Shown here in pieces: positions 1 to 64,000 of a stretch of 64,000 nucleotides of DNA (positions within the stretch are counted from its first letter, which is position 1; each line of letters starts with the position of its first letter). The notes beneath the pieces are model-generated. The model did not search any database. It saw only the letters and a list, made by a program, of their open reading frames with translations, and was not told the DNA's origin. The DNA comes from Melieria omissa. Taxonomy: Eukaryota > Arthropoda > Insecta > Diptera > Ulidiidae. The DNA lies in NCBI GenBank assembly GCA_963971225.1, contig OZ020267.1, positions 49,795,993 through 49,859,992 of the forward strand. Reading direction: 5' to 3'. Both the position numbers and the translations under genes were made by a program.

Positions 1-2076
1 GGTATGAAATACAAAGTCAAGTAAAAGCCGATAATGGAAGTGGCAGTGACAGTGACAAGAGCACGAAATAGCCAGAAAGGTTTTGTGGAAAAACGCTTTG
101 GCCAAAATACCTCGCCAACGCACAGTCGAATTGCTTGCCGTAGGCTTTGATTAACGTGCTTTGAAAGCGTGCAGCGGGCAGTGGGGGTGGCAAACATTTT
201 TAGACGTTGTGTTCGTCGAGCGTTGGCCTTTGAAGTTATGCCTGCGGGTCGTGTTGTGAGTGTGGTGGGGGCATGTCCATTTTATAATTTATTAAAAACG
301 ATAAATGCCCTTTTCCTGCGTTCGTGAATACTGTGAATGTGCCTGTTTGATGGCCAAAAAGTATGCTATTTCGACGACATCTGTTGCGGTTGCGCTTTCA
401 TAGTGTTATTGAAAAACAAGCTGAACTGGTAAGAAGAAATAAAACAATTAAATTGGCAAACTTTTGAGCAGAAAGTGCGAACTGGCCAAACTGTAGAATG
501 GAGGTTAGTGTAGCAACAACACCAATTACACCAGATAGAAAAAAATAATATGCAGCAATGTACATGAAAAAGTGGGTCGGCTAATGCCTCACAGTCTGCC
601 GTCAGTCGCAATCGTAGCCGGAATGTTGAGCAGGTAACTAAATAGGTGTAAAGTGGGGCGACAAATGGTCATAATTCGAACTCGACTGATTCCGAGAGAG
701 CCACAAAGAAATGAGTTTTTGATGAATGCGCTTCCGTTGCGGTATAAAGGAATTTAGATTACATCTGCATAGCTTGCAACACATGCAACGTGCAACGTGC
801 AAACCTTCTGAAAAATGATGTATGTATGTTGATGTACTATACGATGTACTATTTTGCTATAGAAACAGTAACAGCAAAAATTACTCGTCAAATAACAAAG
901 GGAACAACGCACGGTGCTCTGTCGATGGACAGAAATATGAAAAATTGTTATTGCCAAATTCAAAGATGTTGGTCTCATTTCACATACAAGTAATCTTTTT
1001 GGTTGATACAGCTGTTCAAAGATGACAATTTCCTATGATTATGCTTACAAGTGGCATTCAGTGGTGTTAAGGTTAAAAATTTGCGCAGTATTAAATTTGC
1101 TGCCTTAGATCGTGTAAATTAAGACTATTGAAATCATTAAAATAAAATCATTAAATCATTAAAAATTAAATCATTAAAATGATAGGATTTTGGAGAAATG
1201 CGTAATGAGGCCCTTCAATATACTCTTTCGAAAGAAATCCTTTACTTTCTCTATAGTCGCGGACTAAACCGTAAAAGCAGCTACAGAGTTGTTGTCCCTT
1301 AATAGACCTAATTATCTAATCTTTTACTTTGTAAAAACATTTTGTGGGCAAGGGAACTAAATCGGATTGGCGATGAATTTGATTTAAAATGGACTTGGTT
1401 TAAAAGACTTCAAAACAAAAATATTTGGAAGGTGGGCTTATGAAAGCCAATCAAAATGATACGATTTATATGCTGTACAATCAAAAATCTTGAGAAAATA
1501 TTCAATACTTTTTAGGAAAGTGCCCAGGAAGCTCTTTATTTCAGAATTAAATTATAGTTAAAATGTAATTATCACAGGCCGGACTGACGGCATATGTCAG
1601 TCGAATTCCATACTTTTGAATAATTTTGTTTAGTTATGAAAGAACATTTGTGAAAGAATTTTAAAAAAGTTAAGAAAATAAATAAAACTACCAGTGCTAC
1701 TAATGTCTCTATTCAAATAAATTAGTCTTCAAATGCAGTGAAAGCACATCAAATGAAAACTAATTATACAAGTATTTTTAAAACTTATATTACAAAATCT
1801 GACGAAGTCAGAAATAATTTACTGCATGTTTTCAATGTTCGTCGGCTTTAGTTGGTACTACATACCTTCCTCAAACCAATAAAGACTAACCTAATGTTGT
1901 CAAGTTCTTTTGTCTGTCTATCGGTAAATGTATTTTGCTCCGGCATCCAACAGTGTAAAATTTATTGAATATTTCGTATTATTTGTATGCATTTGCAAAC
2001 TTTTGCTCCCTTATTTATATACAATCGAATGTATAGAAATATGTCAGAAAAATCTGATTTAAAATTAAACTATATA
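1..2076. other. Gene-free intronic sequence
   Basis: AT-rich sequence with the AATCATTA array near 1.1-1.2 kb and a TGGTAAGAAGAAATAAAA copy at 427-444 that recurs at 34635. A short inverted pair GACTGAC/GTCAGTC lies near 1583-1603. Nothing else recognised. Confidence 0.5.
1123..1190. repeat. Degenerate AAATCATTA tandem array
   Basis: Five close copies of (A)AATCATTA between 1127 and 1185. Simple-sequence expansion in AT-rich intron. Confidence 0.7.
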
Positions 2077-2681
2077 AAATTGTTGATTTTTCAGGAAACG
2101 CAAAAACTGTTTTTGAGCTAAATAAACATGTTTTTTAAATAACAAATAGGCCGTTCAGTAGAAAATCCTTACAGATTATGCTTTATGATAAGTTGCAAAA
2201 TTTTTTTTTTATTTTACACTAAAAAATCCAAAATTTTGAGTTGTGACTGTTTTGATGATATTTTAATTCAATAATTATGGAACTATTTCAAGTGATGCCA
2301 CTTTTTCTGAATTTAATAATTATAAATGACAGTTAAAAAGTTTAAAGAAAAATTTTGAAAATTCATAATTAATTTTAATAATTAAAAATATATACAAAAA
2401 TTGCCAGAATTTTGCTTAAAATTAACTTCAACAAAAATGTATTTCGTCAAAAGTGTCACAATTTGAGTTAGGACTCTTTTGCATTGAGCTGCAGCGATCA
2501 AATAGCATCAAACTTCTGACATGAAAAGAGACCTAACTGTATTTTTGCAACAGTTTACAACAACAAAATATACTGAGTTTTGCTGATTGGTAGATATATG
2601 CATTGTGCACAGTATTAACACATAAACCCGACAATTAAAAATTTTGAGTTGTGTCACTTTTGTAGTGCGTGTGCGATATGT
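2077..2681 (-). mobile_element. Non-autonomous TIR element, copy A (truncated)
   Basis: About 605 bp, the reverse complement of most of the element at 4603-5226 with scattered mismatches and small indels. Its right end keeps the terminal repeat (GTGCGTGTGCGATATGT at 2665-2681). Its left end stops about 20-40 bp short, so the outer terminal repeat there is missing. It contains no transposase. Like the other copy it carries repeated versions of the core AAATTTTGAGTTGTG inside. The family is not recognised. Confidence 0.72.
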
Positions 2682-4602
2682 AGGAGCAAGGCGATATATT
2701 TTTGAAATCTGCATACTTCTGTTCGTTTAGAAACCAATATTCATCAAATTCCGACAGCTCCTTTATTTTTGCTCATCTTTTGTATGGAGACAGTGGACGG
2801 TGCACTGAAGGGCATTGGGGGGTTGTTAGCATTGAAACGAAAGTGTGGCAACCTCATTTTGGTTTGACCCAGTTGCAGTTTCAGCAGCAACTGCTGCTGC
2901 CCCCTGACAGCCGCCTTGTTGCCGCCGACTTGTGCGCCTGTCTGCGTGCCGCAAGGCTAAACTGCACTTATTCGACAGTTTGCCGCAAAACTACATACAC
3001 ACACACACACACGTACTGGTATGTGCCGCTTGCATGTACTACGGGATTATGTACAGTGGCATTCACATATCTACATGAGGATGCATATATGTATATATGA
3101 TCACGTATTTACCTCGAAGCCTATGTACATACATTGCATGCCAGCAAATCCTTTTTATGCTGCACTCACGGGAGGCGGGCGGACGAAAACTAGGTCAACT
3201 GCAGGGCACAGTGACTATCACGAAAATGAAGCAAAAGCACAACGCTAGTCCCACTGCAAGGACAAATCAATTGCAAAGACGGGCCGAGCCAGCAGCGGCG
3301 CTGGGGGTTGATTACAGTTGCTGCCATTGTCGCTGTGAGTAACAACAACAAAAACAACAACAGCATAAGTGCGCAATTGGTTTAGTGTGAATCGGCGAAG
3401 GGACGGGCGCACGCAATCTCGGTCAAGGTAGAGAAGCGCGAATTGCCAGCGCCATCAAGGATGCTGTTTTTGTAGATATTTTGTGTTCATCGCTTGACGG
3501 CGGCCAGCAGGAAAGAGCGAAGTGCAGCACGTTGCAGTTCCAATTGTTGTGGAAGTTATTGAATTTGAATTAAATGTTCGGCTTTCTGTCTTAGCAGATG
3601 GCAGTTGCACCTTTAGTGGCGGATAGTGTCTGCGTTTGCATGTGCGACCCTCAGACGCCGGGCCGCGATGGCATTTGTACAAGGCCGCCGCAAGCACACA
3701 ACAACGCAACACTCGTGGGTGTGCGCATTTTTATGTACATATTTCGAAATTGCAGCAAGTGGCAAAAAGCAAACCAGGTCAAACGTATTTGCAGCGCAGC
3801 TTATTCATTTTATATGAGTGGGAAGGCCGCGCGCGTTGCATGCAACTATAATATTTATGCTACTTGGTATTCGTTCACGCCGCTGTGCAGTACAAACACA
3901 CAGGAAAATACTGCGAGGGCCTTGTTAGTTTGTGTTTCATACATAAATCTATTTATGTAAGTATTTCGAATGTCTTCATTCAATGTCCCAGCCCAGACCT
4001 TAAAAATTGTGAAAGTGGATAAAATCAGCAAGCTGCAGCAATTATCCGCTAATTATTAATCCTCTCACATGGCACTGAGGCGCCTTTTTTTTGCCACGAC
4101 CTTGTTGCCTTCGGCATAAATTCAAATAGGGCTGACGAGTAGTTTATTATCACAGAACAAAGATGTTCACTAAACTTGCACTCAAACAATTAATTTTTTT
4201 CAATTATACTTTACATTAATTTGCTCAAAAAATGTTATTGTAAAATTCGAAAAAAAAAAAAAATTCCAACACATTCGGGTTAAATTACTATAGAATATAT
4301 CGAGGTGGCGAACAGCCCAGCAGAAGCAGTTTAACGTTATTATCGGAGCTTCGAAGCATTTAGTTGAAAAGGGTGAGTTGATGGCAGTACTCATTATGGC
4401 AGTGCGGAGTTACCCTTTTTTTCCAAACGTCTTAATAATACTTGACTTTGCATTTACGAACTCCAATGCAGTTTTAAGTAAATAACTATTTGAGTTATTC
4501 AACTGTTGCTTGCTTTTATTATGAGTTGATTTTGAAACAGTGGGACGGGAGGTGGCTAATAAAAAAATAATAATGCCAACTTAAGTACAAGTACACGTAC
4601 GT
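2682..4602. other. Spacer between the inverted element copies
   Basis: Intronic sequence of 1.9 kb between the two oppositely oriented copies. It contains an (AC)8 microsatellite at 2997-3012, GC-richer sequence at about 2.8-3.7 kb with only unsupported short open frames, and a poly-A run near 4250-4262. Nothing recognisable as a gene or transposase. Confidence 0.5.
2997..3012. repeat. (AC)8 microsatellite
   Basis: Eight AC units followed by GTACTGG. Simple repeat. Confidence 0.9.
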
Positions 4603-5226
4603 ACATATCGCACACGCACTACAAAAGTGACACAACTCAAAATTTTTCATTTTCGGGTTTATGTGTTAATACTGTGCACAATGTATCAATCTACCAATCA
4701 GCAAAAGCTCAGTTTATTTTGTTGTTGTTAATTGTATCTGTTCATGTCAGAAGTTTGATGCTATTGATCGCTGCAGCTCAATGCAAAAGAGTCCTAACTC
4801 AAATTGTGTCACTTTTGACGAAATAAATTTTTGTTAAAGTTAATTTTAAGCAAAATTCTGACAAGTTTGGTATATATTTTTAATTATTAAAATTAATTAT
4901 GAATTTTCAAAATTTTTCTTTCAACGCTTTAACTTTCATTTATAATTTTAAAACTCAGAAAAAGTGACATAACTTCAAATATTTCTGTAATTATTGAATT
5001 AAAATATCATCAAAACAGTCACAACTCAAAATTTTGGATTTTCTAGTGTAAAATAAAAAAAAATTCTTGTAACTTATCATAAAGCATAATCTGTAAGGAT
5101 TTTCTACTGAACGGTCTATTTGGTATTTAAAAAAAATGTTTATTTAGCTCAAAAACAGTTTTTTGCATTTCCTGAAAAATCAAAAATTTTGAGCTGTGTC
5201 ACTTTTGTTGTGCGTGTGCGATATGT
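4603..5226 (+). mobile_element. Non-autonomous TIR element, copy B (full length)
   Basis: A 624-bp element with terminal inverted repeats of about 44 bp, 4603-4646 and 5183-5226, matching at 42 of 44 positions and starting ACATATCGCACACGCAC. The interior is AT-rich and non-coding. The core ACTCAAAATTTT/GTGACACAAC recurs at about 4627, 4794, 4965, 5020 and 5190 in both orientations. No clear target-site duplication was found. A MITE or solo derivative of an unknown DNA transposon is most likely. Confidence 0.75.
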
Positions 5227-6634
5227 GCTGCAAAAAAATTAAGAACCTTCAAAAGCTTTAATTTCTTAAAGGCGGTGAAGGTAAACGTTGCTTACTGACC
5301 GGTCGTGTATGTTTGAAAGCAACGACAAAAATGTTGGTTCAATTGATTGTTAATTTTACTCATTTCTTTTCTGAAGTCAGTTCACGTGTTCCAACAATTT
5401 GTCCCTTTTTAAAGTTGTGCAAGTCAGACACGTATCGTATCCTCAACTCCATATTCTTAGCTGAGCCCGAGCACATACACCCAATTTGTCGCAGCACTAA
5501 CATAAAAAAATGGGTCATAAGCGAGCCACTGTGTCAGCGTTCACATGGGAACTCATAACTTCACCCTGGCATCCAGGCATTTTCAACAGTTGTTTGTAAA
5601 TTGTTTTTCGTTTTACGGTCGTTTGGAGTAAACATTTGGGTTTTATTCAAAAAATTGAAGCGAGGAAATTTGGCATAGTTATATGTACAGAAAATTTAAA
5701 CAAATTCAAGCAGTACAAGGGATCATGCCATCCACTTAGTTTCATGGAGCTTGCTAGTGAACCACGCTGCGTATACATAACATCCACGTGAGCAAAGAGT
5801 GTTGTTAAATCAATTTGAAAGCAATTTATTTTGTTTAGGATTTGGAGAATTTCAATTTCGATTGGGTACTTCACTCAAAATAATCGCTGACCGTCCACGT
5901 TTTGTGAATTTGTTGCTGTGGTGTGTGTGTGGAAAAAAACCAAATAATTTTGCGTATGTACGCTCAAAATAAAATTTCTGCCAACAAAAAAGTGCAAGAA
6001 ATATTCACTGCATGTATGTGTGCAGTGCACATGAATTCGCCAATCAATTGCCAATCACTCAGAGTAACAAGCAACAGCGTCAAACAACAAACACACTCTT
6101 CCTGCCGCGTCCGTTGAGTTATTCGCTGCTGAAGGATGTCGAAGTTATGGGCAGAGAGTTGAATCTGTAGCAGAATTGCCAGTGCGCACAATTGCATATT
6201 TGGTTGATTTCGGCTTCTAATGGCCAATGCCGCTAATGTACTCGTTGTTGTAGTTCCTGTTGTTGGGGTCTGGCCGTGGTACCGTGGTTTCGGTGCGTCC
6301 GCCGGCTCACCCACAAAGTAAAACAGTGGGTAGACTCGAGTGGCGGGCGAGATGCAGAAAGTTAATTCCATGTAATTCGCTCATAACGAATATTCGCGTG
6401 TGCAAACGGCAAATAACATTTTGCGCTGTTATTGTTTTGGGGTTTTTTTGCCCGGGTTTCTCTCTTTCATTGTTTCGACAGCAGTTTAAAGTAGTAACCA
6501 TTTATTTTCCATCATTGGAGAAAGTGTTGCATGAAATTTGGGTATCTCCGACTTCGTGTTGTTGCGTTGACGTCTGATCGTCGAAAGTTCTTATCGGCGG
6601 TGGTACAAACGAAAGTTGCAATGTTTTTACTTAC
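5227..6634. other. Gene-free intronic sequence
   Basis: Between the full-length TIR element and the third ratchet point. Short unsupported open frames only; no transposon ends or splice pairs recognised. Confidence 0.5.
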
Positions 6635-6676
6635 TGTGCTGCAGTTTAGCGCGGCCACTAGATTTTTGATGCTTAC
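6635..6676 (-). other. Candidate recursive-splice exon (42 nt) after ratchet point 3
   Basis: From the acceptor of the third ratchet point to a downstream ACA/GTAAGTA donor (GT at 6634-6633) is 42 nt, a multiple of three. Cryptic downstream donors that help define the ratchet acceptor by exon definition are known for recursive splice sites. Here the regenerated GTAAGC competes with the downstream GTAAGT. If included, the first codons read from the ratchet GTA in phase 0 are VSIKNLVAALNCST without a stop. Inclusion in mRNA is inference. Confidence 0.4.
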
Positions 6677-6706
6677 CTGAAACAGAAAAGAAGAAAGAAA
6701 ATCAAT
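6671..6706 (-). other. Ratchet point 3 (zero-nucleotide exon)
   Basis: The minus strand reads CTTTTCTGTTTCAG/GTAAGC, with more pyrimidines upstream (ATTTTCTTTCTT) and TTATTGAT as a possible branch region. Acceptor AG is at 6678-6677 and GT at 6676-6675. It lies 12.3 kb after the second ratchet point. A second consensus donor follows 42 nt later, so the acceptor could also define a short cryptic exon. Confidence 0.85.
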
Positions 6707-8515
6707 AAATCTTGAAAAAATTGCCAAGCTTTAAAAATTTATAAAAATTTAATGGGTTTGTTGGTAATTTGAATGAACGTGTATCGATAAGGGGTCCGAA
6801 GTTCTAAACCATTAAAAAGTGCAAAACTGATAACAAATTTTACTAACTAAGGTGAAGAAGAGCAGGACCAGAGAGACGCTCACTTGCGACTCCCTTCCCG
6901 AAAGAGCTCAGAAACATTGCAACCATAGAGATCAGATTAGAAAGATTGTACATTTCCTGGATCTCACAAAGTAGTTTACAATACCAGCCAATATCAACAC
7001 AAATAAGGATGTGCCACCAAAACGGCACTTTAGTAACCATTCAACTAACCAACCATATCACCTAAGAAATGAAAATTATTACAACAGTTTCATACACTTA
7101 CAGGTGCGGATTTCTTGATCCTTTTTAGGATTCTGAAAATATTAAATTAAAGACAAAAGAAACTTCGCTGCAATTTTTGTTGATTGTGAATTGCTTGAGT
7201 AATGTAAATTTAAATGATGAGTATACTTTTTCACTTTAATTAAACAATTTTTAATTCATTTTTAAGCTGAACCACAAAGCCTTTTAAAACAAAATGCCAA
7301 AAATAAGTTCAAGTCATGTGCTTGATGTGGAGTCGTAAAGATGAAGTCTTCCCTGACAATTCAAAAAAAGTCTTACGTGACATGTGAAACAGTATTGAAT
7401 TTTGATTTAAAAATTCATATTCTTTGCAGCTTTATATTGTAAAAAAAAATGTCTGTAACGAAGTACGAGTTTCTGTTGGCATTGAGTTGGAAAATGCCAG
7501 CGATTGTAGAATTGCTAAGGGATATGGCAACATTTTATTTTGCTTTCGAATTCGTCTTAAATACTTGAACGAAAAAGTTAAAAGTAGAAAAATCCATTTA
7601 AAGAATTTCAAAAGTTTAAATAAAATCTTTGTGTTATTTTTGACTTATTTTTGCTATATGTGGTTTCTAGCATTAAAATCTATGTAGAACTCCAAACTTT
7701 GTGAGTTTGCTCTTAACTCGTGCCATCGTATGTTCTAATCTCTTTACATGCTTCATATATGCTTTAATTTCTTCAATCGGGAATTATTTCACATCAATAA
7801 AAAGCAAATTTTAGGAAAACACTCCAGGCGTGAAGAAGCATTGAAACGGCTTAATATATATTTTTCATTTAACGATTCAGACTACTTCAGTTCACTGTAC
7901 ACTAAACACTAACAAAACATTTTCATGCACTTTTAATGCATTAGTTTTAGTAACTTCTGACAACTTTTCATTTAATTTACTTTTGGTTTTGTGAATAATT
8001 TTGTTTTCTGACGCAATTGTCAGTGCACTCGGTTATATAGTATATGTATGCAATTTCGAGCTGCTGAAAATTTCTGGCGAAACAGTTGTAAGAACATTTG
8101 AGCTGTTAGCCTTAATGATCGAGCGCTGTGAAGTGCCGTCAGCTTAATTAACTTAATAACAGACAGTCAGACATTTTTACACCAACACAAAAAACTGTAA
8201 AACCAGCGACAGCAACAACAATGACAACTATAGTCGCAGTCGTGTGATTAATCACAACAAAAATAAATAAATAAATCGACGAATTTAAAGGGTTAATGAC
8301 ATTTACAAACTTCAACACTTGAAAATGAGTTGACTTGCAAGTGGTCAGCGGACGCCTGCGAGCGATGAATCGGAGGCAGAAGCTGGAGTGGAATGATTGT
8401 TCAAGTCGTGAAACAATTAAATGAAGATTTTTAATAATTTAAGATCGTCTGATTTGGTAGTTAAATATCTCACGATCGCCACTATGGCGAACAGCGGATT
8501 TATGACACATTGGTG

Positions 8516-8569
8516 TGACGTCAGCGGATGAAAGAAAATCCCATTAACGGCGGCCTGGAACTGACGTCA
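8516..8569. promoter_or_regulatory. Two perfect CRE palindromes
   Basis: TGACGTCA at 8516-8523 and again at 8562-8569, 46 bp apart. This is the consensus for CREB/ATF-type bZIP factors. They lie about 70 bp ahead of a TATA-like stretch on the plus strand. The sites are seen directly; function as an enhancer or promoter is inference. Confidence 0.5.
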
Positions 8570-8634
8570 CATCTTTGAGTAGTGCCAACATATATTCATA
8601 TATACATACATATAGCTATATATGCACATAAGCA

Positions 8635-8645
8635 CTATATATAAA
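8635..8645 (+). promoter_or_regulatory. Weak TATA-like sequence downstream of the CRE pair
   Basis: CTATATATAAA followed by CG-containing sequence, and about 30 bp later TTTAGTT as a poor initiator match. It sits at the end of an AT dinucleotide-rich tract, so a chance match is quite possible. Confidence 0.2.
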
Positions 8646-11600
8646 CGTACAGATGCGAAAAGTCCTTTGCATTTAGTTAAAATTCATCTACTCCAAGGGT
8701 GCTTCGGTGCGTTGGCACCGGCGCGTTTAGGACGTGGGCAGATGAGTTTGCCATTTAGCTAGTTGAAATTCATGCAAAGTCATTAATTCCCAGCGTCACC
8801 AAGAGTTGGCATTGACATTGACATGATTTCACGGCGACGACCTTTCGCCGCCCGCGGCCCACTCGCCGCACACTCGGCGAAATCGGCAACCGTCACACGC
8901 ACTGGCACTCGTGCCGTCAGCATACGGGCAATTCGGTAGACCACCAACATGCTAACACAAGTTCGAGTACCCAACCGTCAATACAACGGTGCAACACACA
9001 CCCACCCACTGGCGGCGAGCGGCGCCCACGCGTCGAAACAACAGCAACAAGCTTCTGCTGCCAGTCATAAAAAACAACTGCACAGTGGCGAAGACAACGG
9101 CAAAAAAGCCAAAACCGAAACGAATACGAAACAAATTATTTGCACCGAAATTATTTAGCCCAGACGCACACCCAGCCCCACACACACACAAACAGCACAG
9201 GCCGTGGTGAGTCACAAAGAGGCACTCACCGGCAGACTGAATACACAAAAACAAATGTGAAAGGAAACACAAAAGCAAAAAAAACAATCCTAAGTAGCGG
9301 CTGCGATTGCGGCTGGTAGAACGCCCGAAAGTAGGCTAAAAATGCCAACCAAAGTCAACGCAATGAGGCACATTAACCTTTTTCGAGCAGACGCAGGGGG
9401 CGACGCAGTAGAGAGCGACCTCAAAGTCGTTGTACGTGCGGGTTACGCACATTTTTCGCCCGGCCGTCGGACCCACACTCGTCGGCTCTGTAGCGGAGCG
9501 TCGGCCGCTTGGTAACGAGAATGTGTTTGTCAATGCGTGGTGCACGTTTTGCGGCATTCACGAATTATGGCCCAGGCGAGCCAGTGCAAAGCCCTGATAC
9601 AAGCGGCAAGGGGAATTACATAAATGCAGAGCAAACAATTCAATTGGCAGGTTCGTGCTGCCGGTTGTATCGGTACATTTTGACTTTCTGAGCTCGGTTG
9701 TCTGCAGTGCGGCAGACGGCGGCGGATGGAGCAAGCGACTGACATTGACCTCGGCTGGAGAGAAAGTTCAACGTTTCTGCATGTCGGCATTGCCAAATGG
9801 CTGAGAATGAGGATCAGTAGATTACTGTCCTCTCAGGCGAGCTTTGTATGTTGTATTTGTAAGTATATGTATATATGTCTAGTAATTTTGGATCCCATAT
9901 TCATAGGCGACTTTTATCGTAAGACGAGCATAGGAGAATATAAACGTATGACGAAAAAGCCAAGTTAAATATTAAAAGTAAGTGTCAATGCCTTATTTGC
10001 TTTTACATTTCTTTTTGATTGTGAAAATTCACACTGCTCTTGTTTTCACTGTTTGCTTTTGAGGCGGTGGCCGTGGTTGCTGTTGTAAGCATTGTTGCCG
10101 TTTCTGCAAGGATAACAAGTTGACTGAACTTGCCGGCATTTGTTGTATGACGGTGGTTGTTGGCGCCATACACCGAAGCTATGCCCAAACGCAATGAAAA
10201 TATGGTTTATTTATGTAAAACTGCTAAAAGCGTCTAGACGGTTGAAGGTCATTTCGCAACGAGGCAAATGAACCAAAGGATGAACGAGCATTTGAAGGAA
10301 CGTATCACAGTAATGCAATTTTTGCGTTTAATGTTTCCAACGTTTTGTGATTTGATTTGATTAAAAAGCAAAGAAGCCACTTCACTGATATGGTGATGTC
10401 AGACATATGTTTGACAGAGAATTTAGAATAAAGATAAAATGAATAAGAAGTGTTTAGAAATATTTTTTCCTGGCCATAAACTTCAGATATTCGATTTAAT
10501 CAGAATATTGAAGAATATTTTTAGGCCCAGTGAGAAAATGTTTAAAGACAAATTGTTGAAGTCAATTCGGAATTTGCGTATTCAGTGTCCGGCAGCGGTT
10601 TCACTGACTTAGAACAGGCCAGATGCAACCAGAGACATTTTTATGTTTGAAAATGTTTTTCGGTTTTTTTTACATTGTCACTGTTAACTTACAGCTAAAT
10701 ATATAAATATATATGTGAATTGTGCTCTAAAATTTTATATCACTTGTTTTCTGGTATCATTGTCGACTGAACTGTAATGTTTACGAATTAAATCAAACAA
10801 CAATCGGAATGCTGCGTCATCACTTTCATTCGGCAACACGCAAATGCGAATCACATGGAATTACGGCGAAAATTTTCAAACGTGACTAATGTGGACTTTA
10901 AAAAAAAATTTCAAAAATAAACCAAATTACTATAAAAATAGACCAACAATTTTAAAATAGAATTGAATTACATACTCCATAGCGACATACAACGAGCACG
11001 GCTAATGTGCATAAATGATGAAAATTGTGAGAACGGGGTGAGGGGGTGTTCGTTGTGATTACACTACTCTTCGCCAGCGTCACCCGGAACCAGCAGCAGC
11101 AGCAGTAGCGGCAGCGCAGCTGTGCGAGCGACCGGCACAGTGCAATGGCCGGCGCGGAACTCGTTTTAATTTTATACAATTTTCGGTCGTTGCCCAATAT
11201 TTGAACTTATTTAGTAAGTTTAATTTATTTCATCGGATCGACAGCGAACGTGCGCCCAAAAATGACAACAACAAGTATAACAATTGAACTTAATGCAAAA
11301 CACAAATGCATATCAATTAAACTCAATTAAAATTCAATTCAATTTAAAGTTATTTATTACAAGTCAATGGAAAAAGATTTTCACTGACCAGCCTTAAAAT
11401 GCATTTCAATAAGCAGGATTTGCAGAACCGGAAACGCATGACCCGAGTCATATTGGACAGTTTCGCTTAGTTTTCTCCTGCGATAGGTGAAACTGCGGAC
11501 AGAGTTGGTTTGGTGATGGGCCACCTACCAGTGGCTGAACTCATGGGAGGCGAAGGTATTTGAAACACCGTAAATCAGTGGGATCAGTGTACTATGAACA

Positions 11601-14600
11601 GCTTGAGGGGGATAATAATTCCTTAAATCATTTATGTACTTAAATCGGGTTAGAGTATATTAGTGAGATCGAGACGAATGATTTCGTTAATTTCTCTTCC
11701 GGTACGTTTCAAGCAGTAAATTAATAAGAAGAGCATAAGTACTGTCGTACAGGTTTGAAGGCCTTATTTCGGAATCGAAGTGAACGGAAATGCATGCAAT
11801 GGAATAATTCTTGCTAGATCGCAACAACACACAACTTAAATTCTGAAATGTGCTAAGTTTGTCACGTCGTGAACACATTCAGGAAAATACGAAACTGTCT
11901 TCGTCGCGGCTTCTTGTGATTAGCACTCAGTGTTCAAGAGGTGCATTCAGCGGGCGCGGTTCGGGCTTGCGTTAATAGTTCATTCAAACAAGATGCATAT
12001 GCCAACAACAATATCGCCAGTATGAACAACAATAATAATAATAACGACGCCGACAGCAGCAATAAAATCTGACATTGTTGGTGGGGGCTGGCGGCAGTGA
12101 CAGTGACAGTGTCAATGGCAACGACAACAGCCCTCGCAAAGCACCGCTGAAATGAACGACCTTGGTGACAATGACCCCAAACATTTACACCCGCTCACAC
12201 ACAAACACACTTGCGCGCAGTGAAGCGCATAGGTAGACCGCGAGGTGTCTCTTTGTTTGCGACAAAATACTGGTTGGCTTGATTTATTTTCAATTTTTAT
12301 TGCCGCCACTGTGGTTGTTGCTAATGCTGATAAGATACGAGTAGAACAGGGAAAACTTCAAGTGCGCAAATTGAATGAACGTTAATATTGTTGTTGTTAT
12401 TGACTGGCTATTGCCGTTCGGCTGTCTAGTAAGTTTGACATGCGCCGAGGCCACAGCCAAAGTTGTATTTTTTGTGGAAAAATATTAATCTCGGAATTGC
12501 CGTGCACACAATCGACTAAGCTGGCGTTAAGACAACTAATTCCAGCGCGGCTGACAAGTGATGGCAGAGGCGGAGTAGAGGGGCCGCCTTGTTGTTAGTT
12601 GAAAACAAAAAATCAAACAAACAAATATACAAAGCCCATATAGCTTTGTTTGTTTACACTCTAAAACTAAATTGGATTGCACAATTAATCATGTCGACAA
12701 ATTTCGTACGCTGCGTCCCCTCGCGCGCCGCTCTGTTGGTCAAAGTGTAACGTCAAGTGAATGAATGGAAGTAATGTAAACTACGCAATAATGTGAGGTT
12801 GACGCCTGATAAGCGGCGACAACGTGCGGATTTGAAAAGCAAAAAAACAACAATCACAACCAAATTTACAACACGACTTGTGCGCGCTTTCCACAAGGCT
12901 TTTCGCTATTGCAACTGTTGCTCCGATAACTGGAATGCAATGTTAACATGAATGAACATTTCAAAATCCTGGGCTCTTGGAGAGAGTTTAATAATTCTTT
13001 CGCAATGCGCCTAAAAGGATACTAGGCCAGGAGCGATTTACAAATCGCTTCATATATTGGCTCCCGAAGGTGAAAAACACATATAACAACACCAGGCGCA
13101 CCGACCACAGCCTGGAGAAGTGGTAATATGCCAACAACTAAACAGAATGCAATTTCCCACCGCATTGCACAGACCGCTGCTGCTTTGTGGGGACACTGAA
13201 TCGTTTGCGTGCAATTTGCGCGGGCCAAGGGATTTCCGGATTTTGAAGTTCACCCTTTGTTGCCTATTGTTGATTGCTTGCAGCTGCTGTTGTGTTGGTG
13301 CAGTGCGAATTGCACGGGTTTCTCTAGCTCTTTAGTTCTCTAGTTCCCCTCTTTAGGCTATATTCGTGCGTTCGGTTATTGACCTCCTATGCACTTCCTC
13401 AGCTGCAGCTTTGCTGTTGTCTCTCCTTGGCCGCATGTTTATGCGTTGGCATGTCGTGCAGGCTTGGTGTGGCGCCTCTACTAGTCGATTTATGTGGGGT
13501 CAGCGATGAGACTTGGAAAGTGATCGGTGAGCGTAGGTGCAATTGCCACCAACGGCCGTGTTACAATATACGCGGATGTACAGTTCGGATGGCTTCGGAT
13601 GTGTGTTTGTTGCCAGCTTATGCATCGTGTACGGTCCCCTTTTGCAGTCAAATTGAACTGGGTGTGAAAAAACTGGACCATTTCGATGGACTTGCCAACT
13701 GCCATTTGACAGAGGAGTGACGCACGATTTGCAAGAGGGGAGACTTTTCCTGTAGGAAAAAGGGGGACAGTTCACGAAATTAAATGCTGAAATTGCAATT
13801 TTTAGTGCAGTAACTACTCCATTGTTGCTGTTATTGTTATTACTATTGCAATTGCTTTTGTATAATCAGCGCCCAAAATGCGTCAATAACTTCAGGCAGC
13901 CGAGCCAATTAAAGTGGGCATTGGCCACTCGTCGAAGACCATAAACCCTCTGCAGTAGAACCTGATAAGTGGTCGCAGAGGCGACGGTCAAATGACACGA
14001 GTGATGGAGTGGTGCAAGTCAGTATTGTGCGAGCGGCACTAAAAGTGGAAGAACTTGAAAATTGCAGCCCGCCATAAATTTCTCTAATGCTGGCCGCTGT
14101 CGCAGACAATGGCGGTGTTGACTGCACTGACTGAAGTGGGGTTCAAATGGGCAATGACTTCGGGGCGACACTTGAAAGTCGCTGTGGATGAAGTGCAGTG
14201 GGTGTTGTTGAATTCACGTTTTGATGGCTCGTAGGCATTAAATGGTTACTGCATTTCGATAGCGCCATGAATCAACTGACCGAAAGACACTAATGTCCGC
14301 ACTGACCTGTACACGCGATTGTCATTGTGAAGCGTTGGGGGACATTATTTATCTCATCGTAAAGTTTATTGTAGCATTTAATTTAATTTTTTGGGAAACC
14401 AAAAGTAATTTAAAGTAACTCAAACCGAAAATTCACGGAATAGAGTCAACTATATTTTTGTGCAAAAATAGTTAAATAGCGCATTCTTGTTTGCTTCTGC
14501 TCTGGTGGAAATACACGCAAAATGTAATCATAAGATTAAGAGAACCAACCCTATGCACACATATGAATTTTTCATTTCGATTGTAAGTAGTACGACGTTT

Positions 14601-17600
14601 TAATGGTTTTCCTTTTTGCTCCCTTTTTCACCGACTTGTTCACTTCCTAATACTTCTGTGGCATGAACGTGTTTGTATTCTAATGGCGGCTGCAACTCAG
14701 TTGCATGTATCCGCGCGCTGCATTGGGTGACGGCTTGTTGATTTGTGTGGATTGGTGTGTCTGCCATTGAACGTTACGTTGTCCCTACTGGACTGCACTG
14801 CACAAGCAAGTCGGCAAATAATCCTTAGCAAAGGTTAAGGCACAGGATAACTGCAACACTTGTCATTATTGGGAGCTACGACGTTAACCGATTTTGTGTT
14901 GACGTTCTTTTCAAACCACGTATGAACGTCAGTTGCATGGCTGCTTGTTGCTATTGCTGCCGGTTCTACGATACGCTTTCATTGGCTGTCAAAGCCATAG
15001 AATCGCAACGGCGGCACCGAAGTCGGCGTAAATATGTTTGTTTGTTGTTGCCGTGAGTATATTCGGTTTTTTCTGTCATTTTCTATTGCTGGCTGCCTTG
15101 CAGTCAGCAGTCGCATGTGAACCAGTGAATTTCAGCTGCTGCAACAATTACTTCAATTCCAGTAAAACGTAATAAAACAACACCAACAATAATAACAATA
15201 ACAACATAAAAAGAGAATTGCATTGGGAGCATTGGCAGAGCCACATCTATCGCGCTCAATCCGAAAATGTGATAGTGTAACATACGCTTCCAGCTTCGCC
15301 GACAATAGCAGCAGTTGCGTTGGCTGCGGCGGCTGCGGCCGCAACTTGGAAAAATATGCGTAGTTAATGGCAAAGTAAAGTGGGGAGAAATTACGGGGTT
15401 TCATTGCTAGGCTCGCATTGCAGTCATGTTTGTTGTTGGAATTATATTGCAGCGTTAAAGAAGCGGCGGCAGCGATTGCATGCTGCAATATTCTCGCTGC
15501 AGGTAGTTGATTTAGCTTTAGTTTGATGTTTTTGTTTGTTTTTGTTATTGTTGTGGCGAATGAAAACGTTCGGTTTCCTTTTGTTGACTCCCTCCCGTCC
15601 CTCCATTCTCCACAACTGCAACATCACGTTGAGGCTTCGCCATTTGTTGCGTGTTTATTGTTTGTTTTACCGGCATTTTCGCTACCAACATTTGTGAAAT
15701 GGAAATGATTTTTGGTGGCCAATAGTCCATTGTTGTGACTGCAACTGCAACTGTCATTGTTGCCATATTGCGCCGTAGTGACTAAGATGCCTTTGGCAAT
15801 GAAAAGCGAATGAAGTCTTATAACAGTCGGAGGATTTCGGAGTTGGGATAGGAAAGATATTCAAATACATGACTTGGCCAGTATTGAGAAGTTGTTTAAA
15901 ATTTAAACACCTTAATCTTTAATTTGTTCTTTGATGAATTGTTTCATTCATGATTTGATACTCATAAGTCCATCTGCTGCTGCTTCGGATTCTGCTTGAA
16001 ACTATTTGGTCACTTACTGGCATCAATACTGGTGCACTGCTTCGTCTGTGTGCGTGTGCTACCGACATTTGAATGAGTCGGCCAAGCAATGAGCCCGTGA
16101 CTAGTTCGGTCGTAGGCTGGAAGTAACTCAAATTTCATATTGGCACCGACCGTTGGCGCATAATGCGATGCGTAGACAATGCTCTGACGCATCGTTGAAG
16201 CACTCCGTCCACATCCGCCGCTCAGTCAAGCAGCCGAGCTGCGCAGCGTATGACTGCCATGCGGTAATGATCGCGTTGAAATGCGATGCGATGACGCATA
16301 CTAAGCGAGCGATAGCAGCAATAACCACAGCAATAATGAGCACAGCAAAAAATACCCACGCCGAAAAAAGTGCAACGGCGCTGAAATACGTTGACCTTCG
16401 CCAGAGCAGTGGTGTTGCGCTGCCGCTTCTCGGGACGAGCTCTTACACACTCGGTTAGATGCTCCATGGGACTCCAGGATGCTCCGCGACTCTGGACATC
16501 GCGCATATTATTTACGCTGATCTACGTAACGAGATATTGTAACTTGCCGGCCGGTAGAGCAGCCGACTTGCCTACCACTGTTTCGGACGTTTTCGGCACG
16601 AATGTCCAAGCACTACGAATTTGCAGCGGAAAACAAAAAGGCAAGAAGCCATCTAGAAAATGACTCAAAGGAGCACAAGAAATGAACAAGTAAGCAGCGT
16701 ACTGGCCACCGCTGTAGACCAGCCTACGTCACGATGGTGCAATTCAGGGAACTTGGGCGGAATGGCGTGGAGCGGCAGCGCGCGGGTGAAGATCAGGACG
16801 CCGACCGCCATAGTCGCACATGCTGGCGGGGTTGGGTGGCTAGCTGACTGGTTGGCTGGAGCAGTGGCTACGCGGAGCCATTGGACTCTCGGCGTCACTG
16901 TCCACAGCAGCGACGCAGACCCAGACCCCAAGAGCAGGCAGCACTTCAGCATCATCCAAGTGAACGAGTCTTTTGCGTTGATCGGTCATCCGATTGTTTT
17001 GCCTTTATTCTCATTTCTACTGTTGTCATGTTAGCAGCAACTTGAATCGTTTTACTCGTGGCAGGTTTTCATGCTCACAACCATACACACACCTACACGC
17101 ATTCTACATTCTACATTACTTAGCAGGGAAGACAATGTGGAAATACTTGGCCGATGAATAGTACATGCATAAGTACATATGTATATGCGTATATATATGT
17201 AGGTTCAAAAATGGAATTTTTCATTTGGTATGTACGCTTTTGCTTTGCACAACTCGAAAACTGACCACGACAATGAATTAAGTTTTAGCATACTAGATGG
17301 TATTGGACGGAAGAACACAAACAACATGGATTTACAAACTTATTACCATTCATGCATATAAATCGTATACACTGTATGCTTAGAGGATATTTCTCCTATC
17401 TTTCATTAGCTGAAGCCTTCGTTTATCTGATGTCTTTGAAGATTTTCTTTCATAGTTATCACAATTTTGAGATAATCTCAGGAGATTTTAAACATAAAAG
17501 AGCTAAAGAACTATGGTTTATTCATAACTAGAATATCTCTAGAATGAGGTATGATAGTAATGCTTTCATTCCTCGAGCCTTAGCTGAGTTAAATGCGCAG

Positions 17601-18728
17601 TCGAACTCTTTAATGTTTGATCTGTCTGTCCCTAAATCCATGTTCATTACTTTCTTAATTCCCAGTTCCCCGTTTAAGTTTAAATTTTTCACATTGCTAA
17701 TTAGTGGTCAGCAATTACATGGATCCCTTGTTATATGGTCTCAAGACTTTAATTGGCAGAACAATCAGAATTAATATGCCAATAAAATTTTCTAATGCAT
17801 TCAAATAATTAGCCGAGAGTACAAAGATATCGACATGGGTACTTTTGCCAGATTCCAATAAATGCTAACCGTATGTGTGGAGGTTCTAATGGAAACCATT
17901 TACAAACGAGCTCACAAATCAATCACCGCCTAATCTTGCTTTAATCTCTTTTCTTCACCTTTGTGAGCTGTGACTCCTGCCGTTTGTGAAGTTTTTGATG
18001 TTAAGTGATTTTTCACATCTCCGTTTGAACTCCATTCGCTGATACTAATGACCGGCCTCGACCTCAACGCCAACGTTAAATGTAAACGAACGAACAATTG
18101 GTCGGACAGACGGGCGGACGCACTCAAGACAGCTGTAAAATTCAATTTCGCGGCGCAGCAGAAGAAAAGGTGCAGAAGGAAAGTACGAGAGAAGGAAGAA
18201 TGGAAGAGGCATTAAAATGGTAATAACTGCGTATAAGACGAGCGCATCAATTCTGAATACTGAGGCGAATGCGGCGTTGCTCATCGGCGGCACCGGCCGA
18301 TACCAGGATGGTCTGGTGTTCGATGCCGGTTGGCGTCGTTGTTGTTATTGCTGCTGCCACTGACGCCGTTGCTGGCGATGTAGATGAAGGCAGCAAATCT
18401 TGGTGTTGTTGGCGTTGTGCGTATTGTGCGCTTCCCTGGAGGTTGCCAGCGCTGTGGTGACAGACAGCGGCCGGACCAGAGTGCTTTGACTTTTGGTTTC
18501 GGTTTACATTCGATTTTTTATGTAGTAATGCCTGTTTGCGCATTTAACTTTTTAATTGTTGCGTATTGTTCTTGTTGCTTCGTTGTGCTGTGCTGCGCTG
18601 TGTCGGTGCTTTTTTGTTTATTTATGGTCGGGTAATTAAAAATGCGTAACGCTGTTTACGAGGAAGCGCCACTGCGCGCCAACTGGTGCAAAATTCCGCA
18701 GAATCACAGTGACAGTGGGCGTGCGCAC

Positions 18729-18744
18729 GTGTGTGTGTGTGTGT
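18729..18744. repeat. (GT)8 microsatellite
   Basis: Eight GT units, about 220 bp downstream in transcription (lower coordinates) of the second ratchet point. Confidence 0.9.
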
Positions 18745-18959
18745 GGCTCTGGGTACTTGTGCACTTGCTGACGGTGGATTTCAAGAGTTTGCTGCGACTT
18801 GGCAATAAAAATCTGCATTGCCTTTCAGGGATTTTTATTTGATTTTGTTTTATCGGTAAAAATTAAGTGCCGATTATGAAATCTAATCTGTGTACTTGCT
18901 CTCATTTCGCTATTCCGTTGAATAAGGTTCTGTGAAGAACATCGTTTGGCCATTATTAA

Positions 18960-18992
18960 ACTTACCTGAAAAGATAAAAGAGGAAAACAATT
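18960..18992 (-). other. Ratchet point 2 (zero-nucleotide exon)
   Basis: The minus strand reads TTTTATCTTTTCAG/GTAAGT, preceded by TTGTTTTCCTC. Acceptor AG is at 18967-18966 and GT at 18965-18964; the six-base donor is a perfect consensus. It lies about 21.5 kb after the first ratchet point, on the same strand as the coding exons. No strong second donor is obvious just downstream, unlike the site at 6676. Confidence 0.85.
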
Positions 18993-19559
18993 GATTTAAA
19001 ATACATTCAAAACCAAAAATTTTTAATTTAATATAGTATTTACTGGCACTGATTAGTCTAATTAAGGTTAGGAATGCTGGTAATAACTTAATTTTGTCCT
19101 AACTCGACTTTGGCTGTTATTCCTTACGGCCACAGAATTTAGGTGGTCTACGGATTGGGACAGGTTAGAGGCTGTTATACTCTCGGATATTGGATACTCT
19201 TCTACAAACATGCATTCAATTAGACATGAATTGTTTATAAATAGTTTCACAGATAAACTCACACCAACTGAATTCAATAATTCGACAAAACATTAACTTA
19301 ATTTCTATGATATTTTGCTAAACGCTGAAATATCGAAGAGAGACAACTGAAAGTTTAGTTTCAAGTTATTTAAATCAACTCCTGGACAATGTCGAAATAA
19401 TACGACAAATTATGTTGAAAACGCCATTGAACGCTGTTTTAATTTCATATTGACTATTGCAATCTATATGCAATCGAAACGCTGTGCTGAATCATGTCAG
19501 CGCCATTACATGCAGCGTTCGTCGCGAGACCACTGGGCGATCCATTGAAATGTCGCACT

Positions 19560-21300
19560 GTTTTAATTTTCAATGCTGTTGCTCGATGTTCGTCGCTTTT
19601 TTGGTATGATGGCCGCTGTTCTTCTACGATTTTGTGGCAACGACATGCAGCGCTGGCGACGACCACAACAGCAAAAACAACGCAACCACGATACCATTTG
19701 CGGAGCATCGAACGACCGACGTGTAATTGTGTGCGTTACATAGCGACGGCCTGTTGCTGGCGGTGCAATTTTACTACGCGTCCACCGGTCCCGGCTGCGC
19801 TGCCACGAAAACAACTCGGGTCGTACTCCAAATCGAGCCCCCTTTTTTTTCTCTCCACTGTGCGATTTTCGAATCTTTATGCGGTGCTGTTCCCGCAGTC
19901 GTTACCTAGAATTGCATCGGCCCTTGCAAGCGGCCAGGGTTGTTCTGGCACGATATATGAGTATGTACGTACGTACAAGTATTGCCATATTGTCATTGTT
20001 GTTGCTCAGTCATTACTATCAGCTGCCGTCGCTGTTGATTTTCACAGTTTCGTTGCGTTGCGTTCGCTTCGTCTTACTCGTCTGCCTGGCATTCGCCGCC
20101 GTCCACTGCCGCTTGCCGCCTCGATCCAACGCTCTTCCAGAGTTCGCAGCAGGTCGTTGCAATTGCCAGAGTTCGTTCCACTCGTATTTCAATTCGACTT
20201 CATGTTTTTGTTGCTGCTGCTTGTGTGTTGTTGCATGGCTATCCTCGTCTTCATTGTTGTTGCTTCTGTTTTGAGTCATTTTTTGTTTTGGTTGCGGAGT
20301 TTCTTCTGGATTTTCTATTTTGTTAAGCTGTTTCCTTTGCCTGCACGCTCTACTCTATTCCTCCACGTTTCCCCTCCTTTTGTGCGGCACTCGTTTTTCT
20401 TAGGCTTTTGTGGATTTTCCTCTTCCGAATTTCGCGTATACCGGCTTGGCGTCTTATAGTCGCTTTTGCTGTTGCTGATGTTTTGTTTACAAAACACGCA
20501 TCTGCTGCGAACTCCGCTGCCGCTGCGCACACTCCGCCCCTCGACGACCCATTTACAACATTTCTGCTGCCTTTTCAGCCTGTTCGATGCATTCCGGTTC
20601 ATTCCCATCCGACGTATCTGGTGCACGAACATTGCGCTCTTGTGGTTGTTGTGTTGCATTTGTGAGTTGCTGGCGCTCTTTCGTTTACTCATCCGTTTAG
20701 TCGCCCGTTCGCTGACTCGGGTCTCTTTGTTGCTGTTGTTTTGGTTGCGTTGCACCGCAAACTGGAACTGCCATGTGTGACGTCACAATCAAAGGGCATT
20801 CACTTTGTGTTTTGATGTCGGCCCCTGTTGTTGTTGTTGTTATGCGCGACGGTGTGTTGTTCACCGCGGTCGCATCGTTGATGCTTGGTTGGTTGACTGG
20901 TGGTAAAGTGGTTGCTCTTGTTTTTGTGTGTTTTGCTGTTTTCGCCGTTTGTTTACCTTTGTTGTCGCTGACGTTATTGGTGCTTTTATTGTTGCTGTTG
21001 CTGCTGCAAGTCGCACAGGTTTTTCCTTTATAGTTTTTCTTCCTTTTTCGTTTTTTTTCGTATCTTTCTTTGTGTTTTCCTTTCGCATTCGAGTTTCAGT
21101 CAACGAAAACAGAAACCAACAACAAAAATATATAAAAATGAAGTTAATCAAGCAAAAAATCTGATATTCGTACATGAGCAAAGTAAATTTCTTTGTTTTC
21201 GTATAGAATGTGATTATTCCCTCTTCGGCTGTTGCTGCTTGTCTAGGAAATTTTCAATTCGGCGTAGTACAGTCCGGTACAGTCCACCTCTTAGCCCAGT
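19560..21300 (-). other. Leader-like minus-strand region, possible alternative 5' exon
   Basis: Read on the minus strand this stretch is rich in CAA, AAC and GAAAAC runs and has several long frames without recognisable domains, the look of a fly 5' untranslated leader. Donor-like sites occur (for example CAAAG/GTAAAC near 20956 and ACGA/GTAAGA near 20081). A CRE lies inside. No initiator or TATA can be fixed. The plus strand has a 321-codon open frame that is the TTG-rich mirror of this and has no family features. It may be only simple-sequence intron. Confidence 0.2.
20778..20785. promoter_or_regulatory. Single perfect CRE palindrome
   Basis: TGACGTCA inside CATGTGTGACGTCACAATC. It falls within the minus-strand leader-like region at 19.6-21.3 kb. 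Binding by CREB/ATF-type factors is inferred from the motif only. Confidence 0.4.
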
Positions 21301-24300
21301 ATGGCGTCATTGGAGAAACAATGCGTTGACGTTGTCAGCAATTCTTAAAAAATCTGATTTTGTCAACAGGGAACAGGCAAACAATTTTACTATTAAAAAC
21401 ATAATAAAATACACCAATCAATACCACTGCAGGCTATAAAATATTTCAGGATATGACAAATGACTGTTCATAAAGAAAGAGGAGGATCGTCAAAAGACGA
21501 TCCGTTGCAACCATATTCAATATTCAAAACGTCTCATTGTAAGCAGTTATAAATGAAAGTTCTGAAAACAGGATAATCAATTTGGATTTCAGTGTGATGC
21601 GGGACTTTGTCCAATCATTGTTCGATATTCCAAAGATTGTGTGAATGCAACTCTTGAAAACATGTACAGTTATAGGCCAGGGGCCTATGTGGAAAATGTA
21701 ATTTGTTTGTTTCAATTTCGTCTTTCCGTCACGATGAATCAATTGCACTTTTGGCCTCCGAGCAGGCTGCAGCTTCCTTATTGCACCAAGCGCAGTGCTT
21801 CTACATCACCATTCCCTCAGTGCCGCCTTTTGCAGCGATTGCCGATCGCAACGATACAAACAAACAAACATACATTCTGTCAGCGCTGTTTTCGCGGTCG
21901 GCCAGCACAGTAGCAAATGCGGCCGACACTTTACGTATGTTAATGCCGTGGACCTGGAACAGATAAACGCAGCCAACACCAACCGTTGCGGCAGCCGCAG
22001 TGTTTTCTACAGCGTGTGGCAAGCTCGTGAGGCGAGATGCTGATGCGCTCGCCTCATTGCATTCGGCAATAGCCGCAACAAGAACGATGGCAACGGCATT
22101 GGCAACCATAGCACTGACAATGACGCGACGCTTCCGATGAGCCCATAGATTTCTTTTAAATTGTCATTGCAATAAATTTTGATGCGTCGTCGTGTTGTTA
22201 ACATTTGCGCCGTTGCTGCGATGTTTTTTGTGTTGTTGGTGATTTAATTGTACTGGCAGACCCCGCGATCATTGTTGCTGCCACTCAGCGTTGCAAGTTT
22301 CACGATCGACGATCGCACAAGTTTTCATCGGCTACATTGGCGATGTTTTAGCTAGCAATGCTGTTGCTGGTTGTTGTTGTTGTTGATGGCAATGCTCTTG
22401 TTCCATGGCAGAGTGCTGAAGTTGTTGCGTATTTCGAGTATTCGTAGCAGTTGGATCTGTGAAGCAGTCAGCCCTGACGCGACTTGCAATCATAGCAACT
22501 GTTGTGTTTACAGGGAAGTAAGTTCCAGACAAATATGAAATAAAGATAAATCGGAACTTGAAGTATTAGAAGGGAAAATGCGTGCTGTCATGTGGTCATC
22601 GAAAAATGTCGATCCAACTGTATTAAAATAAGTGGATTGAGGTCGCAGGTTTTTATTTTGCCCACAAGTTGCGCGGCAAGTGGCATGTCACATATATTAC
22701 GACCGCCATTTAACCCGCCATTTGCGGTTTTCACATAAAATCACACACCAACACATATGCATATAGTATTCAACTATTAAGAAACACATGTTGCATGTTC
22801 AGAGTGCAATCGAGCAAAGGAAAATTATGTGAGCCAGCAATATGACACGATAAAAACCGCGTCAGGGCATGCGAGCCTTGTTGCTGGCAACACGAAAATG
22901 GACACGCGCCCCAGAAGTCGGTTTGCGTACAGTGTGGCACAGAGGCATATGTAAAATATTTGCACCTTGCAGTGTCGCGAGGGGCGGAGTGGAATGCGGC
23001 GCCTATTGCAACACACCAAATGCCGCGGCTGTTGGTGGAAGGATAGCGGGCCGGTGGATTGCGACGGGGAGGGTAGTTGTGGTGAGGTGCAATGCGGCTT
23101 TGTTGCAATTACCAATTAAGTGCAACATGTTTTCATGTCGCTTACTTGCAGCACCGAATGCGAAGCAAAAAAGTGGAAGGAGAGGGTCATGCAAGGACAA
23201 GCGCCGGCGATCGAGCATATCCTGTCGCGTTCAGCGGGAAATGTCACGGAATGCACCATTGCTTATAAATATATACACAAACATGCACACTGTTACTAAT
23301 CGGTTCGTGGCGCCAGTGTTCTTTGCGCCTATGTGCACTGTTCTTGTCTGCATTTTACAGAAAAATATCCTTTCAACAAACACACAGGTTTTTTTCTTAG
23401 TGGTTTTGAAGCCTGTATGGGTCCAAGTGCTTGTCTCACTCTGACTGTACCTCACGCAGTTGGCGTCCTGTGCGCATTTTCCGATTCAAGCCAATTCAAC
23501 CGCTGCTCATTTTGATAATTTTCGAGTGGAAAACAATTTTGGTTTTGGCATTGCAGTTGCGTTCGTGTTATGAGGTTTCTTTCTCAGTTCATTGATCCAT
23601 GTTTCGCGCACCCCAGGTCCTATGCGCTAGTTGCAGCAGCAGCCAGCCGCATCTATGCTTCGCCGTCTGTCGATTTAGCTACTGAAAACGCCACAGCCGC
23701 GTGGTAAGGTAAACAATCGCCTCATTACTCACCATTAGGCAGACGTCTTTATTGTGGCCAGTGCACCATAAACCAGGCAATTGTTTGACCAGCCGCTGTC
23801 ATCAATCTTAGCATCCCTTCGCGACTGCGCCCAACGCATGCGGCGCGTTCAGCGCGTCGTGCGTGCGTGCCAGCGCGTCGTTCGCTAAAAATCACATTGG
23901 ACACTGCTCGTCGTCCGCCTCGTTGTGCGCGCTACAAGTGAACAAAAAATATTGTTGTTGCAGTTGTTGGCTTGGCTGATGCCAGTCGGTATTAGCAAGC
24001 GCTGACTGGTCATCGGAATGGCTAATGTGTAAATTCATCAATCAACTGCTGTCACGATGACTGTCATTGATTGGGAGTGTGCGCAAGCGCAGCGCAACGC
24101 CACTGCAAAGTCTGTGCTTTCGATAATTTGCTACTTCGGCTTTTGCGTCTTCCTACATATTTAGTTTCTGGTTATGCGTTGTTGTTTGTTGCGCTGTGCG
24201 ATCGCTGATTGAAGAGATTGGCCAACGCTGCGAGTATTGCCGACGATTGCAATAATTATTGCTCGACCAATGGTAATGGCATATCTCGAGAGCCGGAAAA

Positions 24301-26896
24301 AGCTGCGGGTGAAGTTGTACAGAAGCTACATTCGTAACGCTATGCCGAAAGCTAGTTCACCCTGCGAATTCTTACAGATTCATCAGATTCGTGGACTAAA
24401 ATAAAAGCAAAGACCATAAAGAAATACCTGAGGTCGGCTTTCGAACATTATCGAGTTCCATTTGAAAGACTATCTATTTACTAGTTAATATTTATATCTC
24501 AGGAAGCAAAAGTTGCAGGAGAGATTTACGCTATGCCTGTTATACCATAGCGGCAGTGGGCTTAAATAAGTTTCACAGCATGTTTATCAATAAATCGGCC
24601 TCCTGTTTGGAAAAATTAAACTTTTCTCGAAAACTTTATGGCAAAACAGCTCCGAAATGAAAAACAGAATTTCCACTGTGCGGTTTAGAAACATGGTTGG
24701 GTTTATATGGCCGGAAAGTGCATTCACCCGCAGGGGCTCTAGTTCTGGCGGTCAGGCTCCCCTGCGTTTTAAGGCTTCTCGTACAATGGGCGTTTGCGTT
24801 GAGGCGGCACACTTTCGTCCGCGTAGCAGGCAAAACGCTTCAATGACGAGAGGAAAGCCCAAGTTACCCTAATTACGAACCCTTTTAAAAGCATAACAAC
24901 TACAACGTACACATATGTTTGTGTGTGTGTGTGGTAAGAAGGGGACAAATTGCTGCGCACAGGCACGTTTTCATTTTTACTCGGCTGATATTGTACTTGG
25001 AAATGTGAATTGTTGTTGCTGTCAGTGTTTAGGGGGGGGGGCGACATTCACTACCAACTGAAAAGTGGCTATGATGAAATAAGATTACGTGAAAGTAAAT
25101 TCTTTAAAATTGGACCATCTTTCAATGTTTGTAATTTACAACTAAAAAAATGGTTAAATATGATTATATGAACTACTTCGTTTTGTTCGGATTGCAGGAG
25201 TTCATACATTATCGTAACTACTTTAGTAAGAAGTTTAAGATAATGGTGCGTGCCAAAAGTCGATTCTGAAAACGACACCCATTTCCACAACAGTAAACAC
25301 AAGTTAGCCGGTCGGACCAACGAAATGTGACACGGTCATGTTGATTCTGCAGGAGCTCTTGATCATAAATATGAAAAACAACAATTGCACGTCTCTATAT
25401 CGCTCACACATCTCTTTTCGTGTATATACTAAAGTGAACATACGAGTACATATGTATCTATCAGCACCTCGGTGTTGCGTATGTATACAGTTAAAAGGCA
25501 GCCCGAGCTAAGTACCTGGGCGCACGGCGGGTGGGCGTTGCTGTTCGCCGGGACGAAGGTTTAATCTTTGCTGCAAAGGCAAATTATTGCTCTAGCGCTG
25601 ACGTTGCCGCATTTCACTTTAGCCTGCGTCCTGTGCCTTCTCGTTTGCCACCACATTTTCTTCTTTTGCCAAGTGCGGCAAGTGCCCCGGCTGGGTCGCT
25701 GGATTCCTGTTGATTATCCATGCTTGTGCTATCCTCACAGCGCCCGCATAGGCGCCGCTACCTGTCCACACATCCCTCATAGGCTGTTTGCTCTGCGTCG
25801 CTTCAACTTTCGTTTCGAAAGGCTGTTTAAATATTTACGTGAATTTCGTTACCGTCGTGAAGAATGTGGACGACTCTTTTCTGTGTTTGTGCCTGCTGCC
25901 TTTGTAGCTGCCTTACTAGTTGCAGGTGACTTACGACGACTCAGGTGGGGCTTTACTTCAGGGGTGGGAGCGAGTCTCGTATCTGCCTTGAATGTCGCCA
26001 TTGCTTTGGCTTCCTTTTCTACACGCATGTGGAAGCTTTACGTTATTTAGAAAATGATTAGCAGAAACCACGCTAGCAATCTCCGGGTAAGGCCCACATC
26101 AAACTTATGTCGTATTCGCCAAGCTTTTTATTTTTATTTCATGTTTTCAGTGGCTGGCCAGCGTTTCGCTGGCAGATCTACCGCAGATTTAGATTTACAT
26201 ATGATGATTGATGTTTAGAGCAGACTTTGACTCGACATTGAATTGGTGCTTCGACTTTTCCATTTCGATACTTCGCACTTCATTTGGCGCGCAGTTCGAT
26301 AGCAGCTGAGTTTGTTATTGAAAACTTTACTGACACCTTGCAAACGGGTTGGTGTAGGTAGTGTTGAGTGTAGAACGTTGTTGTTGTTTATTTATTATTT
26401 TGGGTGGAAATGCGACAAGTGTACCTTGAACTGGGTGAACAACCTCGTTCAATTGCTATAATGGAAGAGGATACGCGGGCGGTGTTCAATCACCCGTTCG
26501 TTGGTTACGCGTCACTGTTGTTGTTGTTGGGCATTTGTGTTTTAGCCGTAACAATGCAAAGCAATGTGCTTTGCATTCATGTTTATCAGCAGCGCAAAAA
26601 AGCAAAATACAGGAACAATATATAATGAAAAAGTTGGGTGCAATTGATAAGATTGCGTTATGACACTTTCGGTATGTTGCGACTGGTGGAGGTGGATGGC
26701 TCGCTTCCTTTGTCTGATTCTATAGAAGAGATTTTCCAATTTGTAGTTTATATTGCAAACAGTGGCGTGAACACTGGGCGATTTTGGGTGTTTAAACCCT
26801 CCCAAATGGAATCGAGCTGAGAACGTCCCATGAAAATGAAATGCTGTATGCGCCACTGACTGCAGCTGCACATCTGACCAGCAGTCAAAGGGTCAA

Positions 26897-26944
26897 ATGT
26901 TTATTGAATAAATACGCACACCAGAGTATTTATTCAATAAACAT
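26897..26944. repeat. Perfect 19-bp inverted repeat with AATAAA in both arms
   Basis: ATGTTTATTGAATAAATAC, a 10-base loop (GCACACCAGA), and the exact reverse complement. AATAAA occurs in both arms, so a poly(A) signal is present on either strand within a strong hairpin. No flanking terminal repeat or target duplication was seen. It could be a bidirectional 3'-end signal or a chance AT-rich hairpin. Confidence 0.85.
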
Positions 26945-28110
26945 CAAAGTTGTCCGAGTTTTTCCATCCCTGCTTAATTTTATTAATAAAATAGGATTTC
27001 TTTGTTGTTAGTATGAAACGTAATAATATGGCAAAACACCGCCGATTTTTTGCAGAGTCGCACTTATAACAACGTAATCAGGGTAGACAGACAGTTCCAG
27101 CAATAAAAACGGCAATTCGCAGTGGCAACAACTGTCACTCAGTGACATTGCACAATCGAAATTGTGCATTTCCTTGTATTGAACAATTTTACGGTTAAAC
27201 GCAATTTCGCACGAAATGTCAACCGCCAGACTGCGCGCAGGCCGTCGAACTGCTGTGGTGCGAGAGAGAGCGTAAATGAGTGTGGGATGGAGGGGCGGGC
27301 GACGGCCGGTGACAGGTGACAGCTGGCCGCCACGCAATGGCTGCGAATCGTGTTTGACTCGTGTGTGTGTCATGTTGCGTGTTGCAATGCGCAGCGATGC
27401 AGTGAGCGGTCGGCACAGTGTCGGAAACGTGTAAATGTCACATTGAAATTATTTATTTATTGTTTGGAAATTTATGATCGCAGCGGTCGGGCTGTTAATT
27501 GTTAGTAATTTGCATAGACGGCCGATCAGTGCAGCTGGCAGTGCCGGCAGTGGGCGGAACAAATGGATGATTTGATGGATGGGTGAATGACTGAATTATA
27601 GTGAGGCATTGTGCAAAACGTTGGCATTGTCGAACAGAAATTAAGGCTTATTAGACTACAAACTGAAAAAGAAAATTCAAACCACATCTATACGGATCAT
27701 GTGGCACAAGCATATCTTCATATATATAGGTATGTACATAGTATGCATATGCACTTATATATTGCGTCTTATATCACAAGCAGCGGATCCTGGAAGAAGA
27801 CGCGCTGCTCTTGGCACCTGGTGTTCGGCCTCTTGTCGCGGACACTGTGCGATTTGTGCCTCTTGCGGCGGGGTTATCGGTTCGCGGGATGCTTTTGTTA
27901 CGTTAACCCGCTTAGTTTTAGTTTTGTATCTACACCTGTGATCGTTTCTTTGTTGTTGCAAATTTGATGCACTTATGCTGTGCACTCTTTGCTGAACTCG
28001 CTTTGTGGTCATTAAAATGTTGGGAATTTTCCATATTGTTACTGCTTTTGCTTCAATTACTGTTGTTTATTGTTGTTGCTACTGTTGTGGCATATGTGTT
28101 TAGATGTACA
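26945..28110. other. Gene-free intronic sequence
   Basis: Between the 26.9-kb hairpin and the Tc1 element. TTG-rich runs near 28.0 kb; nothing recognised. Confidence 0.5.
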
Positions 28111-28112
28111 TA

Positions 28113-29740
28113 CACATATGGTCAAAAAAATAAGTACACTACCTAAAATTATGTTAATGTACAATTTTTTTTGGAGTATTGAATTCATACATGGTACTTC
28201 CTTTTTATTTTAATAATTTCAGTATGGCAATGCTTTTGAAAGTGAAAATGAAACAGGGTTTTCCCCAATCTGTCGTATTTGGGCTTGTTTCGCTGTGATT
28301 TGGTATAATTGGTTGGTCATAAAAATAAGTACATTGATTCTTTTTCACGTTTTTCAACAATCTGATCAGTTTTTCGCAAAGGTTTGTTTTTTTATTTGTT
28401 ATATTATTTATTTATAGTAAAATAAGAAGGAAAACATCTTGCAGATGGGCCGCAATAAACATTGTACTTCCGAGGACAGGAAAATCGCTTTGAGGTTGAG
28501 AAATGACGGCCAAAGCCTTCGTTCCATTGCCAAAACTTTGAATCGGTCACTGTGTTTTGTCCAAAATGCTTTAAAAGCTAAGAAGATCATTGAAAAACGC
28601 GGAAGACCAAAAAAGACGTCTATAACGACAGATACTCATATTGTCACTCTTGCGAAAAAGGTCCCATTTGTATCCTCGAGAGCCATTTCAGCAGACATCG
28701 GCAACGTGATTTCTTCCGAACAGTTCGTCGAAGGCTACAAAAAGCTAATTTGCCTGGACGAATAGCCAGAAAAGTTCCTTTGCTTCGGAAAAAAAATTTG
28801 AAGACGCGGTTAGCCTTCGCAAGGGAACATTTAAATTGGTCCGGACCTGAGGGTGAAAAAAATGGCGAAATATTTTGTGGAGCGACGAAACCAAAATTAA
28901 TTTGTTTGGAAATGATTCTGCTCGGCATGTTCGACGTCCTAAGGGTAAAGAATTTCACGTGCGCTTTACTAAAAAAACCATGCCACGGGGGAGGCAACAT
29001 CATGGTATGGGGTTGTTTTTCATGGTACCGTGTTGGACCAATACATCTTATAACCGATACCATGACGAGATTTCACTACAAAGACATCTTGGAAAATACC
29101 ATGTTGCCCTATGCTGAGGAGAATATGCCGCTAAGGTGGACATATCAGCAAGATAATGATCCGAAGCATACTTCCAAATTGGTCAAGAAATGGATTCAAG
29201 AAAATGGAGTGGCGTTGCTTAACTGGCCGAGTCAGTCACCGGATCTGAATCCAATCGAAAATCTTTGGGGAGAAGTGAAACGAAGAATTGGCAAGGAAGT
29301 ATTCCAATATAAGGACCAATTATGGAATTTTGTCCAAAAAACTTGGTATGAGATACCAATAGAGACTTGCCGTAAGTTTATCTCCAGTATGCCAAAACGA
29401 GTGGCGAAAATTATTCAAAATAAGGGTGGGTATACCGGCTACTAATAAAAAAAAGAATTTGTTAACAAAGAAAGCCGATAAAGTGGGAATTTGAACTTAT
29501 TTTTTTAATATAAACAGAATGTACTTATTATTTTGTCCAGCCATTTTCATTAATTTTATACTTTGTTAATGATTCTGAAAGTTCTTTTTGTGTTTTATTC
29601 GTATTATCCTTATTTATTTTACTTGTTATGTTATAAGAAAATATTTATCAATTTGTTTTTAATTGAACTTAAATAAATATTCGCCTACAAGCCATTGAAA
29701 AGATTATATAGGCCTGTACTTATTATTTTGACCATATGTG
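28113..29740 (+). mobile_element. Tc1-family transposon, Bari-like, about 1.63 kb
   Basis: Flanked by TA (28111-28112 and 29741-29742). The inverted ends read CACATATGGTCAAAA then AAATAAGTACA on the left and the same with one mismatch on the right (28113-28138 and 29715-29740). The ATGGTCAAAA core and short repeats recall the Bari group of Tc1 elements. The inside carries one transposase reading region broken by frameshifts (28445-29445), then a short 3' segment. The two ends are nearly identical, suggesting a fairly recent copy. The element lies in sense orientation on the plus strand, opposite to the host gene. Confidence 0.88.
28445..29445 (+). pseudogene. Tc1/Bari-like transposase, frameshifted
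   Basis: Starts at the ATG of MGRNKHC. An N-terminal helix-turn-helix region (SLRSIAKTLNRS) is followed by a GRPR-type motif (EKRGRPKK). The frame then changes near 28720, after which TVRRRLQ and LPGRIARK follow in another frame. It changes again at the A-run near 28855-28861, giving WSDETK with the first catalytic Asp near 28884, and back at the A-run near 28971-28977. The rest is open to TAA at 29445, with QQDNDPKH (second Asp) and SPDLNPIENLW (Glu). There are 34 residues between the second Asp and the Glu, the DD34E spacing of Tc1. All three catalytic positions survive, so inactivity comes from the three frame changes. Two of those are in homopolymers and could be sequencing errors. Confidence 0.88.
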
Positions 29741-29742
29741 TA

Positions 29743-30725
29743 CATACAAAAATAAACTGAGCCTCGTAATCGGCGTCAAGCAGTCTACACTGAAAGTGAG
29801 GTGGCACGTTGCAGTTGTGGCGCACTCGTCAATATTTCTATACAAACTATACAAATTGCACACACACACACACACACAGCTGCAAATATGTGTTGTGTTG
29901 TATGTATGAATAATTAAGTTAACAACAGCCAAGCGGGCACCAATAACTACAACAACGCAAGTGGTAATGGGGAGCTAAAAAGTGGACGCCGCTGCGGGCG
30001 GTGGACGGTCTGAGAAGATTCTGACTCTGACTTTTTCAAACGCGGTGGAAAGCTCAAGTGGAAAAGCGAATGCGTAAAGCAACAACAACAAAAAAAACGT
30101 GAAGCAAAACAACGAGTGAAGGATAGAGCGAAAATTAACCGAGTTTCCATTGAAATTGATATTTGCTGCCCGCTTTGCGGTCGTACAAACGTCATTACAT
30201 TTGTTGTAGTTGTTGCTGTTGGCATTAGTGGCGTTAATTTCATATGGTTTATTACACACGATTCACATAGGCAGTCGGTATCGCTGCTGCACTTGGTGGA
30301 AATGACTCATTGTTTCGACTGATTTCACGACAATTTCCCATTCGAAAGAAAATGCTGCTCGTGTTTCGCGGGAATTGTCGTTTTTGCCGATTCTGGCACA
30401 TTGTTGCATGAACGGACTTTCGCTTTTAATGGAAATACCTTGTTTGGCACATTCCCGGAAATACTCTGAGTGGGAAGAGGGGAGCTGCGCTAGTTATAGC
30501 GTGGAAATCCCTCGACGATTTGGTGAGAAAACGAGGTTCATAGAATTTCGAAAAAATCGAAAATTACTTTAATTATTTGTAACTTTAATAACTGATTAAA
30601 TGCTTTTAAATGGTTGATTAACCTGGAACAAATTTACGCCGCAGCCAATTCACTGCATTCAAGATTTGCATATATGTAATTGAGTTCAATTGAAATTTTC
30701 ACAGCCTAAAGAAAGGATAAACAAT
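29743..30725. other. Gene-free intronic sequence between Tc1 and hAT elements
   Basis: About 1 kb with the (CA)10 repeat and CAA runs. No gene or transposon recognised. Confidence 0.5.
29859..29878. repeat. (CA)10 microsatellite
   Basis: Ten CA units about 120 bp right of the Tc1 element. Confidence 0.9.
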
Positions 30726-30744
30726 GTATGTACTAGGCATCGCA

Positions 30745-30776
30745 ATCCCGGGATCCCGGGATCCCGGGATCCCGGA
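30745..30776. repeat. Tandem ATCCCGGG octamer, four units
   Basis: Four head-to-tail copies of ATCCCGGG (last base of the fourth is A) just inside the left end of the hAT relic. Each unit is nearly self-complementary. Related motifs occur at about 30794, 30887, 31522 and 31541-31580. Confidence 0.9.
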
Positions 30777-30787
30777 CTTTTTCCAGA

Positions 30788-30961
30788 ATTTTAATCCCGG
30801 GATTTTCGTGATTGCTAAAGATGCTTCAAAGTTCAAATGAAATAAATTTAAATGCACAAAAACCCAATCCTAATTAAAGGATTTTAATCCCGGGATTTTC
30901 GGGATTGCAAAAGACGCTTCAAAGTTCAAATGAAATAAATTTAAAGGCACAAAAACCCAAT
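30788..30961. repeat. Two 81-bp direct repeats inside the hAT relic
   Basis: Units 30788-30868 and 30881-30961, period 93 bp. Each begins ATTTTAATCCCGGGATTTTC and ends near CACAAAAACCCAAT, with few mismatches. An internal duplication in the subterminal region of the element. Confidence 0.85.
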
Positions 30962-30989
30962 TCCCTATTTGAGAGAGGAGGAAGGGGAT

Positions 30990-31142
30990 AGAGGGCGTCT
31001 TTTGCAAAAGGCTTATGATTATTTACTAAGCATTCAACCAACAAGTGTTGAATCTGAAGGTGGTTTCTCTTCAGCAGGGTTTATTTGCAATAAATTTCGC
31101 TCTAGATTAGAGGACAAAACACTTAATGCCTTTGTATTTTAA
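30990..31142 (+). pseudogene. hAT transposase C-terminal fragment
   Basis: An open stretch of 50 codons ending TAA at 31140-31142. It includes YDYLLSIQPTSVESEGGFSS, then AGFICNKFRSRLEDKTLNAF. This matches the hAT dimerisation domain pattern (PTSVESER-FS-AG, then RSRL, then L). The usual ER after VES is replaced by EG. No start codon or catalytic domain remains, so it is the tail of a deleted transposase gene. Confidence 0.87.
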
Positions 31143-31618
31143 AGATCTCAGTTTTTAGTTAATCAAAACGATGAAATTTTTTATCGAAATAATCGAAGTA
31201 AAACTAAAAGTACAAACAAATTCACTTTTTTTATTTTCTTGTTATCAAATATGCATATATGCACTTTCTGATACATCTGTTCCAAAACAATAAGTTATGT
31301 TTAAGTGTCATTTTTGGATAAAACAAAATGTTATCAAACTGCAGTTAAATGTTAAATGAAAAACTTGTAAATTTAACAAAATGTGATTAAATTCAAGATC
31401 AAAAATCTTAAAATTACCCCAACTTAGATTAAACTGTGTCCATTTTTATGGTAAATATATTATAAACAAGTATTTATGCAATTTGGGAAAATTGTTTTGT
31501 TAAAAAAATTTGTTACATGAATCCCGGGATTAAGTCCCGGGATCCCGGGATTTTACTTTTCAATCCCGAAAATCCCGGGATCGCAAAATGGCAAAAAATT
31601 GCGATCCCTAGTATGTAC

Positions 31619-34600
31619 GTACCCAAGTGATCTTTGAATCTATGTGTTTAATTCGAAGTAAGCGGCTTAGAAGAACACAACACAGAATCACACACTTACG
31701 AACACGGATTGCGGAAAGGCAAAGCTCTAATCTGCCAAGAGGTGTTATTGCATTGATATCAATTTGTAAATCCATTCAACCATTCAACAAGAGCGGCGAA
31801 AAGCTAACAACTGAAATAATATTTTGCTGCTGCTGTTGTTATTGTTAAGTGGCTAAAAGGCTAATTTCTGCATCATTAATTTCAACTGCAAAAATATTGG
31901 CGTCGATTCGCGTACTGATGATGGCATTACACGCCGTGATTTGACGTTTCCATGTCAAAATAAACTTGTCGAAATTAATTGGAAACATTGTCGACAAATC
32001 GAAAGTCATGCACACATACACACACACACTGAAATTTACTTGCATATCCAGGTCGGTGCAAATAAATAAAAAAAAACTGCACGTATCCGGACCGCATGCG
32101 GAGCGGTCCAACGAAACGAAACAAGATAAAGTTTATTATATGAAAAGGTCATTTGATAGTCGAACAGTCATTAACGATGGCAAAATTGTTGGAAGCTTGT
32201 TAGCTGTTTTTTGACTGTTACCCTCATATCAGAAAAGAGTTCACGTCACACATTTTCAGTTCCATTGGACATCGCGGAGTGGACCAAATCGCTGGCTAGG
32301 CGTTAGTGCTCCAAGCCATCCGCCGTTGACGCATGCAAATAACTTTCACATAAAGTAAAAATTATTTAAAAGTTAATGAAAGAGTGTTGCTGTAGAAAGG
32401 CAGTGAACGCGGACGAGGTTGTGAAAAGAAAACAAAAACTCCACTCCTTTTTATGAGCCACCTTGCGGTGACTACAGTTTGGTATATGTGTATTCTCCTA
32501 ATGTCTGGTGTTGTTGTTGTTATAGCTGTTGCTGCTGACGTTACGTCGATGCCAATGTTTCGGGACCGCCACAAGATGAATGAGGCCAGTAAATTTGCCG
32601 AAAAATTACTCGTTAAATATGAGAAAAAAGAAGACGAAGAAGAAGCAGCAACAGCAGCAGACATTGCATATTCATGGAGCATTGACAAGTGCGGTCTGCC
32701 TGTTGCTCCAACTTCGATTGCTCCACCTTGGATCGGTTGCTGCTGCTGTTGCTAATATTGTTAGTGCTGCTTTTATAATTAGTTGCCGGCGTCATAGTTG
32801 TCGCTTTTGCGCCATTGTTTTTTACTTTTGCGTGTAGTTTATTTTGGCTGCTTGTCTCAATAATAATTTGTCTTTTTCTCTATCTACTTGTTTCTACACT
32901 CTTATACACATATTTTCGTCAGTACTAAATTAAAAATTAAAGCGCATTGACGATCTGTTCACTAATATTTCGTTGCTTCTTTTTTTTGCCGAGTGCAAAT
33001 TAGCCGCTTCCAAATGGCATTGTGCGATGTGTTTTTTCGTGAAACATTCAAGGCCAAAGTCATGCTGCTGCTATTTGGCTTTGTTGTTGTTGGTGGTGGT
33101 TGTTTGGAGATTCATTAGCATCATATCTGTGTATGTTTGCTTTTGCGTCTTGCAAGTCAGTGTGTATTGTTGTTGTTGCTGTTGTATTTTATTTTACTTT
33201 ATTACTTTTTTCATTATTTACTGTTGCAGTTTTTGGTGAATTTGTTTTCACTATGTTGGGTATTCTTTGCTGTCTAATTTCGCGCTCAGCCAGACAGAAA
33301 TTTCGGCGCTGATATTGCGTGTTTATGGTTTGAAGCCACACTTTGTGATTTGCTGGTTTGTATTTATGACAGTTCCAAAAACACGACCCGCCGACCCCAG
33401 TCTATAAATATTTATGAATGTGCAATGTACACACTACTATACAGCTACATACATACATTTAAGCATAAGCAAGATTTTTTCTGAGCAATGTGGTTTTGAG
33501 GTTTCGCATCTCCCGGTGACTTTCGATCAATGCTTTCTTATATTATTTGACTGAACCGTGTTCCGATGTTTTATGTTCGGTTTGTCAATCTGCAAGTGTA
33601 TCAGTCTATCCGTGGTACTCTGTCCGAAGTCAAATCCGAATAGCCCTTTGAAGATCAATTTAAATTCTCTGGGAATTGTTTAATTTGTGTTGCCGATTCG
33701 TGTTAAGTTTGTGTACTTTTCTCAATAAAAGTTTTTTGAAAATATTTATTTTTGTACTCGTCTGAAAGGTTCTGTGCAGAAAGTTGCTATACCGGTTGTG
33801 AGGATGACAGCAGATCTACATATGTATGCATACTAAGTATATACATATATTTTGTCTTTGTGTAGGCTAAATTCTTGTTTAGATTAAAATGATTCTACTT
33901 GTCTGCAACTTTATACAAATAAAAGATTTCCAAAGCTTACGAATCAACTTCATCAATTGGGTACATTTGATTAATTGCCTTGCCATTGGATCTATTGACA
34001 CTATCTTTATTTATTTCAACCAAATATTTTAAGGATATTTTAACACTCGAAATAAGAATTTATAAGAAGTGCTAAACACATTTTTAACATTTCTAACATC
34101 AAATGCACCAACCATTGAGCTACGGCTGTCGTTTATTGCCAAATTTTCAACAACTTTGAGTTCATAGTGCCCAGATGTTTTTGTCTATCTAGTAAAAGCG
34201 ATTTCAAAATAAAACTATGCAGCCCACAGCGCAAATCACAGCACTTAGCACTTCAGCACGAATCTGCGTCGGCAACAATGAAGAGTGCAAACGTGGATAC
34301 TTGCAGCGTGAGTTGTTGCCATTTCGACGAGGTGCTTGATTCGCTTGCGATTCGCTGCTCAATTCTTCGCCAAGTAATCCACTTGGCCATTGCACACTCG
34401 AGCAGCTGCCGGCAAGTATGCGATGGAACGAGTATCTGGTAGATAATTTTTGGCACTCTCGGCGCGACGTCGGACGCAAATTGGCTGATTGCAAAACGTT
34501 CAAGGTCGCCGAAATCGTTCGCAGCATTTGTTCATTGCCAAAATTCTTATTAAATATGCTCGACAACGACGACTGCAGCCAACGTCAACCAACCGAAGCG

Positions 34601-37600
34601 GCAAAAACACACAAAACGCAAAAACGCAGAAAATTGGTAAGAAGAAATAAAATTAAATAAGCGTCTGTGTTGTTGTTGTTAAATGCGCATATATTTGCTT
34701 CATTTTGTGATTTGTTTTGCTTGTTGCTTAAATAGCCAAACGACAACAACAACGGCCACAAAAAGTACAACGTCGACTACAAAGTGGAAAAATAAAAAAA
34801 AAAAAAAATATTAAACTGGCATGAAATGAGAGATAATGATAAATTATGCAGCGAAATAAAATTAAATAGAATCGAATAAAGCAAATCGTAAGAAATTAAG
34901 CAAAAAAATTGAAATGAAATGGCAAATATCGCTTATAAGTAATAATACAACATAGCAACGACACCAACAACAACCACCACCAACAAAGGTAAGTGTATTT
35001 TATTTAGCAAATTAACTAAATGTTCTTTGAAAACAAAAACAATCCGCAACAATCAAAACAAGAAATAAACACTTAAATAAACAATAAAACAGCCAAAACA
35101 ACAACAATGAGAACAAAAAACTCCAAAAGCCGGTAGTGAATGTCGTCGCTGTGCCGATGTGTTTGTTTGTACGTTCGACACTGTCGATTGCGCGGATGAC
35201 GTGATGCCAAATACAAACAAAAAAGCTAAACAACGACAACAACAGCAATAGCAATACAAATAAAAAGCTTGCAATTGAAGCAAAAAGCAGCGAGCAGAGT
35301 TCGAGCAGCGAACCGGCAAAGAAAAACAATGTACGAGGAATTAAACAAATGCAAAAGTCATTAAAATATTGAAGTAAGAAATGCTTCTAATAAGCGCATT
35401 TAATGAAATTGACTGTGAAATCACTAAGCGAAATGCTGTATTATTGTTTCTTGATTCCCGCGATTTGAATTGATTAAGAGTGGCCCATGAATTCGTTTTG
35501 TCTGTGCCACAATGTACCGTTAGTGAATAGTCCCTGAACTTGGCGCGTTCAAATCAGGTGCTATCCACAATTGCTATCTCCGAAACAGTGACTTCTTGGT
35601 TTTGTATGCTTTATAAGTTGACATAACGTAAACATTGGCGGTATTCACGAGTTGATGGAATGAGCATTTCAGCAGAGCAGAATCGATAAACTAATCAACG
35701 ATTTTTAGATAGCTGAAAGCTAATATGTATTTACTTTTAAACTGGCCCAGGGTTGTATTTGGGTTTGGCATAAGTAAGTACCTTAAAAATCAACTCAAGC
35801 TTTTTAGTGAGTTGAGTTGCCGGTTGTTGTGAAACTTGTATCCATCATTATTTTATAAAAATCTAATTTTAAGAAATATGCAATCATGTTCAGTGCGCAA
35901 AATCTCTCGCGATTGACTTTCAAGCATGGAATATATATTATAGACAGTTATATCTGAGGGAAAGTCGAGCAACGGCTAAGTATTCCATTGTAGACAAGAG
36001 GCGACAATAGGGAAAGGTGGGAGGTGAGAGGAATGAAACAAGTAAGATAGATATGGCCACTGAGAGAGAGAAAAGAATGGTCTAGGAATGAAACGTTTTC
36101 AACGTGTTTGAGCCGGATATGTTACTCTGTATTCAATATTTGTATCTTCCTAATAAGGGCAAACTTGTCATTGTACGCTTTCATAGATCATGAATACCGC
36201 TACTAACTTTTCTTGATTTCTGTTTTAATTACCAAATACAGTTGTAGACGTTGTAAAGAAACATAACATTAATCAATACTCGTATAAGCATGCATATTTA
36301 TTTTAATTGACTTTTCTATAGATAAGACTAGAAAACGATTTTTCGGAATATGATTGCAAACTAAATTCGCTTGGATTTGAAGTTGTTTGCAGCAAAAATT
36401 CGAAATAGAATTTGCAAGTTAGTACTTTTAGCCATAATATTCTTTTGTTATTGCGGCTTTGAAAGACGTTTCTATATTGAAAAGGAAGACATTTCGAATA
36501 AAGAATTCATTGACCTCTTTTCCAATAGTGCTAAAAACAACAACGAACGCACGAACGGAAATAAAGCCGAGTAAACAAATGAGTGCAGCTGAAATTGAAA
36601 TTATTCAATTGAAGGCGCGTTGCAGAAAGTACACGAGCGAAGTTTTAAATGCGCGAAAACTGTGCAGGAAAGAAAAATGCGAAAACTGCAAAATGTAATA
36701 ATTAAACTCGCAAGTGAAATTATGCGTACAGCTCAATATTTAAATGCATATGCCGACTTGGCTGCAGCAACAACAATAACAACTGCTGCTGCTGCTATTA
36801 ATATCTCTGTGTGCACAAATGTGCTGTAAACGTTAACAAAAGTGACAAAATCAACAACAACAACAAAAGTGACAAACAAGAGAAATGAATGACCGAACGG
36901 TTGAATACCCGAAAATTAGCCGGCCGGCTGGTCGGCCGGTGGGATTGGCCTGGAAACAACGAAAGCGCTAAAGAACCTTCAAAGCGGCACTGAATGCTTT
37001 AAATAGAACTTCGTTTTCTTTGCATTTATTTATTTGTTTTGGTTTTTGTTATTTTTTTTTTAACGCAAATCCCGAAAACGATCAAATATAAAAATACGTT
37101 AAATAAATAAATAAATAAATGCGCACAAAAACGTGATGAGCTGAGTGGAGATTTTTTTTTATTGCTGTCATACTCCGCGATGTTGTTGTTGCTGTATGTA
37201 CAATGAACCGTTATACAATATGCAGATTGTGAGTGGCTACGTCGAGGCCGAAAAGCGAGCGACGAGTCTTTATGGAGTGCCGACGAATTGGCGGAAGCAA
37301 CAGGCAAACTCTGGGAAGAAGTCGAGCTCGACGAAAAATGATGGGAAAGGCAATAAGTTGAACTGGCCAATGCGATGGTGGATGACAATTTGTCACGTCC
37401 AGCAGCTGTTGTAGCATCACTCCTTTCGCGGCCAACTTCTGCACACGCTCGTTATGCAAGCAGCAGTGCTTCGCCCCTTTCTGGGAGAGGCAGCCGGGGC
37501 TACCGCTCAAAAATCACCAATTTAACATCCCAAATGAATGCACATTCAATTTGGGATTCATAGTAACGACGACAAAAAATGTGACGGGAAAAAAATCAAA

Positions 37601-39503
37601 CAAAAAGAAGAGTGGCAGAGCTGGCGCAGCTACGGCGAGGGGGAAGTGCGGCTGAAACGCTGCCGTTTCTAATGATGTTGACGTATTGCTGCGCGTATTG
37701 TATGCTGATCCGCCTGTTTGGTTGGCTTTTGAATGACTGGTTGTGGCCGCAGCTGCTGGCCAGCGTCTTACGCTGTATGGGTGTATGTGTGTGTGGTCGT
37801 GTGTGTGGCTCAGCATCGCATTGTGGGCTACCGCTTTGTTCTATTTGGCACCGTCGGCGATCTGCTGCCATCAATTTCCGCACTCGCTCACCCGCTGCGC
37901 GTATCTTGTCAACAGCGTCAGCTTCAGCGTCAGCGGCAGTTGTCGCGTTGCGCTGCGACATTCACTCAAAGCGCATACGAACAGTATTCTGTGTTTTCGT
38001 TTTTTCCACTTTTGTTTTTTTTTTATAAATAGTTGCGATTTTAAAATTTATGAGCATTTTTTTGTTGTTATTGCCGCGGTTGCTGTTTATTTGTTGTAGG
38101 TGTTGTTTGTTGTTGGCTTGCTTCAACACGCCATAGAAAATGTATATGTGTGCTTGTGTGTGCGGCTATGTTTTATGGCTCCGGATCGGCGCACCGCCGG
38201 CCCCCCCGCGCTCCATACACCTTTACTTGGGGCGCAGCGGTGCAGAGGCGTGCAAGCGGTCGTACGGATGTTGGATCGCTGCGCGCGGCGAGCCAATGAC
38301 CGCTAGAATGCAATCAACCTAGTCCAAGGTCAAGTGCTCGGCGTTCGCGTCAGCGTCAGCGTCAGTGGCAGTGACAGTGGCAGCGTCAGCGGAATTAAAT
38401 AGGTGCGCGTATGTGTGCATGCAGCGAGCAAGCGAGCGGGCGAGCGACTGTCGCTCAGTGTGCAAGTGTGCAGTCTTAGATGTGCGCGCGTGTGTGCGTG
38501 CATGCGAGCAGCGTTGTTAGCGACTTATTAGCAGGAATGCGGCAAACACCAAACACCGACCGATCTGAGTATAGCCAAGCGACAAAAAATAAATAATAAG
38601 AGACAAATGAATTGCCCAACAAAATTTCAGCGCGGAATAGAAAACAATATCAACGGGGCTGAGCCATTGGCACTGGTGCTAGCCGTGGCACTGGCATTGG
38701 GATTGGCGATGGCTTAGGAGTGAGAATAGGTGAGTGCGTTCATTATTTGTTTGGCAGTTTGCGTTTTGATTTAACATTTCCTGCAGTCGTTTGTCGTGCC
38801 AACCATTCGAACGAATTGCTGGCGGCTGGCTCACGCTGGGGTGTTTGTCCGAGAGCACGGAAATTAAAAATCGACTCATCGCAAGACTTTGTTCACCTTG
38901 TGATCTATTGGCATTCTAGGAGCCGGTGGAGCGGCAAAAGGGGACGGGAGTACTGCTCGACTACGCAATCAGTTGACATTGTTTGAGCAGCAATGACATT
39001 GAAAGTGCTTCGAACTTTTATCACAGATGCTTAAGTAAACCGAGTGCAGTAAAATGTAAAATTTCCGACAGAGGTGCAGCGAATGCATTCACTACGAGGC
39101 TTGTGAACAAACAAATTTTTAAGTATCGACATAAAATAAAATTTTCTTATTAAACATTTTTAATGTTAGTATTTGATTTTACAGTTGCTTTACATTGGCA
39201 GAAATATTGAAAATAAATGTTGAAGTAAGCCGGATATGGGAAGGAGAGGGACATGGTTGTGGTGTGGTATTGGCAACAAATACTTATGCACTGAACTGAC
39301 TCAACACAAGTTTTCTAATGTAATGTTTGCTCTGCAAGCAAATCTCTGTTGAGGCTCAAACTTATTGAAGATCCAAAATGTTAAGGGACTCTTTTTTACA
39401 AAGGGAGTTTTTTAGATCAAAGTGATCCCAGGGTATTTCTATTAAATCCTTACTCTAACATAATTTTAAATTTAATGTTATAGTAGAGCTTTTAGTAGAG
39501 CAC
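31619..39503. other. Gene-free intronic sequence
   Basis: Includes TTG-rich tracts at 32.5-33.2 kb, the possible plus-strand leader at 34.6-35.0 kb, a poly-A run near 34796-34809, CCGGCCGG motifs near 36.92 kb, and a GC-richer stretch at 37.2-38.7 kb with GCGTCA repeats near 38.35 kb and a plus-strand GTGAGTG donor-like site near 38730. No supported gene. Confidence 0.45.
34600..34988 (+). other. Possible plus-strand leader ending in a strong donor
   Basis: A CAA- and AAATAAA-rich stretch ends with AACAAAG/GTAAGTG at 34988/34989, a near-consensus 5' splice site on the plus strand. A second weaker one (TTG/GTAAGA) is at 34636. No matching acceptor, promoter or protein was identified, so a nested or antisense transcript is only a possibility. 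Confidence 0.15.
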
Positions 39504-40074
39504 TTTTATTCCACATTAAAAATTTCTTTATATGTTATTGTACATAGTTTTGAGTACTGAACAACATTTATTTTATACATTTTCGTTTATATCCGGGGGA
39601 GATATGGGCAACCGGAAGACGCCATTTTGAAACGCTGGCTTACACGATTACGGCCGATCTACTGCACCGATTTGCTTAAACTTTTTTTTTATATTTTCAG
39701 AAAAGGTTTGGCTATCGCGTGAACTACCATCATTATTGTCCATTTCTATGTAACAACGTTATGAAACAATTATTAACAAAAAACAAGCAAAACAAGAGGA
39801 AAAAACTTTACAATTGCACTAAATGTTTATTTATTAATAGTTTTTTACAGTTATAGTTCAAACGAGAGCCATTCATTTGTACTTCAAAATGAAATTTGTT
39901 TGGTATGTTTCAGATCATCCAAAATGGAGAAATCGTTTCAGCCAGATTTCAAAATGGCGTCTTCCGGTCGCCCATATCTCCCCCGGATATAAAAGAAAAT
40001 TTATAAAAAAATGTTGTTCAGTATTTAAAACTATCTACAATAACATATAAAAAAATTTTTAATGTGGAATAAAA
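39504..40074. mobile_element. Fold-back element with about 145-bp inverted arms
   Basis: Left arm 39504-39650 and right arm 39931-40074 are inverted copies with few mismatches. Both contain ATCCGGGGGAGATATGGGC and, next to it, CGGAAGACGCCATTTTGAAA. The 280-bp centre is AT-rich and non-coding. No target-site duplication is visible at the arm ends. It fits a fold-back or long-TIR MITE of unknown family. The right end lies about 370 bp from a ratchet point. Confidence 0.82.
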
Positions 40075-40439
40075 ATTTGTATGAAAAAAATTACTTAAAA
40101 ATATGGTCGATTCTACCTGACTACCCCCTTCAGCATTTTCCTCCCCAGTGCGGATTTTCAAATATAATAAGAGAACGTTTTAGTGGGTCAAAGTCCCACG
40201 TATTGGTAGTTGTTGGTTTTCACATCACAAAGAAAACACTTGCTACAAGTTCACGTGGCAAGGCAATAATTTTTCGTGGGTTCTCTGGGGTTTGGTTATT
40301 CTTAGTATTGCATGGATTTATTTGTTTGACTGTGATTCATGAGGGTTGTTCAAACTTACGTAAACATCAGACAGCACGTTGCATAATTTATATCATTCGC
40401 AATTTTCTCTTTTCGTTAACCTTTGCAAAAGCGAATTGT

Positions 40440-40466
40440 ACTCACCTGAAAGAGAAGAAGATAAAT
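40440..40466 (-). other. Ratchet point 1 in transcription order (zero-nucleotide exon)
   Basis: On the minus strand the sequence reads TTCTTCTCTTTCAG/GTGAGT: a pyrimidine tract and CAG acceptor fused to a full 5' splice site, with no exon between. AG is at 40447-40446 and GT at 40445-40444. An AT-rich stretch upstream could hold the branch point. Such 3'/5' splice-site fusions in long introns are the known signature of recursive splicing in flies. It lies 12.8 kb downstream of the coding exon, in the gap between a fold-back element (ends 40074) and a small hAT-like MITE (starts 40749). Confidence 0.82.
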
Positions 40467-40748
40467 ATATATAAAATAAAAGTTTCTTTAATTTTGTATC
40501 TTGTTCTGAATGCATTAAACGGTTAAAAAAAGTAAATGGGAAAGCAACTGTGAAGCAACGACAAAAGCTCCATTAGCCAGCGTGAAAAATTCAAGGTCGA
40601 ACCGCAAATGTAATGTGGCGCAACGCGACAAAATGAAAACTATAAAAGTATTTGGCTGGCTGGCAACTTGTGCTCGTTCCGCCAAGGGTGACAGGCAATA
40701 TTTCACACGCCTATACTTGACGCAATTTCTGCGCTAAATCACGGGAGT

Positions 40749-40882
40749 CAGGGGCGCACGCAAGGCTATTGTGGGGTTTCAACTCCCCAAAAAATGTGAG
40801 TGAAAAATGATTTCAAATGGTATTGGGCCCAAAAGTTGTGTACAAAACCCCGATCCAAAACTAAATCCTGTGTGCGACACTG
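40749..40882. mobile_element. Possible small hAT-like MITE (134 bp)
   Basis: Left end CAGGGGCGCACGCAAGG and inverted right end CAGTGTCGCACACAGGA agree at 12 of 17 positions. The flanks ACGGGAGT and ACGTAGGT agree at 6 of 8, consistent with a decayed 8-bp hAT duplication. There is no coding sequence. Short length and imperfect matches leave it uncertain. Confidence 0.4.
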
Positions 40883-43038
40883 ACGTAGGTATTTAAGAAG
40901 TCTTTAAACTTCTTCGGATTCGTAGTGCATGAAGCGCGGCTCTATGTTGAAGTTTTGCAAAATTCTGTTGAGAACTTATTTTTTCTAATTTTAATAATTT
41001 TTTCGTTTAAAGTGAAATAAATTTTGCCTTTTTTTAAATTGGTTGACATTTTTTCTGTACTTCTTTTAAATTTAATATAATCCAAATTATTCGCTTGAAT
41101 CTTTAGTTTTCAACAAATATCAGGGAAATGTTTGTTGTTGCACGAGCAGCCTTTGAAAGCAAACATTTGCAAAGGATTTTCCGAGCTGCTATAAGCCACT
41201 GAAATGCATTTATTATACGAAAAGTTTCTCTTGTAAAATGGCTGGTTTGGTAAGCAGAAACAGCGAGAAACGTGAAAAGGCAAAACCAGGGACTAGGAGG
41301 AGGTGACGGGCATGCGCACTGCGCACCCGACACCGGCAAAAATTGTTTACCATTTGTTTACAGCATAGAAAATTAGTAGTTGGAGATGCGCACCACCCGT
41401 TTGCACCTCCCAACGTTTGCGCGGGAAAACCCAAAATAAAATATAAACCAAAACAAAAACGCCGCAAACGCGGCGAATTGGCGAACGCCAGAACCGGGCA
41501 GCAGTTTTCAGTAAACGCTTCGCTTGCTCTCCCGGTCTTCGTTGCGCCACTCGTTGCTTGTGGTGTCGAAAGGCGACCCAGTGAACCACTAATCGGCAGC
41601 CAGTGTGGCGGCCGCCCGCTCGCTGTAATGCGGGGCGTATGAGTGTTGTGCGCAGAATTCGCCGCCACGTTCCCTCCAACGCGATGCATATCGATTTTTC
41701 GCTTTGGCTCGCTGGTTGCTTTTTGCATGACTTTCTGTGTGTTTGTGTTGGTTTGTCATGCGCCATGCCGTTGCAAGTGCTACGAGGTCGCCATTTTTAC
41801 TGCGCTGACCTTGAATTTGTTTGCAATGGGCTGGTGCTGGTGGTGGCTTGGCCACTGGGTGTACGTGCTTGCGAGTTTGTGTGTACATGTGAAATTTGAA
41901 TCTGCAGTCATTTAATACTAAATGCGTCCCTTTAGTATATTTCGCCTTGGTAGTAGCTGCTTGCAATGCGAATCGTTTGCTTTCCAGCGTTTTTTCGAGT
42001 GCCATGGCTGCTTCTTCTTCTTTCTCATTTGCTGAAATACAGTTTTTTCTGCATTTTTCCTTTTTGTTTCTTTGCAGTGCTTTTCAGGACCTCTCTGAAT
42101 AGTTTTTTGTGCAAATCCGATGTAGTCGTATGAGTTTAGTTCTCTGTGCGTGTGTGCGGCGCCACTTAGTAGACGAGGCAAGCCAAAGAATTTTTTTTTT
42201 GACAATGGTTTGTATTATAAACCATTTATTAGGAACATTTAATATAATTCAGCAACGCTCGATGTAGCCATTTTCATATCCTGGCGTGGATTGCATATCA
42301 TCGCTTATTCGAAGCACCGGGTGCGATACGATCAATCGGTATTTGGAGACTCACAGAAATCATTGAAAATCCAACATTTTCGGAAGCATCAAAGTGCAAC
42401 AAACAAGAAAAGCCACTGCTCGGAATGTCGCGTTGCGGCGACGCCTTTGCGACAACAGAGCGCGAAAATTGCGCTCAACTAATTAATAATGCCGAATGGG
42501 TAATTAATTCCATAATGGAGCGAATTAGCGGCGGTGCTTCATTTGAATGTCTAATTTTCGTAGTTGTTGTGTTTTTCATGCTCGCCATTCTTACGCTTTG
42601 TTCGCTGGCTAATTGCATATTTGCAATGAAATTTTGCATACGAGCGAACAGCGACCAGTCAGCCAGCCACAGGTGACTACTTAGTGTGCGACTGCGACTG
42701 TATGCGTTGGCGGCAGGGGGCGCGCTACGTGATGGCAATCCGTCGTTCTGCAAACATGGAATGGAAATTCAATTGCGGCGTCGAGGGCGACGCGGCTTTT
42801 GAGCCCACGTGGGTTGAGAAGTATAGCAACTATTGAAATAATTTTATATGTAAGTATTGCTATAATATTATTGCTGCTGATTGTGCTGATGTGCAAAATA
42901 AGTGACAATGTTGCCTGCGCGTAATGGATTGCGAAGCGTGTCAATGCCACTTGCAACTTGAAGCCTTGACGTTCTTGCTCAGATCTGAATTACGTCTGCA
43001 AATACGTAAACTGCCACTTTAATATCCAAAATCAGGGA

Positions 43039-43059
43039 TGAGTCAGGCATGAGTCAGCA
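43039..43059. promoter_or_regulatory. Paired AP-1 / CncC-Maf-type sites
   Basis: TGAGTCA at 43039-43045 and again at 43050-43056, 11 bp apart, about one helical turn. The second extends to TGAGTCAGCA, the form preferred by CncC-Maf (NRF2-type) dimers. The motifs are seen directly; use as a stress-response enhancer is inference. Confidence 0.42.
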
Positions 43060-43275
43060 GTCACTTTCACAATGATGAGTTCCGTGGAAAATTCGCATTT
43101 TCTGATTCTCTGTCAGTACGACAAACAAAGCTTTAATCTCGTGCAGTTAGATTTCAATCGGCGCACGACATTCTGTTAGCGCACATAATTCTGGGAATTA
43201 CGTCGTTGCAGCACTGCTGTTCACATGGCTCGCACAATTTGGGCTTTGCCGACTTGGCAATTTGCTCCAACGCGA

Positions 43276-43324
43276 CAATTGTGTTTACAATTTGAAGTGC
43301 AAGTGCAAGTTGTAAACACAATTG
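43276..43324. repeat. Perfect 15-bp inverted repeat
   Basis: CAATTGTGTTTACAA and its exact reverse complement, separated by 19 bases that include GTGCAAGTGCAAG. A hairpin of unknown role. Confidence 0.8.
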
Positions 43325-46078
43325 CAAATAAAATAAAATTTAAATAACAATTAAAAATTAAAAAAAAAAAATTGCACAAATGCAGATCAAACATGATCTG
43401 CGCGTTGGAGCGAATTTTTCTTTGCAGACAACAGACAAAGTAAAAATCAAGTCCGGCCTCGCAAGCAGCCATGAAAAATAGTCAATTAAATACTGTTTCA
43501 AGAGCAGATAAGAAAATGCCTGGGTAGAGCGCTGGAAAGCGCTAAAGCGCGCGCGAGAAGCGGAAACGCAGCGAGCGTTGATGGCCGCCGCTAGCGCAGA
43601 CCCATGCCTCATTAACGAGGTGCTTTTCGCTTTTCTCCCGTCCTCGCCACTAGTGCTCTTCTTCTCACGTTGTGCACATTGCTGTGCGCGTGGCTTCCGC
43701 TTTAGCATTTCGAAGTTTCAAGGCAAAGGCAAAGGCAACGTCGACAGCGGCATGTTGCGGCCACGCTGGTGGCAGCAATTTAAGCGAAAAATTAAGCACA
43801 CACGTAGCGCCGACAGTTTTCCAAGCATTGGCAAGGTTGACGCGGCAGCCGCTGCGCGAGGTGTCGACGCGTACACGGAAGCGTGACCACTGTCAAGGCG
43901 ACTTATTGGCGCAGCCGTGAATGGGCCTTGATGTATGGAAAACGCTGCAGTCAGCATTGAGTGGCCACCTTCAGCGAAACTCCTTCAACCGATAAAACAT
44001 GGTTCGTCGCCATTTGCATTTCATGCTGGCAGCTAAATGCGCCAAGCGCCCTTTAACTGCTCTGCCTAGCTGCCACATGGCCTTCATTGCGTTCATGAAC
44101 TCGTGAATTTATGCCTTTCTAATGACCAGTGATCGGCAGTAAGCAAGCAATGTGCATCATACGCCCCGTCGACCGATTGCAACTGTGTCGCTTTGTTGCT
44201 GATCATCGGTTGACTGTACTTCCAGTGCGCTGAGTATGGTGTTTCAAAACTTTCCACTCTCTGTTTGTGCGCATTCGAAAGCCGTCAGCCTCGGTCGTCG
44301 CAACAGTTTGGTGGCATTCACAAAGACGCATTGTTTGCTTGAATGTGCCAAAAGTGGCATCTGAAAACACTCGTATAGTCGTTTGCATTTCGATAAACAC
44401 TGCACACACACACACAAACGAGCGAAACGTGTACTGCATTTTGTCGCAGTCGGCACAACGTTGTGCATCGGAAGCGTCAGCCCAAGCGTCAGACACGTGC
44501 CATCGATTTCCCATCCTCGCGGCAACATGATGCGTTCCCAATGCCGCTCTCCGTTTCTCGCTGTTAGGGCAAGAGCAGCTGCGCCGCTGCAAGAGAGGCT
44601 GCCAGCAATGCATCGGTATGCGCTGTGGGCAGGGGAGGCACGCGCCCACAGCAACTGCCAGGGTTACTGAGCACGCCGAGCGAAACCTGCGACCTGCGTT
44701 TTGCGCAACAAATTTTGCCAGCTCGCCGGCCGGCCGGCCGGCTTCCCATATCGACTGCTGTCGGTTGCCTGGTTTTTTGGCTAGTTGCCTGCCAGCTATC
44801 GATTACGTATTGTTGTTGGTATTGGTGTCGGCTCTAACCTACAAATACTAAAACATTTTCTGCGTGGCGGCCTCGCACACGCAAAAGCAAAAACGGGGAA
44901 CGGCATCGGGCAGTGTTGCCGTTTCTTAGCCTTGAATGAGGCTGGCGCGGTTGCCTTCGCGGCGCAGTGCAACGGTTTGGTATGGTAAGTGCCGGGATCG
45001 TGGGTTGGGCGAGAAGCTTGAAATTTGCAGTTTCAGTTTGAAAAATTTGTGTCACATGCCTTGGACGAATAAATATGGTTTGGATTGCTTGGGAGTTTTC
45101 TGTCAATTGGGGTTTCATGTAATATTTACTGATATTTTTATTATATCTTGCATGAGAATACTACAGAATGGAAGTGACTAATATTATTGCAAAAGCAACA
45201 GGATTTGGTGCAATAAATAAAAACAGCTACCAAACTTGCTTTAATTCGTTTCACTTCCACCTATGAACTTAAATTGACTTACATAAATTGCATAGACTCG
45301 TGTTCGACGCCCCCTTCTCCCATGTACCCCCGTTACGTGCTGCGGAAAAGTAATAATTTCGCATTATTTGCCTCGTTACGATCGCGTCTGGCTTGCCAGC
45401 TCATCGCGCCCCCATCGCATCTCCATCGTTTTGTCACTTGAGCAGACAATAAATCTCAATAAAGAAACTGAGAGCGGCGCACCGCACCAGATACAGATAA
45501 ATATAGAGGGTTGCAAGTGGAAATTGCAAAATAGCAAAATAGCAAAATAGCAGAAATAGAGAAATATAAATAATGACCAGTTTAGTTAGTCGGATCGAAC
45601 GAGTGCGCGCATCCCACAATGTGCTCGTGCAATTGCCAAGAAAGCGCAGTAAAACAATTGGCAGTTCACGCCAGCAGCCGCACACGCGGCACAGCGTGGC
45701 ACTGCGAGCGGGGTGCGCGGGCGGCGGCGGCCGCGTTGTGGTTATAAATTTAGCAGAATTGCATATCAAAGCGGCCACACCACACCACAACACACCACAC
45801 GCGAACACGCACACCGATGCATTGCTGTCGCTGTTGGTATGCGACGAGACACTCGTTGCATTGCATTTACTGCAATTAATTTTTATTTAAACCAAACAAG
45901 TCACCTTTGGATTTGTGTTTGTGTCTGTGAGTGAGTGCGCGCGAGCGTGTTTCTCTCTGGCGGCCGGTTTTTTGTGTGTTTTGCTGCCGCTCGTGCGGAT
46001 TTTGTCACCTTGAACATGAAAATTGTGCACTTGGCATAAATACGTTGAATTTTTCCTACTGTTGCAACAATGTTCTCT

Positions 46079-46094
46079 CACACACACACACACA
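46079..46094. repeat. (CA)8 microsatellite
   Basis: Eight CA units in a GC-richer intronic stretch. Confidence 0.88.
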
Positions 46095-46623
46095 TGAAAA
46101 CAGACATACGCGCCAAATGCCAGCAGGCAAATGGCAGAAGGTTCCACTGGCTGCGGGTGGGTTGCATTGCCGTCTAGGGCGAGTGCAGCAAGGCGACGAG
46201 TGGGCGGGCGTATTGAGTATGTAGAGGAGGCACTCGAGTGGGGTGAGAGCGTGCTTGCGCGTGCTGACTGCTGTCGACTGCACAGTTTAGGATTTCATCG
46301 TCTTTTATTTTCTTTTATTTGTTTTTGTGTGCAATTTCTACATTCTGTTTTCATTAGTCGTTGCCGCAATGCACAGCTGCAGCTGCACATTCCGTGCCCC
46401 AATGCGAGCATCACTCCATCGTCCCGATGTCTCTTTGTCGTTCGTATCCAATAATTTCAAAATGTTTTCAATTTGAGTTGAACATTTTTTTTTAATTTCA
46501 ATGCGCGAAGTGGAACTGTGAATGCAATTTGCCACTTGTATTGCGTTGTCCAATTGCGATCTGTGGACGGTGGTGCGGTTGTCAGTATTTTCTCATTTTA
46601 TATATATTTTCGAGCCTGATACT

Positions 46624-46666
46624 TTGATACTTTGTTGTTAGATTAGATACTTTGTTGTTAGATTAG
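46624..46666. repeat. Tandem 18-20-bp duplication
   Basis: TACTTTGTTGTTAGATTAG occurs twice in tandem (about 46628-46666), just left of the pogo-like MITE. A simple local duplication with no obvious function. Confidence 0.7.
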
Positions 46667-46678
46667 TTTAAATGAATA

Positions 46679-46913
46679 CAGTCGTGTCTGGGTATAGTGA
46701 ACACCCGATATAGTGAACACCTCGATATAGTGAACACCCAAATTTGGATATGGAGCCTCTAAATATAAAAAAAATTTTGACCAAAAACAAAAAGTTTATT
46801 TTGAGCAAATAGAACGAGTTTTTGAACAAAAAAGTTAACCTTGATATAGTGAACAACCTCAATACAGTGAACAGGGCTTGCAATAATTAGTTTACCATAT
46901 CCAGACACAACTG
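46679..46913. mobile_element. pogo/Tc1-type MITE with iterated motif (235 bp)
   Basis: Flanked by TA on both sides (46677-46678 and 46914-46915). Ends are CAGTCGTGTCTGGGTATAG on the left and CAGTTGTGTCTGGATATGG inverted on the right, 16 of 19 matching. The motif TATAGTGAACACC follows the left end three times at about 17-bp spacing, and two variants lie near the right end (about 46842 and 46862). No transposase. The TA target and CAG ends suggest the pogo/Tc1 superfamily; the family is not known to me. Confidence 0.8.
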
Positions 46914-46915
46914 TA

Positions 46916-49560
46916 CTTACTTACTTACTTATATAACATAAACATTAAAACTTTACTCGCTTTTAATTTTTCCTTTAAAGAAATACTAAATTTGTTTTGA
47001 CCCAGTTGGGCGCACTGCTTTATCGCTTCATTGCAATTTTACCCAACGCGAATAATTTGTCATTGTTAATTGTGTGTGGTTGTAGTTGTTGTGTGACACA
47101 CTCAAGAACGGAAACGTTTTGGCATCGATTTTCATTGAACATTTTGCGGACAAGATGCCACTGACAAGTTCGCTGGCTGTTGAAGTTCCACAAATTCCAA
47201 AACTTATATAGTTGGTGATTGTTATGGAACCACCTAACTAGTAGTAGGAATTATGCAACACATTTGAGATGACGAGTTTTTTCGAACACGGTCGACAGGA
47301 GCGAAATTTTATTTTTCTTTGTATTGTACACAGTAAAACCAATGCCGAATTGATTCTTCCTGTACTTTACAGATTTCATTAGTTCCAGAAAAATCGTATT
47401 TCGACGACTAGTTAACTCAGAATAACTGATAATTGCACATTACTGTCTTTTAGTCTCGGAAATCCATTGCACACACGGTGTGCAATCCGTCTCGAATTGG
47501 TTAATATCTCAATGACTTCAAACGCCACTTATGACGGTTTGAGTCTTCGCTTTGAAACTTGTAAAAAGTCGTTGAAAATCGTTCGTAAGATTACAAAACT
47601 GCAATAAATGAGCTTTTTTTTAACGAGAATACCACACTCAAGGTTCTGTGTTCGAGAGCGTTTATTTTCTTTTGCACAGAATGTCACTTTCACTTTCATG
47701 CACACGTGCCGGCTGTGGGCGCGGGCGCTGGGGCCGTATGAGTAATATTTTATGGCTTGGCTTGGTTGCAATTAAAATTACAAAGAAATTGCTGTGATAA
47801 AATGCGATTCGCCGTTGCGCAGAAACAATAAAAATGTCATGCAAAGTGCACCGAATGTGCTTCGGATAAACGATAATTTACTCTTCGCAAATGGTCGCAG
47901 AATTAGAATAATGCTGGCACTGGTCGCAACTCGGCGCATAACCTTGAAAACCGCACACACACGGACCCGCATGCAGTTGCTTGCAAATTGTAATTGAATT
48001 TTACCATATTTAAAAATAATAGCAAATCAAAGGAAAGCTGAACAAGCATGAAACTATGGCGGAGAGGGCAGGGCAAGTGGCTCGGCAGCAAGTACCTGCT
48101 CGCCGAATGAGTGTGGCGACCAAAGTACAATTGCAAGCCATAAATACTCGCTAAGCCGATTAGAAATATAAACAGGGACGGGACTAAACATAAAATCGAC
48201 GCACATACCGAGATACATGTGTACAAAGTATATCTATGTACATAACATATGTGTACATAGATATTTATATGTAATATTTGTTATGAACTTCATTGAAAAA
48301 GACAAAATGTTCTGTTGACTGTTACAGACTGGAGGCGTTTCTCGGAATATCGGAATATTGCTCCAATCGCTGTTTTGCTACACAAATTTGGAATATTATG
48401 TCGAACAATTGTGGGTTGCATTGTCACAATCGAGTCGAAATACCAATTAATACAAAATATCTATTTCAGTTAAACATGTTTTTATTCTGGTGTATGTGAA
48501 AATATTAAGTCTACGCTTACAGACTAATTGAATGTTTCATTGTCGCTACAGCTCTTTGTTTGTACAGCAGTAAAGTGTCTATATGTATGACTGTTTTTTT
48601 ATGGCATACGGTCAGTTGTCACGCACACAACGCAACAACGCGCACACCACACGTCGCTGTGCCGCCACAATGGCTGGCAGTGTCTGGCGGCGATTGCGTC
48701 AAGTTGCGCTGGCAATTCTGGCGAACAGCACTTAAAGGGCACTTTCGGGCTGCCGGCAATTGAAACATATAGCCGGATTGAGTGTAGTGTAGCCCACTTG
48801 TGTCGTTTCTAGTAGCTAGTTTGTGTGTTCGCTATTCACTCTCCGCCCGATATGGGGGCAAGGCGCGTAGGCACGGGGAGTGAGTGCGCGCGGCCATGCT
48901 TTGTCTTTCAATGCACATAAAGTTGCATTTTCCATTTGGAATCGTGAAACTCAAGCAAAACCAGAAAAAATCGCTAAATTCTTTGAATTAGACATTCAGC
49001 AGAAAAAGGTCTCGTTGCCGCCTTTGATGCTTTATTCATTGCAATTATACAATTAACTCGAAAAAACGTAAACACTGCAGCCGTCAATAATAACCGCAAA
49101 AACAACAACAAACACAGCTAGTTGGAATGCTTTGTCGCTTTGTGGATATTTTGCCGGGACTGTGAGATTAATTATGTCAGTCCTGGTGATTTTTTTGTGC
49201 GAGTCTCATTGTCGTTGTTGTGTGGCTCACAGCAGTTGATGGCCGCAGGGCAGCGCATTGTTGTTTTGTTTGTGTATTTTTCGATTTTATGAGAGGTGCG
49301 GTGTGCTGGCGCAATTAGTCAGCAGCTGCGGCGAGCAACATTGTCAGCCAAAGTGGCATTGGCGTGAAATTGGGTGAGACGAGGAGGTGCCGAAGGGAGA
49401 GGACGTGGAAATGTGTGATGTGCCTGTTGGAACCGTTGCATTTTGGCGCAGCGAATTTAGTAGAACATAAATTGCAACGAAATTGAAGTCCAGCGCGCAC
49501 GAATCTTGTTCTCTTCAGGGATCTAATGGCGGGCCGTCGTTTTATTGCTTATGGTCACTG
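46916..49560. other. Gene-free intronic sequence
   Basis: Between the pogo-like and first piggyBac-like MITEs. Holds the 12-bp inverted repeat near 48.24 kb; nothing else recognised. Confidence 0.5.
48231..48263. repeat. 12-bp perfect inverted repeat in a TATG-rich tract
   Basis: TATCTATGTACA, a 9-base loop, TGTACATAGATA. It lies in a local TACATA-rich tract of the kind common in fly introns, so it may be simple-sequence structure only. Confidence 0.7.
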
Positions 49561-49564
49561 TTAA

Positions 49565-50070
49565 CCCTTTACACGGTACAGTTGCATATCTGCAATCAAC
49601 CGTAAAATTGCCCGTAATTTCGGAAGTAGTTATCAAAACAACTCTTTCTTGCGATTTTACAACTACGCAAGGTTCTTTTTTGAAATACTGGCATTAAAAG
49701 TGGGAAAAAGTAGCTAAATTTTACTTGACAGCACTTATTTTGACCGTTTTTGCGAAAAGTTGCACGCATTTATTATAGTGAAACAAAAGTGATTAAAACT
49801 TATTAATAAAAAACACACAAACACTTTGCGAAAAATGCGGAGTAGTACTATGCTACAACAAACGCATTAATTGCTTTAAAAATTTTCATTTAAAACTAAA
49901 CATATTAAAATAAAAAAACAAGTTTTAAGCTTTTTGTTTTTTTTGTTTTTAATGCGTTTTACAAAAAAACCTTACAAAATTAAATAATTAAATAATTAAT
50001 TAATTGTAAATTTAGGTTTATATCTAAAAAACAACATTTGATGAAAAAATTCGCTGTTGCCGTGTTAGGG
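49565..50070. mobile_element. piggyBac-like MITE 1 (506 bp, TTAA target)
   Basis: Flanked by TTAA at 49561-49564 and 50071-50074. Ends are CCCTTTACACGGTACAG on the left and CCCTAACACGGCAACAG inverted on the right. The TTAA duplication followed by CCC/GGG ends is diagnostic of the piggyBac superfamily. After 16 bp the left end has an imperfect palindrome, TTGCATATCTGCAA (49582-49595). The interior is AT-rich without a transposase. The right subterminal sequence (CAGCGA then a T-run, inverted) resembles that of the element at 53789. Confidence 0.75.
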
Positions 50071-50074
50071 TTAA

Positions 50075-53000
50075 CGGTTGATATGCAGCCTGGACTGTGA
50101 ATGAAAACGGCTACCTGGAAGGTGGCATTTGATGTTACGCATACGCCCCGAAAGCCGCCGTCAACGCAGCTTGTGTATTGCATTCGGAAATTCTAATTCT
50201 GCAGTCATCTGATCTGTGTCCTGTAATTTCAATTTGTTGTTTCAACAGTGATTACAGTTTGGCAACAGTTCCTTTGCTTGCGTTGTGCGATCCACATGTA
50301 AAGTGCTCACAAGTGCGTCCAGCTGCCTGTTGGCAGTCAATGTTCACCAAGCAATTTTGTGGAGTTGCATTATGTGGAGAGCAGCGAGCATTTTAAATGG
50401 ATTTCGAATTGCGTAAAACGTGCGCCTTGCGCCATTTAGGCCTAAAAGACACGCAAAAAGCAAATACAGTTGCGTACTTGCGTTGCCACTGGGTAAAAAA
50501 TATAACGCCCACTCTTTTATGTTTCCTGGAAGTGTCTAGTTAACCGACAACTAAAGTGTATGAAAGTGTAACATTGAGACTTGCTGCTTCAGTTCACATT
50601 GAATGCGTCACGAAACGCTTTGGACCTGTTTTTTTATGGGTGAACAAAGCACCGAAAAAGTTGATAGAGGCCGAAAATTACATGGACAGAGATATACAAT
50701 TTAAATACTGGGAGCGGAAAAAGTCAAACGGCAGACTTGGGCGCATAGTGGGACTTGGATTAAGTATTGAAAAGGATGAAATTGAAGAAAACCCAACTGG
50801 ATGCAGGCAATAAGAGTTTAATTGAGTTTTGGGTGTCTAGGCTCTGTAAAGGATTTGAATATATAGAGAAAACAAGGCCTTTCAAGAACTTGTCTTCGAA
50901 AGCTGCAGCCATAGTATGAGCCAACTGTCATTGGCAGTTCTATCTACTTGCATAAACTGTCATCCATAGCTACGCCAAGTCTATCGGCCAACTCATGACA
51001 ATATGGAATCTTTTTTTAATAAGTAAAGTGGAAATCGTTTGATTGATCGCTTGTGATTTCCATGCTGAGTTCAACCAGCGTCCCAGTTAACCTCGGCAAA
51101 ACCTTGAAATTACAGAAAAACGCGTGCTTTGAGACATAGACAAGCTAATTTGTTGCGGAAAATATTTATTTGGCTGTTCACCTGGGAGTGCCACGAGTTT
51201 CAAGTTTCCATCGAAGCAGACTACACAAATTTAACAACTAAATGCCATCACTGCTATACACGCGGCGGCGGCGATGGCGATGGCGGCGCGATATCTCTTT
51301 ATTGGCATGCTCCGTGATTATGTCAGCGAGTGCGGCTGACGTTGACAACCTTCGCTTATCGCTCGAGTTCGCGCGCGTGCAATGCTCCCTTAGCGCCCTT
51401 TACGTGTAACTCGCGTAGTGTCGTCCGCCTCTGCACTCAACGAAATGAACGTTCTTGAACCTAGCGGCGCGGCGGCGTTTTCCTAAGCATTCGCACACTT
51501 ATATATAAATACGTGTTTAACTTATAACTTTTAGGTTAAATAGAAATGGGCACTAGCCGAGTAGGGAAGCAGCGCACGAAAAAAAATAATATGAAAATAT
51601 TAAAAACGGCTGGAATGTTTCGTCAGCAAATCGGCCGGTCTAGTTCTGATATCTGATGTTTACAACTACAAAAGCGGCAGCGAAAAACATTTAATAAAAA
51701 TAAACAAACACGATGGCAATAACAACCACAGCGCCACCGTTGAAGCGAAATTAACCAAACAAATTTAACCGAATTTCAAGGTTGAATAATTCACACTTGA
51801 GCGTGTTTTTGCGTTGCCATTGTTTGATTTGCCAAGAGCCCTTAAATACGCGCAGCCCTGCGAATGCACACACACGCGTGAGCGGTTACGCGAACTGGCG
51901 GTCTGTGTAATGTGGCGTTGTTGCTTGTGTGCTTGAATTGCGATGTTAGTCATTGTTGTTGATGCTCTCGTATGTTTGTATGTATTGTAAAATTAAAGCT
52001 GACACTCAGTTGAACATAATTAATTTAAAGAGGCAGAGCGCCGCGCCGTGCCGCGCCGCGAACGCCCCTTCGCGTACAAGCAATATTCGACAGTCTACGG
52101 TCTACAGTTCGGCAAATGCCTACAAACACCACAACAACAACAAATGCCGCAGCAATGAGCACATCAATCGTTCGCTTCTCAGGGGGATTGCTGGTTAGTT
52201 GCTGATTTTGCTTAGGTTATTGTTGCTGTTGTTGTCGGTATCGCTTTGCACGCATTTGGCCGCAGTTACGGTTGAAGGGCATTTTCGTCGCTGAAGTCGC
52301 TGCCCCCCGACGCGCTGTGCGCTTTAAATAAGTTCGTACTTGTCTAGTTTTGACTTTTCTGTGTGTTGTTTCGGTTTTGTTGTTGTGTCGCAGTAATTTG
52401 TTGATGTAGTAACAAATTGCGGATGTTGTTTTGAAGGGCGTTAGAGCGCGCGTTCAGCGCACTCGACGCTGCCTTGAATTCGTTCGATACACTCGCTCGC
52501 GCTTGGAACGAATCGAAAGAATTTTCTAATTAGCTGTCGACAGCCGACTGCCGATAGCCGCCGGCCGCCTCCATAAACGCAAAGTAGCGTTGCTTCGCTT
52601 GCCGGGCTCTGCTTACGTTGACGTATGCGCAACGTCATCTCGAGAACCACCGGATTACGCATACGCCCCGAATCACACCCATTTTGCCTCCTCTACCGTC
52701 CGAGTTGTGTCTCTAGATTCGTTTGCTTAGTAGTCTTAAATATTTCGAAATGTTGCTAAGGCATCGTCTGCTCAGCCAATGCAGCCATGCGAATTCTTTT
52801 GTTCGACCTCGATTCGCGGCAAAGTGATTTATTATCGCCTGAGCCAGCAAAGATGATGAATGCGCGCGGCCACTCAGCGCGCAGCATAAAACGCCAAAGG
52901 CGCAATTGCTCGCAATTAAATTCGGCAATGGCGTAGCATGAACGATTTTTATGCTGGCGCTGCGCAGTGCAGGAACGAAAAGTTGAGTGTAGTGCAACAA

Positions 53001-53245
53001 ATGTGCTGTACGCATCGGCCAACTGGGGCATGAAGATATTTGGCAATCTGCGCGCAATAGTCGAAAGAGGTCAGCCGCCGCCAGCTGGCAACTGAAGGCT
53101 GTGTTCAAATGCGCCCTGTCAGTCAGAAATTGGAGCATGAAGTGTTGTGCCCATTTCGCCCAAATATAAAAATATTAGCCGAATTGGCTTTTGATTGGAT
53201 TCGTTGGCGCAAAACTGAGTAAAACCAGACGCTTTTCACACTTAC
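50075..53245. other. Gene-free start of the giant intron
   Basis: The first 3.2 kb of the intron after the last coding exon. Contains two identical 18-mers TTACGCATACGCCCCGAA, one just left of it at 50135-50152 and one at 52655-52672, and GC-rich sequence at 51.2-53.1 kb. No ratchet point or exon recognised here. Confidence 0.45.
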
Positions 53246-53463
53246 CTTCTTTTTGCGCGGTGTTTTGTAATCCTTGTTGTCTTTGTAATCGACTACGATG
53301 CCCTCATCGGAGGTGGATACTGATGTCGTGCGTATACGGGCGCTGGCATCGGTCAGAATGACGCTGGTGTTGAGCGCGTGGCCATCGTCGCTGAGCGGTG
53401 GAGATGAGGAGCCCGAGCTCCACGAGGCCGACGAGCTGCCCGGGCTGGAGCCCAACCATTTTT
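53246..53463 (-). CDS. Glut4EF: Internal coding exon, Glut4EF-like (second)
   Basis: Internal minus-strand exon. The acceptor is a T-rich tract ending CACTCGCTAG before 53463, and the donor is AAGAAG/GTAAGTG below 53246. Two bases complete the codon opened by the preceding exon (G+AA = Glu), then 72 codons follow and the exon ends in phase 0. The peptide begins KWLGSSPGSSSASWSSGSSS, continues PPLSDDGHA, has STSDEGIVVDY in the middle and ends KTPRKKK. A Ser/Trp-rich stretch with PPLS, then an acidic DEG motif, then a basic PRKK end is the order I recall just before the C2H2 zinc finger of the SLC2A4RG/ZNF395/ZNF704 family. That zinc-finger exon would be next and is not seen in the 53 kb below, so it probably lies beyond the window start. 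Coding status is well supported by paired splice sites and phase; the family name is less sure. Confidence 0.72.
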
Positions 53464-53533
53464 CTAGCGAGTGGACAACAGAAAATAAATATTTCAGAAA
53501 TATCCGTTTCAATTGCGTTGCGGCGAAGCTTAC
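53464..53533 (-). other. Short intron (70 bp) between the two coding exons
   Basis: Minus-strand intron from GTAAGC to CTAG, 70 bp, a typical minimal fly intron. The length is not a multiple of three, so retention would shift the frame. It has a T-rich run before the acceptor. The donor phase of the upstream exon equals the acceptor phase of the downstream exon, which supports both boundaries. Confidence 0.72.
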
Positions 53534-53664
53534 CTGCGTTTTTGGGCGATGTCGGTGAATTGGAGAGTTTCATTAGAATCAGCGCTGCGTTGCACTCGTC
53601 CATTTCTTCTTTGCACTGGCCACTGGTACAATCGTGGGTGTATGGCGGTGGACGTTTACGTGGG
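53534..53664 (-). CDS. Glut4EF: Internal coding exon, Glut4EF-like (first of two in window)
   Basis: Internal exon read on the minus strand. The acceptor is a pyrimidine tract ending TTATTTTGCAG just above 53664, and the donor is CGCAG/GTAAGC just below 53534. The first base completes a split codon and the last base opens one, so 43 whole codons lie between. It encodes a basic, proline-rich start (PRKRPPPYTHDC), then EEMDECNAALILMKLSNSP, then TSPKNA. An acidic patch followed by an A-A-hydrophobic-L-x-L-S-x-SP block is what I recall ahead of the Ser-rich region in ZNF704/ZNF395/SLC2A4RG proteins, DNA-binding C2H2 factors whose fly member is Glut4EF. The splice sites, phase and peptide are seen directly; the family name is recognition from motif order and needs a search. 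The upstream exon was not found in the window. Confidence 0.68.
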
Positions 53665-53788
53665 CTGCAAAATAAGAGAGAGACGGCAGCAATAAGTACT
53701 CGTACTGTGTTGGAATTATGCAGTTGAGAAAAATAATATTATCGTATATAACAAATTATAGAAGAAAGCTAGAATACTGATTACTTAA

Positions 53789-54314
53789 CCCATATCGACC
53801 CAATGTTCGATTAATCGAACAGTAAATTTTAGCATTTTCCATAAATTTTTTTGGGCTCTTTTTTAAACTTTAAACGCAAAAGTTTTACATAATATGATAG
53901 TCTGATTTGTTATAAAAAATAACAAAAGTTAACATGGGATATTTTGTATAATATGGGATAAATATATTCATTTCCCGCACCTCTCCGCAGTTGTATAAAT
54001 TCTCCAAACAAAATGTAATTTTTGACATAATTTCAAAAGCACCGAAAAACATTAAAAAACAATAATATTTAAAAAAGTAACTATGCAGTCTTGTTAAAAA
54101 TTGATCAAACTCTCAAAGTTATACGTACACTTTTCCCATACAACCAATATTATAGCCACAATATATATTTATAGTGAGGTGTTCGATTTATTAAACACCA
54201 AATATCTCGAAAACCAAAAATCGGAAAATTTGAACTGTCCGACCCCATTTCACCCTAAAAAAAAACTGTTTCATTCGAATATTGACAAAAAAGAAATCGC
54301 TGGGCTTGTATGGG
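53789..54314. mobile_element. piggyBac-like MITE 2 (526 bp, TTAA target)
   Basis: Flanked by TTAA at 53785-53788 and 54315-54318. Ends CCCATATCGACCC and, inverted, CCCATACAAGCCC match at 10 of 13. Fifteen bases in from the left lies a perfect 18-bp palindrome, TGTTCGATTAATCGAACA (53804-53821). The interior is AT-rich, with no transposase. It sits 120 bp upstream of the acceptor of the first coding exon, inside the preceding intron. Confidence 0.75.
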
Positions 54315-57300
54315 TTAATTTATATAAACTATTTGACTAATGGAAAGTTTAGCTGAAAAGCGAATTCACCCATTAAAACAAGAAAATCAACTCTTAATTT
54401 TGATGCTCGATATTCAATAGCGCGATAAATAATTCTAAAAATTTATAATAAATCGTTTATTGTCACAACAGCAATGTGCATAAAAATGTTGTCCGAAAAA
54501 CGGGAGGGTTTGGTTTTAAAAAGCTTTAAATGTTATCTTTAATTTTATGGACATGAAGATGAATTATTGTAATTAATGCAAATGAAACTGAATGAATGGT
54601 TCAGCTTGTGTAAAATAACGCCGATCGCGTCACGCTGATACTTTTTTCGCCAAAGTCGTTTGCGAGGTGTTTGCCTTCAGACGTGAGCTGCTTCCGTTTG
54701 CAGAGGTTCTTACTATCACAACACAATCAGACTGGCCAAATTAGTTTCTAAAGTCACGTCATCATCCGTTCCTTTCGTCGCAACAACAAACTCAATTAAA
54801 ATGTATAGTTAAATGGGCGAAATGTTGTGGTTTGGCGGCAAACTCCAACATTTCACATTGCTGTGATTGTTATGTTGTATTGTTGTTGTTAGTATTAGAC
54901 GTATGTGCGTATGGGCATAAGGAGCTGTCAAAAGCCCCATTCGACAGCATTGGCTGTCACTCATCGTTAACGCATATGCGTAATTATTGGCTGCAGAAAT
55001 GCTGGCTTGTGTGTTTTTATGTGAGAGAGGTGGAACACTGTGTTTTTGCCAAGTTTTATGATTTTCAAAATATTTTATTTTCGACGAATTTTTCAATAAC
55101 TACCGGCTGAACACCGGCAAGGGGTCGGCAGCGTGAAGGGCGAACTACTGCGCCCACGTCAGAGCTTCGAATAGTTTCGCTTTTCGGCCTATTTTCGTGC
55201 ATATTCAATGTCAGGCCAACAATAAATTTAGCAACAACACTGCAAAGTGTCTAAAAGTGAATGCACACAAACGCCAACACCTACGCACTAAACAGTCGCC
55301 AACAAGTCGTTTCCAAGCATCAAAAGTGCAGCCGTCTTCACTTGTTTTCGTCGGCAAACAAAAAGCATTCACAACAACACTGAGCGTTGTTCTAACGCAA
55401 AGATATGTAAAATGTGCACTTCGCACTTCAACAAACGACCGATGGTGATTTGGTGGCGGCCTGAACCATTGGTGTCATCATTGTCGAGGTGGTTGTGGTT
55501 GTTGTTATTGTTGTTACTCATTAGCAACAGTGAGTGCCGCCGCCAGTTGAACTGGATGCTTGCTAAATGTGTTCGCGGCAGGAAGAGTGAGAAATGGGTG
55601 CAGGGGAGGATGGGGTGTGTTCGGTGAAGGCACAGCGACAATTCGTCTGCACGAACTTCATTTCAATTTGCAAAGAGCAAACAGTAACAAAAACAAAATA
55701 ACACAACATCGCAAGACTGCAAATTGTTTTGTTGCTAAAATCGGCAAATATTTGCTTTGTGTTGCCATTTCGATTGCCGTTGTGCCTCGTAAGTTTTCGT
55801 GCAAAAAAAGCCCGAAAATGTTGTTCTCGTTTTATTTTCCTTTTCTTGATTTTGTGTTTGCTGTGTGTGTTTTGGCTTTGCTCTTTGTGTGCACTGACCT
55901 TGCGCAATGTTTTTATTTTGAGTCATTTTAGGCACTAAAAATAATTATCGGCACACAAACCCCAAGGCGCGCACACAGCCGCACAAACAAGCAGAATGCC
56001 AAGGAACGTCAAGTATTCAGGGCGGGGAAAGAGTGTTCGGGACAAATGTCGTAATCGCTGGATGGGGAGTGAGGCGTTTCGCGTGTGTGGTATGGAAATA
56101 TGACGGAACGGCTGTCGAGCATTACCCCGCTGCTGTGTCATGCAGGCCTGGAGTCGCACACGATGTTGGCCTACGCGGTCAGATTAGGTGTGTCGAAAGT
56201 TTCGCGCCGTTTTTTTAATTCAAATGAGTGCGATTCCAAATTAACTTGCGGCCAGTTGGTGTACTTCTATATGGAACACAATGTGTGTGTGTACAAAGCT
56301 TGTCGAGGGGTTTTCGAAAGTTGTTTGATTGAGAGAAATGGTTCTTTGATTGCTTGCAGTCGACTGAAATCGCGTTGGCTGAAATTAATTAAATTATTCT
56401 AATTAAATTCTAAATTAGGTTTCCTCTATTTCTAAATGTGAATGTTTTTGCATGCTGACAGCATTGAAATCGTTTAAACGGATGGCTATATTTGGTTGGC
56501 ACACTAGCTGCTTACAAATTTCGACAAAAGCGAGTTTTCCCAAGTACTCGTACACACGCTGAGTGCAAGCTTCATGTTGAGCGCTGCGATTTCATCATTT
56601 CAATTTTATGTCTTTATTGTTCGCGCCTACTCGAGCTGAGCATTTATTTGACTTCAGATTAAGTCTGTGCGACCAGGCACCTCGGTCGATTCGTCTACAG
56701 TTGACCTCGATTCGGCGCATTTCAAATTTCGCCTTGGCTGGCGAGCGGAGAAGCGGCAACAATGAAATTCCCACTTTGTCCATTAAACCACAACAAATTG
56801 CTGGCTTTCAGCGTAATACATTTTGCACTTCCTCAAACTGCCGAAAGGTTGGAGCACCGGCCGGCCATTGTCTGGCATTTGGCAGTCGCGGCCATCCAGT
56901 CCGGCAGCCGCTCAGGAATGGGAATGAAACGACTGCGAAGCAGGCGATCTGAATGGCAAACGTGTCGGATCGACCGAGAGCCGTGTGCAAGACGCATGCG
57001 CGCGCTTCGATTCGCCTTGCTGCTGTGGCACAGTGCCTGGGCTGCGGCCCGGGTTGGTGTTTACTCTGGCGGCAATGGCAATAAAATTTTATATCTTGCT
57101 ACCAATTTTTACAATTTCTACACTCGTACTAGCAGGAAAATCTTCCTAGCGCATTTCGTGTCGGCATTGTGCTTGAGCTGGTCGCCACGGAAAACGGCGC
57201 GCATTGAGGAGCTGCGAGTCGTAAGTGCCGCGCCGCAAGGTGCCGTTAGAGTGGAAGTTAGTTATGGTTTGATGAGTGCAATATTTTAATTTGCTTCTTG

Positions 57301-59840
57301 CGAAATTTCCAATAGGCGGTTCACCCTTCGCTTTTATCTAACGAACGGCGGCGGCACTTGGAGTGAGAATTTATGTTTATGCGAATTTAATCGCCGCCTC
57401 GCGACTTACGTGCAAGTACTCTCTGAGCAAATATGTAAATGTGCTGCGCAAAATATTCGTCTACGAAGTGCAGTAGCCGAGGTTAACTTTTTTCGGCCTG
57501 GCTTCCTTATCGAAACTGAGTGCTGAATGCATGGTATCTTCTGACACACATTGAATGTTTCTATGTCAATGTGAAAATAGATGTTCAAGTTGACTTTCCA
57601 AAACATTGCAGCTTCTAGACTAAGGGCTGAAGTATGACTTGTATGGAGTTTATGGATTTACCGAGTCTCTAAAGTTTCAATAATGCAAGTCGAAATGTTT
57701 TGTATTTTGCCGCTTTGGTTTCAAAATACTCCTTTTCACAGTGAAAGTCCAGAATGTGGAATCTGTGGAAATGGTTCGTAGTTTACGATTTCTAGTCCTT
57801 TTAAATTCACTTCAACATTTACTGCCGACTATGTCGGAATTGGTCATCGAGAAGTCTGAAGTCTTCTGAATAACATAAATTGGCAATCGCTTTGCTTCTT
57901 CTTGATTGGGTTTTGCAATTGCCAACTTGGTGGTTGGTGTTGCTGGTGGAGAGTGTATGAGTAGTGTGTGTGTGCATGCGCCACCTTCCACGCAAATTGC
58001 CGCGGCCAACAGCAACGGAGCGGAATACTGACCGCGTCATTGTTGTTGCCGTAGTTTGTGTGCATCGTTGCAATTGTTGTTGCTGCTGTTGCAGCACTGC
58101 GTGTGTGTGATTGAAATGCGATATTTCGCGTCGATTGTTTTGTTGTCTGTGAAATGAACTTTAATTTCCTCAATTGCGCGACTAGCACAACAACAAAATA
58201 AATAAAGCAGCATAGAGCGAGCGGTCGAAACGTTGGGGTTACTCGTGGTGGCATTTGAAAACTGCTGGCTGGCTGCACGTTGTGCGGCGCTGTGTTTTTG
58301 ATTGCAAGCAATTATCCGTGCACGCTGTAGCAACTGATGGAAAGCGCAGCCGGGGGGGAGTGGGACAGCGGGTGCTGCGGTGAGTTGCAGTAAAGTGTTG
58401 AAAGCAAATTTATTTTTCCGACTTTGCAGTTGCTGGCACCCCACAGCGCCCAATCGCAGTCGTCCGTTCGAGCAACTGAAAATTTCCAACCAGATTACCA
58501 CCTCAACGGTATAAGGCAACAAGTTGCAAGTTTTCAGCGGCATGCCGCACGCTCCTTGCTGTTGCCGCATTTGATTGATCTGCAATGAGTTCTCCTTTTT
58601 GCATGGTTCCCGGTTTTCGCCGATTTTTTTTTTGTGCCCGTGAGCTTTGCAGCAGAAAGTGTTGTCGGCGCAAATCATTGCTGTATCCCTCAGGCAATAC
58701 GCAGTCGCACAATAACGGACTGGAGCTTGGAATTTTTTGGCCGCTTAATTGAAATTGGCAGCTGCGTGTGGTGCGCCGAAATTTGCATCGATTAATGTTG
58801 CTGGATTACCGCATACGTTGCAATGCCGCTGGTGGAGGCATACTGGTGACATCGGCCAACATATCAACGTACATATGCTTGCGTGTATATATGAATGTAT
58901 GCATGTGTGATTAATAGTTATGCAAGTATTTTTTGGGTTGTGCCTGCAGTCATTATCTACGCTTTTTATTGAAAACTTTAAATTACTGCCGGAAAACACT
59001 TTCGCTTCAACATTTACCTCGAGAAATTCGACAGGGCTCGGATGAAAATTCCCGCACAAAAATCGTTCGCTCACGTTTTTCGTTTTCGCCACAATTTGAC
59101 CGCAATTTGCGAGCGAACTTTATCAACAAACCGGCCAAAGTTGCAATTACGCTTAGTTTTGGAAGGCGCAACAAATGGTAAACACTGGCATTGGCGTTGT
59201 TGCCGACACAGCTCGTGGCACTCGTGGCACCAACAAACTGCGCTGCTTCGATTATGCCACGAAAAATGTATCACAATTCTTCAGCTTAGCCTCGCTTCGC
59301 TAATTTACTGCACGAAAATTGCTCTACCTAATCTAAAGCCTCCAACAAAACAAAAACAACTCAAAATCATTAGATTTAAATTAGCAGACAAAAAAGACAC
59401 CATTTGATTTCGTTTAAACAATAAGTTTAGAGAAAAATCTCCTTCAACTAAGTGAATTGTCCGAGAAATGCAAATAGTCGCTGTGTGCCTCGGCAACGGG
59501 AAAATTCAATTGTTTTCATTGTTTTCTTGGCAAATAACGTGGCAACGTGGAAGGACTGCGCGAAAGAAAACTTTCACTTTCAAATGAAGACGCCGCCGGT
59601 TTGCTAATGCGACTTCAAACGCTTTCGTTTCGTTTCATTTCGTTTTCGCTTTTTTGCAGTCTTTTTCGCAGCTCCAAATTGCTTCGGCCACGAACTGAGC
59701 TCATTTCGTAGTTTCACAATTATGTTGTTGTTTCGTTTTTGACGTTGCTGACTTCTTATATGTTTCGTTTAAGCTGCGCGAAATTTGTTCTACTTTCGTT
59801 TTCATATTATGGCGAATGGCGGTCACGGGTAGCGATTTAA

Positions 59841-60295
59841 CCCTTTCGCTATTTTGTTGCCATATGGCAACATGCTACTTTGCGGACGTCTGCATTCTCT
59901 ATGGTTGCAAGAATAGATTTTTTTGTTGATCTTTAGAATAGCTTGAAGTTTTAGGAAAAATACGAAATTAATAAACTGAGTATTAAAGCTTAAAGAAGGA
60001 AGAATACACGTTTTTTAATAGTATATCTTGACATAGTAGAGGAAGAAGAAGCAGAAACAAATTAGAGAACCCTTTTGGTTTGACGTTTTCTTTCAATTTA
60101 GATAAATTTATTTTTTAATTTTGGCTGAAATAAACTTTAATGTTTAAGTAATTATTACAGCCACAACGATGTTGTTGCTCTTATAGAGAAACACTCTAAA
60201 ATACAGGGTCCGAGTATAAAAATGAAATTTTTTTATGGAATGTTGATAAAATTTTAAATTTTTACTTTCCCCAGTAAAAACCTGTAGCGAAAGGG
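59841..60295. mobile_element. piggyBac-like MITE 3 (455 bp, TTAA target)
   Basis: Flanked by TTAA at 59837-59840 and 60296-60299. The first 11 bases, CCCTTTCGCTA, are perfectly inverted at the other end. Fourteen bases in from the left lies a perfect 18-bp palindrome, TGTTGCCATATGGCAACA (59855-59872). The right end carries TTTTTACT and AGTAAAAA as a small hairpin at a comparable distance. AT-rich and non-coding inside. Confidence 0.82.
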
Positions 60296-63200
60296 TTAAT
60301 TGCTGGTGTTGAAAGTGCCAACAACCGGAGTCGGCACCGAAATTGGAGTTAAACTCGCACCTGGGTTCTGATGGTCGAAATCTTATTGCAAACTTCTCAA
60401 ACATGTTGAAAATTATGAAATTAACTTTATTGGGGACAGGTGTACTGGGTGCAGATTTCTCCGGAGCATTTTAAAAGCGTTCAGGGAAATTACTCAGCGG
60501 GCATAACTTCGGACCTTTTTCTCTATTAAAAACTCGCTCCAACATCGGTGTTCCATCGGGTCACGACACGGTGCTTTAATCCATTATACACTATGGTATC
60601 GTTTTTGTGGCAAAATCGCGGAAACATAGAACGCAGGCGGGCTCAAGTTAGGTGCCTAAAAATTCAGCTATTAAAATATTTTTTGACAAGCTGTTTAATC
60701 TTCCAAAACCAATCGTGCAATGATACGTATTAGTAGCAAATAATATTATTAATTGCACTATTTAACACTTTGAAGGTAACTATTTAGCTAGAAATTCCTG
60801 CAGTGATTCATTTGCTTCCGGAAGTTCAGTTTTAATGGCAACTAGCTAAATTCGCGCCTTGCGTTTCGCATCGTCCGATATGTACGTAACATACATATGT
60901 AACAAGTATGTATGTTAGTATGTTCGGTAAGAAGGCAAAACGTGCGAGCGCGTGAATGGAGAAGTACGCCACATTCGCACTTCTCAAGTGACATGCGTCA
61001 ATGCGACTATCAGCGGTGTCGGTATCGCGAAACGCACCGACTGTCCCATTCATTCGTTCATTCATTGAAAAATATTCTACATAGAACGAGAAGAGGAAAA
61101 AAGAAACAACTGGACGCGCAAAAATGGCAAAAGCAGCACGTTCTGGCGCGATTGCGGCAGCAGCACAACTCGCAGATAAACACGTTAATGTGCTGTTTCC
61201 GTTAGTGGTGGCGGCGTACCTGTTGCCACCTTTTCTTTTCTTTGCGTGACATTGCGACAGGTTTTCTTATCGGAGTGAAGTAAATAGAAGCGGCGGGGAG
61301 TTCGGTTCAGTTGGCACAGTTGCTGCGACTTTCAGTAAGTTGTAAACAAGCAAAAACGAAGCGAGGAAAGCGAAATGGTTGAATATTGTTGACAACAGCG
61401 ACAGCAGCGACAACGACTGAGCACCAACAGCGTGCAAAACACGTCCCGCTAGCGGAAGTGAGTTGCCAGCGCTTTGCGCTTTTGACGCATTTTCATGAGT
61501 CGTCGAGTCGTATTGGTTCACATGAAAGTGGAGCCAGTTGCGCTGTCAATCCACAAGAAGACATGCAGCCACGTCTGGCGCGCCCTTCTTTTTGCTGTCG
61601 CCGCTCCAATGTCGTCGTGTCGATTTTGATGCACCAAATATTGATTTAACCCACTTTGCTTTTGTATTTAACCGTTAAACTTGCTGCAATTCAGCCGCTC
61701 GAATGTGGGCCGCGCGAATTGCACCGCTTCGCTACTCCTCATCTGAGTGATGGAGGAAGGGTTGCAGCGAAACGGCCACGGCGTGACACTGTGCGATGAG
61801 GTTGACTTGGCCCGTTTGGACTTCGGTCAGTTGCGAGAACTGGGTTAGTGTGGCAATGTTGTTGCACTGCTGCATTTCAATATTTTTGTATTTACGTTTC
61901 ATGTTATCACAATAAGGAAGAGCGTAAGAGTTGCGACAAACGACTGACAAGAGCAAATGTATTGGAATACTGACGAACGAGAGAGGTGAGATTATTTTGA
62001 AATTGTTTTAAACATGAAAATTAGATAAAAAATACATTAAGATATTATGGAATGATTTCTTTGTTGCTTATACGAAGTATGCATAAATTATCCGATTGAA
62101 ATCTTGAAATTCATAGAAACATTGAAATGGTTCCTTGTGGGTAGGTACGATAGCTGGCATCTTCCGAGCAGACCTAACCTCATTTACGCATTTGGATGCT
62201 TGCTTAGGCGAAATTGATTTAAACATGCTGGCGCTGAATTATTATTGGTTATTATTATTATAAGTTATTGAAATATTCTTCGCGAAAACTTGCACTTCAC
62301 CTTCACAACAATTCAATACGTGTTCCGAATTATTAACACAAAACATCAAATCCCTTAAAACGACTTTTACCTTTGCATTCCTTAATGCTTAATGTAACCA
62401 ATGGCAAATCGTTTACACGACTACCTAACAACAACATCCAAACATGCAAGAAGCACATAAAATGACAAGTGTTAAGCCGCATATCCGGCTTCGGTATGGC
62501 TCAGTGCTGCTACGATTTGGGACACATTTTTTGGTAGTTGGCCCAAATCGGTTTTGCTTTTGGCCTGTTATTGCAAATCAAGAAAGAAATTAAGATGCAA
62601 AAACAAAGCAACAACAACTATCGCTATGTCGATAACGTGCGTGTTTCACACTTTTTTTTTTACAAATTCGTGAGCGGTTAACTTGCTTTTGGCTAAAACA
62701 GCCAGAGCAGCCGGCTTTAAGAGTGCGAACAGTGAGAGCGAGAGCGAAAGGCGGACGTGTGCAGAACTCGGGAACGCAAAGTTGCGACGGCGACTGCGGC
62801 GTCGGTGGGGAGTTGCTGTTGACCGCGTGACATAAATTTTTGCCGCATATCAACCAATACGCACTTTACAACAGCAACACTTCCAACAACAGCAACAGCA
62901 ACAACAAGGTTAAACTTCAATGAAATTTTTTGGCAACTGGATTCGGTTGGTTTCTGCCTTTTTTGTTTCGGGTTGAAGGTTTTTTTACTGTTGTTGTTTC
63001 TTTTTTAACGCAACACGAAACGTAAACAATGATGGAGTGGCATTTTATTTTTATTGTTCTTGTTGTTAGTGTAGCCATTTTGGCGTTGCTGCTTTGGCTA
63101 AAATGGCGATGGCGATGGCATTCCGCACACGCACAAGTGGAAGGGAACGCGCAGCCCACTGAAATAACAACAACAGCGTCGACCGCGCACAAATTAAGCG

Positions 63201-64000
63201 CGAAAGTGAATTTCGGCCTAAATGAAATTTACGCGTGTAGGCAGTCGACCGGTTGTGCTGTCGCTGGTGTTGTCTCTTTTTCGTTTTAAGCTGTTTAGCG
63301 TTTTGCGTTACGCATAACTGTAAAGTGGCGGAGAGCGACACGGCGGGTGTGAGAACGGCATCGCTGTACTCACTGCCGCACGCACACGCACACGCACAGC
63401 AGGGACTCGGCCCCGGTTTTGGGGCCGAAGTGCGCGTTGGCTTTTAACTCGACGCTGTTGGCGGTCATGCGCCGAGGGCCAAAACAATTGCGATGCTTGC
63501 GAAATAAGCAACACGCAATTCTCGTCGCGTGGCTGCGAAACCTGGCGATGGGGTAATATTTGCGTTGCTCTGCGCGGCAACCGGGCGGAGGCCGACGTAA
63601 TGAGGCCAACAACAACAACCGAAATGGGGCCAATAATGCTCCTTAGGTGGTTGAGCCATTTTGACGCGATCACTAACGTCAGTTGTTGTTGTTGCTACGC
63701 ATTTATTTGCCTTGACTTTTTTGTTTTGCTTATTGTTTTTTCACTTTGGGCTTTTTTCCTCCTTTCGTCTTGACTACGCAATTTCTGGTTTTTGGCCAAT
63801 TGTTGGTCTTTTTGCTCATTTGCTGTCTGTGTTGTGGTTTTTGTGGCTACATTTGTTTTGCAATCCTACGTTGGCGGCGTATATGCCTTGGAATTGGGGA
63901 GTGCTCAAGGCACGTGCCCCCAATGTTTGTTGTTGCCATTGTTGTTCTTTTGCAATTTAGTGCGAAGTGATTTTCAACCTAAGTGGCTTTTCAGTTTCTG

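Follow-up and report, generated by a model that had tools for sequence, protein, structure and literature searches.

Recursive splicing is a known mechanism in flies. The closest described systems are the intronic ratchet points (zero-nucleotide exons) of Drosophila, for example those in Ubx, kuz, Bx and Ten-m. In these sites, a pyrimidine tract and acceptor are fused directly to a donor, YAG/GTRAGY (the slash marks the junction), on the sense strand only. According to the available text of one study, a high-confidence recursive site is present in 63% of fly introns longer than 40 kb and a medium-confidence one in a further 7%, and the recursive pieces are typically about 9-15 kb (PMC6110457). 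In another, as far as its available part goes, large fruit-fly introns contain 2.196 RP-sites per 100 kb as compared with 0.101 on the complementary strand, and RP-sites are predicted to be enriched in the large introns of mosquito, bee and beetle (PMC2773006). Some ratchet points carry an expressed RS-exon, such as m1 and m2 of Ubx. The available text of PMC8605326 describes Ubx m1 as ultraconserved. It expects, from donor competition, that the donor of the RP is stronger than that of the RS-exon, and it reports a recursion test in which mutation of the RP GT alone in a minigene changed skipping into full exon inclusion.

Here we describe three sites of this type in a window of 64,000 nucleotides (the whole stretch of DNA analysed) from the fly Melieria omissa. 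They resemble the Drosophila ratchet points in their fused motif and in their restriction to the sense strand. In addition, the intron exceeds 40 kb, its pieces are 12-21 kb and the regenerated donors are stronger than the downstream donors found. In contrast to the Drosophila examples, this fly is a non-drosophilid and the use of the sites is deduced from sequence. Their density, three in 58.5 kb on the sense strand and none on the antisense strand, can be set against the fruit-fly values above; one piece, 21.5 kb, is longer than is typical.

Results

The giant intron belongs to a Glut4EF orthologue

Judged from its predicted protein, the gene is an orthologue of Glut4EF (ZNF395/704-like). 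The 580-aa gene model is phase-consistent, and its relatives carry the names Glut4EF, ZNF395 or ZNF704. The top protein match showed 75% identity over the 245 residues searched, and the peptide of exons 2-3 was 73% identical to that of Anastrepha and 69% identical to that of Ceratitis. As in the family of D. melanogaster Glut4EF and ZNF395-ZNF704, the model contains the zinc finger PRKK(K/R)/.NKSRF.CTW and ends in the C-clamp CRKVYGM...WCTQCRWKKAC.RFGD. In a protein tree, the source fly was placed beside, and outside, four tephritids. The orthologue is an ordinary one, with a protein that showed no unusual features. Two results count against the assignment: Pfam recognised no families in the 580-aa model, and the DUF4772 part known in relatives had no match anywhere in 264 kb. 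Rfam gave no matches within the window.

The features are listed in Table 1. The upstream exon of intron 3 ends with PRKKK and has a donor of 12.7 bits. The zinc-finger exon begins with ANKSRF, and the 3' end of the intron lies 5.3 kb past the left edge of the window.

Table 1. Features of the giant intron and its surroundings (window coordinates unless stated).
Feature	Position	Strand	Remarks
Coding exon 2, Glut4EF orthologue	53534..53664	-	131 nt; phase-consistent model and protein identity
Coding exon 3, upstream exon of giant intron	53246..53463	-	218 nt; ends in phase 0, AAGAAG/GTAAGT at 53246/53245
Intron 3, part inside window	1..53245	-	full length 58,529 nt
Ratchet point 1 (RP1), pyrimidine tract + CAG/GTGAGT	40440..40466	-	junction 40446/40445; rank 2/1100
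Candidate cryptic RS-exon of RP1	40360..40445	-	86 nt, a length not divisible by 3; contains an in-frame stop
Ratchet point 2 (RP2), pyrimidine tract + CAG/GTAAGT	18960..18986	-	junction 18966/18965; rank 1/1100
Ratchet point 3 (RP3), pyrimidine tract + CAG/GTAAGC	6671..6697	-	junction 6677/6676; rank 3/1100
Candidate expressed RS-exon of RP3	6635..6676	-	42 nt; in frame, open; peptide VSIKNLVAALNCST
Exon 4, zinc-finger exon, phase 0	-5284 to -5381; genome G000:C1:49790611-49790708	-	phase-consistent model

Three fused acceptor-donor sites divide the intron

An earlier sequence-only reading had proposed three CAG/GT fusions on the minus strand, which is the coding strand. Direct reading of the letters confirmed all of them: ...cttcttctctttcag/GTGAGT at 40445, ...cctcttttatcttttcag/GTAAGT at 18965 and ...cttcttttctgtttcag/GTAAGC at 6676. 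The tract contains 14 pyrimidines in 15 positions at each of RP1, RP2 and RP3. Only two other YAG/GTRAGY sites with at least 9/15 pyrimidines were present in 264 kb; each had 9/15 and both lie outside the window.

The three points cut the intron into pieces of 12,800, 21,480, 12,289 and 11,960 nt. The first three agree with the 12.8, 21.5 and 12.3 kb given by the earlier reading; the fourth reaches the acceptor of exon 4 and thus ends outside the window. The spacing is fairly even, the probability being 0.006 for a shortest piece of at least 11,960 nt and 0.099 for a longest piece of at most 21,480 nt. Behind the AAG of the exon, the regenerated donors would be AAG/GTGAGT (RP1, 12.5 bits), AAG/GTAAGT (RP2, 12.7 bits) and AAG/GTAAGC (RP3, 10.6 bits), near the native value of 12.7 bits, which fits recursive splicing. 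With YTNAY as the branch-point pattern, matches (TTTAT or TTGAT) were found 17-32 nt upstream of RP1 and RP3. For RP2, there was no YTNAY match 11-70 nt upstream, and the only one was TTTAT at 10 nt, a point against the recursive interpretation.

The three sites outrank all others in 264 kb

AG/GT sites were scored with a PWM whose frequencies are approximate. Among 1100 sites on both strands of 264 kb, the three RPs took ranks 1-3 with 24.9 (RP2), 23.7 (RP1) and 21.95 bits (RP3), and the next site had 17.1 bits. The sense strand of intron 3 contains 89 AG/GT, of which the RPs are the top three, followed by 11.2 bits; the antisense strand contains 116 with a maximum of 11.3 bits. On the plus strand, where the earlier reading had seen no comparable fusion, nothing in 264 kb exceeded 13.6 bits, in agreement with that statement. 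When 20 sequences of 264 kb were simulated with a first-order Markov model, the highest score was 19.94 bits, so that none reached 20. From the score distributions of acceptors and donors in this region, combined as if independent, the probability per AG/GT of at least 21.95 bits was 1.07e-5, and that of at least 3 of 89 was 1.4e-10.

A stricter fixed pattern, YYYYYYYYNYAGGTRAGY, had the 40445 site as its sole match in the window (0.02 expected) and no match in 21 other loci. RP2 and RP3 each have one purine among the 8 tract positions demanded by this pattern. Thus, three of three sites are recovered by the graded score and one of three by the fixed pattern.

Candidates for a fourth ratchet point were rejected. 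The best further sense-strand sites upstream in the gene, 101636 (GTGTGT, 17.1 bits) and 73860 (GTACAT, 15.3 bits), are too weak, and another sense-strand site, at -113890 (15.6 bits), is located well past the last exon that was found.

Candidate RS-exons lie behind RP1 and RP3

The candidate exon of RP1 would end at the donor TAC/GTAAGT (40359, 7.0 bits) and that of RP3 at ACA/GTAAGT (6634, 7.1 bits). As donor competition expects, the RP donors are stronger: 12.5 versus 7.0 bits at RP1 and 10.6 versus 7.1 bits at RP3. The predicted exon of RP3 is open and in frame, starts with GT and ends at a donor. Another donor 366 nt downstream of RP3 has 7.2 bits, and the resulting frame holds a stop. 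Behind RP2, no convincing donor was found within 400 nt; the best, at 237 nt, has 3.7 bits and an in-frame stop. This is a weak spot of the recursive interpretation, as the exon-definition model calls for a donor downstream of each RP.

A protein search with the joined RP3 peptide gave 4 matches; its 29 candidates spanned about 140-446 aa, a size range outside which the full-length relatives lie. The peptide was contained in none of the 179 proteins compared. Its similarity ranked 10/351 against the Drosophila junction peptides (weak), 154/351 against the tephritid ones (no resemblance) and 26/351 against both. The similarity of the RP3 peptide to the exons of relatives is not significant.

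Protein models of other flies contain extra residues at the same junction

The junction of exons 3 and 4 was classed by script; 131 of 179 proteins fitted the pattern and 48 were dropped. Nine, from other flies, had an insert, 51 had the direct junction and 71 were classed as running off. The last class includes 51 proteins that begin with VS and 14 that, by eye, are misclassed zinc-finger or shorter forms. Seven of the nine inserts begin with VS, which is readable as GTRAGY; the others begin with LS (D. eugracilis) and ES (D. gunungcola). VS alone was rejected as proof of an RS-exon, because VS would equally result from read-through of the donor of exon 3. For the Drosophila exon this ambiguity is resolved, because LS and ES are incompatible with a GT donor. 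In these two species the first codon does not come from a GT donor, and therefore the exon cannot regenerate one there. For the tephritids, the ambiguity is resolved by model P0010 and A. ludens.

We also rejected the idea that the inserts are upstream extensions of exon 4, because their last residues, N, S, I, T or A, lack codons ending in AG. This exclusion assumes that the phase and exon 4 start of the window hold in the relatives; it covers the inserts of the tephritids, D. guanche, D. nasuta, D. eugracilis and D. gunungcola, and the Eupeodes insert stays ambiguous. The tephritid exon VSPFEV... had no recognisable counterpart in intron 3: the best-scoring segment reached 19.6 and lacked splice sites, and the antisense strand gave 22.0. 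Among the matches listed for the model tails from Anastrepha, Ceratitis, Glossina and Lucilia, none was worth following. The protein models point to an RS-type exon at the matching junction of relatives, although they do not assign it to any one RP.

Discussion

We consider it highly probable that intron 3 of Glut4EF is removed recursively, in four steps, via RP1-RP3. Recursive splicing is supported because the sites combine strand bias, motif strength, location in one giant intron whose ends and phase could be identified, fairly even spacing and regenerated donors near the native strength. The spliceosome would use the points in 5'-to-3' order. Exon 3 would join RP1 first, and the GTGAGT past the junction, now behind the AAG of the exon, would serve as a fresh donor. 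RP2 and then RP3 would repeat this acceptor-to-donor step, and finally the donor regenerated at RP3 would join exon 4. RP1 would presumably be recognised through its 86-nt RS-exon with a stop, and RP3 through its 42-nt open RS-exon.

Three other explanations were weighed. If the RPs were the acceptors of ordinary cassette exons starting with GTRAGY, the intron would otherwise leave as a single piece, and the GT would never act as a donor. The 42-nt stretch behind RP3, which is open, in frame and followed by a donor, would fit this, as would the extra junction residues in other flies and the LS and ES starts in D. eugracilis and D. gunungcola. However, the candidate exon of RP1 would shift the frame and contains a stop, and an exon-like donor is missing behind RP2. 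Moreover, consensus or near-consensus donors, which ordinary exons do not need, are fused to all three acceptors, and the chance of such a fusion is about 1e-5 per AG/GT. We therefore regard this explanation as very unlikely. A resemblance arising by chance, in sequence rich in AT and pyrimidines, might be suspected because AG/GT is plentiful in the long intron (89 sense, 116 antisense). Nevertheless, every antisense site of this intron falls short by more than 10 bits, none of the simulated sequences reached 20 bits, and three such sites among 89 are vanishingly rare; unless the PWM is grossly wrong, the score distribution already refutes a chance origin, and its probability is negligible.

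The points might also serve alternative first or last exons, with promoters or terminators within the intron, instead of stepwise removal. In the annotation of Anastrepha ludens, the gene is split at intron 3: P0001 and P0002 stop behind exon 3, each with a VS-led tail of its own, and P0104 starts ahead of exon 4. Similarly, a VSAM-type exon is the last one in D. kikkawai X2 (P0173). Gene-prediction splits at giant introns are, however, a common artefact, which counts against this explanation. Moreover, exon 3 is joined directly to the zinc finger in 51 of the 131 classed proteins, and terminal exons leave the strong donor directly behind each acceptor unexplained. We judge alternative ends to be highly improbable.

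The earlier reading also held that recursive splicing would leave no trace in mRNA. Its stepwise part is supported by motifs, strand, phase and spacing. The absence of a trace may fail for some isoforms, because relatives have extra in-frame residues and RP3 has an open 42-nt candidate exon. This in-frame stretch and the inserts of relatives are new as compared with that reading. Some transcripts may retain the 42-nt exon, which would place 14 further residues immediately ahead of the zinc finger. This candidate exon resembles Ubx m1 and m2 in lying behind an RP with a weaker downstream donor, and the models of other flies likewise hold in-frame residues at the matching junction. In contrast to the ultraconserved m1, the junction peptides vary greatly among relatives, and the exon of D. 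eugracilis and D. gunungcola no longer starts with GT.

Outside supplementary gene lists, our literature search found recursive splicing never named together with Glut4EF or with CG34360, which we take to be its D. melanogaster gene number; the D. melanogaster gene may be among the published supplementary lists of recursive sites. For tephritids, "recursive splicing" was absent among the matches listed. For a fly outside Drosophila, the locus is an unusually clean case in which three ratchet points can be recognised from sequence alone, and exact junctions can be predicted because the intron ends and phase could be identified. The protein models further suggest that the junction hosted expressed recursive-type exons in more than one lineage; if so, two-donor competition and its evolution are testable across flies.

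Tentatively, and with clearly less than even confidence, we propose that RP3 has a dual use: it may both step the intron out and allow retention of the 42-nt exon before the zinc finger. The recursive exon at this junction would then be old in flies with quick sequence turnover, and in some Drosophila its donor half would have decayed (VS to LS or ES), so that a formerly recursive exon would now be a plain cassette exon. If this is true, the locus is a natural series for the birth, expression and loss of recursive exons.

Three fused splice sites in a giant intron

Intron 3 of the Glut4EF orthologue lies between exon 3 and the zinc-finger exon 4 and is 58,529 nt long; its last 5.3 kb were outside the view of the sequence-only reading. 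That reading had placed three minus-strand CAG/GT fusions (candidate ratchet points RP1, RP2 and RP3) in the intron, and direct reading located all of them at the positions listed in the table. We scored splice sites with a PWM of approximate Drosophila-like frequencies over 264 contiguous kb without N (the window with 140 kb of flank to its left and 60 kb to its right) of the 490-Mb assembly. Among the 1100 AG/GT sites on both strands of this DNA, the three points took the first three ranks, and the fourth-ranked site scored 17.1 bits. This result depends on the graded score: a fixed strict pattern matches one of the three points in the window. The maximum in 20 Markov sequences of equal size was 19.94 bits. 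The earlier impression that the plus strand carries no comparable fusion was borne out, since the top plus-strand site in the 264 kb scored 13.6 bits and the antisense strand of intron 3 reached 11.3 bits at most. For three such fusions among 89 sense AG/GT sites, P = 1.4e-10, as calculated with the acceptor and donor scores of the region itself, whose distributions were assumed to be independent. The three fusions are genuine, and chance is a very poor explanation for them.

Features of the gene and its surroundings (window coordinates unless a contig is named; negative values lie left of the window and values above 64,000 right of it; RS-exon, short exon directly behind a ratchet point)
Feature	Position	Strand	Description
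Exon 3 end	53246/53245		AAGAAG/GTAAGT, coding gene
Intron 3	53245 to -5283		
RP1	40445	-	pyrimidine tract-CAG, then GTGAGT
RP1 candidate RS-exon			86 nt, stop inside; donor 7.0 bits
RP2	18965	-	pyrimidine tract-CAG, then GTAAGT
RP3	6676	-	pyrimidine tract-CAG, then GTAAGC
RP3 candidate RS-exon			42 nt, open; donor 7.1 bits
Zinc-finger exon 4 start	-5284		preceded by TTTCATTTCAG
C-clamp exon	-11870		last exon found
Tc1/mariner-type transposase remnant	28594-29445	+	inside intron 3, opposite to the gene's strand
Multi-C2H2 zinc-finger coding stretch	G000:C1:49671137-49677881 (same contig)	+	
Multi-C2H2 zinc-finger coding stretch	about G000:C1:49672881-49673442	-	
Runner-up sense-strand fusion	101636	-	GTGTGT, 17.1 bits; outside the window

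Six exons gave a protein of 580 residues with consistent phase throughout. The first exon runs on upstream of the chosen methionine, and the 264 kb yielded no counterpart of the relatives' DUF4772 part; the full protein is therefore probably longer. Pfam returned no family for the 580-residue model. Among the best 120 of 226 protein matches, the annotated relatives come from flies and other insects, and their names, where given, are mostly glucose transporter 4 enhancer factor, ZNF395 or ZNF704. The top match was 75% over the 245 residues searched. In a tree of 21 rows, this fly adjoins four tephritids with support of 89/97, slightly short of the value at which the tool counts a branch as firm.

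Proposed stepwise removal of intron 3

Joining of exon 3 to a ratchet point would place the exon's AAG before the point's GT, and each regenerated junction would be a strong donor for the following step: the predicted donors score 12.5 (RP1), 12.7 (RP2) and 10.6 bits (RP3), against 12.7 bits for the native one. The four intron pieces measure 12,800, 21,480, 12,289 and 11,960 nt, the first three in agreement with the sizes of 12.8, 21.5 and 12.3 kb predicted earlier. The shortest piece exceeds the expectation for random placement (P = 0.006); the longest is unremarkable (P = 0.099).

Recursive splicing is known from long Drosophila introns, and the same process is proposed here. High-confidence recursive sites are reported in 63% of fly introns longer than 40 kb and medium-confidence sites in a further 7%, with pieces of typically about 9-15 kb (PMC6110457). 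Large fruit-fly introns hold 2.196 such sites per 100 kb, versus 0.101 for the complementary strand; mosquito, bee and beetle also show enrichment (PMC2773006). Short RS-exons follow the points, and their donors, as a rule the weaker ones, are outcompeted by the regenerated donor (PMC8605326). Behind RP3 there is a second downstream donor (7.2 bits at 366 nt, with a stop in between). The model is least secure around RP2: no downstream donor worth naming as an RS-exon end was found, nor a YTNAY branch-point match 11-70 nt upstream. From the extreme scores, the regenerated donors and the likeness to the Drosophila mechanism, we consider stepwise recursive splicing of intron 3, as first suggested by the sequence-only reading, very likely. 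Glut4EF and recursive splicing were not named together in the main texts searched; a supplementary gene list may already include the D. melanogaster orthologue.

Residues at the exon 3/4 junction in relatives

It had also been claimed that the process leaves no trace in mRNA. We surveyed this junction in 131 relatives' proteins that a script could class (protein sequences from database gene models). The claim may not be true of all isoforms: exon 3 directly joins the zinc finger in 51 of the 131 (Zeugodacus, Ceratitis and D. melanogaster among them), but nine have extra residues there. Seven of these inserts start with VS (Bactrocera latifrons, Bactrocera dorsalis, Rhagoletis pomonella, Eurosta solidaginis, Eupeodes corollae, Drosophila nasuta and D. 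guanche), one with LS (D. eugracilis) and one with ES (D. gunungcola). GTRAGY in this phase encodes V-S, for which other codons are also possible.

Read-through of exon 3's own donor likewise gives VS, as in 51 of the 71 models classed as run-off. As the source of the Drosophila insert, however, read-through is excluded by the LS and ES forms, which otherwise match the Drosophila exon (xS[AD]MKSI). For tephritids, the ambiguity is broken by two observations. The database protein P0010, whose exon 3 differs by one residue from that of B. latifrons and likewise from that of B. dorsalis, has VSTWR after exon 3 and then ends; it seems to retain intron 2. Anastrepha ludens has three distinct VS-led sequences, two following exon 3 and one preceding exon 4, and only one of them could be contiguous with exon 3. 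Together with a VSPF-type exon in five tephritid models, these forms indicate that relatives probably carry an expressed recursive-type exon at this junction. This possible exon is the part worth following. Comparison of the 42-nt frame behind RP3 with the relatives' exon gave no significant match. A protein search for the peptide of the candidate RP3 RS-exon found no carrier; there were four matches among 29 candidates of limited length.

The LS or ES residues of P0094 (D. eugracilis) and P0096 (D. gunungcola) suggest that the recursive donor was lost and the exon turned into an ordinary cassette exon. In the public annotation of A. ludens, Glut4EF seems to be divided at this intron into two genes: its proteins P0001, P0002 and P0104 go under the names "uncharacterized protein LOC128865346" and "myb-like protein Q", and the contigs concerned are equally long.

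Neighboring elements

The transposase remnant matches the Pfam families DDE_3 (E 6.6e-13) and HTH_Tnp_Tc3_2 (E 1.2e-12). The C2H2 cluster lies downstream of the gene, at window coordinates of about -118,000 to -125,000. The fused site at 101636 lies upstream of the coding exons found and may fall within a different long intron of this gene.
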